Positions 1 through 44,280 of a stretch of 44,280 nt of DNA are shown one piece after another (position 1 is the first letter of the stretch; every line of letters starts with the position of its first letter). The notes under the pieces were generated by a model. It ran no database searches. It saw nothing but the letters and a program-made list of their open reading frames with translations, and had not been told where the DNA came from. Source of the DNA: Centipeda flueggei ATCC 43531 (GTDB taxonomy: Bacteria; Bacillota; Negativicutes; Selenomonadales; Selenomonadaceae); contig NZ_GG694007.1 of NCBI RefSeq assembly GCF_000160695.1, positions 372,751-417,030 on the forward strand, read 5' to 3'. The translations under genes were made by a program, and so were the position numbers.

Positions 1-1
1 G

Positions 2-637
2 TGGCGGCTCGCCCTTTGGATGCTCTATCGGCGCGACGGCGCGGGCTTTGCGGCGCAGTTTCCGCAGTTTGCGGCGCAGCTGCCGACGGGCTGGGAGCTC
101 CTGATGCAGGCAACGGCGGCGGGGCTGTCCGCGCCGCTCACGTCGAGTGCGGGGCGGCTCTTCGATGCGGCGGCGGCGCTGCTCGGCGTCGCGTATCGGA
201 ATGCCTACGAGGGGCAGGCACCGATCGAGCTGGAGCGTCTCGCGCGCACGGCGCGGCGGGCAGGACGCGTCCTGCCGTACACCGTGGCGGAGGGGGCACG
301 GCTGACCGTGGACGTTCTGCCGGCGCTCTATGCGCTCGCGGATGGGGCGGAGGCGCTGACCGTGGAGGAGCGTGCGGGACGCGCGCTGGACTTTCACGTG
401 ACGATGGCGGCGGCGGTCGCCGAGGTGCTTGGCATCCTTTCGGTGCGGACGGGGCTGCGCACGGTCGCCCTCGCGGGCGGCGTGTTCCAGAACGCGCTTC
501 TCCTGGAGGAGCTTCTGCCGCGCATCGGCGGCTATCATGTGCTCCTGCCGCACCGCGTTCCGCCGAACGACGGCGGCATTGCCTACGGGCAGGCGGCTGT
601 GGCGCTCGCGCGGATGGCTCATTCGCAGCACGCATAG
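2..637 (+). CDS. hypF: Carbamoyltransferase HypF, C-terminal part (5' end outside window)
   Basis: HypF makes the thiocarbamoyl/cyanide precursor used to build the Fe(CN)2CO centre of NiFe hydrogenases. It acts in the cytoplasm with HypE. Only the last about 211 residues are present. The frame is open from base 2, so the protein begins upstream. Family motifs of the C-terminal Kae1-like carbamoyltransferase domain are visible: TSSAGRLFDA, the LAGGVFQN nucleotide-binding segment, and P-x-NDGGIAYGQ near the end. The stop is TAG at 635-637. The gene is followed by 361 bases of repeats before hypC, so hypC may have its own promoter, although all four hyp genes read in one direction. Identification is secure from the motifs and the neighbours. 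Confidence 0.93.
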   Translation, partial: WRLALWMLYRRDGAGFAAQFPQFAAQLPTGWELLMQATAAGLSAPLTSSAGRLFDAAAALLGVAYRNAYEGQAPIELERLARTARRAGRVLPYTVAEGARLTVDVLPALYALADGAEALTVEERAGRALDFHVTMAAAVAEVLGILSVRTGLRTVALAGGVFQNALLLEELLPRIGGYHVLLPHRVPPNDGGIAYGQAAVALARMAHSQHA

Positions 638-656
638 CGGCGATCTGCGGCAGACC

Positions 657-767
657 AAAGCCTCCCCGCCTCGGACGGGGGAAGCTGCATGCCGTAAACC
701 AAAAGCCTCCCCTGCCGCAGCGGGGGAGGTGGCACGCGCTAGCGTGACGGAGGGGCGCCTTGGACGC
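657..767. repeat. Palindromic intergenic repeat, family A, copy 1
   Basis: Two GC-rich hairpins are joined by a GCATGCCGTAAACC linker. The second hairpin has CCTCCCC and GGGGGAGG arms followed by GTGGCACGCGCTAGCGTGACGGAGG. Copy 2 lies 178 bases downstream. Together the two copies fill most of the hypF-hypC gap (638-998). Confidence 0.8.
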
Positions 768-834
768 TATCGGTGTTCTATCGTGAGAAATGTGTATGAG
801 CAACGAGCGCCCCTATCGCCTCACGCTGCTCGGC

Positions 835-942
835 ACTTCCCCCGTCTTGGACGGGGGAAGCTGCATGCCGTAAACCGAAAGCCTCCCCTGCCACAGCGGG
901 GGAGGTGGCACGCGCAGCGTGACGGAGGGGGCACCTTGGACG
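835..942. repeat. Palindromic intergenic repeat, family A, copy 2
   Basis: Nearly the same sequence as 657-767, in the same orientation. It has the hairpin CCCCCGTCTTGGACGGGGG, the same linker, a second CCTCCCC/GGGGGAGG hairpin, and the shared ending CTTGGACGCT. Two full copies in tandem in one gap suggest local duplication of a mobile or structured element. Confidence 0.8.
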
Positions 943-943
943 C

Positions 944-972
944 TTTAGATGCGATGTCCTTGTAGATAAAAT
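944..972 (+). promoter_or_regulatory. Candidate sigma-70-type promoter for hypCDE
   Basis: TTTAGA (944-949) and TAAAAT (967-972) are separated by 17 bases. They lie just after the second repeat and 26 bases before the hypC ATG. The -35 match is modest. A good ribosome site (AGGGAAGGA) follows before hypC. Confidence 0.45.
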
Positions 973-998
973 TTTCATCATATAGGGAAGGAAACAAC

Positions 999-1262
999 AT
1001 GTGTTTAGCAGTTCCGGCGAAAGTCGTTGAAATAGAGGATCAGCTTGCCTCGGTGGAGGTGCAGGGGGTACGCCGTGCGGCAAGCCTCATGCTCCTGCCC
1101 GAGGCGAAGGTAGGAGACTTCGTGCTCGTCCATGCGGGCTTTGCGATGCAGATCGTCGATCCCGCGGAGATGGAGCGCATTGAGGCACTGCGCGCGGAGA
1201 TGAACGGTGCGCCGCGCACGGTGACGCACATCGATACGCCGTGCATGGAGCACATGGCATGA
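999..1262 (+). CDS. hypC: Hydrogenase maturation chaperone HypC
   Basis: HypC is a small OB-fold chaperone. It carries the Fe(CN)2CO unit with HypD and delivers it to the hydrogenase large subunit. The protein is 87 residues, normal for the family, and starts with the diagnostic MCLAVPAK, whose Cys2 is the iron-binding residue exposed after Met removal. The start at 999 is set by AGGGAAGGA just upstream. The stop overlaps the hypD start (ATGA, 1259-1262), so the two are translationally coupled. The C-terminal 20 residues (TVTHIDTPCMEHMA) extend slightly past the core fold and contain an additional Cys. Confidence 0.95.
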   Translation: MCLAVPAKVVEIEDQLASVEVQGVRRAASLMLLPEAKVGDFVLVHAGFAMQIVDPAEMERIEALRAEMNGAPRTVTHIDTPCMEHMA

Positions 1263-2362
1263 CCCGCGCACAGAAGATGCAGGCTGAGAGTCGGGCGATC
1301 CTCGATGAGATGCGTTGTCTGCTCGCGGGGCGGCATATCCGCATCATGGAGGTCTGCGGGACGCATACCGTCGCGATCTTTCGCGCGGGGCTGCGCCAGA
1401 TCCTTCCGCCCGAGGTCGAGCTGGTCTCAGGGCCGGGCTGTCCCGTCTGCGTGACCCCCGACAGCTACATCGACGCGGCGATTGCGTATGCAGGGATGGA
1501 GGATGTCATCATCACGACGTTCGGCGATATGCTGAAAGTCCCCGGAACGCGCTCAAGTCTCACCGAGGCGCAGGCGGCGGGGGCGGACGTGCGCATCGTC
1601 TACTCGCCGCTTGACGCGCTCCCCATTGCGGCAGAGCATCCGGAGAAAAAGGTGATCTTCCTCGCCGTCGGCTTTGAGACGACCGCGCCGACCGAGGCGG
1701 CGGCAGTGCTCGCGGCAGAGCAGCAGGGGCGCAGGAACTTCTTCCTGCTCTCGGCGCAGAAACTTGTGCCGCCCGTCATGCGCGCCCTGCTCGACGGCGG
1801 TGAGACGCACGTGGACGGCTTTCTCCTGCCGGGGCACGTCGCCGTTGTGACGGGGACGGAGGCATTTTCCTTCCTCGCGGAGGACTACCATGTGCCCGGT
1901 GTGGTCGGTGGCTTTGCGCCGCTGGAGATTCTCACCGCCCTGCAGATGCTTGTCCGCCAGATCGCAGACGGCGCGGCACGCATCGAGAACGCCTACCCGT
2001 CCGTCGTGCAGCCTGCGGGGAATCCGGCAGCGCGCGCGGCGATGGAGCGCGTCTATGAGCCGGCGGAGACGGCATGGCGCGGACTCGGCATGATCACTGC
2101 CTCGGGCCTTGCCATGCGCGAGGCGTACTGTGCCTATGACTTTGCCGCTGTGCGCCCGCTCACGATCGAGACGCGTATCGAGGGACGGCGCGGCTGCCGC
2201 TGCGGTGAGGTGCTGCGCGGGGCGATCCTGCCGAAGGAATGTGCGCTCTTTGGCAAAGCATGTGTGCCGGAGCACGCTGTCGGCCCCTGCATGGTGTCTG
2301 TCGAGGGGACGTGCGCCGCGTGGTACAAGTACGGCGGAGGGAGGTTCCACTATGGAGCATGA
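1259..2362 (+). CDS. hypD: Hydrogenase maturation iron-sulfur protein HypD
   Basis: HypD is the [4Fe-4S] scaffold on which, with HypC, the Fe(CN)2CO group is assembled. The protein has 367 residues. Conserved family segments are visible: IMEVCGTHT, SGPGCPVCVTP with its two Cys, TTFGDMLKVPG, AVGFETTAP, and a Cys-rich C-terminal cluster region (CRCGEVLRG ... CALFGKACVPEHAVGPCMVS). The frame is open from an ATG at 1241, but the ATG at 1259 is preferred. It overlaps the hypC stop by ATGA and has GGAG eight bases upstream. The end overlaps hypE by 11 bases. Confidence 0.96.
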   Translation: MTRAQKMQAESRAILDEMRCLLAGRHIRIMEVCGTHTVAIFRAGLRQILPPEVELVSGPGCPVCVTPDSYIDAAIAYAGMEDVIITTFGDMLKVPGTRSSLTEAQAAGADVRIVYSPLDALPIAAEHPEKKVIFLAVGFETTAPTEAAAVLAAEQQGRRNFFLLSAQKLVPPVMRALLDGGETHVDGFLLPGHVAVVTGTEAFSFLAEDYHVPGVVGGFAPLEILTALQMLVRQIADGAARIENAYPSVVQPAGNPAARAAMERVYEPAETAWRGLGMITASGLAMREAYCAYDFAAVRPLTIETRIEGRRGCRCGEVLRGAILPKECALFGKACVPEHAVGPCMVSVEGTCAAWYKYGGGRFHYGA

Positions 2363-3362
2363 TGTGATTACCATGGCACATGGGGCGGGCGGACAGCTCT
2401 CCCATGCGCTCATGGAGGAGGTCGTTCTGCCCGCGCTCGGCAACACGCTGCTGAACGTTCTGCACGACGGTGCGGTACTGCCGCTCACGGGCCGCACGGC
2501 GTTTACGACGGACTCCTATGTTGTACAGCCGCATTTCTTCCCCGGAGGGAGCATCGGGCGGCTCGCCGTCTGCGGGACGGTCAACGATCTCTCCATGACG
2601 GGGGCGGCGCCCGCATATCTCTCGCTCGCCGTCATCCTTGAGGAGGGCTTTCCCATCGCCGCGCTGCGCCGCATCGTCGCGGACATTGCGGCGGCAGCAG
2701 AGGAGGCGGGTGTCTCCATCGTGACGGGCGATACGAAGGTCGTGCCGCGTGGCTGCGGCGATGGCATCTACATCAATACGGCAGGTGTCGGGACGATGCT
2801 CGCGGGGGCGGATATCGCGCCGACGAACATCACGGCGGGCATGGACATCATCGTCTCGGGCACGCTCGGCGACCATGCGGCGACCGTGATGGCGGCGCGG
2901 CACGGGCTCACCCTGCCGCCCGAGATACAGAGCGACTGTGCGCCGCTCTGTCACCTGACGGCGGAAATGATCGTGGCGGCGGGCGACGGCATCGCCGTTC
3001 TGCGCGATCCGACGCGCGGCGGTGCGGCGGCGTCGCTGAACGAGCTGGCGGGCGCAGCGGGCGTCGGCGTCCTGCTCGATGAGGAGCAGATCCCCGTGCG
3101 TCCCGCCGTGCAGGGCGTCTGCGAGATGCTCGGGTTCGACCCGCTGACGCTCGCGAACGAGGGCAAACTCCTCGCCTTCGTCCGTCCCGACGTCACGGCG
3201 CGTGTCCTCGATGTGATGCACGAGAACCCCTACGGACGCGAGGCGTGCGTGATCGGACACACGACGGCGGATGCGCCCGGCACGGTGGGGCTCAGGACCG
3301 CGCTCGGCGGCATCCGCGTCGTGGATTTGCCGCTTGGGGAACTGGTGCCGCGCATTTGCTAG
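2352..3362 (+). CDS. hypE: Hydrogenase maturation carbamoyl dehydratase HypE
   Basis: HypE dehydrates the thiocarbamoyl group placed by HypF on its C-terminal Cys to a thiocyanate, using ATP. The protein has 336 residues and the PurM-like/AIRS two-domain plan: HGAGGQLSHALMEE at the N-terminus, FTTDSYVVQP, VNDLSMTGA, GDTKVV, and DPTRGGAAASLNELA in the second half. It ends in PRIC, so the acceptor cysteine is the last residue, as required. The start at 2352 has GGAGGGAGG upstream within the hypD 3' end. A much longer open frame from 2109 is only overlap with hypD. A strong hairpin terminator follows at 3433-3464. Confidence 0.96.
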   Translation: MEHDVITMAHGAGGQLSHALMEEVVLPALGNTLLNVLHDGAVLPLTGRTAFTTDSYVVQPHFFPGGSIGRLAVCGTVNDLSMTGAAPAYLSLAVILEEGFPIAALRRIVADIAAAAEEAGVSIVTGDTKVVPRGCGDGIYINTAGVGTMLAGADIAPTNITAGMDIIVSGTLGDHAATVMAARHGLTLPPEIQSDCAPLCHLTAEMIVAAGDGIAVLRDPTRGGAAASLNELAGAAGVGVLLDEEQIPVRPAVQGVCEMLGFDPLTLANEGKLLAFVRPDVTARVLDVMHENPYGREACVIGHTTADAPGTVGLRTALGGIRVVDLPLGELVPRIC

Positions 3363-3430
3363 GATACGGCAGGAGCACCCACCTCCATGGATGATGTTTG
3401 CATGATTTTTACTGACATAATTTTTACGAA

Positions 3431-3464
3431 CAAAAAAGCGAGCGGATCGTCCGCTCGCTTTTTA
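3431..3464. terminator. Bidirectional rho-independent terminator between hypE and the 55-residue gene
   Basis: AAAAAAGCGAGCGG (left) and CCGCTCGCTTTTT (right) form a perfect stem with a four-base loop. It has an A-run on one side and a T-run on the other, so it can stop transcription of hypE (+) and of the small minus-strand gene. Confidence 0.88.
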
Positions 3465-3473
3465 TCAAACGTC

Positions 3474-3641
3474 TTACTTCGTCAGATGTACGTCGGGAAT
3501 CTCGACCGTATCATGATGCGTGTCCGGGTCGACGTTGGCATACACGCCCGGCTTCGTCTCATACGCCTTCAGATTGTCCTCGTTCGCCTTGAGCATATCC
3601 TCGACAAAACGCTCCACTGCATCTGCACAATATACCTTCAT
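3474..3641 (-). CDS. Hypothetical 55-residue protein, divergent from LysR regulator
   Basis: I do not recognise this small protein. It starts ATG at 3641-3639, seven bases after an AAGGGG ribosome site, and ends TAA at 3476-3474. It then runs directly into the 3431-3464 terminator. The protein is soluble-looking and acidic, beginning MKVYCADAVERFVEDM and ending TVEIPDVHLTK. It has one Cys and a His-His near residue 43, with no membrane segment or signal. A good promoter (TTTCCA-17-TATGCT, 3691-3719) precedes it and overlaps the LysR promoter on the other strand. Complete signals (promoter, ribosome site, terminator) argue that the gene is real. Function is unknown; it may be a target of the adjacent LysR protein. 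Confidence 0.72.
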   Translation of the reverse strand: MKVYCADAVERFVEDMLKANEDNLKAYETKPGVYANVDPDTHHDTVEIPDVHLTK

Positions 3642-3690
3642 CGTAAAACCCCTTCCTATGACCGTTGATGGTGATCTTTATTTCGAACCG

Positions 3691-3739
3691 AGCATATCAT
3701 TTTTTGGGACTTGTGGAAAATATTTCTTTCTGATAAAAT
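3691..3739. promoter_or_regulatory. Overlapping divergent promoters (small gene - / lysR +)
   Basis: Minus strand: TTTCCA (3719-3714), 17-base spacer, TATGCT (3696-3691). Plus strand: TTGTGG (3711-3716), 17-base spacer, TAAAAT (3734-3739). The -35 elements overlap, so one bound regulator could control both directions, as is common for LysR-type proteins. Confidence 0.55.
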
Positions 3740-3880
3740 AATAGTGTAACTTTATTAAAAAAATCTATTGGACAAATGTGATATTTGAAATATTGTCCCG
3801 GTTCTTTATATAGTAGACTAATGATGATATAGGAATACACTACGTTCTGTCGCCGCAGAGGCGCGGAAGGAGATGATCCC

Positions 3881-4774
3881 ATGACGCTGGTTCAGATGCG
3901 ATATTTCTACGAGGTGTGTCAATGGCAGAACATCACGAAGGCGGCAGAGCATCTGCATGTCTCCCAGCCGACCGTCACTGTCGCCATGCAGGCACTCGAG
4001 GCGGAGACGGGGCTGAACCTCTTTCACCGCGAGGGGCGCAAGATCACCGTGACGGCAGACGGGGCAAAACTCCTCAGCAAGGTTTCCTACATTCTCACGG
4101 AGGTCGCGCGCCTCGACGATGAGATCCGCGACATGGCGCATCGCCATGCGAAGGTGCGCATCGCCATGCCGCTGCAGCTCGGCGTCGTCTTTCTCCCGCA
4201 CATCTTCGGTGAGTTCCGCGCGGAGCATCCAGAGATCGAGCTCGAGATCATCGAGACGGGCGGCGTGAGCGCCCTGCAGATGGTCGAGGAGGAGAAACTC
4301 GACTTCGCCCTGACGAACTATACGGCGGACTTCAGCGCACGGCTCTCCTACGCAAAACTCTTTGACTGTGAGTGTACCTTTGTCACACGTCCCGACCATC
4401 CTTTCGCACAACGGCATACCCTCAGCATTTCCGATCTGAAGGATGAACCGCTCATCATGCTCGACAGCAAGTTCTTCGTTGACCGCCTCGTGCAGGATGC
4501 TTATGGACGCGCCGGAGAAAAGCCGAACATCATCCACTACTCGCCCTACCTCCACACCGTCAAAAACCTCGTGCACGCGGGCATCGGATCGACCTTCCTC
4601 GCACGCCCATCCGTCCTCCCGACGGACGGCTTCGTCCAGATCCCTCTGATCGACCCCATCTTTATCAACAGCGGGCTCGTCACGAAAAAGGGGCGGCAGG
4701 TATTCGATGACACTCGCCTCGTCATGCACTACCTGCGCGGCTTGACGAAGAAACTGCTGGGCGGCGGGGAATAA
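3881..4774 (+). CDS. LysR-family transcriptional regulator
   Basis: A DNA-binding regulator of the LysR type, 297 residues, which is normal for the family. The N-terminal winged helix-turn-helix spans roughly residues 1-60 (MRYFYEVCQWQNITKAAE, then HVSQPTVTVAMQALE, then LNLFHREGRKITVT). The rest is the periplasmic-binding-protein-like effector domain (about 90-297). The inducer cannot be deduced. The start has GGAAGGAG seven bases upstream. The gene is divergent from the 55-residue gene with overlapping promoters, and it ends at a long hairpin shared with the convergent glycosyltransferase. Typical behaviour would be autoregulation and control of the divergent gene; that is inference. Confidence 0.92.
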   Translation: MTLVQMRYFYEVCQWQNITKAAEHLHVSQPTVTVAMQALEAETGLNLFHREGRKITVTADGAKLLSKVSYILTEVARLDDEIRDMAHRHAKVRIAMPLQLGVVFLPHIFGEFRAEHPEIELEIIETGGVSALQMVEEEKLDFALTNYTADFSARLSYAKLFDCECTFVTRPDHPFAQRHTLSISDLKDEPLIMLDSKFFVDRLVQDAYGRAGEKPNIIHYSPYLHTVKNLVHAGIGSTFLARPSVLPTDGFVQIPLIDPIFINSGLVTKKGRQVFDDTRLVMHYLRGLTKKLLGGGE

Positions 4775-4838
4775 AAAACGCCGGATCATGCCGTATCCCC
4801 TGGTTTAGATGATTTGGGGAATGCGGCATGATCCGGCG
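4773..4838. terminator. Long-stem terminator between lysR and the GT83 gene, overlapping the GT83 3' end
   Basis: A 15-base arm (4779-4793) is perfectly complementary to 4824-4838, with a further TCCCC/GGGGA pairing inside. An A6 run at the left gives a T-tract for minus-strand transcription. The GT83 stop codon (4805-4807) lies in the loop, so the last residues are coded by the hairpin itself. Confidence 0.8.
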
Positions 4839-6367
4839 GCATTGTGCTGTCGATTTCCGGAATGTGCGGCGGACGTATCCTTTGCCCGCCGATAGATGCG
4901 TACGTGTTTTTGCTCGGCGAGCACCTGCCACTCATTGAGGTTCAGGTGCTCGCCGAGCTCTTTGTCGTGCCGCGTGTCCCAGAGCAGATAGATGTCCCGA
5001 TCGTGTGGCAGCTGCTCGAACGTGAGAACGGGCATGACGTACTTGCGCTGCCAGTTGATGTCCGTGCCCGTTCGTTTTGCGTACAGGGAGGCGGGGATGA
5101 GATCGTAGACCATGTGTCCCGTATAGTATACGACGGATGTTTGGTATTCCCCGTAGGAGACGATGAGGTCGTCGCGCCTCACATATTGTTTCAGCACGTC
5201 CGCCTGCCATTTCCCCGAGAACAGGTCGATCGTGTGGTAGCCTGTCTGACCCGGCACCTCAAGCGCGTATGCGATCCTGCCGTCCGCGGCGTCGATCGGC
5301 AGGTGCAGCAGCATCGTGAGCAGTCCGCAGAGTACGATGGCAAGAGAGAGCGTCCTGTGCAGCAGCCGCATATGCGATAGGAGAAGACGCGCCGTGAGGA
5401 GAGCAATGGGCATGAGTGCCGGCAGCGTATACGTCGCGTACTTCGTCGCCATCAGCTGGAAGAATACGTTGACTGTGAGCGCCCAGATCAGCAGGAAGAG
5501 AGTATGCGGGGCGAGCGTACCGAGCCCCCTGCGCAGCCTTTGGGCGAGCGGAATCACGAGGGCAAAACTCCATGGAAAGAAGCCGATGAGGAAGATGGCA
5601 GGGTAGAAGTACCAGACATCCCAAGCGGGGTGTTCCGCGACTGCTGCACGCAGAAGGTTGTGCACACCGAAGAAGCTCACAATGAAATCCATGCCGTGCA
5701 GCGCATACATTCCTGCATACCAGATGCCGCTCACGAGGACAAAGAGGAGAATCCCGAGCGGTTTCATCTGCAGGAGCTCGCCGAGGTCGCGGCGCATGAG
5801 GAGGAAGGCAAGAATGACGAGACCCGGCAGGACGATGCCGACGGGGCCCTTTGTCAGCACGGCGAGTCCGGCGGAAACGTAGGCAAGGTAGTAGAACCTG
5901 CGGTTCCGCGTATAGCCGAGATAGAAGAAGACGAGGGCACCGTTCAGGAAGACAAACAGCGTCGCGTCGGTAATCACGCTCCTTCCGACCAGCCAATAGG
6001 CAAAGGAGGTCGCAAGAATGGCCGCGGCGAAGAAGCCGGTCCGCGCGCTGTAGATCTGCCGCCCAAAGGCATAGGTGAGCAGGACGCCGATGCTCGCGAA
6101 GAGTCCCGGAAAGAAGCGCGCCGCAAAATCCGATGTGCCGAAGAGGGAAAAGGCAGCGATCAGCTCCCAATAGAAGAACACCGGCTTGTCGTACCAATAA
6201 TTGCCGTAGATACGCGGTGAGAAGTAATCACCGGAGGCAAGCATCTCTTTCGCGGTCAGCGCATAGTTTGACTCCACCTGATCCGTGATCACAAGTCCGC
6301 TGCTTCCGAGAAAGAAAATCGCGCACAGCACGCACAAGAGTCCCAGATGTTTTTTGGTTTCAGCCAC
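4805..6367 (-). CDS. GT83-family lipid-carrier-dependent glycosyltransferase (ArnT/PMT-like)
   Basis: Integral membrane GT-C glycosyltransferase, 520 residues. Such enzymes move a sugar from an undecaprenyl- or dolichyl-phosphate-type carrier onto lipid A, glycans or proteins outside the inner membrane. The N-terminal loop has the typical pattern D-Q-x-E-x-x-Y-A (about 29-36) followed by GNYWYDKPVFFYWE, where acidic residues are catalytic in the family. About 11-12 hydrophobic segments follow, then a soluble C-terminal domain from about residue 370. The start is unusual: GTG at 6367 lies 13 bases after AGGAGG, and a five-codon frame (ATG at 6377) begins between them and ends inside the gene. 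Substrate is unknown. A polymyxin-type lipid A modification cannot be claimed, because no arn genes are nearby. Confidence 0.85.
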   Translation of the reverse strand: MAETKKHLGLLCVLCAIFFLGSSGLVITDQVESNYALTAKEMLASGDYFSPRIYGNYWYDKPVFFYWELIAAFSLFGTSDFAARFFPGLFASIGVLLTYAFGRQIYSARTGFFAAAILATSFAYWLVGRSVITDATLFVFLNGALVFFYLGYTRNRRFYYLAYVSAGLAVLTKGPVGIVLPGLVILAFLLMRRDLGELLQMKPLGILLFVLVSGIWYAGMYALHGMDFIVSFFGVHNLLRAAVAEHPAWDVWYFYPAIFLIGFFPWSFALVIPLAQRLRRGLGTLAPHTLFLLIWALTVNVFFQLMATKYATYTLPALMPIALLTARLLLSHMRLLHRTLSLAIVLCGLLTMLLHLPIDAADGRIAYALEVPGQTGYHTIDLFSGKWQADVLKQYVRRDDLIVSYGEYQTSVVYYTGHMVYDLIPASLYAKRTGTDINWQRKYVMPVLTFEQLPHDRDIYLLWDTRHDKELGEHLNLNEWQVLAEQKHVRIYRRAKDTSAAHSGNRQHNAAGSCRIPQII

Positions 6368-6524
6368 GCGGAATCATCGACCTCCTTTCTTGTCCGTTTG
6401 ATTTGCGCAGAATATACGCGCGCCTTTGATATCATCCTGTGAAGACGTCACGTCATGATTCATCGGTCATTATGCCTAAACTCGTACTATAGCCGTTTGT
6501 CTGCGGCATGTCAACAGGGATTCA

Positions 6525-6560
6525 GCAAAGGCAGGGGCTTTGTGTCAGAACAAAACGAAT
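6525..6560. repeat. Left copy of a 36-base repeat flanking the acyltransferase gene
   Basis: This stretch matches 7825-7860, the secA promoter region, at about 28 of 36 positions in the same orientation. The core GGGGCTTTGTG and the end AAAACG are shared. In this copy the TATAAT of the secA promoter is degenerate. Confidence 0.55.
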
Positions 6561-6643
6561 AGGGGCTCTCCGTCGTATGAGCAGCACAGGTGTTTTTTAG
6601 GAGAGACCGATGCTGCTTTCCCAGATGCAGAAATTATGATAAA

Positions 6644-7744
6644 ATGAGATCCGGTTACAGCAGCGAATGGGAGAAGATACAATATGAACATGCGCATTTA
6701 TCCTCCACGGCAAGAATCAGCAACATTGAAATGCTTCGAATCGTATGTATGGTGATGATTATTTTATTTCATTACTATCTATATGGAGCATTCTCAAAGG
6801 AAATGGATGTTACGGCCAGCCATGTCGTGATGCAGCTCTTGAGCTCCGGTTCGAAAATCGGCGTGGATGTCTTTGTTGTCATCACCGGATATTTTTTAAT
6901 CACGCAGGAGTTCCGATGGCTGAAATTATGTAAATTCTTTTCGTGCACCTATTTTTGGAGCCTTGTTATTCTTGCTTTTGCGATTTTTATGTTTGGTGTG
7001 GATCAGCTCGCTCCGGACCGCATCTTGGAGTCGCTTTTCCCCCTTACACCGCTGAATTGGTTTGCCAGATCGTACTTCATCCTGTACATCATATTCCCCC
7101 TGCTGAATCGGTTTATTTTTCGTGTCAGTCGGAGGACCCTGGGCTGTGTCATACTGGTTCTGACCATGTATTTCTATGTTGTTCCGACCGTGCTTGGAGG
7201 GACAAGGGGCGGCTATGGGAATTCGACCTTTATGTTTGCTGATATGTATATGATCGGTGCATATATCCGTCAATATGGGAATGAGAGGCTGGCAAGACAG
7301 CTGAAAATTGCCGGTGTGCTGGGCCTGATCGTATTGGCTTCCTCCGTCCTGTTCTTTGACTATATGGGGCTCAGTGATCCTTTTTATCGGATCCAAAGCA
7401 ATGTGCTGTCGTGTACGAAAAGCGGAGAAAATGTATTTGCCCTGATGACCGCAATGGGATTGTTTGTGTGGGCAAAAGATGTTCGGATGGCCTTTCATCC
7501 GCGCATCAATACGATTGCCGCAACGACATTCGGCATATACCTCATCCATGATAATTCGTTCGTGTCAATGTGGCTGTGGAATGACGTGATGCAGGGATAT
7601 CGATTTTATGACACCCCATTTGCTGTGCCGCATATGATTCTTTCCGCTGCGGCAGTTTTTGCGGTGTGTTCAGGGTTGGAGTACATACGCATCAGGCTTG
7701 TGGAACGGCCGCTTATGCGCATGCTTGGTCGACGCATCAAATAG
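6644..7744 (+). CDS. Acyltransferase-3 family membrane protein (OafA/WecH-like), AT-rich
   Basis: Multi-pass membrane acyltransferase that probably O-acetylates a surface polysaccharide. It begins with the family pattern [21 protein letters not shown] (residues about 25-45 from this start). It contains the conserved [17 protein letters not shown] segment and about ten hydrophobic helices, and ends in a basic tail. Length, about 366 residues, fits the family. The start is uncertain. The frame is open from a GTG at 6590, ATG 6644 lacks a clear ribosome site, and the best ribosome site (GGAGAAG) precedes an ATG in another frame (6684) that reaches a stop after 23 codons. A small frameshift near the start is possible. 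Base composition is visibly AT-richer than all neighbours, which suggests transfer. Confidence 0.82.
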
Positions 7745-7800
7745 AACAAGATTTCCTGCTGCATTTTCTGCGCCTTCCGCATAAGAGATCACATTCCCTG

Positions 7801-7838
7801 CCCCTGTTTTGCAACATTTATTATGCAAAGACGGGGGC
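7801..7838. terminator. Hairpin between acyltransferase and secA promoter
   Basis: CCCCTGTTTTGCA and TGCAAAGACGGGG pair imperfectly around an AT-rich loop. It lies just after the acyltransferase and just before the secA -10. It may end the acyltransferase transcript, but no clean T-tract follows, so this is tentative. Confidence 0.35.
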
Positions 7839-7860
7839 TTTGTGCTATAATAAAACGGAT
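7825..7860 (+). promoter_or_regulatory. secA promoter region and right copy of the 36-base flanking repeat
   Basis: It contains TATAAT at 7846-7851 and a poor -35 region. The whole segment is a diverged direct repeat of 6525-6560 on the other side of the acyltransferase gene. Confidence 0.5.
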
Positions 7861-7911
7861 ATTGTCTTTCAATCGATTTATGATTACCAGCAGCACAGGA
7901 GTGTGAAATAT

Positions 7912-10563
<2,652 letters not shown>

Positions 10564-10580
10564 TGATTAGGCTTTGCGAC

Positions 10581-10650
10581 GGATGCTCAACGCAAACGTC
10601 TCGTTGCGCAAGTGATCGCGTGCTCCACTAGGGTTTGCTTATGAGCATCC
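10581..10650. repeat. Palindromic repeat, family B, copy 1 (short form)
   Basis: Outer arms GGATGCTCA and TGAGCATCC are exact complements, and inner GCAAAC pairs with GTTTGC. The core has the family signature ACGTCTCGTTGCGCAAG and TGCTCCACTAGGGTTTGC. It sits directly after secA. Confidence 0.75.
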
Positions 10651-10670
10651 TGCCGCATTCTACCGAATAC

Positions 10671-10735
10671 GAAAGCCTCCCCCGTCGGTACGGGGGAGGT
10701 GGCGAACGGAGTGAGCCGGTGGGGGCGCTTTGAAC
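10671..10735. repeat. Palindromic repeat, family A, copy 3 (second hairpin only)
   Basis: GAAAGCCTCCCCC and CGGGGGAGGTGGC flank GTCGGTA, followed by GAACGGAGTGAGCCGG. It is related to the second half of 657-767. With the family B copy it fills the 231-base secA-prfB gap. Confidence 0.7.
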
Positions 10736-10794
10736 GGTCCGTTGTTATATCACGTTGAACAGGAAATAGGGATTTACACTTTAAGGAAAAAACA

Positions 10795-11901
10795 ATGCTG
10801 GAAGATCTGAAACCGACACTGAATGATCTGGGCGAAAAGCTGGATCAGATGCGCATCTCGCTTGAGATCCCCGCGAAGGAGGAGAAGATCGCCGAGCTCG
10901 AATACAAGATGGGCGAGCCGTCCTTCTGGGACGACGCGGCGGCGGCGCAGAAGCTGAATCAGGAGCTCGCGGACCTCAAGGGCGGCGTCGATACCTATAA
11001 GGGGCTCATGGCGAAGTACGAGGACGCCGAGACGCTCTATGAGATGGGGATCGAGGAGGGCGATGCGTCCATGGAGGACGATATCCGCGCCGAGCTCGAC
11101 CTCATTACGGAGGGGCTTGAGACGCTGCAGCTTGAGGTGCTGCTCTCGGGCGACTACGATGCAAACAATGCCATCCTGACGCTCCATGCGGGCGCGGGCG
11201 GTACGGAAGCACAGGACTGGACGCAGATGCTTCTCCGCATGTACGGGCGCTGGGCCGAGCGGCACGGCTTTGCCGTGGAGACCGCCGACCTGCAGCCGGG
11301 TGATGAGGCGGGCGTGAAGTCCGCGACGCTCTTTATCAAGGGACACAACGCCTACGGCTTTTTGAAATCGGAGAAAGGCGTACACCGTCTTGTGCGCATC
11401 TCGCCGTTTGACTCGCAGGCGCGGCGGCACACGTCGTTCTCCGCATGTGATGTCATGCCGGAGATCGACGATGCGGTCGAGGTGCCGATCAATATGGACG
11501 ATGTGCGTGTGGACTACTATCGTGCGAGCGGCGCGGGCGGACAGCACATCAACAAGACCTCGTCTGCTGTGCGCATGACGCATGAACCGACGGGCATCGT
11601 TGTGCAGTGTCAGAACGAGCGCTCGCAGCTCCAGAACAAGGAGCAGTGCATGAAGATGCTCCGCGCGAAGCTCTTTGAGCTCGAGCAGGAGAAGAAGGAA
11701 GAGGAGATCGCGAAACTCGAGGGCGTCCAGCAGAAGATCGAGTGGGGAAGCCAGATCCGCTCCTACGTATTCCAGCCCTATACCATGGTGAAGGACGTGC
11801 GCACGAACGCCGAGACGGGCAACGTGCAGGCGGTCATGGACGGCGAGATCGACCCATTTATCCGCGCGTATCTCAACGCCAAGGCGAATCACGAGTTTTA
11901 A
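10795..11901 (+). CDS. prfB: Peptide chain release factor 2
   Basis: RF2 releases finished peptides at UGA and UAA codons in the ribosome. The protein has 368 residues. Visible are the N-terminal coiled helices, the codon-recognising tripeptide SPF in RISPFDSQARRHTSF, and the catalytic GGQ in ASGAGGQHINKTSSAVR. The gene is read in one continuous frame from ATG 10795 (ribosome site AAGGAAAA). The classic programmed +1 frameshift (an in-frame TGA near codon 25 after an internal ribosome-site-like stretch) is absent: the equivalent region reads DQMRISLEIPAKEEK without interruption. A family B repeat follows the stop. Confidence 0.96.
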   Translation: MLEDLKPTLNDLGEKLDQMRISLEIPAKEEKIAELEYKMGEPSFWDDAAAAQKLNQELADLKGGVDTYKGLMAKYEDAETLYEMGIEEGDASMEDDIRAELDLITEGLETLQLEVLLSGDYDANNAILTLHAGAGGTEAQDWTQMLLRMYGRWAERHGFAVETADLQPGDEAGVKSATLFIKGHNAYGFLKSEKGVHRLVRISPFDSQARRHTSFSACDVMPEIDDAVEVPINMDDVRVDYYRASGAGGQHINKTSSAVRMTHEPTGIVVQCQNERSQLQNKEQCMKMLRAKLFELEQEKKEEEIAKLEGVQQKIEWGSQIRSYVFQPYTMVKDVRTNAETGNVQAVMDGEIDPFIRAYLNAKANHEF

Positions 11902-11910
11902 GGAATCGCA

Positions 11911-12073
11911 TCCGCATGCCTCTCGTGAACACCTCGTTTCGCAAGCGGTCGTACACTTATCTTTCTAAATACCGACGAATTTCTAAACGCGCTTCGCTTG
12001 AATGAAGAAATTCGTCAGGGGAAGAACGTGTACGTTCCCCGCTTGCTCCACTAAGGTTCACATCGAGGCCATG
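11911..12073. repeat. Palindromic repeat, family B, copy 2 (long form)
   Basis: Arms GCATGCCTCTCGTGAAC and GTTCACATCGAGGCCATGC pair imperfectly. Inside are CCTCGTTTCGCAAGCGGTCG, an internal hairpin ACGAATTTCTAAACGC...GAAGAAATTCGT, and CCGCTTGCTCCACTAAGG. It fills the prfB to DUF2993 gap. Confidence 0.75.
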
Positions 12074-12117
12074 CGTATGGTTTGCGTTGTATGAAGTTCA
12101 CACAAGGAGGGAGCATC

Positions 12118-12792
12118 ATGTGGAAGGCAGTCACGGCCATTCTCATCCTTGCGCTGATTGCGGCGGGGGCGGTATTCGTCCTGCCGTCAGTTGTGGAGGA
12201 GCGCATCGTTGATGCCCTGCAGCAGCAGACGGCGGCGGAGGATGTGCAGATCTCAATCAGTGACAGCCCGCGTCTCGTTTTCGGCGAAATCGGCGCGGTG
12301 GACGGTGTTCTGCGGCAGGGACGCGTCGGCAAGCTGTTCGTGCGTGAACTGACCGTCAGCGGTACGGGGCTGCAGGTCGATATGATGACCCTCCTTCGTG
12401 AGCACAAGGTGACGCTTACTTCTGCCGAGAGCGTACAGATGCGCGGTGTCGTGGACGGCGATGCCGTCCGTGAGCTGATCGGCAGCTCCTCGGGCAAGTT
12501 CGAGGACATCGAGGTGACTGTGCAGCCAGGCAAGGTGCTCGCGACGGCAAAGACAAAAGCCCTCGGGCAGACGTTTGATGTGACCATCGACGGAACATTC
12601 ACCGTCGCGGACGGGGATCTCTACTATAAGGCACGCCGTATCTCCGCACGGGGGCTGGGGCTGAACGCACTGAGTCTCGACAGTCTCCTCCCCGACATCC
12701 TCGTCGCGCGTGCCAACAGCCTGCCGCTTGGCCTTGCCTTTGAGACGGTCGAGGCGCGGGACGGTGTTGTGGTGCTGACGGCTGGGAAGTAA
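12118..12792 (+). CDS. DUF2993 / LmeA-like lipid-binding protein
   Basis: A protein of 224 residues with one N-terminal hydrophobic segment (about 5-22, ILILALIAAGAVFVLPSVV) that is either a signal anchor or an uncleaved signal. The rest is a beta-rich soluble domain facing the cell envelope. The pattern of an N-terminal helix (VEERIVDALQQQ) followed by alternating strands resembles DUF2993/LmeA-type phospholipid-binding proteins; the match is from memory of family shape and is not certain. The start at 12118 has AAGGAGGGA six bases upstream. An earlier in-frame ATG at 12082 has none. The gene lies between two family B repeats. Role unknown; a part in envelope lipid handling is a guess. Confidence 0.62.
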   Translation: MWKAVTAILILALIAAGAVFVLPSVVEERIVDALQQQTAAEDVQISISDSPRLVFGEIGAVDGVLRQGRVGKLFVRELTVSGTGLQVDMMTLLREHKVTLTSAESVQMRGVVDGDAVRELIGSSSGKFEDIEVTVQPGKVLATAKTKALGQTFDVTIDGTFTVADGDLYYKARRISARGLGLNALSLDSLLPDILVARANSLPLGLAFETVEARDGVVVLTAGK

Positions 12793-12969
12793 GGGGGGCT
12801 GGCAGCATGCCTTGTGAACGCCTCGTTGCGCAAGCGGGCAGGCACTTATCTGCCTAAATACCTGCGGATTCCTTAACGCGCTTCGCTTGAACGATAGAAA
12901 TCCGCAGGGGGCAGAACGTGCCTTATTCTTCGCTTGCTCCACTAGGGTTCACAGCGGATGCTGCCCTCC
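12793..12969. repeat. Palindromic repeat, family B, copy 3 (long form)
   Basis: Outer arms GGGCTGGCAGCATGCCTTGTGAAC and GTTCACAGCGGATGCTGCCC pair. The core again carries CCTCGTTGCGCAAGCGG, an internal CTGCGGATT...AATCCGCAG-type hairpin, and CGCTTGCTCCACTAGGG. The outer arms differ from copy 2 but remain complementary to each other. Confidence 0.75.
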
Positions 12970-13059
12970 ACATACATAAGTGACCAGTATGGCAGACGCC
13001 CTCATTTGATACAGAATGCGCGGCATGGACGCTGTATTATATCGAAGGACTTATTTCAG

Positions 13060-15111
13060 ATGAAGAAATTTTACTATCATCCGATTCTGCTGGCGGCGAT
13101 TCTCATCGGCTTTGTCGCGAGTGTCGTGATCGGCTTCCAGCGGCACGCCGTCGAGGTGAACTCGCGCACGGCGGAGCTCGCCATCGACTACGAGGGGCTT
13201 TTGGAGCTCGCACAGCGGGAGGGGCTGCCCGCCGAGGAGGTGCTCGCCCAGGCAAAGGAGGCAGGCATCACCTCGCTTGCCGTCTATGAGACGACGTTCA
13301 AGAAGTTCAATGCGAACGGCAAGGCGGCCGTGCTTTCGGGGGCGGACGTCCTCGCACGCTACCACAGCGGGATGCTTATGGATCCGCTCTGGCGCACCCT
13401 CGTTGCCGAAGGGAAGATCGTCGGCACGGAGGTCTATGTTGTGGGGCATGACCCCGAGACCTATACGGAGCTGAAGGAGGATCTCCTGCGCCGCTTCGGC
13501 GCAGACCGCGTCACGGTCTACACCGTCGGCAGCGATGAAGTCATTGCGGTCAAGGCATTCTACGAGGCTTTTTTGAAGCAGAATATCGGGATGCCGACGG
13601 ACGAGATGCACGCCGTCAACGCGGCGGGCTTTGATGTGCTCGCGCGTCCGTCGAACTACCATGCCTGCACGGCGGACGATGTGCACGCGGTCTTTGACCG
13701 CATGGAGGGCATCCGCGTTTCTGCCGTCGTTTTCTCGGGACAGGAGACCCTCGGTGCGCCGAAGGCACTGCAGACGACCATCGATGAGATGAAGGAACGC
13801 CGTTTGACGCTCGGGCTGATCGAGGGCATCACGCAGCTGCAGTTCTACCGTCAGCAGGGAATGGATGAGATTGCGAAGGGTCTGGGCGAGGAGCATGTCG
13901 TGCGTCTTTACGCCATCCCGCCCGATGAACAGAAAAAGCTCAAGATCGCCGAGGCGGTCGAGCGTTGGGTGACGACGGATGAGGAGCGCAACATCCGCAT
14001 CAATCTCCTGCGCATCTACGATACGCCTGCGCCCAATATGTCTCTCATCGAGACGAATATGAAGTATTTCACCGATACGCGTATGGCACTCGAGTCACAC
14101 GGCTTTGCCATCGGTCGGGCGGGGACATTCGCGGATTACGCGCCGTCCCGCCTCCTGCGCGCGCTCGTCATCATGGGCGTCGCTGCCGCGGGCGTGCTCT
14201 ATCTTTCGCTTGTTGTTCCGGCACTGAATCGCCGCCGCCGCGTGGTGCTCCTCGCCTTTGTCGTGCTCGCGCTCATCGGCATGATGCCCGTCCTGCTCGG
14301 CGCAGGGAGCAAGATCCGCGTTCTCGCGGCGCTGGCAAGCGCAAACCTCTTTCCGGCACTTGCCGTTACGGCACTCCTTGATCTCCTCGGTGGACGGCGT
14401 TTCGCCAAGGGGGCACCCGCATGGCGGATCATTGTCGCGGGCTGGGTGCTCCTTGGCATCACGAGCGCGCTCTCCCTCGTCGGCGCGGGCTATCTCTCGG
14501 GAGCGCTCGTCGATACGCGCTATCTCCTCGAATTCGACATCTTCCGCGGGATCAAGCTGACCTTTGTCCTGCCGATGGTACTCGTGGCGATTGCTTTTAT
14601 GCAGCGTTTTGATATCTTTGACGGGCAGTTCGACACGTCGGCGGGCGTCCTCGGGCAGATGCGCGAGATCCTCGCGACCCCCGTGCGCGTCGGCTCGCTC
14701 CTCGGGGGGCTTGTCCTCATCGGGGCACTGATTGTCCTCGTCCTGCGCAGCGGGCACACCTCGGGGCTGCCGGTGCCCGGGATCGAGCTGAAAATGCGCG
14801 CCGCATTGGAGCAGATCTTCTACGCGCGGCCGCGGACCAAGGAGTTCATGATCGGACATCCTGCCTTCCTCCTCGCCCTCTACGCGGCGGCACAGCGGTG
14901 GCGGACGTGGATCGTCTTTGCGCTCGTGCTTGCGGCGACCATCGGCCAGGGCTCGATGGTGGAGACATTCGCCCACATGCGGACGCCGATTGAGATGTCT
15001 CTCGTGCGCGGCATCGGCGGCATCGTCCTCGGCGGCGCGATCGGTGCCGTTCTCGTTGCCCTCGTCGCAGCGTGGAATGGACTGCTGGAGCGCGTAAGGA
15101 AGGCGGAGTAG
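13060..15111 (+). CDS. DUF5693 family membrane protein
   Basis: A 683-residue protein in the place usually held by DUF5693 proteins, directly before csaB. It has one N-terminal membrane helix (about 9-24), then an extracytoplasmic domain of about 330 residues, then eight or so hydrophobic segments from about residue 365 to the end. Its soluble part begins ELAIDYEGLLELAQREGL and runs to the NMSLIETNMKYF region. The start at 13060 gives a normal basic-then-hydrophobic N-terminus. The open frame upstream from 12958 falls in a repeat and is rejected. Function is not established. Conserved linkage with CsaB suggests a role in export or assembly of a cell-wall polymer; that is inference. Confidence 0.75.
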   Translation: MKKFYYHPILLAAILIGFVASVVIGFQRHAVEVNSRTAELAIDYEGLLELAQREGLPAEEVLAQAKEAGITSLAVYETTFKKFNANGKAAVLSGADVLARYHSGMLMDPLWRTLVAEGKIVGTEVYVVGHDPETYTELKEDLLRRFGADRVTVYTVGSDEVIAVKAFYEAFLKQNIGMPTDEMHAVNAAGFDVLARPSNYHACTADDVHAVFDRMEGIRVSAVVFSGQETLGAPKALQTTIDEMKERRLTLGLIEGITQLQFYRQQGMDEIAKGLGEEHVVRLYAIPPDEQKKLKIAEAVERWVTTDEERNIRINLLRIYDTPAPNMSLIETNMKYFTDTRMALESHGFAIGRAGTFADYAPSRLLRALVIMGVAAAGVLYLSLVVPALNRRRRVVLLAFVVLALIGMMPVLLGAGSKIRVLAALASANLFPALAVTALLDLLGGRRFAKGAPAWRIIVAGWVLLGITSALSLVGAGYLSGALVDTRYLLEFDIFRGIKLTFVLPMVLVAIAFMQRFDIFDGQFDTSAGVLGQMREILATPVRVGSLLGGLVLIGALIVLVLRSGHTSGLPVPGIELKMRAALEQIFYARPRTKEFMIGHPAFLLALYAAAQRWRTWIVFALVLAATIGQGSMVETFAHMRTPIEMSLVRGIGGIVLGGAIGAVLVALVAAWNGLLERVRKAE

Positions 15112-15114
15112 GAT

Positions 15115-15187
15115 AAGCAATCCCCTCGCAGAACGTCTCGTTACGCAAGCGGTCGTGTACTTCACTAGAGTTCGCTTGGGGATTGCC
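15115..15187. repeat. Palindromic repeat, family B, copy 4 (short form)
   Basis: GCAATCCC and GGGATTGC are the outer arms. The core reads CAGAACGTCTCGTTACGCAAGCGGTCG and TTCACTAGAGTTCGC. It lies between the DUF5693 gene and csaB. Confidence 0.7.
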
Positions 15188-15248
15188 TGTGCCTTATCAT
15201 AGGGAAAATGGCAGGAATGGGAAAACGGAACGGAGGGCGCTTTACCTG

Positions 15249-16346
15249 ATGAAGCGGATCGTTGTATCCGGGTACTACGGTGCAAAGAACGCGGGCGATG
15301 AGGCCATGCTCGCGGCGATGCTGGAGGTGCTCGGAGATTTGGACCCGGAACTTCATATCACAGTCATCTCAGCCAACCCTGCCGACACCGAGCGGCGCCA
15401 CGGCGTCCATGCGGTCGGCTCGCTTGACGCGCGCGGAATCTTCCGCGCTGTGCGCCATGCCGACCTCCTCATCAGCGGCGGCGGCAGCCTCCTCCAGAAC
15501 GTCACGAGCCGCCGCAGCCTTTACTACTACATGGCGGTCATCCTGCTCGCCCTTCTCCTCGGCAAGCGTACCATGCTCTATGCACAGGGGATCGGCCCCG
15601 TCACGGGGAAATTTGCCTGCCGCTGCATGCGCTGGCTCGGCAACCGCGTCTCCCTCATCACCGTGCGTGATGAGGGCTCCATGGCGGAGCTGCGCCGCCT
15701 CGGCATCCGCCGCCCGCCGATGGAGTGCACCGCCGACCCCGTGCTCGGCATCCATCCCGTCGGACGTGAGGCAGGGCGTGCTATTCTAGCTGCCTGCGCG
15801 GCAGACGGGGCACGTCCCGTCGTCGGCATCTCCGTGCGCGACTGGCAGGGTTGGCAGCACTACAAGGAAATTCTCGCTGAGATCAGCGATGCCATCGTCC
15901 GCGAGCTCGATGCGCGCGTCGTCTTTCTCCCCATGCAGTACCCCGAGGACGTGCGGACGGCGGAGACCGTCGCTGCATGGACCAAGGAGGACTGCACTGT
16001 CCTCACAGGCGAGTATACGACGGCCGAGCTCCTCTCCCTCGTCGCGAACATGGACCTCATGATCGGCGTGCGCCTGCATGCCCTCATCTTTGCAGGTGTC
16101 ATGGGCGTCCCCATGATCGGCATCTCTTACGATCCCAAGGTTGACCGTTTCCTGCGCTCCATCGGGGAAAAGCCTGTCAACGACCTGCAGGACATCACTA
16201 CCGTGAGCGTCCTCAAGGAAGTCCGCCGCAAATGGGCGGCACGCAGCGAATTTACCGCGGCGAACGCCGACCTCCTCGCACAGATGCGCAGCCTCGCCGC
16301 ACGCAACGCCGAACTCGCTGTGGGACTGATCAGCGGGAAAAAGTAA
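15249..16346 (+). CDS. csaB: Polysaccharide pyruvyl transferase CsaB
   Basis: CsaB adds a ketal pyruvate to a cell-wall polysaccharide, creating the ligand for SLH-domain proteins. The protein has 365 residues. Visible family features are the N-terminal VVSGYYGAKNAGDEAML, SGGGSLLQNVTSRRSLYYY, LYAQGIGPV, the mid-protein TVRDEGSMAELRRLG, ADPVLGI and GVRLHALIFAGVMGVPMIGISYDPKV near the C-terminus. The start at 15249 has GGAGGG about nine bases upstream. An upstream in-frame ATG (15183) lies at the edge of the repeat and has no ribosome site. The gene follows DUF5693 as in many Firmicutes. In a diderm the polymer would lie between the membranes. Confidence 0.93.
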   Translation: MKRIVVSGYYGAKNAGDEAMLAAMLEVLGDLDPELHITVISANPADTERRHGVHAVGSLDARGIFRAVRHADLLISGGGSLLQNVTSRRSLYYYMAVILLALLLGKRTMLYAQGIGPVTGKFACRCMRWLGNRVSLITVRDEGSMAELRRLGIRRPPMECTADPVLGIHPVGREAGRAILAACAADGARPVVGISVRDWQGWQHYKEILAEISDAIVRELDARVVFLPMQYPEDVRTAETVAAWTKEDCTVLTGEYTTAELLSLVANMDLMIGVRLHALIFAGVMGVPMIGISYDPKVDRFLRSIGEKPVNDLQDITTVSVLKEVRRKWAARSEFTAANADLLAQMRSLAARNAELAVGLISGKK

Positions 16347-16361
16347 TGTTGTATTTTCCGC

Positions 16362-16390
16362 TTGTCAATGGGGGAGATTGTTGCTATAAT
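16362..16390 (+). promoter_or_regulatory. Strong promoter pointing at the small toxin gene from its 3' side
   Basis: TTGTCA (16362-16367), exactly 17 bases, TATAAT (16385-16390). No credible protein gene follows on the plus strand, so it most likely makes a short RNA antisense to the minus-strand peptide gene at 16478-16552. Confidence 0.75.
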
Positions 16391-16396
16391 AAGAAA

Positions 16397-16488
16397 AGAA
16401 AGAACGCCCCGGCGGCGCCTTTCCAAGCATAACGAATTATTTTTTAAGATAACCGCACGACTTGTCAGGGACGGCGGTTATTTCTTTT
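16397..16488 (+). ncRNA. Candidate antitoxin RNA of type I toxin-antitoxin locus 1
   Basis: The predicted transcript starts a few bases after TATAAT and ends at a hairpin (ATAACCGC 16449-16456 with GCGGTTAT 16474-16481) followed by TTCTTTT. It is about 90 bases and overlaps the 3' end of the convergent peptide gene. A 12-base segment (16424-16435, CAAGCATAACGA) resembles 16522-16533 inside the peptide gene (CAAGCAATACGA). Such repeats provide a second pairing site in par-type loci, but this one is short and could be chance. Confidence 0.5.
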
Positions 16489-16552
16489 GGGTTATTGCGA
16501 GTATATAGCCAGTTGCTGCGACAAGCAATACGATAGCGTCAGCTTCCGTCAT
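16478..16552 (-). CDS. Candidate type I toxin, 24-residue hydrophobic peptide
   Basis: ATG at 16552-16550, TAA at 16480-16478. The peptide begins MTEADAIVLLVAATG and ends AITQKK: a short acidic head, one membrane-length hydrophobic stretch and a basic tail, as in TxpA/Fst-type toxins. The ribosome site GGGGGTGAG is strong, but it is buried in the mRNA by a CCCCC-GAAA-GGGGG hairpin (16561-16574). Translation would therefore be off until the RNA is processed or refolded, a common design for type I toxins. A promoter (TTGCTT-17-GATAAT, 16638-16610) precedes it. The stop codon lies in the hairpin that ends the opposing RNA. No similarity search was possible. Confidence 0.6.
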   Translation of the reverse strand: MTEADAIVLLVAATGYILAITQKK

Positions 16553-16609
16553 CTCACTCACCCCCTTTCGGGGGAAAGACACCGCCTCTTTGCTGGGACG
16601 TTCCACTTG

Positions 16610-16638
16610 ATTATCAATAAAATTACTTAAAAAAGCAA
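16610..16638 (-). promoter_or_regulatory. Promoter of the 24-residue peptide gene
   Basis: Reading the minus strand: TTGCTT (16638-16633), 17 bases, GATAAT (16615-16610). It gives a leader of about 50 bases that contains the GAAA-loop hairpin over the ribosome site. Confidence 0.5.
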
Positions 16639-16659
16639 ACAAAAATTCTTATATTAAAA

Positions 16660-16698
16660 GAGCACTGCACCGGTGATTCGCCAATGCAGTGCCCTTTT
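16660..16698. terminator. Terminator at the end of the phosphonate gene string
   Basis: GAGCACTGCA and TGCAGTGCCC form the stem, with AAAA on the left (T-tract for the minus strand) and TTTTTT on the right. It lies immediately after the aepY stop and marks the end of the long minus-strand unit. Confidence 0.85.
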
Positions 16699-17805
16699 TT
16701 ATCCCCGCATCAGAGCTTCCTTATTCTCTGTCGGCGTTGTCGTTGGACGGCCGAGATCGTCGCGCGAGCCGATGGCGGTGCGCACCTCGAGGAAGGTGAG
16801 CACATCGCTCCTCTGCACGGCAGGGAGTACCTGCGCGAGTTCTGCCGCATCCGCCGCTGTCTGCACCAGGCGGTAGCCGACGGCACGCGCGACGGCGGGG
16901 AAGTCCACGGTATGTGCCGCTGTCGGCGCGCCGCCGACGCTCTCATGCGCCTCGTTGTTGAGGAGGACGTGCACGACATTCGGCGGAGCGGCGGCACCGA
17001 TGGTCGCCATCGCGCCCATGTGCATGAGGGCTGCCCCGTCTCCGTCAAGGATAAAGATGCGCTGTGACGGGCGGTGGAGGGCAATGCCGAGAGCAATCGC
17101 CCCCGCGTGCCCCATCGAGCCGACGGTGAGAAAGTCATGGGCGTGATCCTCGCCGCGTGCCGCGCGCAGCTCAAAGAGCTCACGTCCCGTCTTGCCCGTG
17201 GTCGCGACGACGACGGCGCCCTGTGCCGCATCGAGGATTTGCGCGATGGCATCCTCGCGCCGCAGGGGATTCCCATTTGCGTATTTGTGTTTCGGATGTG
17301 TGAGCGCCCCCTTTCGGACGAGGAGCGCGCATTGCCCGCCGGCAGCGAGATGCGGGCGCAGGTTTTCCATCCATGCGGCGACATCCTCTGCGCGCGACGC
17401 TTCCGTGAGCACCATCGTTTTGACGCCCATCGTCTCGAGGAGCGGCAGCGTGAGACGCCCCTGGACGAGATGCTGCGGCTCATCATGGAGATCCGGCTCG
17501 CCGCGCCAGCCGATGACAAAGATGCACGGGATGCCGTAGACCTCCTCGTGGAGGAGGGAGAGCAGGGGATTGACAATGTTGCCGAGCCCGCTGTTCTGCA
17601 GGTAGACGAGCGGCACCTTGCCCGCTGCGAGGTGATAGCCCGCCGCGAGTGCCGCCGCATTCCCCTCATTCGCCGCGATGATGTGCGACGGACTGTTCGC
17701 CCCATAGGTATCCATCAGGCAGTCGACGAGGGGGCGCAGCTTTGAGTCGGGCACGCCTGTGAAGAACTCCGCTCCGAGGGCGGTGATGAGATCGTTCGCG
17801 TTCAT
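16699..17805 (-). CDS. aepY: Phosphonopyruvate decarboxylase
   Basis: A thiamine-diphosphate enzyme that decarboxylates phosphonopyruvate to phosphonoacetaldehyde, the irreversible step that pulls the unfavourable PEP mutase reaction forward. The protein has 368 residues, normal size. The family pattern is clear: FFTGVPDSKLRPL at the N-terminus, NEGNAAALAAGYH, VYLQNSGLGNIVNPL, IGWRGEPDLHDEPQH, and the ThDP site LDGDGAALMHMGAMATIG with LLNNEAHESVGGAPT. The ATG at 17805 overlaps the stop of the preceding array gene (ATGA) and has AAGGAG upstream, so the two are translationally coupled. It is the last gene of the string. The N-terminal extension to 17835 is not used. Confidence 0.95.
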   Translation of the reverse strand: MNANDLITALGAEFFTGVPDSKLRPLVDCLMDTYGANSPSHIIAANEGNAAALAAGYHLAAGKVPLVYLQNSGLGNIVNPLLSLLHEEVYGIPCIFVIGWRGEPDLHDEPQHLVQGRLTLPLLETMGVKTMVLTEASRAEDVAAWMENLRPHLAAGGQCALLVRKGALTHPKHKYANGNPLRREDAIAQILDAAQGAVVVATTGKTGRELFELRAARGEDHAHDFLTVGSMGHAGAIALGIALHRPSQRIFILDGDGAALMHMGAMATIGAAAPPNVVHVLLNNEAHESVGGAPTAAHTVDFPAVARAVGYRLVQTAADAAELAQVLPAVQRSDVLTFLEVRTAIGSRDDLGRPTTTPTENKEALMRG

Positions 17806-19973
17806 AGATGCTCCTTTGTACTGCTTCCAAACCACTCAGGTCTCGCCTCGCGCATCGCAGGCCAGAACTCCCCGTTGTTTGCGATCGCGCGGGCAATGCT
17901 GCGCGCACGCGGGTAGAAGAATGCGCGCAGTTCCGCGCTGTCGACGGCGCAGTCCTCCTCGAGCTCGTGGGTGCGCGGATAAATCCCCACACGCGCATCT
18001 GCAAAATTCACCGTACCGTCCTCGTCGACCTTCTCCTGCGTCTCAAGGCGCAGCGCAAAGTCATGGGTGCGTACGGCGAGCTTATACGTCTGTCCCGGGA
18101 ACATCGACATACTATATACAGCGTCGCGTTCTTTTCCGCCAAAGACCGCCGGCAGATTGCCGTCGATGTCTTCTGCCGCGGGGAAACCGCAGAGCGCACC
18201 GAGTGTCGGATAGAGATCCGCCGAGCTGGTCAGCTCGTCTACGATGCGCCCCTCGGGGACACCGGCACCGCGCATCATCCAGAGGGCACGCGTTGAGTTC
18301 TCGGCAATCACGTCCATCACGCCGTTCACGGGCGCGCTGAAGATCGAGTTGCCGTGGTCGGAGTAGACGCTGACGAGATATTCTTCCTCCGCGTAGTGCT
18401 CCTCGATGTAGGTGAGGAGCTGCGCCAGATTGCGGTCCACGCGGCGAAGACTCTGCCAGAACTGCTCCTGATAGATCTTGAGCTTGGGCAGGCGTACACT
18501 GGCGATATGCTCATCAGTATCAAACAGGCGCTCTGAGAGCGGCAAATGCGTTTCCACCGCAGGGTGAAATTTGAACCCCTTGGCATTCCACGGATGCACG
18601 TCCGCGACGTGCAGATGGAGGAACTGATCCGTCTCATCGAACGCCTCGAGCTGCATGATGGTGCGGTCAACTGCCTCAGCAGAGAGGAGCTTCCACCCAG
18701 TGGTATTCAGCTGATCGTAGCCGCGCAGTGTGCCGCTGTAGATGGGGTCCGCTGCCCCCATCGGGGCGGCGGCATAGTAGCCGAGATCCGTCATGCACTC
18801 CGAGAGGGTCATCATATCGAGCGGAAGTTCGTGGCTGTTCCTCTCGTTGAATACCTGTGTATGGATCGGATAGCGTCCCGTCTCGATCACGGGGAGGGAT
18901 GGATAGGTGCACTCCGATGTGGAGAAATGCTGGTCGAAGATCGTGCCGCGCGCGAAGAAGTGTGCGATGTTCGGCATCGCATCGGGAAAGTGCGTGCGCG
19001 CGATATTCCACGCGAGCCCGTCGATGAGAATATTCAGCACGAGTTTTCGCCGCGCGGGGCTGTGCCCAAGGCGGATCGGCGTGCCGACAGCATAGACGGC
19101 ATCAGAGGCAGACGTGATCTCGGTCGTCTCCGTGAGGCGGAACTGACTGAACGCCCACTTGCCGAGATAGGCGGATGCCGGCGGCTGGGACTTGGATGCG
19201 ATGGTCAGCTCCTGCAGGGGCTCCGTCCCCGCGATGGGGAGAATGACCTCCGCCCCCTCCGGCACTTCGATCGTCACACGGCCGCGTACCTCTTGTGCCC
19301 TTTGCAGACAGAACGGGTAATCCCGCTGCATCCTATCGACGAAGACGTCGGTATGCCGCATTTTCTCGATCAGCTGACTTTGATCCGAGAGGAACGCATT
19401 ATCGACATAGGCAGCGACCCAGTAGCGTGCACTTCCCTCGGGCGGTGTGAGCGGGAGATACTCTCCTACGAAGGCGTCGAGCTGAAACTCCAGTACATGA
19501 TCTGCGCCTGCGAGGAAGGCGCGGTTCTGTGTCATCGGGGCACCTGTTCCGATGCCTGCGGCGATGGAGAGCCGGTCAAGACCGTCCTTTCCGCCGCGCA
19601 TGAGCAGCTCCATGGGAATCTCAGGGGAGAGATAGAGCCCATAGGCATATCCATACATCGTGAGTGCATCGACGGGACGATCCAGCCGGGCGTATGACTC
19701 GGCCAACAGCAGCCAGATCTCGCGGTTCACGGGGCGCTTTCGGTAGGCGCGTTCCGCGCATACCGCCGCATTCTCCGCATCCCCGTGATGGAGGAGATAC
19801 TTCGCCGCGAAGATATCCGCGCGCTCACTCGTGGGCGCTGCCTCCCGATAGGCGGCGAGCTGCATGAGAAAGTTGTCGTCGTAGGCATCCTGCTCCGACC
19901 GCGCGAGAAGATCATAAAAGAGCGCAGAAGCCTGTTCGTTGTTGTGCCAGAATACGCGGTTGTCTTCGTTCAT
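17802..19973 (-). CDS. Alkaline-phosphatase-fold protein S6 (sulfatase-like, Thr nucleophile), subgroup A2
   Basis: Sixth of six tandem paralogues, 723 residues. Residues 1-115 are helical and TPR-like (FFYDLLARSE-type repeats, KYLLHHGDAENAAVCAERA). About 150-290 is beta-rich and unassigned. From about 308 comes the sulfatase/phosphatase core: LVLNILIDG with a metal-binding Asp, TYPSLPVIETGRYP with Thr356 where sulfatases have Cys, LHVADVHPW, VYSDHG, and SADLYPTLGALCGFP near the end. No signal peptide or membrane helix is seen. It is closest to S4. The start follows the S5 stop by one base (TGAgATG) with GGAG upstream, and its stop overlaps aepY. Phospho- or phosphonotransfer is inferred from fold and context; the acceptor is unknown. 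Confidence 0.85.
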   Translation of the reverse strand: MNEDNRVFWHNNEQASALFYDLLARSEQDAYDDNFLMQLAAYREAAPTSERADIFAAKYLLHHGDAENAAVCAERAYRKRPVNREIWLLLAESYARLDRPVDALTMYGYAYGLYLSPEIPMELLMRGGKDGLDRLSIAAGIGTGAPMTQNRAFLAGADHVLEFQLDAFVGEYLPLTPPEGSARYWVAAYVDNAFLSDQSQLIEKMRHTDVFVDRMQRDYPFCLQRAQEVRGRVTIEVPEGAEVILPIAGTEPLQELTIASKSQPPASAYLGKWAFSQFRLTETTEITSASDAVYAVGTPIRLGHSPARRKLVLNILIDGLAWNIARTHFPDAMPNIAHFFARGTIFDQHFSTSECTYPSLPVIETGRYPIHTQVFNERNSHELPLDMMTLSECMTDLGYYAAAPMGAADPIYSGTLRGYDQLNTTGWKLLSAEAVDRTIMQLEAFDETDQFLHLHVADVHPWNAKGFKFHPAVETHLPLSERLFDTDEHIASVRLPKLKIYQEQFWQSLRRVDRNLAQLLTYIEEHYAEEEYLVSVYSDHGNSIFSAPVNGVMDVIAENSTRALWMMRGAGVPEGRIVDELTSSADLYPTLGALCGFPAAEDIDGNLPAVFGGKERDAVYSMSMFPGQTYKLAVRTHDFALRLETQEKVDEDGTVNFADARVGIYPRTHELEEDCAVDSAELRAFFYPRARSIARAIANNGEFWPAMREARPEWFGSSTKEHL

Positions 19974-19974
19974 C

Positions 19975-22101
19975 TCATGACTCCTTCAGCGGAGAGAATG
20001 TCTCCCCGTTGCTTGCGATTCCCCTTAGAAAATCCCGCGCGCGCGGGTAGAAAAATGCGCGCAGGGCTGGGTCGTCGATTTCATATCCTCTTTCCCGCTC
20101 GTGCTCACGCGGATAGATGGCGACGTTTGCTCGAGCGAGATCGACGGTGCCGTCGGTGTGGACCGGTTCCTCTGTTTCGAGGCAGAGCGTATGCGATGCC
20201 GAGCGTACCGCGAGAAAGTACGGTTTGCCGGGGTAGAGGGAGTTGCTGAATGAAACATCCCGTCCTGAGCCGCCCAATACGCGCGGGAGTACGCCGTCCA
20301 CATCGGCATCGCCGGGGAAACCCAGCAGATGCGCTATCGTCGGATGGATGTCTGCCGTGCTGGTCAATTCCTCGGTGATAACCCCCTCGGGAATGCCCGC
20401 ACCGCGCATCATCCATGCCGTATGGGTCAGCGGGCTGTCCACGATGTAGGGCGTTGGGCTGAAGATGGAGACGCCATGGTCGGAGTAGAGGTTTACGAGG
20501 TACTCCTCCGGCGCATAGTGTTCCTCCAGATAGGAAAACAGTGTGCCAAGAGCCCGATCCGTACTGCGCACCCCATAGCGGAACGATGCCTGATTGATGG
20601 GGCTCGGACGGAGATAGGGGCTATGCGGCGCGTGAATCTCATCCGTCATACGTGCGGCAAGCGGCAGCGAGGCCTGCACTGTGGCTGCCTGCTGAAAGAG
20701 CGGCGCAGGCCATGGGTGGGCATCTGCCGTGTGAAAATAGATGAAGTGATCTGCGTCGGGCATGCCGTCCAGATGACGGATGATGCGCTCTGTCCCCTCG
20801 TAGGCAGGCGTACGGTACATCGCGGCGATGAGGCGATCATAGCCGCGCATGCACCCGTCGTACAGCCCCATGCCGAACCCCATCAGCTGTGCCGTTGCAT
20901 AGCCGTGATCCCGTGCACGCTCCGAGATCGTTGCGATGTCAGGGGACAGCGCAACGGGAATCTTGTCGTGGAACATCTTGCTGTGGTGTGGATAGAGCCC
21001 GGTCTCGATGGTCGCCAGCGACGGATAGGTGTATTCGGAGGCAGAGAATTGCTGATTGAAGATCAGTCCGCGCGCGAAAAAGCGTGCTGTCTGCGGCATC
21101 ATCTCTGCGAAGCAGCTGCCGACGATCTCCCAGGGGAGCGCATCGACGAGGATGTTCAGTACCAGACGACGGCGTCTCGGATGATGCCCAATCTGGATCG
21201 GGGGGCCGACGAGAAACGCATGATCTGAGGAGAAGTCGGTCGTCTCACGAAGCCGATAGAAATTGGGCGTGGCAACATTCAGCCAGCCGGGCTCGTCGAC
21301 CGATGCGGAGCGCACGTGGATCTGCTGTGGCTGGCACACGCCGACAGCGGGGAGCACGGTGCCGATGATGGGGAGGACGACCTCCTGTCCGGGAGCAAGC
21401 TCGATATGTGCTGCACCGGGGGCACGCTGCGCGCGCATCAGATCAAAGACAAAGTCTCCTGCGGCGAAGTAACCGACGCCCTGTGCATCACGAATGTTCT
21501 TCAGCTGCCATGCCTTATCGCCCTGCTGCCCTTGCTCCGCGTGGACACCGACATAGTAGGCGCAGTGGTGATTTTGGGATGCGGGGAGAAACTCGCCGGC
21601 AAAGAGCCCGTCCATCGTGGTGATGCCCGCCTCTGGATCATAGGACGCGCGTGTGGCGAGCGGCACGAACGAAGGATGAGACAGGACGACGGACAGGCGG
21701 TCAAGTGCCTCCTGCGTGATCGCTTCATGCGGGTAGTCATCCACCGCGATTGGCACATCGGTGAGCCGGTTGGTGTAGCCCTGCATGAGGAGTGCGTCAG
21801 CATAGCGGCCGAGCGCCTTGCAGGCACGCGCGAGCACCTCGAAGATCGGCGCTTGGAGCGGGCGCAGACGAAAGGCGCGTTCCGCGCAGATAACGGCGTT
21901 CTCTGCATCTCCATTCGTGAGAAGATACTGCGCCGCGAAGATGTCGGCGTGTGCCGCATCCCCTCCCGCCTCGCGGTACGCGGCGAGCTGCATGAGAAAG
22001 TCGTCGTCGTAGGCGTCCTGCTCCGCGCGTGCGAGGAGATCGTAAAAGAGCGCAGAAGCCCGCTCGTTGTTGTGCCAGAATGTGCTGAAATCGTCGCTCA
22101 T
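19975..22101 (-). CDS. Alkaline-phosphatase-fold protein S5, subgroup B
   Basis: Fifth of the six paralogues, 708 residues. Same plan as the others: TPR-like N-terminus (here the subgroup B version REAGGDAAHADIFAAQYLL), beta-rich middle, then the catalytic core with LVLNILVDALPW, TYPSLATIETGLYP (Thr358), FHTADAHPWP, LYSDHGVSIF and TADIHPTIAHLLGFP. The C-terminus (ASNGETFSPLKES) differs from subgroup A, which ends NNGEFWPAMR-ARP-WFG. It is most like S2. The start is set at 22101 by comparison with S2 and S4, which begin ATGAGCGAC after a similar AAGAGATAT leader. An ATG directly before it (22104) is also possible. Soluble, cytoplasmic by appearance. Confidence 0.84.
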   Translation of the reverse strand: MSDDFSTFWHNNERASALFYDLLARAEQDAYDDDFLMQLAAYREAGGDAAHADIFAAQYLLTNGDAENAVICAERAFRLRPLQAPIFEVLARACKALGRYADALLMQGYTNRLTDVPIAVDDYPHEAITQEALDRLSVVLSHPSFVPLATRASYDPEAGITTMDGLFAGEFLPASQNHHCAYYVGVHAEQGQQGDKAWQLKNIRDAQGVGYFAAGDFVFDLMRAQRAPGAAHIELAPGQEVVLPIIGTVLPAVGVCQPQQIHVRSASVDEPGWLNVATPNFYRLRETTDFSSDHAFLVGPPIQIGHHPRRRRLVLNILVDALPWEIVGSCFAEMMPQTARFFARGLIFNQQFSASEYTYPSLATIETGLYPHHSKMFHDKIPVALSPDIATISERARDHGYATAQLMGFGMGLYDGCMRGYDRLIAAMYRTPAYEGTERIIRHLDGMPDADHFIYFHTADAHPWPAPLFQQAATVQASLPLAARMTDEIHAPHSPYLRPSPINQASFRYGVRSTDRALGTLFSYLEEHYAPEEYLVNLYSDHGVSIFSPTPYIVDSPLTHTAWMMRGAGIPEGVITEELTSTADIHPTIAHLLGFPGDADVDGVLPRVLGGSGRDVSFSNSLYPGKPYFLAVRSASHTLCLETEEPVHTDGTVDLARANVAIYPREHERERGYEIDDPALRAFFYPRARDFLRGIASNGETFSPLKES

Positions 22102-22118
22102 CATATCTCTTTTCTTTG

Positions 22119-24266
22119 TTAGGGTTGTCCACCGAACCACGTGGGGCGTGCGGCGCGCATGGCGGGCCAGAACTCCCCGTTGTTCGCGATCTCACGGACG
22201 AAGTCACGGGCACGCGGGCAGAAGAATGCCCGCAGCTCCGCACTGTCCACGACATAGTTTTCATCGAGCTCATGGCCGCGGGGATAGATCCCCACACGCG
22301 CATCTGCGAAATCCACCGTACCGTCCTCATCGACTTTTTCCTGCGTCTCAAGGCGCAGCGCATGGTCGTGGGTGCGCACGGCGAGCTTATAGGTCTGTCC
22401 CGGGAACATCGACATACTATATACAGCATCGCGTTCTTTTCCGCCAAAGACCGCCGGCAGATTGCCGTCGATGTCCTCTGCCACGGGGAAGGTGCAGAGC
22501 GTCCCGAGCGTCGGATAGAGATCTGCCGAGCTGGTCAGCTCGCTTACGATGTGTCCCTCGGGGACACCCGCACCGCGCATCATCCATACGGCGTGCGTCG
22601 CATTTTCGGCGATGACGTCCACACTGCCTTTTACAGGCATGGTAAATACCGAATTCCCATGATCGGAGTAGAGACTGACGAGGATATCGCGTTCGTCAAA
22701 GTGCGCCTCAATGTAGGAGAACAGATAACCGAGGTGGCGGTCAACACAGGAAAGGCTGCGCCAAAAATGATCCTGATAGACGGGCAGCTGCGCCAGATGC
22801 ACACCCGTCACATTTTCATCCACCTCAAAAACGCGCTGTGTCAGTGGGAGGTGGGTTTCTGTCGCCGGGTAGAACTTGAACCCCTTGGGGTTCCATGGGT
22901 GAACATCTGCTGTGTGCAGGTAGAGGAACTGATCTGTCTCGTTAAATGCCTCGATCTGGCGGATGGTACGTTCCGCCATATCGGCACTTGGCTGCGTCCA
23001 TGGCGTTACGTTGAGCGTCCGATAGCCGCGCATGGCCCCGCTGTAGATGCAGTCCGCTGCACCCAGCGGTGCGGCGGTATAGTAGCCGAGATCCGCCATC
23101 GACTCCGAGAGCGTCTTGATGTCGAGGGGCAGTTCGTGACTATCGTTCTCGTTAAATACCTGCGTATGCGCCGGATAACGTCCCGTCTCGATGGTCGGCA
23201 AAGAGGGATATGTGAATTCCGATACGGAGAAATGCTGATCAAAGATCGTGCCGCGTGCAAAGAAACGGGCGGTATTCGGCATACATTCGGCAAAACATGC
23301 ACGGATGACGCCCCAGGAAAGTCCATCGACGAGGATGTTCAGCACGAGCTTTCGCCGTGCGGGGCTGTGTCCCAGTGGGATGGGTGTGCCGATGGCGTAA
23401 GGGCGGTCATCTGCGGGGGTGATGTGCGCGGATCCCTCCAGACGAAAAAGACTGAACGCCCATTTTCCAAGGTACAGCGGATGGGAGGCTCCTGCATTTG
23501 TGATGGTCAGCTTTTGCAGATGGCTTGTGCCCGCGATGGGAACGATGGCGGTTGTTTCTGCCGGAATCTGTATCTCCGATGGACCGCGCACCTCCTCCGC
23601 CTGCTGCAGCTGGAACGAAGCGGCGCGGTAGCCGTATGTGCTGAATGCATCCGTATGGCGGTTGTGGTCAAGCATGATGCCCTGGTCGGAGAGATAGTAG
23701 TCCGTATAGGATGCCGCCCAAAACCTGGAGTAATGCGGCGGCATGGTGAGAGGGAGCGGCTCGCCGATGAAAAGATCCGTAGAGAACTGGAGTCCCTGTC
23801 CTCTGATGACCGCGCGCACCTTTGCCAGGGGAGCACCCTTGCCCATGCCCAGCGCAATCGACAGACGCCCCAACCCCTCGCGGAGCTGATCCTCGTCGAG
23901 GTGAAAGGAGAACTGCGGCGCACCGTAGAGACCATAAGCGTATCCCTGCATGATGAGCGCGTCGATCGGGCGGTTCAGTCGTGCATAGAGATCGGCCAGC
24001 AGCAGCCAAACTTCGTAGTTGACGGGGCGCTTGCGGTAGGCACGCTCTGCGCAGACCGCCGCATTCTCCGCATCCCCGTGATGGAGCAGGTACTTCGCCG
24101 CGAAGATATCCGCGCGCTCACTCGTGGGCTCTGCCTCCCGATAGGCGGCGAGCTGCGCGAGAAAGTCGTCGTCGTAGGCACCACGCTCTGCTCGCGCAAG
24201 GAGGTCGTAAAAGAGCGCAGATGCCCGCTCGTTATTGCGCCAGAATATGCTGAAATTGTCGCTCAT
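22119..24266 (-). CDS. Alkaline-phosphatase-fold protein S4, subgroup A2
   Basis: Fourth paralogue, 715 residues. Counted positions: metal-site Asp314 in LNILVDGLSW, predicted nucleophile Thr352 in TYPSLPTIETGRYP, His451 and His456 in LHTADVHPW, and Asp535-His536 in YSDHG. These match the metal and nucleophile positions of the alkaline phosphatase superfamily. The mid-region GTIFDQHFSVSEFTYPSL is the element that leads into the nucleophile. It is closest to S6 in the catalytic half, but its last residues (ARPTWFGGQP) match S1, which points to gene conversion. The start has AAGGAAAGAG upstream. A long open frame on the opposite strand is a codon-bias shadow. Confidence 0.85.
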   Translation of the reverse strand: MSDNFSIFWRNNERASALFYDLLARAERGAYDDDFLAQLAAYREAEPTSERADIFAAKYLLHHGDAENAAVCAERAYRKRPVNYEVWLLLADLYARLNRPIDALIMQGYAYGLYGAPQFSFHLDEDQLREGLGRLSIALGMGKGAPLAKVRAVIRGQGLQFSTDLFIGEPLPLTMPPHYSRFWAASYTDYYLSDQGIMLDHNRHTDAFSTYGYRAASFQLQQAEEVRGPSEIQIPAETTAIVPIAGTSHLQKLTITNAGASHPLYLGKWAFSLFRLEGSAHITPADDRPYAIGTPIPLGHSPARRKLVLNILVDGLSWGVIRACFAECMPNTARFFARGTIFDQHFSVSEFTYPSLPTIETGRYPAHTQVFNENDSHELPLDIKTLSESMADLGYYTAAPLGAADCIYSGAMRGYRTLNVTPWTQPSADMAERTIRQIEAFNETDQFLYLHTADVHPWNPKGFKFYPATETHLPLTQRVFEVDENVTGVHLAQLPVYQDHFWRSLSCVDRHLGYLFSYIEAHFDERDILVSLYSDHGNSVFTMPVKGSVDVIAENATHAVWMMRGAGVPEGHIVSELTSSADLYPTLGTLCTFPVAEDIDGNLPAVFGGKERDAVYSMSMFPGQTYKLAVRTHDHALRLETQEKVDEDGTVDFADARVGIYPRGHELDENYVVDSAELRAFFCPRARDFVREIANNGEFWPAMRAARPTWFGGQP

Positions 24267-24296
24267 CGTATCTCTTTCCTTTTTCGGTTGCGCTTT

Positions 24297-26450
24297 TTAG
24301 GGCTGTCCGCCGAACCACTCCGGGCGTGCGGCGCGCATGGCGGGCCAGAACTCCCCGTTGTTCGCGATCTCACGGACGAAGTTACGGGCACGCGGATAGA
24401 AGAACGCATTCAAATCCTCTTGGTCAACGGCGCAGCCTGCCTCAAGTTCATGGCCGCGCGGATAGATACCGGCGCGCGTAATCATAAAGTCCACCGTTCC
24501 GTCCTCATCGACGGGGTCCTGTGTCTCAGCGCGCATCGTGTGATCGTGGGTGCGCACGGCGAGCTTATACGTCTGCCCCGGATACTGCGATGCACTGTAT
24601 ACCGCGTCGCGCGGCGTACCGCCGAAGACGGCGGGAAGACGTCCGTCAATATCGTCGTTGACGGGGAACCCGCAGAGGTGGCCCAGGGTCGGATAGATGT
24701 CCACCGTGCTCGTAAGGTCGTGAACAACAGTGCCTTCGGGGACGCCCGCACCGCGCATCATCCACGTGGCACTGGTGGAGCGTTCGCTGAGGATGTCGAT
24801 GCTGCCGCCGATGGTATCACCGAACATGGGAATCCCGTGATCCGAGTACAGGTTGATGAGGTACTCATCCTCGTTAAAATGCTGCTCCAGATAGGAGAAC
24901 AGCAGCCCAAGCGTGCGATCCGTCTGCCGCATCTGCTCCAGATACTGCTCCTGATAGATGCGGAGATTGGGCAGACGGACACTCGCTACATCAGAGTCAT
25001 GCGGGAAGAACCGTTCCGCAAGCGGCAGGTGTGCCTCAACGGCAGTATCGCACTTGAACCAGCGTGCATTGTACGGATGCACATCCAGCAGATAGAGGAA
25101 GAGGAACTGATCGGTCTCGTCAAAGGCGTCGATGTGGCGGAGGACGGAGTCCACGCCAACCGCCGTGTGCAGCGTCCATCCGGCGGCGATGACACGGTCG
25201 AACCCGCGCAGCAGACCGTGTGCGATCCCCTGTGTCGTCGCCATGGGGGCAGCGCAGTGGTAGCCGAGTCCTTTCATCCGCTCTGCGATGGTCGGCATGC
25301 GGAGCGGCAGCTCGTATCCGACGCGCAGATTAAATATATTTGTATGATGCGGATAGTATCCGGTCTCGATGGCGGGGTAGGCGGGCAGGGTATACTCAGA
25401 GCTCGAGAACTGCTGATCAAAGATTGTTCCGCGCGAGAAGAAACGCATGATGTTCGGCAGATGTGTCTCTGCATAGGGGCGTGCGATGGCCCATGACAGC
25501 GCATCGACAAAGATGCTCAGGACGAGCTTTCTGCGCCGCGGGCTGTGCCCCAGGCGGATCGGCGTGCCGACGGTATAGGGGCTGTCCGCAGGGGCATGCA
25601 GGGTGGCATTTTCACTGAAGCGAAAGAAATTAAACGACCATTTGCCCAGACAGGTTTCCTGTGTGCCGTCGGATGCCGTTGTTACGGCGAGCGGCTGCTC
25701 CGGTGCCGTGCCCGCGATGGGGATGATCGCCTCCTCCCCCGGCGGAAGCTGGATGGACACCGTGCCGCGGACCTCCTGCGCCTTTTGCAGATCGAAGAAG
25801 AAGTCGTGGTAGCCATGACGACTGAAGGAACGCTCATGCCGCAGATCGGTCAGCACATGACTCTGATCCGACAGACAGGCATTCTCGGCGTAGATCCCAC
25901 CCCAAAAGGAGGCGCTTCCCTCCGGCATGGTGAGGGGGAGTGCCTCACCGACAAATATATCGGGACGAAATAAAAGCTCCCCGTTTTCCACGTAGGCACG
26001 GCTCGTGGCAGTCGGTATATTGAGGCATGTTCCCATGGCGAGGGAGAGCCGATCCAGTGCCTCTGTCAGCGATGGTGATCCCATATCCAGCGATGGCATC
26101 GGCGCGCCGTAAAGGCCGTAGAGATGGCCCTGCATGGCGGCCGCATCGCTTTCGCGGCCGAGGGCCTTATCGGCGGCGGCGAGGAGCTTCCAGATCTCGG
26201 CGTTGAGCGGGCGCTTTGCGCGGGCACGTTCTGCGCATACGGCGGCGTTTTCCGCATCGCCGTGATGGAGCAGGTACTTCGCCGCAAAGATATCGGCGCG
26301 CTCACTCGCGGGTGCTGCCTCACGATAGGCGGCGAGCTGCATGAGAAAATCGTCGTCGTAGGCATTACGCTCTGATCGTGCGAGGAGATCATAAAAGAGC
26401 CCCTGCGCGTGCTCATCATTGTACCAGAATATGCTGAAATCGTCGTTCAT
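24297..26450 (-). CDS. Alkaline-phosphatase-fold protein S3, subgroup A1
   Basis: Third paralogue, 717 residues. TPR-like N-terminus (HAQGLFYDLLARSE, KYLLHHGDAENAAVCAERA), beta-rich middle with LPPGEEAIIPIAGT, then the core: LVLSIFVDALSW, TLPAYPAIETGYYPHHT (Thr354), LYLLDVHPYN, LYSDHGIPMF, VDIYPTLGHLCGFP. The sulfatase CxPxR pattern is replaced by T-L-P-A-Y. It is most like S1 through the core. The ATG at 26450 follows the S2 stop by a single base, with AGGAGG six bases upstream inside S2, so translation is coupled. The same junction type recurs at S5-S6. No export signal. Confidence 0.85.
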   Translation of the reverse strand: MNDDFSIFWYNDEHAQGLFYDLLARSERNAYDDDFLMQLAAYREAAPASERADIFAAKYLLHHGDAENAAVCAERARAKRPLNAEIWKLLAAADKALGRESDAAAMQGHLYGLYGAPMPSLDMGSPSLTEALDRLSLAMGTCLNIPTATSRAYVENGELLFRPDIFVGEALPLTMPEGSASFWGGIYAENACLSDQSHVLTDLRHERSFSRHGYHDFFFDLQKAQEVRGTVSIQLPPGEEAIIPIAGTAPEQPLAVTTASDGTQETCLGKWSFNFFRFSENATLHAPADSPYTVGTPIRLGHSPRRRKLVLSIFVDALSWAIARPYAETHLPNIMRFFSRGTIFDQQFSSSEYTLPAYPAIETGYYPHHTNIFNLRVGYELPLRMPTIAERMKGLGYHCAAPMATTQGIAHGLLRGFDRVIAAGWTLHTAVGVDSVLRHIDAFDETDQFLFLYLLDVHPYNARWFKCDTAVEAHLPLAERFFPHDSDVASVRLPNLRIYQEQYLEQMRQTDRTLGLLFSYLEQHFNEDEYLINLYSDHGIPMFGDTIGGSIDILSERSTSATWMMRGAGVPEGTVVHDLTSTVDIYPTLGHLCGFPVNDDIDGRLPAVFGGTPRDAVYSASQYPGQTYKLAVRTHDHTMRAETQDPVDEDGTVDFMITRAGIYPRGHELEAGCAVDQEDLNAFFYPRARNFVREIANNGEFWPAMRAARPEWFGGQP

Positions 26451-26451
26451 C

Positions 26452-28557
26452 TCATGCCTCCTTTGGCGGCGGGAATATCTCCCCATTGCTTGCGATGCCC
26501 ATTAGGAAATCCCGCACACGCGGATAGAAGAAGGCTCTCAGCGCGGGATCGTCAATTTCACGCCCCGCGAGTCCCTCCTCGCCGCGTGGATAGCATGCTG
26601 TGACAGCACGCGCGAGATCCACCGTCCCATTCGGCAGGAGAGCATCTGTTGACTCGAGGTGAAATGTATGCTCTCGCGTGCGTGCACGCAGGCAGTAGGT
26701 ACGCCCAGGGTAGAGCGAGTTGCTGAACGCGATCTCACGTCCGCTGCCGCCAAAGATCTGCGGAAGGACCCCATCCACATGTTCTCCGACAGGGAAATGG
26801 AGAAGATGTGCGAGTGTCGGATAGATGTCCACCGTGCTGGTCATTTCGCTCACCGTGATCCCCGCGGGAACGCCTGCCCCGCGCATCATCCATGCAGTGT
26901 GTGTCATGTCCGGACTGACGATGTAGTGGTGCTTGCTGAATATGGGAACACCATGGTCGGAGTATAGACTGACGAGGTATTCATCCGGTGTGTAGTGCTG
27001 CTCCAGATAGGAAAAGAGTGTGCCGAGCGCCCGGTCGAGATCACGGATGCCCTGGATATAGGCAGCCATGCTCAGTTTCGTGGACTGAAGATAGGGACTG
27101 GGAGAGTTGCTCCTTGCCCCCGACAGACGTTCCTCGAGCGGCAGACGTGCCTGCGTGCTCGCAGTGATCTGAAAGCGCGGATAAGGCCATGGATGCGCAT
27201 CCAATGTGTGCAGGTAGATGAAATGATCGGCGTCGCGCAGCCCCTCCAAATAACGGATGGTTCGTTCCGCAGCCTCGTAGGCGAACAGGTGATAGGGAGC
27301 GATCACAAGCCGGTCAAAGCCACGCGTTGCCCCGTTATAGATACCGCTGCCCTCCCCCATGAGATTCGCCGTGGCATATCCGCATGTACGCATGCGCTCG
27401 GAGAGCGGGATATATTCAGGGTTGAGGAGGACGGCAAGCGTATCGTTGAAGATCTGATTGTGGTGCGGATACATCCCCGTTTCAATGGTCGAGAGAGACG
27501 GATAGGTATACTCCGATGCGGAGAAGTGTTGATCGAAGATCGTTCCCTGCGCGAAGAAGCGGGCCGTATTCGGCATCCATTCGGCAAAGTGAGTACGCAC
27601 GACCTCCCATGAGAGTGCATCGGCGAGGATGTTCAGCACGAGCGGCCGGCGCGTCGAGCTGTGCCCGATTGCGATCGGTGCACCGACGAGAAAATCATGA
27701 TCCGAGGACAGATGGGTGTCTTCGCACAGACGGAAAAAATTCGGTGTTGCGGGCGCAAGAGGCGTGTCCTGATCCACCGATGAGGTCTTTATATGGAGAT
27801 TTTGAAAGGCTGATACGCCGATGATGGGGAGAACGGTCTCTCCTGTGCAGTGAAGCTCGGCGTACCCGGGAGCACGGCTGGCGCGAATGAGTTCATAGGT
27901 GAACCCTCCGCCGACATTGTAGGCAAACCCAGCCGCACCCTGAATCGTCTGCAGCAGCCATGCTTTGTCCCCCTGCTGTTCCTGCTCGGTATATGCAGCA
28001 ACGTAGTAGGGCGGGTGTGAAGCGTGCGGTGCGGGAATGTATTCACCCGCAAAAACGCCTTCGGATGCGCAGAGACCATGTTCCCCATCGCAGCTGATAC
28101 GGCTGAATGCCAGCGGGGCAAATGATGGTGAGCCCATGGCAACGGACAGGCGATCGAGCACCTCGGGGGTCAGCGCACTGCGCGGAATATCCGTCGGGAG
28201 CGTGAGCGGACGGTTCAGCAGCTTCGCCGTGTACGCCTGCATGACAAGCGCATCGGCATAGCGTGCCGTCGCTGTGTACGCACGGCGAAGCACTGCCCAG
28301 ACCGCAGGCTCGACAGAGCGCAGGCGAAAGGCACGTTCCGCGCAGATGACGGCGCTTTCTGCCTCTCCATTTGCGAGAAGATGCTGCGCGGCGAAGATGT
28401 CGGCGTGTGCGGCATCCCCTCCCGCCTCCCGATAGGCGGCGAGCTGCATGAGGAAGTCGTCGTCGCAGGCATCCTGCTCCGCACGTGCGAGGAGATCATA
28501 AAAGAGCGCAGAAGCCTGCTCGTTATTGCGCCAAAATGTGCTGAAATCGTCGCTCAT
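26452..28557 (-). CDS. Alkaline-phosphatase-fold protein S2, subgroup B
   Basis: Second paralogue, 701 residues, the shortest. Core motifs: LVLNILADALSW, TYPSLSTIETGMYPHHN (Thr351), LHTLDAHPWP, LYSDHGVPIF, VDIYPTLAHLLHFP. The metal-site loop reads ADALSW rather than VDGLSW but keeps the Asp. The C-terminus is of the B type (ASNGEIFPPPKEA). The open frame runs on upstream to 29028 inside S1, but the start at 28557 is set by alignment with the other five (MSDDFSTFW) and the AAGGAAAAGAG leader. The middle domain differs strongly from subgroup A, so B members may recognise a different acceptor or donor. Confidence 0.84.
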   Translation of the reverse strand: MSDDFSTFWRNNEQASALFYDLLARAEQDACDDDFLMQLAAYREAGGDAAHADIFAAQHLLANGEAESAVICAERAFRLRSVEPAVWAVLRRAYTATARYADALVMQAYTAKLLNRPLTLPTDIPRSALTPEVLDRLSVAMGSPSFAPLAFSRISCDGEHGLCASEGVFAGEYIPAPHASHPPYYVAAYTEQEQQGDKAWLLQTIQGAAGFAYNVGGGFTYELIRASRAPGYAELHCTGETVLPIIGVSAFQNLHIKTSSVDQDTPLAPATPNFFRLCEDTHLSSDHDFLVGAPIAIGHSSTRRPLVLNILADALSWEVVRTHFAEWMPNTARFFAQGTIFDQHFSASEYTYPSLSTIETGMYPHHNQIFNDTLAVLLNPEYIPLSERMRTCGYATANLMGEGSGIYNGATRGFDRLVIAPYHLFAYEAAERTIRYLEGLRDADHFIYLHTLDAHPWPYPRFQITASTQARLPLEERLSGARSNSPSPYLQSTKLSMAAYIQGIRDLDRALGTLFSYLEQHYTPDEYLVSLYSDHGVPIFSKHHYIVSPDMTHTAWMMRGAGVPAGITVSEMTSTVDIYPTLAHLLHFPVGEHVDGVLPQIFGGSGREIAFSNSLYPGRTYCLRARTREHTFHLESTDALLPNGTVDLARAVTACYPRGEEGLAGREIDDPALRAFFYPRVRDFLMGIASNGEIFPPPKEA

Positions 28558-28573
28558 AATATCTCTTTTCCTT

Positions 28574-30730
28574 TTAGAGCTGTCCGCCGAACCACGTGGG
28601 GCGTGCAGCACGCATCGCGGGCCAGAACTCCCCGTTGTTTGCGATCTCGCGGACGAAGTCACGGGCACGCGGATAGAAGAATTTCCGCAGATCCGCACTA
28701 TCCTCAGCATAGTTCTCATCGAGCTCATGGCCGCGCGGGTAGATCCCCACACGTGCATCGGTGAAATCCACCGTGCCGTCCTCGTCGAGCACTTCACGCG
28801 TCTCCAGACGAAGTACGTGCCCGTGGTTTCGCACGGCGAGCTTATACGTCTGCCCCGGGAACATTGACATGCTGTATGCTGCGTCGCGGACTGTACCCCC
28901 GAAGACGGCGGGAAGACGGCCGTCAATATCGTCATTGACAGGGAATCCGCAGAGGTGCCCCAGGGTCGGATAGATGTCCACCGTACTCGTGAGGTCGTGG
29001 ACGATGCGTCCCTCAGGCACACCTGCACCGCGCATCATCCACGCGGCGCAGGTAGAATTCTCTGAGATGACGTCCACCGCGCCAGTGTTATTGCGGTTGA
29101 AAATGGAAACTCCGTGATCCGAGTATAGATTGACAAGATACTCATCCTCGTTAAAATGCTGCTCCAGATAGGAAAGCAGCTGCCCAAGATTGCGGTCAAC
29201 CTGCCTGATCCGTTCCAGATATTGCTCCTGATGGATGTATAGACTTGGGAGACGCACGGCGGCGGCAGGCGCTTTTTGGTTGAAGATGCGCTCTGCGAGC
29301 GGAATGTGCGTCTCAACCGCCGTGTCAAACTTAAAATCAAGGGCATCGTATGGGTGCGCGTCATTGATGTGCAGGAAGAGAAACAGATCGGCCTCGTCGA
29401 ATGCCGTGAGATGTCGAATGGCCGAGTCCACGGCATTGACGGAGTTCAGTGTCCAGCCGGTGGCGATCAGACGGTCGAAACCGCGCATTACGCCATGGGA
29501 AACACCATGGGTGGAGGCAAGTGGTGCAGCACAGTAGTAGCCCTGTGCCTTCATCTGCTCGGCTATTGTCGTCATGTGGAGCGGGAGCTCATAGCCTGCC
29601 TTCTCGTTGAAGATCTGTGTATGATGCGGATAGTATCCTGTCTCAATGGCGGGATGCGCCGGCAGGGTGTACTCCGAGGTCGAAAAATGTTGGTCGAAGA
29701 TGACTCCGCGTGAAAAGAAACGCATGACGTTCGGCAGATGTGTCGCTGCATAGGAGCGTGCAGCCGCCCAGGACAGGCCATCGACGAAGAGGTTCAGGAC
29801 GAGCTTTCTCCGCTGCGGGTCGTGTCCGAGGCGGATCGGTGTTCCAACGGCATAAGGAGCATCCTCGGAGGCGTGCAGTGTGGCACTCTCACTGAAACGG
29901 AAGAAGCTGAATGCCCATTTACCGAGATAGGCTTCCTTTATTCCGAGGGACTCCGTCGTTACGGAGAGCGGCTGATTGATGACCGTCCCTGCGATGGGGA
30001 GGATCGCCTCCTCCCCTGGAGGGAGCTCGATCTTCGCCGTCCCGCGTACCTCTGTCGCCTTCTGCAGGTCAAAGAGGAAATCGCGGTGTCCGTAGCCGAT
30101 GAACGATTCCTGATGGCGCAGACCCTCCATCAGGCGGCTGTGGTCTGACAGAAACGCATTTTCCGTATAGACGGCACTCCAAAACCGTGCACTGCCGGCG
30201 GGCATAGTGAGCGGGAGTGCCTCACCAAGAAAGACGTCATGGCGGAAACAGAGTGCACCGTTTTCCACATAGGCACGACTTTCCGATGTGGGTGCATACA
30301 GGCTGTGCCCTAGCGCAATGGTGAGACGTCCCAGTCCCTCCTGCAGATTGGACGGTGTCAGGCTCAGTGCAAGTTTCGGTGCTTGGTAAAGCCCGTAGGC
30401 AAGTCCCTGCATATCGATAGAATCCATCTCGCGGTAGAGGGCTTTGTAGGCAACGGCGAGGATCTTCCAGATCTCGTAGTTGAGCGGACGTTTTTCGCGG
30501 GCACGTTCCGCGCAGACCGCCGCATTCTCCGCGTCACCGTGATGGAGGAGATACTTCGCCGCAAAGATATCCGCGCGCTCACTCGTGGGCGCTTCCTCCC
30601 GATACGCGGCGAGCTGCATGAGAAAGGCGTCGTCGTAGGCATCCTGCTCCGACCGTGCGAGGAGATCACAGAAGAGCCCCTGGGCGTGTGCATCGTTGCG
30701 CCAGAATATGCTGAAATCGTCGTCCTGCAT
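28574..30730 (-). CDS. Alkaline-phosphatase-fold protein S1, subgroup A1
   Basis: First gene of the array, 718 residues. Core motifs: LVLNLFVDGLSW, TLPAHPAIETGYYPHHT (Thr355), LHINDAHPYD, LYSDHGVSIF, VDIYPTLGHLCGFP. The N-terminal 110 residues carry the shared TPR-like segment, and its DNA is almost identical to S3, S4 and S6 around KYLLHHGDAENAAVCAERA. It is closest to S3 in the core, but its end (ARPTWFGGQL) matches S4. The gene begins 41 bases after the AEP transaminase stop with a GAAAGGGA ribosome site. No signal peptide, lipobox or membrane helix. Likely a cytoplasmic transferase or hydrolase of phosphonate or phosphate esters; the substrate is not known. Confidence 0.85.
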   Translation of the reverse strand: MQDDDFSIFWRNDAHAQGLFCDLLARSEQDAYDDAFLMQLAAYREEAPTSERADIFAAKYLLHHGDAENAAVCAERAREKRPLNYEIWKILAVAYKALYREMDSIDMQGLAYGLYQAPKLALSLTPSNLQEGLGRLTIALGHSLYAPTSESRAYVENGALCFRHDVFLGEALPLTMPAGSARFWSAVYTENAFLSDHSRLMEGLRHQESFIGYGHRDFLFDLQKATEVRGTAKIELPPGEEAILPIAGTVINQPLSVTTESLGIKEAYLGKWAFSFFRFSESATLHASEDAPYAVGTPIRLGHDPQRRKLVLNLFVDGLSWAAARSYAATHLPNVMRFFSRGVIFDQHFSTSEYTLPAHPAIETGYYPHHTQIFNEKAGYELPLHMTTIAEQMKAQGYYCAAPLASTHGVSHGVMRGFDRLIATGWTLNSVNAVDSAIRHLTAFDEADLFLFLHINDAHPYDALDFKFDTAVETHIPLAERIFNQKAPAAAVRLPSLYIHQEQYLERIRQVDRNLGQLLSYLEQHFNEDEYLVNLYSDHGVSIFNRNNTGAVDVISENSTCAAWMMRGAGVPEGRIVHDLTSTVDIYPTLGHLCGFPVNDDIDGRLPAVFGGTVRDAAYSMSMFPGQTYKLAVRNHGHVLRLETREVLDEDGTVDFTDARVGIYPRGHELDENYAEDSADLRKFFYPRARDFVREIANNGEFWPAMRAARPTWFGGQL

Positions 30731-30771
30731 GGTGGGTCCCTTTCCTCAAAGCCGCGATAGGGCTCCTGTTG

Positions 30772-31866
30772 CTATGCGTTCAGTGCTTCCTCGAATACGC
30801 GGAAGAACGCCGCGATGTCGGGCGCATCGATCGCGCCGAGTGCACACAGGCGGAAGGTCGATGCCGTCTGCATCTTGCCGGGATAGATGGTGTAGCCGCG
30901 TTCGTAGCAGTAGTCGTGCACACGGGTAAAATCAAAGTCCGCCGACGGATAGTTGACGGCGACGACGAGTCCTGACTGGATCGCGCGCGGGATGGTCTCG
31001 GTGAGCCCCAGACGGGCGATTCCCTCGTGGATGGCGTTGATCGTACGCGTATGGCGTGCCCATTTCTTCGCCTCTCCCTCGGCGAAGTATTCGGCGAGGG
31101 CGCGCTTTGCCGCGTATACGGTCTGCACGGGCGGGGTAAAGCGCATTTCGCCCGTCTCCTCGAAGCCCTCGTACTGCATGACGAGGTTCGTATAGTAGGA
31201 GCGCACGGGGTAGTCCTTTGCCGCTGTGAGCAGAGATTTCTTGGCGATGACGAAGGAGAGCCCCGTCATCCCCTGGATACCCTTCTGCGCCGAGGACATG
31301 CAGACGTCGATGTTCATCTCGTCGGCGGAGAAGGGGATCATGGCATAGGTCGAGATGGTATCGGCGATCATGACCGCGCCATGCGCGTGGGCGAGCGCAC
31401 CGATCTCGCGTACGGGGTTCAGGATGCCCGTGCCTGTCTCCTGATGCGTCGTGTAGACGGCGGCGATGTCGGTGTTCTCTGCGAGCGTGCTCTCCACCGC
31501 ATCGAGGTCGGGCAGACCGTCCGCCGGGAAGGTCAGGTTGATGTGCGGCACGGAGTAGGCGCGTGCGACGGCTGCCGCGCGTGCGGAGTAGGCGCCGTTG
31601 TTGATGATGAGGAGTCTTTTCCCCGCGGGGACGAGCGAGCTGACGCACGAATCAATGCAGAGCGTGCCCGACCCACAGAAGAGAACGGCCGCCCAGTCCG
31701 CCGCATCGGCGTGGACGACCTTCAGGAGGTCGGTGCTGAGCTCGCGCATGAGTTGTCCAAATTCACGCTCACGCGGGCAGATGTCGGGGACGATCTGCGC
31801 CATCTTGACGGTGTCCGTCGTGGTCGCAGGTCCCGGGTTGAGGAGGACGTTGCGCTGGATGTTCAT
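30772..31866 (-). CDS. phnW: 2-aminoethylphosphonate:pyruvate transaminase-like enzyme
   Basis: A PLP enzyme of aminotransferase class V, 364 residues. In this context it should work in the biosynthetic direction, converting phosphonoacetaldehyde to 2-aminoethylphosphonate. Features: N-terminal LLNPGPATTTDTVKMA as in PhnW, FCGSGTLCIDSCVSSL for phosphate binding, IADTISTYA with the pyridine-binding Asp169, and MSSAQKGIQGMTG with the Schiff-base Lys195. The amino donor cannot be told. It starts three bases after the methyltransferase stop with GGGAG upstream. Closely related class V enzymes (alanine-glyoxylate type) cannot be excluded by eye, but the PEP mutase and decarboxylase neighbours make this the natural reading. 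Confidence 0.88.
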   Translation of the reverse strand: MNIQRNVLLNPGPATTTDTVKMAQIVPDICPREREFGQLMRELSTDLLKVVHADAADWAAVLFCGSGTLCIDSCVSSLVPAGKRLLIINNGAYSARAAAVARAYSVPHINLTFPADGLPDLDAVESTLAENTDIAAVYTTHQETGTGILNPVREIGALAHAHGAVMIADTISTYAMIPFSADEMNIDVCMSSAQKGIQGMTGLSFVIAKKSLLTAAKDYPVRSYYTNLVMQYEGFEETGEMRFTPPVQTVYAAKRALAEYFAEGEAKKWARHTRTINAIHEGIARLGLTETIPRAIQSGLVVAVNYPSADFDFTRVHDYCYERGYTIYPGKMQTASTFRLCALGAIDAPDIAAFFRVFEEALNA

Positions 31867-31869
31867 GGT

Positions 31870-32577
31870 TTACTCCCGATACATAAAGCAGTGAAAGACG
31901 AACGCGTTGTTCCAGTATCCCTTGAGCTCCATGGAAGGAAATGCGATGCGCAGTCCATGTGCCGATGCGTAGTCGGTAAAGAGGCTGTGTGTGTAGAAGT
32001 GCCGCTGCAGATCCTTATACAGCTCGTCGTAGTTGGGAATATTTGCCCGACGGAAGGCAAGGTAGTCTTCGCGTTTTTCAATGTCGTGCAGCCCCATGAT
32101 GCCGATGGCGCCGCGGCTCTTTTCCCGCATGAGGTCGAGGACATGGACGGCGTAGTCGTCACTGGGGAAATAGGGGAATACGCCGCTGGCAAAGATGGCG
32201 TCGTATTTCTGATCGACGGCGATGGCGTCTGCCTCGCCGGCGTATAACTCTACCGGGGATGAGAGCACCGCACGTGCGGTCTCGATGAGCCCCTCGGCGT
32301 AGTCCGTTCCGCCGACGGTCATCCCATCGCGCTGCATCAGATAGAGGTTTGCACCTGTCCCGCAGCCGACCTCAAAGACGCTGGAATCATTGGTGAGGCA
32401 GAGCAGTTCTTTCGTTTGTGCGTATTCGTCGAGGAAGGCATCCAGTGAGATGCCTTCCCCCATCACGTCGTAACCGTTGAGGCGCTTGAGTTCGAGGAAA
32501 GTGTCCTCCCAGTTCCCCGACAGCTTGCCCGTGCCGGGCTTTCTGCGGTTCCAAATCTCTCTCCATTTGTTGTCCAT
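31870..32577 (-). CDS. SAM-dependent methyltransferase 2 of the phosphonate string
   Basis: Class I (Rossmann) methyltransferase, 235 residues. The SAM loop is VFEVGCGTGANLYLMQ, followed by an acidic strand end (GGTDYAEGLIETA) and AIFASGVFPYFP as motif IV. It is a clear paralogue of the next gene upstream, with the same length and the same N-terminal MDNKW and C-terminal GYWNNAFVFHCFMYR. The two are six bases apart. The likely target is the amino group of AEP or an oxygen of the phosphonate group or glycan acceptor. The placement between the PEP mutase and the AEP transaminase supports a phosphonate target, but the sequence itself does not name one. Confidence 0.8.
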   Translation of the reverse strand: MDNKWREIWNRRKPGTGKLSGNWEDTFLELKRLNGYDVMGEGISLDAFLDEYAQTKELLCLTNDSSVFEVGCGTGANLYLMQRDGMTVGGTDYAEGLIETARAVLSSPVELYAGEADAIAVDQKYDAIFASGVFPYFPSDDYAVHVLDLMREKSRGAIGIMGLHDIEKREDYLAFRRANIPNYDELYKDLQRHFYTHSLFTDYASAHGLRIAFPSMELKGYWNNAFVFHCFMYRE

Positions 32578-32583
32578 GGCGAC

Positions 32584-33291
32584 CTACTTTCGATACAGAA
32601 ATACGTTAAAGACGAACGGTGTATTCCAGTACCCTTCCATCTCGATGGCGGGGTACTCGATCCTGAGGTTGTGCGAACGGGCAAAGTCCGCGAAGAAGCT
32701 GCGGCGGTAGAAGAGCTTGCTGAGTCCTTTGTAGCGCTCGTCATAGTCGGGGATTGCCGCGCGGCGGTAGGCGAGGAAATCCTCTTTCTTCGCTGCGTCG
32801 TGCAGGTCGATGAGGCCAATCGCTCCCGCTGCCTTTTCGAGCATCCGCGTGAGCACGCGCTCCGCGAATGCCTCGTCAGGAAAGTAGGAGAAGACGCTGT
32901 TGGAGAGTGCCGCATCGTAGTTCAGCGTTGTGTCAAAGGCGTCTGCCTCGCCGCACGTGAGCTCCCGTGCCTCGGGAAGCACGCCGCGTGCCGCCTCGAC
33001 GAGAGCTGCAGAGTAGTCCGTGCCGCCGACGGCAATGCCGTCACGCTGCAGGAGATAGAGGTTCGCGCCCGCCCCGCAGCCGACGTCGAAGACACTCATC
33101 CCTGCTGTGAGGTGCAGCAGCTCCTTGATGCGCTGTGCCTGCATGAGGAGAGAATCGAGCGGTATGCCGCCGTCCATGACGTCGAAGCCGTTCATGCGCT
33201 TGAGCTCGAGGAAGATATCCTGCCAGCTGCCCGAGAGGGCAGCTTTGTTTGCGTGCCGTCGGTTCCAAACGTCTTTCCACTTGTTGTCCAT
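32584..33291 (-). CDS. SAM-dependent methyltransferase 1 of the phosphonate string
   Basis: Class I methyltransferase, 235 residues, paralogous to the following gene over its whole length. SAM loop VFDVGCGAGANLYLLQ, then GGTDYSAALVEAARG, and a motif IV equivalent ALSNSVFSYFPDEAF. The C-terminal part (GLIDLHDAAKKEDFLAYRR and YWNTPFVFNVFLYRK) is shared with its twin. This C-terminal half presumably forms the substrate pocket. Two copies could carry out successive methylations or act on different substrates. The gene starts 32 bases after the PEP mutase stop. No export signal, so it acts in the cytoplasm on a small molecule or a nucleotide-activated intermediate. Confidence 0.8.
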   Translation of the reverse strand: MDNKWKDVWNRRHANKAALSGSWQDIFLELKRMNGFDVMDGGIPLDSLLMQAQRIKELLHLTAGMSVFDVGCGAGANLYLLQRDGIAVGGTDYSAALVEAARGVLPEARELTCGEADAFDTTLNYDAALSNSVFSYFPDEAFAERVLTRMLEKAAGAIGLIDLHDAAKKEDFLAYRRAAIPDYDERYKGLSKLFYRRSFFADFARSHNLRIEYPAIEMEGYWNTPFVFNVFLYRK

Positions 33292-33323
33292 GTGACCTTC
33301 CTTCCATACAGATGACGCAGCGC

Positions 33324-34619
33324 TCAGACGACCTCGATCAGTCGGATGATGTCCTTGATCGGCAGGAGCTCCTTGTCGATCTCGTGGGCGCGGTGATGGA
33401 CGAGGATGGAGCGTGCCGCATTCTCCATAGAGGGGAATGCCGCGCGCGTGAGCTGGTTGGCGTAGATGACGATGCGGACGCCATGTGCCGAGAGTTCCGC
33501 CTCCGTGATCGTGTTGTAGGAGGAGGGGACGGCGACGATGGGGACGTCCGGGTGGCTCGCGTGGAAGGCGTCGCAGAACGCGATGACCTCATCGGGTGAT
33601 TTGGCGCGCGAGTGGATCATGATGGCGTCTGCACCCGCCGCGACGTACGCTTCGGCGCGTGCGAGGGCATCCTCCTGCCCCTTTTCGAGGATCAGGCTCT
33701 CGATGCGCGCGATGATCATGAACTCCTCCGTGCGCTGTGCCGATTTGCCTGCCGCGATCTTTTCGGAGAAATTTTCGATCGTGTCCTGCGTCTGCGCGAC
33801 CTCCGTGCCGAAGAGGGAGTTGCGCTTTGCGCCCGTCTTGTCCTCGACGATGACGGCGGAAACGCCGATGCGCTCAAGGGTGCGGACGTTGTAGGCGAAG
33901 TGTTCTGCCGTTCCGCCCGTGTCCATGTCGAGGATGATGGGTTTCGTCGTGACGTCCATGACCTCGTTGATGGTCTGGATGCGGTCGGAGAGGTCGACGA
34001 GCTCGATGTCGGGCTTGCCGCGTGAGGTCGAGTCACAGAGACTGGAGACCCACATGGCGTCGAACTGGTCGAGGCCGCCGTCATTCTCGACGATGGTTTT
34101 CTCCGCGATCAGTCCCGTGAGGCCGTTGTGCACCTCGATGGTCTTGACGATGGGGACAATATCGAGGAGACGGCGCAGACGGCCGCGGCGCGCCTCGGGC
34201 ATAGCGAGCTGCTCGCGCATCTGCCAGTCGATCTTGCGCACCTCGTCATTATAGGTATAGGATGGTTCGATCAGTTTTCCGCCGTAGCGCGCGAGCGCCG
34301 CGAGGACGTTCTTGCGGATGGCGGACTCAGGACCCTGCGCCCAGTTGCTCCCGTGGACGACGTAGTCGGGGCGCAGACGGTCCAGTACTTCGTCGTACAT
34401 GATGTGATCCTGTACGATGACCTCCGCGACCTCGGGCAGCTCGCTGAGCATCGCCATGCGCTCCTCGAGTGTCTTCGTCGGGAAGCGGTTGTAGCGCACC
34501 ATCTCCGCGTCGGAGAGGACGCCGACAGTGACGCGGCCGAGCTCTGCCGCCGCGCGCAGGAGGTTCTTGTGCCCCGCGTGGATGATGTCCGTGCAGAAGC
34601 AGGTGTAGACTTTCTTCAT
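33324..34619 (-). CDS. aepX: Phosphoenolpyruvate mutase with N-terminal nucleotidyltransferase domain
   Basis: PEP mutase rearranges phosphoenolpyruvate to phosphonopyruvate, making the C-P bond that starts nearly all phosphonate pathways. The protein has 431 residues in two parts. Residues 1-135 form a TagD/cytidylyltransferase-like domain with HAGH at 14-17 (the HxGH nucleotide site) and YNRFPTKTLEERM. Residues about 150-431 are the mutase, with SSLCDSTSRGKPD and the diagnostic EDKTGAKRNS at 259-268 (EDKxxxKxNS). The start at 34619 follows GAGGGAAAG. The frame continues upstream to 34712 without support. An 89-base gap with a short CCCCG/CGGGG hairpin separates it from the cytidylyltransferase gene. 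Confidence 0.94.
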   Translation of the reverse strand: MKKVYTCFCTDIIHAGHKNLLRAAAELGRVTVGVLSDAEMVRYNRFPTKTLEERMAMLSELPEVAEVIVQDHIMYDEVLDRLRPDYVVHGSNWAQGPESAIRKNVLAALARYGGKLIEPSYTYNDEVRKIDWQMREQLAMPEARRGRLRRLLDIVPIVKTIEVHNGLTGLIAEKTIVENDGGLDQFDAMWVSSLCDSTSRGKPDIELVDLSDRIQTINEVMDVTTKPIILDMDTGGTAEHFAYNVRTLERIGVSAVIVEDKTGAKRNSLFGTEVAQTQDTIENFSEKIAAGKSAQRTEEFMIIARIESLILEKGQEDALARAEAYVAAGADAIMIHSRAKSPDEVIAFCDAFHASHPDVPIVAVPSSYNTITEAELSAHGVRIVIYANQLTRAAFPSMENAARSILVHHRAHEIDKELLPIKDIIRLIEVV

Positions 34620-34708
34620 ATCTTTCCCTCTATTCCCTGATTTCGTTGGAGGAGTGTTTATGTGTGATCTGACGAGGCGTTTGCGTCGGACGTCCCCGCA
34701 GACGGGGC

Positions 34709-35428
34709 TCAATTATGTCTTATCCGCGCCTCCAGCGCCCGCAGATCCGCCACGGTGTCGATCTCCCACACGTCCTCGCGCGTGCACTCCCTGATATACA
34801 CATCGCATGTGTCGGGATTGTATTTCAAAATGATCTCGTCCCAGTAAAGCTGACGGTATCGTTCTTCGCGGTACATCGCATCCGCACAGGCCGCGAGCCG
34901 CCGCCCGTCCTCTGCCGTCCAGTAGGAGAGACCGAGCATCTGGTGACAGGGGTGTGAGCTCTCTGTAGCGATGTGCGTGATCCTCCCGTCGGCATCCGCG
35001 TCGAAACACCAGTCGTCCGTCGCTGCCACGGGGAAGGCGATGTAGTTCGTGCGCTCCTGTGTGGGCGTGATGATGGCGGGATGCGCGAGGTAGAGATCAC
35101 CCTCGATGACGTAGCTGTCCTCAAGCAGCCCTGCACGCCCCGCGAGCGCGATGGAGGATATGTTGTTTGCCGCCGCCCAGTCCGGATTGTCGAGAAAGGC
35201 GATGTGCGGGTACGCGTCCTTGAGCGTGTCAAGCGCCGCACCGCAATAGCCCCGTATTATAGTAATCGACGAAATCCCCGCCGCATTAAGCGCATCTAAA
35301 ATGGTTGCGATGATCGGCACGCCGTTCACGGGAACAAGCGGCTTCGGCAGGTGATCGGTCAGCGGTGTGAGCCGTGACCCGCGCCCGGCTGCGAGAATGA
35401 CGGCGCGCGTCACACGATGTGCATTCAT
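34709..35428 (-). CDS. LicC-like nucleotidyltransferase, probable CTP:2-aminoethylphosphonate cytidylyltransferase
   Basis: A GT-A-fold sugar-1-phosphate/choline-phosphate nucleotidyltransferase, 239 residues. The nucleotide-binding start AVILAAGRGSRLTPLTDHL and PKPLVPVNG with Lys29 are classic. VIEGDLYLAHP holds the metal-binding Asp. It resembles LicC and the cytidylyltransferase half of PntC, which activates AEP as CMP-AEP. Given PEP mutase, decarboxylase and transaminase in the same string, CMP-AEP is the most likely product; a nucleotide sugar is the alternative. The start ATG at 35428 shares a base with the trpS stop (TGATG), so expression is coupled to trpS. An upstream GTG at 35434 is less likely. 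Confidence 0.82.
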   Translation of the reverse strand: MNAHRVTRAVILAAGRGSRLTPLTDHLPKPLVPVNGVPIIATILDALNAAGISSITIIRGYCGAALDTLKDAYPHIAFLDNPDWAAANNISSIALAGRAGLLEDSYVIEGDLYLAHPAIITPTQERTNYIAFPVAATDDWCFDADADGRITHIATESSHPCHQMLGLSYWTAEDGRRLAACADAMYREERYRQLYWDEIILKYNPDTCDVYIRECTREDVWEIDTVADLRALEARIRHN

Positions 35429-36432
35429 CAGCACAGCCCCATTTTGCGTTTCGCCTTCGCAAGCGTCTTTTCGGCGATGTGTGCGGCGCGCTCTGCCCCC
35501 CGCGCAATCTCTGCGTCGAGGTACGCCTTATCCGTGAGCAGCTCCGCATAACGCTCGCGGATGGGGCGCAGCTCATCGGCGACGACCGTCCCGACGGCCG
35601 TCTTGAAGTCGCCGTAGCCCTTTCCTGCAAACTCCGCCGTGATCGCATCGTAGGATTTCCCCGTGATGGCAGAGTAGATCGTCATGAGATTGTTGATGCC
35701 GTCCTTGCCCTCGCGAAATGCGACCTCGGCATCACTGTCCGTGACGGCGGACTTGAATTTTTTGAGGATCGTCTTCTCATCGTCGAGGATGAAGATGGTC
35801 GCCTTGGCGTTCTCGTCGGACTTGCTCATTTTCGCCGTCGGCTCCGCGAGACTCATGACGCGCGCACCCGCCTTCGGGAAATAGCCCTCGGGCAGGCGGA
35901 ACGTCTCGCCGTAGACGTGGTTGAACCGCGCGGCGACGTTCCGCGTAAACTCAAGGTGCTGCGTCTGATCTGCCCCGACGGGCACGTAGTCCGCCTGATA
36001 GAGAAGAATATCGCCGGCCATGAGCGCCGGGTAGGTGAAGAGCCCCGCGTTGATGTCCTCGGGATGCTTCGCCGACTTGTCCTTGAACTGCGTCATGCGG
36101 CTGAGATCACCGAACGGGCTGAGACAGGAGAGCATCCATCCCATCTGCGCGTGTGCACTCACGTGGCTCTGGATAAAGACGAGACTCTCCTCCGGATCAA
36201 GTCCGCACGCGAGCAGGAGGGCAAACGCCGCGCGGCTTGCCTTTCGCCGCATCGCAGGCTCGTGATAGACGGTGAGCGCATGGAGATCGGCGACGAAGTA
36301 GTAGCAGTCGTATTCCTTCTGCAGCTGGCGCCAGTTTTTCACCGCGCCGAGATAGTTGCCGAGGGTGAATGTGCCGGTGGGCTGAATGCCGCTCAGGATG
36401 ATCCTGCGGCGGGCTGGATCGTTTTCGTTCAT
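35428..36432 (-). CDS. trpS: Tryptophanyl-tRNA synthetase
   Basis: Charges tRNA-Trp with tryptophan. The protein has 334 residues, class Ic. The HIGH-equivalent is GTFTLGNYLGAV near residue 22, and KMSKS is present in AKMSKSDENAK. QADYVPVGADQTQHLE is the usual tryptophan-site region. The start at 36432 has AAGGAAGGA seven bases upstream. The earlier in-frame ATG (36453) overlaps the leader. A TTGCTT-17-TATAAT promoter gives a leader of only about 30 bases, so no T-box fits. The gene heads the phosphonate string with an overlapping stop and start, so this promoter should feed the whole 20 kb unit. Confidence 0.96.
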   Translation of the reverse strand: MNENDPARRRIILSGIQPTGTFTLGNYLGAVKNWRQLQKEYDCYYFVADLHALTVYHEPAMRRKASRAAFALLLACGLDPEESLVFIQSHVSAHAQMGWMLSCLSPFGDLSRMTQFKDKSAKHPEDINAGLFTYPALMAGDILLYQADYVPVGADQTQHLEFTRNVAARFNHVYGETFRLPEGYFPKAGARVMSLAEPTAKMSKSDENAKATIFILDDEKTILKKFKSAVTDSDAEVAFREGKDGINNLMTIYSAITGKSYDAITAEFAGKGYGDFKTAVGTVVADELRPIRERYAELLTDKAYLDAEIARGAERAAHIAEKTLAKAKRKMGLC

Positions 36433-36467
36433 GGATATTCCTTCCTTATACACGTAGAATCTCTTTC

Positions 36468-36496
36468 ATTATATCTCATGAGAGAAAGATAAGCAA
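36468..36496 (-). promoter_or_regulatory. Promoter of trpS and the phosphonate gene string
   Basis: Minus strand: TTGCTT (36496-36491), 17 bases, TATAAT (36473-36468). The spacer contains the palindrome CTCATGAG, which could be an operator or chance. No other strong promoter was noticed inside the string, but weak ones cannot be ruled out. Confidence 0.7.
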
Positions 36497-36640
36497 AGCC
36501 GCGGAGCAATGAATTTCCCGTTAAGGAGATAGAAGATACGGAAATAATTTTATGCCCGTAACATTCGTTACAGAAAACGACTGCCAATACCCAGTAGAAT
36601 GACGTTGAGAATCGTTCTATAATCGACCAACGGAGGTGTT

Positions 36641-37414
36641 ATGATGACAGAACAGAAGCAAAACGAGATGGGCCATGAGTTCCTTGCACGTCTTGGCAAG
36701 ACGCGCCTGCGTCCCGGCGGGCGTGAGGCGACGGAGTGGCTCCTTTCCCATGTGGATTTTACCATTGACACGCGTGTCCTTGAGGTCGCCTGCAACATGG
36801 GCACGACGATGATCGCGCTGGCGGAGGAGCATGGCTGCCGCATCACGGGCCTCGATATGAATCCCGCCGCCCTCGCGAAGGCGCGTGCCAATATCGAGGC
36901 ACACGGGCTTTCCGATGTGGTCGATGTGGTCGAGGGCAACGCCATGGCGCTGCCGTTCCCCGATGCTGTGTTTGACGTCGTCATCAATGAGGCGATGCTT
37001 ACCATGCTGCCGCGCGAGAACAAGGCAAAGGCGATCGCCGAATACTTTCGCGTGCTGAAGCCGGGCGGTGTGCTCCTGACCCATGACGTTGCCCTGCGCA
37101 CGGACGACGAGGAGCAGGCGGCGGAGCTGCGCGCGGGGATCTCGCGTGCGATTCGCGTAAACGTCGATCCGCTCTCTGAGGGCATGTGGCGGCAGCTCTT
37201 TCAACAGACGGGATTTACGACGGAGGTGCAGACGGGGCGGATGACGCTGCTCGATCCTGCCGGATTGGTGCGCGACGAGGGGTTCGACGGTGCGATGAAG
37301 ATCATCCGCAACGGGCTGCGCACGGAGAACATCGACCGTTTCCGCACGATGTTCAATTTCTTTTTCGATCATGGCAAAGAGTTTTCCTATATTGCCATCG
37401 TCAGCAAGAAGTAA
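36641..37414 (+). CDS. Class I SAM-dependent methyltransferase
   Basis: A 257-residue (or 256) soluble methyltransferase. The SAM loop is a slightly unusual VLEVACNMGTTMIALA, with Cys-Asn in place of the common Gly-x-Gly. It is followed by ITGLDMNPAALAKARA (acidic strand end), EGNAMALPFPDAVFDVVINEAML and RVLKPGGVLLTHDV, which is the ubiE/methyltransf-11 pattern. The C-terminus continues through the substrate region to IVSKK. Two adjacent ATG codons (36641, 36644) follow GGAGG; either could start. TATAAT at 36616-36621 is a likely -10. The gene is divergent from the trpS-phosphonate string and ends at its own terminator. It is not closely similar to the twin methyltransferases. Substrate unknown. 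Confidence 0.8.
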   Translation: MMTEQKQNEMGHEFLARLGKTRLRPGGREATEWLLSHVDFTIDTRVLEVACNMGTTMIALAEEHGCRITGLDMNPAALAKARANIEAHGLSDVVDVVEGNAMALPFPDAVFDVVINEAMLTMLPRENKAKAIAEYFRVLKPGGVLLTHDVALRTDDEEQAAELRAGISRAIRVNVDPLSEGMWRQLFQQTGFTTEVQTGRMTLLDPAGLVRDEGFDGAMKIIRNGLRTENIDRFRTMFNFFFDHGKEFSYIAIVSKK

Positions 37415-37448
37415 CGAAAAGCAGCGAGGATGCTTCGCTGCGCACATG

Positions 37449-37488
37449 GGCAGCGGTATGTCATATTGTGACGCACCGCTGCCTTTTT
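37449..37488 (+). terminator. Rho-independent terminator of the methyltransferase gene
   Basis: GGCAGCGGT (37449-37457) and ACCGCTGCC (37475-37483) form a perfect nine-base stem followed by TTTTT. Confidence 0.88.
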
Positions 37489-37502
37489 GCGTGAAAAATA
37501 CC

Positions 37503-37531
37503 TTGCCAAGAATCTTCCTCTCTGTTACAAT
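37503..37531 (+). promoter_or_regulatory. Promoter of nrdD
   Basis: TTGCCA (37503-37508), 17 bases, TACAAT (37526-37531). The -10 lies inside the upstream NrdR-like box. Confidence 0.7.
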
Positions 37532-37571
37532 ATCTTCCGTAGCAAAAAATGCGAACCACAAGATATAGTAT
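37525..37571 (+). promoter_or_regulatory. Pair of NrdR-like boxes upstream of nrdD
   Basis: CCACAAGATATAGTAT (37556-37571) matches the NrdR box pattern ACACAATATATAGTGT at 13 of 16 positions. TTACAATATCTTCCGT (37525-37540) matches at about 10 of 16. They start 31 bases apart, three helical turns, as expected for paired NrdR sites. Confidence 0.55.
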
Positions 37572-37597
37572 TATGTATGGATAAAGGAGCGAAATCT

Positions 37598-39862
37598 ATG
37601 ACAGTGACGACGGTGACAAAACGCGCGGGCAATGCGGTGCCCTACGACCGTTCGAAGATCCTCAATGCCATTACCTCGGCGAGCAAGGAGTACGTCCACC
37701 CGATGACGGCACTTGAGATCGACACGGTGACGAAGAGCGTCGAGGAGGCATTTGGCGACCGCACGGAGATCAGCGTCGAGGAGATCCAGGATCTCGTCGA
37801 AAAACAGCTGCTCGCGCACGGGCACTATGACATTGCGCGCCGCTACATCACCTACCGCCAGCGGCATGCCCAGCGCCGCCGCGCGCAGAAGCACCTCATG
37901 GAGAGTTACCGCGACATCTTCTTTGCCGATGCGGTGGACTCCGACCTCAAGCGCGACAACGCGAACATCAACACAGACGCGTCGATGGGCATCATGCTGA
38001 AGCTCGGTGCGGAGGGGGCAAAGCACTTCGTCGACAACTACGTTCTCGACGAACGCTATGCGACTGCTGACCGTGAGAACTTTATCCACATCCATGACAA
38101 GGACTTCTCACTCATCACGTTCAACTGCTGCCAGATCGATCTTCTGAAACTCTTTCGCGGCGGCTTCTCGACGGGACACGGTTTCCTGCGCGAACCGAAC
38201 TCCATCCGTGCCTACGCGAGCCTCGCGTGCATCGCGATCCAGTCGAACCAGAACGACATGTTCGGCGGGCAGAGCATCAACGCGTTTGACTACGCCATGG
38301 CAGACGGCGTAAAGAAGTCCTTCCGCAAGGCAATCCTCGAGGAGGCGTGGAAGGCGCTGCTCTACCACATCGGGCATGGTTATTTTACCCACGAGGCGTT
38401 CAAGAAGGCACTGCGCGCGGAGCTCGACTTTGCCGTCTGCGTCTATGCGGAAAAGCAGGACGACGCGCGTGCGGAGCGCGCCCGTGCCGAACTCATGCGT
38501 GCACTGAACATCGTCTACAGTGCGGCATTCGACACCCCGGCGGAGCAGGAACTCGAGGCGGACGTGCGGACGATCTACCAGCTCGCCTGCGAGAGTGTCG
38601 AAGAGGAGACGCATCAGGCGATGGAGGCGCTCATTCACAACTTCAACACGCTCCACTCGCGTGCGGGGGCACAGGTGCCGTTCAGCTCCATCAACTACGG
38701 CATGGATACTTCGCCCGAGGGACGGCTCGTTATCCGCGAGGTACTGAGCGCGATCTGGCAGGGGCTCGGCAACGGCGAGACGGCAATCTTCCCCATTTCT
38801 GTCTTTCAGCTTAAGGCGGGCGTCAACTACAACCCCGAGGATCCGAACTACGACCTCTTTATCGAGTCCTGCCGCGTCAGTGCGCGCCGCCTGTTTCCAA
38901 ACTACGTCAACCTCGATGCGCCGTACAACCTCCAATACTACAAGCCCGGCGACTATAACAGCTGCGTCGCAACCATGGGCTGCCGCACGCGCGTCATGAG
39001 CAACGTCAACGGCCCCGAGCAGTCGGGCAGCCGCGGGAATTTTTCCTTTACGACGATCAACCTGCCGAAGCTTGCGCTCGAGGCCAAGGGCGATCTGGGG
39101 AAATTCTGGGAACTCTACGATTACTACATCGACCTCTGCCACGACTATTTGCTCGATCGGCTGAAGATTATCGAGGAAAAGCACATCTACAACTATCCAT
39201 TCCTTATGGGGCAGGGCGTCTGGCTCGACAGCGAAAAGGCGAGTCCCGTCGACTCCATCAAGGAAGTGCTGAAGCACGCCTCGTACTCGATCGGCTTCTG
39301 CGGACTCGCCGAATGCCTCGTCGCACTCATCGGAAAGCACCACGGCGAGAGTGAGGAGGCGCAGAAACTCGGGCTCGAGATCGTCGGTCACATGCGTGAG
39401 CGTACCGACGCGTACACTGAGGCGGAGCACCGCAACTGGTCGACGTTCGGCACGCCTGCGGAGAGTACGGCAGGACAGTTCCAGCGTGCGAACAAGCGCG
39501 TCTATGGGACGATACCCGGCGTCACCGACCGCTCTTACATGACGAACTCAAGCCATGTGCCCGTCTACTACGACATCAGTGCCTACGACAAGATCCGCAT
39601 CGAGGCTCCGTATCATGCGCTCGAGAACGCGGGACACATCGCCTACATCGAGATGGACGGCGACCCGTCGAAGAACGTCAAGGCCTTCGAGAAAGTCGTT
39701 CGAGCCATGCACGACGCAGACATGGGCTACTTCTCCATCAACCACCCTGTTGACCGCGATCCTGTCTGCGGCTACACGGGACTCATCGAGAACGAGTGCC
39801 CGCACTGCCATCGCAAGGAGACTGCCTTCGGCACCATGACCGTTCCGCGCATGAAGGATTAA
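37598..39862 (+). CDS. nrdD: Anaerobic (class III) ribonucleoside-triphosphate reductase, lacking a visible glycyl-radical motif
   Basis: Class III reductases make deoxynucleotides without oxygen using a glycyl radical. The protein has 754 residues. Residues 1-95 are an ATP-cone (RAGNAVPYDRSKILNAITSA). The barrel follows with HIHDKDF, INCCQ-type FNCCQIDLLKLF, NSCVATMGCRTRV carrying the likely thiyl Cys, GNFSFTTINLPKLAL and FCGLAECLVAL. The end is abnormal. NHPVDRDPVCGYTGL and ENECPHCHRKE give only three Cys of the usual four zinc ligands, and the chain stops at PRMKD before any RxxGYL glycyl-radical segment. No nrdG activase gene is adjacent. The start at 37598 has AAGGAG. It is either a C-terminally truncated copy or a variant needing a separate radical domain. 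Confidence 0.85.
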   Translation: MTVTTVTKRAGNAVPYDRSKILNAITSASKEYVHPMTALEIDTVTKSVEEAFGDRTEISVEEIQDLVEKQLLAHGHYDIARRYITYRQRHAQRRRAQKHLMESYRDIFFADAVDSDLKRDNANINTDASMGIMLKLGAEGAKHFVDNYVLDERYATADRENFIHIHDKDFSLITFNCCQIDLLKLFRGGFSTGHGFLREPNSIRAYASLACIAIQSNQNDMFGGQSINAFDYAMADGVKKSFRKAILEEAWKALLYHIGHGYFTHEAFKKALRAELDFAVCVYAEKQDDARAERARAELMRALNIVYSAAFDTPAEQELEADVRTIYQLACESVEEETHQAMEALIHNFNTLHSRAGAQVPFSSINYGMDTSPEGRLVIREVLSAIWQGLGNGETAIFPISVFQLKAGVNYNPEDPNYDLFIESCRVSARRLFPNYVNLDAPYNLQYYKPGDYNSCVATMGCRTRVMSNVNGPEQSGSRGNFSFTTINLPKLALEAKGDLGKFWELYDYYIDLCHDYLLDRLKIIEEKHIYNYPFLMGQGVWLDSEKASPVDSIKEVLKHASYSIGFCGLAECLVALIGKHHGESEEAQKLGLEIVGHMRERTDAYTEAEHRNWSTFGTPAESTAGQFQRANKRVYGTIPGVTDRSYMTNSSHVPVYYDISAYDKIRIEAPYHALENAGHIAYIEMDGDPSKNVKAFEKVVRAMHDADMGYFSINHPVDRDPVCGYTGLIENECPHCHRKETAFGTMTVPRMKD

Positions 39863-39967
39863 GGAGGCAAACCGGGCGCATAGCAGAGGCTATGTGGAAC
39901 ATTGGCTAACGAAAAGCGGGCGTAAAAGATGCTTCAAGATGGTTGTGCCAAACTTATTCGTGCTTCC

Positions 39968-40060
39968 CTAGCCCCTTCGTAAATGGGGAAGCTGCTATGC
40001 CGTGATTTCGCTAAAGCCTCCCCCGCTGTGACGGGGGAGGGGGACCGCGAGCGGTCAACG
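39968..40060. repeat. Palindromic repeat, family A, copy 4
   Basis: It has a first hairpin (GCCCCTTCGTAAATGGGGAAGC), a GCTATGCCGTGA linker and a second hairpin (AAAGCCTCCCCC with GGGGGAGG) followed by GACCGCGAGCGGTC. This is the same layout as 657-767 but more diverged. Confidence 0.7.
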
Positions 40061-40191
40061 TCAGCCAATCACACATCGCTAACGCTCGTGTTCTTGGGAC
40101 GTTTTCGCATACGACCTGTTTTCCAATCAGCTTCGTCCTACGGACTTGCTTCTTGGACAGGTCAGCAAGCGGTGGCGGGGGCACAAGAAAG

Positions 40192-40231
40192 GACTGCCGT
40201 ACGAAGCTTGACTCGTTCAGCAGTCCTTTTT
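40192..40231. terminator. Terminator before the kinase promoter
   Basis: AAAGGACTGC and GCAGTCCTTTTT pair around an 18-20-base loop and are followed by a T-run. Confidence 0.7.
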
Positions 40232-40251
40232 ATATGGAAACTTATCTACAG

Positions 40252-40280
40252 TTGAACCACGGGCATACTTTTGCTAAAAT
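40252..40280 (+). promoter_or_regulatory. Promoter of the P-loop kinase gene
   Basis: TTGAAC (40252-40257), 17 bases, TAAAAT (40275-40280), 23 bases before the GTG start. Confidence 0.75.
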
Positions 40281-40303
40281 ATTCCATCGAGGAGGGGATC
40301 TCT

Positions 40304-41056
40304 GTGCGTGAAAAAGAGTGGCGTACCTGCGCGATGACCGTCAACGGACTGCCGCAGCGTGTTCGTTACCGCACCGATACGGTGGAGCATCTCTTCCTGC
40401 CGCTGCTGCGTCGTCTCACGGAGCTGCAGCGGCGCAGCGGGCGGCGGTGCATCGTCTTCCTTGCCGCGCCGCCCGCCACGGGGAAAACGACGCTCGCGCA
40501 GTTCTTGGAGCGGCTTTCGCACACAGAGGAGGGACTGACCCCCGTGCAGGCACTCGGCATGGACGGCTTCCACTATCCGAATGCCGCTCTCGAAACGTAT
40601 ACCACCGTGCGCGGCGGAAAAGAGATTTCGCTGAAATCCATCAAGGGCGCACCCGAGACATTCGATGCGGCAGCACTTGCGGAGAAACTTGCGGCGGCAA
40701 AGGTTGGCGCGGTTCAATTCCCCGTCTATGACCGCCGCATTCACGATGTCGTGCCCAATGCCGTCACGGCGGATGCGCCAATCCTCCTCGTCGAGGGCAA
40801 CTGGCTGATCTTGGACGAGGAGCCGTGGGGCGGCCTCCGTCCGCTCGCCGACTATGTCGTTCGCATCGACGCACCCGCCGCGTTCCTGCGGAATCGCCTC
40901 ATCGCCCGCAAGGTGCAGGGGGGACTCTCCGAGGCGGAAGCGACCGCCTTCTGCGAGGCGAGCGATGCCCGCAACGTCGAACGCTTTGCCGCACATGCAG
41001 GTGCGGCGGACGAGATCTGGCATATGGAGGCAGACGGCGATTTCGTGCGGGTATAA
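40304..41056 (+). CDS. Nucleoside/nucleotide kinase family P-loop protein
   Basis: A phosphoribulokinase/uridine-kinase-like P-loop enzyme of 250 residues. Walker A is APPATGKTTLAQFLE. GMDGFHYPN is the family DGFH(Y/F) substrate loop, RGGKEISLKSIKGAPETFD follows as in this branch, and VEGNWLILDE is the strand leading to the product-binding site. Relatives are annotated as sugar or nucleoside kinases, and the substrate cannot be decided here. The start is GTG at 40304, six bases after AGGAGGGG. The TTG upstream at 40271 lies in the promoter. A strong terminator follows the stop. It is a single-gene unit with its own promoter. Confidence 0.85.
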   Translation: MREKEWRTCAMTVNGLPQRVRYRTDTVEHLFLPLLRRLTELQRRSGRRCIVFLAAPPATGKTTLAQFLERLSHTEEGLTPVQALGMDGFHYPNAALETYTTVRGGKEISLKSIKGAPETFDAAALAEKLAAAKVGAVQFPVYDRRIHDVVPNAVTADAPILLVEGNWLILDEEPWGGLRPLADYVVRIDAPAAFLRNRLIARKVQGGLSEAEATAFCEASDARNVERFAAHAGAADEIWHMEADGDFVRV

Positions 41057-41067
41057 ATTTCCATATG

Positions 41068-41105
41068 AAAACTCCCACTGCGGCTGGCATCGCAGTGGGA
41101 GTTTT
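41068..41105 (+). terminator. Terminator of the kinase gene
   Basis: AAAACTCCCACTGCG (41068-41082) and CGCAGTGGGAGTTTT (41091-41105) form a perfect 15-base stem with an eight-base loop. Confidence 0.92.
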
Positions 41106-41116
41106 GTCGTCCGTTG

Positions 41117-41125
41117 TGTTATACT
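41117..41125 (+). promoter_or_regulatory. Extended -10 promoter of the 29-residue peptide gene
   Basis: TGTTATACT: TATACT at 41120-41125 with the extended TG at 41117-41118. No good -35 is present, because the preceding bases belong to the kinase terminator. Confidence 0.5.
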
Positions 41126-41179
41126 GAAGCTGCCACGGCCCTAACCAAGCCAATCCGGCAAGGAAGGGAGGTTGTCACG

Positions 41180-41269
41180 ATGACCATCGGAGATGTTATG
41201 CTTTCCCTGCTGACCAGCGTACTCGGGAGTATTCTCGGGGCGCTGATTCTGCAGAGGCTGGGGCGGTAG
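41180..41269 (+). CDS. Candidate type I toxin, 29-residue hydrophobic peptide (par/Fst-like locus)
   Basis: ATG at 41180, TAG at 41267-41269, with GGAAGGGAGG eight bases upstream. The peptide begins MTIGDVMLSLLTSVLG and ends ALILQRLGR: one membrane-spanning hydrophobic stretch and a short basic tail, the usual form of Fst/TxpA-type membrane toxins. It lies between two strong terminators with its own -10. An opposing promoter downstream drives a short RNA that carries a complement of the region around this start codon. The set of toxin, convergent RNA, shared terminator and direct repeats matches the plan of par loci. The peptide family could not be searched. Confidence 0.7.
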   Translation: MTIGDVMLSLLTSVLGSILGALILQRLGR

Positions 41270-41320
41270 AAGCGACCGCCGTCGTGGCACCAGCCAGATG
41301 CGACCTCACCAGTTGCAAAG

Positions 41321-41365
41321 AAAGACCCCTGCGGTAACCAGCCGCAGGGGATTTCTTTCTTTTGG
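41321..41365. terminator. Bidirectional terminator shared by toxin mRNA and antisense RNA
   Basis: CCCCTGCGG (41326-41334) and CCGCAGGGG (41342-41350) form a perfect stem, with AAAGAAAGA before and TTTCTTTCTTTT after, so it works in both directions. It also lies downstream of the minus-strand clpX-like gene. Confidence 0.88.
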
Positions 41366-41381
41366 TTGTCAATGACCATCG
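41364..41381. repeat. Direct repeat of the toxin start region (second copy)
   Basis: GGTTGTCAATGACCATCG here equals GGTTGTCACGATGACCATCG at 41170-41189 except for a two-base CG deletion. The first copy holds the toxin start codon; the second lies in the 5' part of the opposing RNA. Confidence 0.85.
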
Positions 41382-41396
41382 TTGACTTCTACACAC

Positions 41397-41424
41397 AGTA
41401 TAACACGTTTATGCTGTTTTGCAA
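41397..41424 (-). promoter_or_regulatory. Promoter of the antisense RNA at toxin locus 2
   Basis: Minus strand: TTGCAA (41424-41419), 16 bases, TATACT (41402-41397). It sits just beyond the end of the clpX-like gene. Confidence 0.7.
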
Positions 41425-41435
41425 GGATAAATTTA

Positions 41436-42731
41436 TCACCCCGCCGCCGCGTTCTCCACGGTCGGCGCCGCGCCCTCGGTGATGCATTCCTTCGTCACGG
41501 TGACGCGGCGCGGGGCGGTCTCACGCGGGATGTCGAACATTACGTCGAGCATGACCTCCTCGATGATGCCGCGCAGGCTGCGTGCACCCGTCTTGCGCTC
41601 GATTGCTTTTTTTGCGACGGCGCGCAGAGCGTCCTCGGTAAAGACGAGCTCCACGCCATCCATCGCGAGCAGCTGCTGGTACTGGCGTACCGGCGCGTTG
41701 ATCGGCTCCGTGAGGATGCGCAGGAGCGCGTCCTCGTCGAGGGTTTCGAGCGTGCAGATCACGGGCAGGCGGCCGATGATCTCAGGGATGATGCCGTACT
41801 CCATGAGATCCTCCGGCGTGACCTGATGGATGAGTGCGTCGTATTCCTTTTCGAGATCCTTGCCGCGCACCTCCGCGCCAAAGCCCATGGCGACGTTGCC
41901 TTTCTTGAGACGCTTGGCGATGATCTTCTCGATGCCGACGAATGCGCCGCCGACGATGAAGAGGATGTTTTTCGTATCGACCTTGATGGTCGGCGCCTCG
42001 GGGTGTTTACGCTGGCCGCGCGCCGTGAACTCGACGACACTGCCTTCGAGCATCTTGAGGAGTGCCTGCTGGACGCCCTCGTGGCCGGGGTCAGCAGTGA
42101 TGGAATTGTTCGCACCGGATTTGCGCGCGATTTTATCGAACTCGTCGAGGTAGATGATGCCGTGCTCCGCCTTCTCCACGTCCTTGTCCGCCGCATAGTA
42201 GAGGTTGCGGACGGCGACCTCGACATCCGCGCCGACGAAGCCCGCCTCGGTGAGGCTGGAGGCATCTGTCACGGCAAACGGCACATCGAGGAGCTTTGAG
42301 AGATGGGAGAGGAGGGCGGTTTTGCCGCAGCCCGAGGGACCAAGCATGATGACGTTCGACTTCTCGATCTCCGTGCCCTCGTCCTCTTTCTTTTCGTAGC
42401 CGTATTTCATGCGCTTGTAGTGGTTGTAGACGGCGACGGCGAGGATTTTCTTCGCGCGGTCCTGATTGATGATGTAGGTGTCGAGATACTCCTTGATGAG
42501 GTGAGGGCGCGTCTTTTCCAGCACGTCGCCCAGCTCCTTGCGGAACGTCGTGCGCTCCTCCGAGGAGACGGATGCGTCGTGCTCGTCGAGGAAGCGATTG
42601 ATTTCACGCACACAGTCCTTGCAGATGGCAAAGCCCGTATTTGGATCGTAGATCGGCATATCGTATTGATCGTGCACATCGATGATTCGCTTGCAGAAGG
42701 TGCATTGATGCTTGACCGGATTTTTCGACAT
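41436..42731 (-). CDS. clpX: ClpX-like AAA+ unfoldase, divergent stand-alone form
   Basis: ClpX unfolds tagged proteins and feeds them to the ClpP protease. The protein has 431 residues, full length. The N-terminal zinc-binding domain has Cys10, Cys13, Cys37, Cys40. Walker A is GPSGCGKTALL, where most ClpX have GPTGSGKTLLA. Walker B is IIYLDEFDKIA, followed by HEGVQQALLKMLEG, the RKH loop GQRKHPEAP and GRLPVICTLETLDEDALL. The ClpP-docking loop reads AMGFG where most have IGFG. No clpP, tig or lon is adjacent, so this may be a second ClpX besides a canonical one elsewhere. Ribosome site GAAAGGAAA before ATG 42731. Confidence 0.88.
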   Translation of the reverse strand: MSKNPVKHQCTFCKRIIDVHDQYDMPIYDPNTGFAICKDCVREINRFLDEHDASVSSEERTTFRKELGDVLEKTRPHLIKEYLDTYIINQDRAKKILAVAVYNHYKRMKYGYEKKEDEGTEIEKSNVIMLGPSGCGKTALLSHLSKLLDVPFAVTDASSLTEAGFVGADVEVAVRNLYYAADKDVEKAEHGIIYLDEFDKIARKSGANNSITADPGHEGVQQALLKMLEGSVVEFTARGQRKHPEAPTIKVDTKNILFIVGGAFVGIEKIIAKRLKKGNVAMGFGAEVRGKDLEKEYDALIHQVTPEDLMEYGIIPEIIGRLPVICTLETLDEDALLRILTEPINAPVRQYQQLLAMDGVELVFTEDALRAVAKKAIERKTGARSLRGIIEEVMLDVMFDIPRETAPRRVTVTKECITEGAAPTVENAAAG

Positions 42732-42784
42732 GAAAATTTCCTTTCGAAAGAAATGATATCACTTGTTTTCATTTTTACGGGAGA

Positions 42785-42793
42785 ATTATAACA
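42785..42793 (-). promoter_or_regulatory. Extended -10 promoter of the clpX-like gene
   Basis: On the minus strand TGTTATAAT, with TATAAT at 42790-42785, about 55 bases before the start. The -35 is weak (TGGACG at 17 bases). Confidence 0.5.
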
Positions 42794-42830
42794 TAGATAG
42801 AGGGATGCGTCCAGCAAATGCCGTGAGCAT

Positions 42831-42878
42831 GTGGTGTACTTTGGTGTACTTGAAAAATCGTCATCAAGTGCCTACAAT
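42831..42878 (+). promoter_or_regulatory. Promoter of the amidase gene with a preceding direct repeat
   Basis: TTGAAA (42850-42855), 17 bases, TACAAT (42873-42878). Just upstream TGGTGTACT occurs twice (42832-42840 and 42842-42850), ten bases apart, a possible activator or repressor site. Confidence 0.65.
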
Positions 42879-42912
42879 ATAGAGAAAGCAAAACAGGAAA
42901 GGGAGCGATACG

Positions 42913-44157
42913 ATGATCAGCAAAGAGAGGCTGATGAGGGATTTTGCCGTGATGAAGGAGATTACTGCGCCGGGGGAAGGGATCACGCGCCTTGCTTTCT
43001 CGGCGGAGGACTGGGAAGGGCGTGCCTATCTCATGCGGCAGATGGAGACGGCGGGACTCACCCTGCGTGAGGATGCCTTCGGCAATGTCATCGGTCATTA
43101 TACAGGTCAAGATGAGAGCCTGCCGGCGTTGATGTGCGGGTCACACAGCGACAGCGTTCCGCAGGGCGGAAACTATGACGGGCTGGCGGGTGTGCTGGCG
43201 GCGATCGAGACCGTGCGCAGCATGGGAGAGGATGGTTTCCGCCCGGAGCACCCGCTCGAGATTGTCCTCTTTATGTGTGAGGAGTCAAGCCGCTTTTCTG
43301 CGGCGACGCTTGGCAGCCGCGCCATGCGGGGCGAACTCAGCAGGGAGGATCTGCATTCTCTGCACGAGAAGAGCGGCAAGGATCTCTATACGGTTTTGAA
43401 AGAGCGCGGGCTTCGTCCCGATGCGATAGCGGAGGCCCTTTACCAAAAGCCGCTGAAGGCGGTGCTTGAGATGCACATCGAGCAGGGCAAGGTGCTGGAA
43501 CATGAACATCTGCCCATTGGCGTCGTGACGGGGATTGCCGCGCCTTCCCGTTTCTATATTGATATTCAGGGCAATGCTGACCACAGCGGGGCGACGCCGA
43601 TGCACCTGCGCCATGATGCACTCTGTGCGGCAGCGGAGATCATCCTTGCCGTGGAACGTGCGGCAGGGGCGCAGGAGGAGCCGCCGGCGGTCGGCACGGT
43701 TGGTATCGTCGATGTCGTGCCCGGTGTGATGAACGTCATCCCCGGTGCTGTTACACTCGGCGTTGACCTGCGCAGCATCGACACCGCGGCACGCGATGCG
43801 GTCGAGCAGGATGTGACCGAGGCACTTGATGAAGCGGCGGTGCGGCGCGGCATCACGTGGACAATGCGCCGTGTGAGCAAGGAAACTCCAGCACAAATGT
43901 CGCCTGCCCTTGTGGATATGATTGCAGCGACGGCAGAAGAGCTTGGAATGAGATACCGCAGAATGCCAAGCGGGGCAGGACACGACAGCATGCACTGGGC
44001 AGACTATGCACCAACGGGCATGATCTTCATTCCCTGTCGCGATGGTATCAGCCATAATCCCGCTGAGTATGCTGATCCGGAACATATCTTCAGCGGCGTA
44101 CAGCTTTACTCCGCCGTCGTGCGAAGGCTCTCGCAGCGAGCGATAACGCTGGACTGA
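42913..44157 (+). CDS. M20-family hydantoinase/carbamoylase-type amidase
   Basis: A zinc- or manganese-dependent amidohydrolase of the allantoate amidohydrolase / N-carbamoyl-L-amino-acid hydrolase group, 414 residues. Metal and family motifs: GSHSDSVPQGGNYDG (His and Asp ligands, about 77-91), MCEESSRFSAATLGSR with the catalytic Glu pair, MHIEQGKVLE, GNADHSGATPM in the dimerisation lid, and SGAGHDSMHWADYAP with FIPCRDGISHNPAEYA at the end. The exact substrate (N-carbamoyl amino acid, ureidoglycolate-type compound, or other) cannot be told, and there are no neighbours of a purine or hydantoin pathway. Ribosome site AAAGGGAG eight bases before ATG 42913. Single-gene unit with its own promoter and terminator. 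Confidence 0.9.
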   Translation: MISKERLMRDFAVMKEITAPGEGITRLAFSAEDWEGRAYLMRQMETAGLTLREDAFGNVIGHYTGQDESLPALMCGSHSDSVPQGGNYDGLAGVLAAIETVRSMGEDGFRPEHPLEIVLFMCEESSRFSAATLGSRAMRGELSREDLHSLHEKSGKDLYTVLKERGLRPDAIAEALYQKPLKAVLEMHIEQGKVLEHEHLPIGVVTGIAAPSRFYIDIQGNADHSGATPMHLRHDALCAAAEIILAVERAAGAQEEPPAVGTVGIVDVVPGVMNVIPGAVTLGVDLRSIDTAARDAVEQDVTEALDEAAVRRGITWTMRRVSKETPAQMSPALVDMIAATAEELGMRYRRMPSGAGHDSMHWADYAPTGMIFIPCRDGISHNPAEYADPEHIFSGVQLYSAVVRRLSQRAITLD

Positions 44158-44166
44158 TGCACACGG

Positions 44167-44201
44167 CTGCTTCCTCTGCGGGCGGAGGAAGCAATTTTTT
44201 T
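44167..44201 (+). terminator. Terminator of the amidase gene
   Basis: GCTTCCTC (44169-44176) and GAGGAAGC (44185-44192) form the stem, followed by AATTTTTTT. Confidence 0.88.
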
Positions 44202-44221
44202 CAAAAACTGCAAAAGAGGGG

Positions 44222-44250
44222 TTGACGAACGAAAGGGGACGTGTTATATT
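44222..44250 (+). promoter_or_regulatory. Strong promoter at the window edge
   Basis: TTGACG (44222-44227), 17 bases, TATATT (44245-44250). The transcript starts inside the last about 25 bases of the window, and its gene or RNA is outside. Confidence 0.75.
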
Positions 44251-44280
44251 ATGACAGTCGCGCCGATGCGGGCGGCGGGT

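Follow-up and report, generated by a model that had tools for sequence, protein, structure and literature searches.

The window analysed here is a 44,280-nucleotide stretch of the Centipeda flueggei ATCC 43531 genome. At 16699-36453 its minus strand carries a unit made up of trpS, licC/pntC, a PF01467-PEP mutase gene, two methyltransferase genes, an AEP transaminase gene, six paralogues and a phosphonopyruvate decarboxylase gene. From the upstream end, the features are:

35428..36453, minus strand: trpS, tryptophan--tRNA ligase (TIGR00233, 342.7 bits), at the upstream end of the unit and overlapping licC
34709..35434, minus strand: licC/pntC-like cytidylyltransferase (PF12804; S. pneumoniae LicC structure 1jyk, E 2.4e-31; T. 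denticola PntC structure 6pd1, E 8.4e-11)
33324..34619, minus strand: pepM, an N-terminal PF01467 cytidylyltransferase domain plus PEP mutase (TIGR02320, 389.7 bits, cut-off 319.55)
32584..33291, minus strand: mt2, SAM methyltransferase (a homologue adjoins the LicC-aminotransferase fusions of loci L054 and L055)
31870..32577, minus strand: mt1, SAM methyltransferase (domain match)
30772..31866, minus strand: AEP transaminase (TIGR03301, 421.8 bits, cut-off 360.8)
28574..30730, minus strand: array protein A6, candidate head-group transferase (TPR, beta domain and PF00884)
26452..28557, minus strand: array protein A5, candidate head-group transferase (PF00884)
24297..26450, minus strand: array protein A4, candidate head-group transferase (PF00884)
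22119..24266, minus strand: array protein A3, candidate head-group transferase (PF00884)
19975..22104, minus strand: array protein A2, candidate head-group transferase (PF00884)
17802..19973, minus strand: array protein A1, candidate head-group transferase (PF00884)
16699..17805, minus strand: ppd, phosphonopyruvate decarboxylase (TIGR03297, 438.6 bits, cut-off 312.5)

All of the genes that the original prediction had placed on one strand are present there, with NCBIfam equivalog models identifying the PEP mutase, the AEP transaminase and the decarboxylase, and the tight spacing and overlapping start and stop codons that it described were borne out. Some listed starts were too long, and likely starts were set from the translations (34619 for pepM, 28557 for A5, 26450 for A4, 22104 for A2 and 17805 for ppd); with these starts, the genes of the unit are separated by 1-89 bases or overlap by 4-7 bases. 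Simple scans of the minus strand found no terminator-like signals in the gaps between unit genes and one beyond ppd, at 16419-16403, and the absence of internal signals would fit a single transcript. Two features, trpS and the PF01467 domain on PEP mutase, were absent from the earlier gene list. The fusion of that domain to PEP mutase gives the unit two cytidylyltransferase domains. The trpS gene is the single trpS match in the source genome and thus an ordinary housekeeping gene; a part in the chemistry or a role as a self-resistance copy was rejected on this ground.

The PEP mutase scores above the TIGR02320 cut-off and contains EDKTGAKRNS, in agreement with the Ppm motif EDKxxxxxNS given in the accessible part of PMC6697681. 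That part of the paper shows PntC to be an enzyme that makes CMP-AEP, describes the tailoring that follows PEP mutase as enigmatic in its abstract, and reports LicD-like phosphotransferases or glycosyltransferases as neighbours. The unit resembles this Pnt pathway in its PEP mutase, decarboxylase, AEP transaminase and LicC-like enzyme (the PF12804 gene adjoins the PEP mutase gene), in CMP-AEP as the proposed donor and in a glutamate at the position of T. denticola PntC Glu104, whereas the neighbours in the unit are a PF00884 family and methyltransferases. The glutamate is a residue hint, and on AEP preference only; because the unit also encodes an AEP transaminase, the donor is likely to be CMP-AEP. 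The two methyltransferase genes suggest that mt1 and mt2 N-methylate AEP to give N-methylated forms.

Proteins A2-A6 are 43-69% identical to A1. The original prediction had pointed to PF00884, and all six array proteins score above its curated cut-off (59.9-84.3 bits, cut-off 25); PF01663 (nucleotide pyrophosphatase) gives a weaker match. Residues D317, T355, D538 and H539 (A6 numbering) are invariant in 45/45 aligned rows of the family, and we take them, by analogy, to be a metal-ligand Asp, the nucleophile and an Asp-His pair. In the numbering of the six-protein alignment, from which the first 13 residues of A1 are missing, the conserved set common to A1-A6 is D305/T343/D526/H527. In a wider set of 16 members, the distant L114 has Ser in place of Thr and no Asp-His pair. 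Formylglycine sulfatases carry the motif Cys/Ser-x-Pro-x-Arg; all six array proteins instead have T-Y/L-P-S/A with no Arg.

An AlphaFold2 model of A6, made from 45 family sequences (pLDDT 93.1, pTM 0.94), predicts seven helices at the N-terminus, followed by a beta domain and then an alkaline-phosphatase (AP)-type domain. The comparison with structure databases that the original prediction had proposed found that this AP-type domain resembles choline sulfatase, its best structural match (Z 27.7, 3.4 Å over 358); it scores Z 24.9 against phosphonate monoester hydrolase and about 24 against YejM and NPP structures. Folded alone, the N-terminal 304 residues are modelled as a TPR domain whose top row is bacterial O-GlcNAc transferase (Z 15.9, 1.5 Å over 111); a specific likeness to that enzyme was rejected, as many other TPR rows tie with it. 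For the beta domain (about 148-300 of A6), a weak row to CBM61 (E 6e-3) was the sole result, and the other rows fill the TPR part. Mean pairwise identity among A1-A6 peaks at 77% in alignment columns 1-60 and falls to a minimum of 35-38% in columns 120-300, the TPR end and beta domain, a pattern that would be expected if this region contacts different acceptors. Among plasmids, 18 records matched the family, all below 30% identity and sulfatase-type, and the 7 matches among viral structures at E <= 0.001 were sulfatase- or phosphodiesterase-type.

An alternative suggested by this likeness to known hydrolases is that the six act in the cytoplasm as phosphodiesterases or phosphonate monoester hydrolases, cleaving CMP-AEP or head-group diesters in a recycling or control function, while another enzyme performs the transfer. 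Phosphonate monoester hydrolase and the sulfatases, including choline sulfatase, are the closest relatives in both sequence and fold, and the PF01663 match to nucleotide pyrophosphatases points the same way. The nucleophile of phosphonate monoester hydrolases and choline sulfatases is Cys-derived; the array family has a Thr together with TPR and beta domains. Six diverged copies beside one synthesis pathway are hard to account for by hydrolysis. We consider this explanation unlikely.

The family PF00884 also holds EptA/LtaS/PptA-type enzymes, which have the PF00884 fold, a Thr nucleophile, a membrane N-terminus and a catalytic domain outside. The array proteins share the fold, the Thr at the nucleophile position and a proposed head-group transfer. 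They differ in that hydropathy found no transmembrane segment, signal peptide or hydrophobic N-terminus in A1-A6 (19-residue maximum 0.94-1.57; first 40 residues <=0.35), the N-terminus being TPR, and in their proposed CMP/CDP donor and cytoplasmic site. By hydropathy the array proteins look cytoplasmic and soluble. This lack of membrane segments argues against two further explanations. In one, the proteins make no use of an activated head group, either acting in the manner of EptA or LtaS on a phospholipid donor or being bystanders in glycan loci, and their LicC neighbours would reflect glycan islands that both share. In the other, the acceptor is a lipid, and the products would be phosphonolipids or head-group glycolipids formed on the inner side of the membrane. 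CMP- and CDP-linked head groups are Kennedy-pathway donors, which would suit a lipid acceptor. TPR domains, on the other hand, usually bind proteins, and glycosyltransferase genes are found among the scanned neighbours of the family in L050, L054, L059, L061 and L062. A Mycoplasma LicD-type protein does take a glycolipid acceptor, according to the accessible part of PMC11982090. On balance a lipid acceptor appears quite unlikely.

We searched 380 genomes of the class, scoring up to two candidates per genome and taking fuller match counts from separate searches. The array family was found in 42 (E <= 1e-10), all within one family-rank group, and PEP mutase in 46; both were found in 30, leaving 16/46 PEP-mutase genomes without the array family and 12/42 array-family genomes without a PEP mutase match. 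In the source genus, all 14 sampled genomes have the array family and 13 have PEP mutase, and each of those 13 has an array-family cluster of 3-7 matches beside PEP mutase. The array thus recurs across the genomes of the genus, which exceeds chance. Some of the cluster matches in genome G134 are fragments of a broken copy. The sole genus genome without PEP mutase (G128) retains, at the same place, trpS, a small fragment from the 5' end of licC and a single array-family gene, a remnant that indicates a deletion and not a counter-example. Named relatives with the family (7 loci) are Selenomonas felix, S. massiliensis, S. noxia, S. infelix, two further Selenomonas strains and Centipeda periodontii, several of which are oral species; S. 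felix is closest, with 88% over the segment that matched. A sample of the phylum gave matches in 5/398 genomes, namely three already known, one weak (G391) and G596, which belongs to another lineage; in the order of G596, 5/146 genomes have array-family members.

The 42 genomes together hold 133 array-family matches, which fall into 64 clusters. A LicC match (>= 90 bits) lies within 10 kb of 36 clusters and a PEP mutase within 10 kb of 26, all 26 of which also have LicC; 10 clusters have LicC only, and 28 have neither. As a control, we used 105 PF00884 genes from outside the family in these genomes, chosen by eye among the matches listed, with rows overlapping the array family left out. LicC lies within 10 kb of three of these genes and PEP mutase near none. 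Fisher's test gives p of 7e-16 for LicC and 2e-13 for PEP mutase, in a comparison of different units (64 clusters against 105 genes) from related genomes, so that the counts lack independence. Neighbours of the array family contributed in part to the LicC profile; PEP mutase was not selected by neighbourhood, and of its 31 matches in the 42 genomes, 26 have the array family within 10 kb. Absence of a partner or of LicD within 10 kb may reflect contig ends, and some partnerless clusters do lie there (G131:C19). Contig ends do not explain the partnerless copies of G099, G101, G270, G271, G272 and G274 or the longer copy on contig C8 of the source genome (L088), which stands without LicC or PEP mutase and adjoins a frame that by eye resembles valyl-tRNA synthetase.

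The original prediction had tied the family to phosphonates and named its common occurrence without phosphonate genes as evidence against that tie. The co-occurrence itself was confirmed, with PEP mutase near 26 of the 64 clusters and near none of the controls. The exclusive form of the tie did not survive, since 12 of the 42 genomes have no PEP mutase match and the family also occurs in choline kinase or LicC-aminotransferase loci. We therefore rejected a phosphonate-only family: 10 of the 36 LicC-linked clusters, those with LicC and no PEP mutase, are choline- or phosphoethanolamine-type. Because the usual partner is a cytidylyltransferase, these loci refute phosphonate-specificity yet back a wider claim on activated head groups. 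The near-absence of LicC and PEP mutase neighbours among the 105 listed PF00884 genes also weighs against enzymes of the EptA type and against bystanders, although the 28 clusters without LicC would suit such an explanation.

Known transfer of phosphocholine is split between LicD, which uses CDP-choline, and PptA, a member of the AP superfamily with a possible lipid donor, as set out in the available part of PMC10434233. LicD (PF04991) gave no match in A1-A6 at E <= 0.001, and none in A6 at E <= 1. It also had no match in the source genome at E <= 1e-5, nor in 12 of the 13 genus genomes that bear PEP mutase. Among the LicC-linked clusters, LicD lies within 10 kb of 7/36 and near none of the other 29; the seven comprise 3/26 clusters with PEP mutase and 4/10 without. 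The 7/36 would again suit a bystander. At the remaining 6/10 LicC-linked loci without PEP mutase, which are lic-like and have no LicD within 10 kb, a purely hydrolytic array protein is difficult to reconcile with the setting. Of the 26 PEP-mutase-linked clusters, 17 are in genomes without any LicD match. At the 21 PEP mutase loci that have no array family nearby, LicD was found within 10 kb at 4 and within 16 kb at 6. The array family often stands where LicD might, yet both coexist at some loci, and the counts do not demonstrate simple replacement. The original prediction held that no LicD lay in the window and that the six proteins were the only visible candidates for the transfer. The first part extends to the whole genome; the second was limited in scope to the window, and the genome has a second, choline-type locus (L087) with choline kinase, EamA, LicC and a PF04464-like gene, which could also be a transferase candidate. 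No array-family gene lies in the 20 kb around L087.

The genes around the family suggest that the head group varies by locus, between AEP, hydroxyethylphosphonate (probably), choline and a phosphoethanolamine-like group. Choline kinase is beside or fused to LicC in 8 of the 10 LicC-only clusters (L050-L053, L057, L059, L063 and L079), some of which have BCCT or EamA transporters; the other two (L054 and L055) have a LicC-aminotransferase fusion and a methyltransferase homologous to the mt genes of the unit. At the PEP mutase loci L066, L075, L077 and L078 an iron alcohol dehydrogenase is present and no AEP transaminase was seen in the available stretch, L075 and L078 being short contigs; this combination suggests hydroxyethylphosphonate. 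In the distant order, the array family adjoins LicC in 4/5 genomes. There, L104 has choline kinase, LicC and BCCT; at L112 and L113 a fusion of LicC and choline kinase lies immediately beside an array-family gene; L111 has LicC, PEP mutase, decarboxylase, iron alcohol dehydrogenase and two array-family genes; and L114 is without a clear partner. The recurrence of the LicC neighbourhood at this distance further disfavours bystanders and phospholipid-dependent enzymes, an explanation that we regard as very unlikely.

On a tree of 56 members, 39 of them labelled, partners must have switched between the phosphonate, choline and phosphoethanolamine-like types at least 6 times, with well supported mixed groups such as L077 with L050/L051 (SH-aLRT 100) and L059 with L067/L068 (99); the tree was made by a quick method with SH-aLRT as its only support. 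These changes indicate that the array family has repeatedly taken up new head groups, in every case via a cytidylyltransferase. We also aligned 23 LicC rows at the position of S. pneumoniae LicC Asp105 and T. denticola PntC Glu104, in our own register. Glu occupies this position in 12/12 PEP mutase rows in which no choline kinase or iron alcohol dehydrogenase was seen, and in L054. Eight choline-kinase rows have Ser there, the choline-kinase row L072 has Asp and L066 has His. The distant-order rows have Asp (L104), Ser (L112 and L113) and His (L111). Ser is also the residue in L087, the other LicC copy of the source genome.

Taken together, the function that we infer for the array family, that of CMP/CDP-dependent head-group transferases of the AP superfamily that do a LicD-like job and are unrelated to LicD, is in our judgement probable. 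The core of the original prediction, that the six proteins use a CMP-activated head group, gains support from the adjoining PntC/LicC gene, the cytoplasmic appearance of the proteins and the lack of LicD in the genome; its wider form is supported by the recurrence of the close neighbourhood in the distant order and in varied head-group loci. On family assignments, PEP mutase, phosphonopyruvate decarboxylase and AEP transaminase would produce AEP, mt1 and mt2 would probably N-methylate it, and the LicC/PntC-like enzyme would, by homology, convert it to a CMP conjugate. In the cytoplasm, the active-site Thr of an array protein would then attack the phosphonate phosphorus with release of CMP, and the phosphonyl group would be handed on to an acceptor hydroxyl, for instance on a glycan of the envelope or flagellum. 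The diverged copies probably differ in the acceptor that they serve. A flagellar acceptor is a guess. Flagellin beside the array was considered and rejected: the three flagellin matches of the source genome are on contig C6 and at 1.00 Mb of contig C8.

Several known systems resemble parts of this arrangement. The lic1 (LicABCD) phosphocholine pathway shares choline kinase, transporter and LicC with related array-family loci, which differ in that they have a TPR and AP-superfamily protein without PF04991 and that LicD is often not found nearby. Compared by description, the O-methyl phosphoramidate (MeOPN) capsule loci of Campylobacter are like the unit in layout, with a cytidylyltransferase, tandem methyltransferases and several modified-phosphate transferases; the accessible part of PMC6429109 has nothing on MeOPN transferases. 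The array family would join the fold of PptA to the donor of LicD. We found no description of the family in open-licence PMC literature. A more specific proposal, to which we give about an even chance, is that the family is an undescribed class of TPR-guided cytoplasmic transferases, arisen within the AP superfamily, that move AEP, hydroxyethylphosphonate, phosphocholine or phosphoethanolamine-like groups from CMP or CDP onto glycoproteins or glycans, and that the arrays of Selenomonas, whose members would differ in acceptor, vary a phosphonate coat.

According to the current view, bacteria devote most of their phosphonate capacity to the decoration of cell surfaces. The activation of AEP to CMP-AEP is known, and the 2019 work, in the part of PMC6697681 available, left the transfer step open. 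The array proteins, apparently soluble, are testable candidates for this step, and members of the family could act as the transferase in choline loci where no LicD was found. More generally, their sequences and gene neighbourhoods make the array proteins strong candidates for attaching phosphorus-containing tags to cell-surface molecules. If this is true, a nucleotide-dependent branch would join the hydrolases and lipid-dependent membrane transferases for which the AP superfamily is known, and phosphonate decoration would be predicted in Selenomonas.

Directly downstream of the phosphonate unit, on the opposite strand, lie two genes that also adjoin the family in six other loci (L009, L010, L011, L013, L015 and L090). 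On the other side, the frames upstream of trpS had no Pfam match at E ≤ 0.001.

Window 12958-16346, strand opposite to the unit: DUF5693 gene and CsaB-like polysaccharide pyruvyl transferase gene
Window 36617-39430, minus strand: three reading frames

The window's own genome holds a second lic-type locus, whose set includes a PF04464-like (CDP-glycerol glycerophosphotransferase) gene, and a search of that whole genome for LicD (PF04991, E ≤ 1e-5) returned no match. A seventh family copy lies on the same contig, C8, next to a frame that by eye resembles valyl-tRNA synthetase. Among the other 13 genomes of the genus, 7 likewise carry family matches within frames of about 800-1090 aa; one of these 7 (G133) has three consecutively.

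L087 9167-13685 (genome C8:680666-685184): choline-type lic locus with LicC, EamA, choline kinase and the PF04464-like gene
L088 9296-11887: family copy of 863-872 aa with a longer N-terminus

The distant-order phosphonate locus adjoins a nonulosonic acid set; such sets are frequently linked with flagellar or surface glycans.

L111 2671-5708: NeuB, UDP-GlcNAc 2-epimerase-type and CTP_transf_3 cytidylyltransferase genes

The arrangement in Centipeda periodontii is the deletion scar of the phosphonate operon. In another genome, G134, three fragments look like one disrupted array copy, which suggests that array copies are lost as well as gained.

L047 10760-11005: Centipeda periodontii remnant, with trpS, the truncated start of licC and a single family gene in that order
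G134:C1:555960-557348: candidate broken array copy
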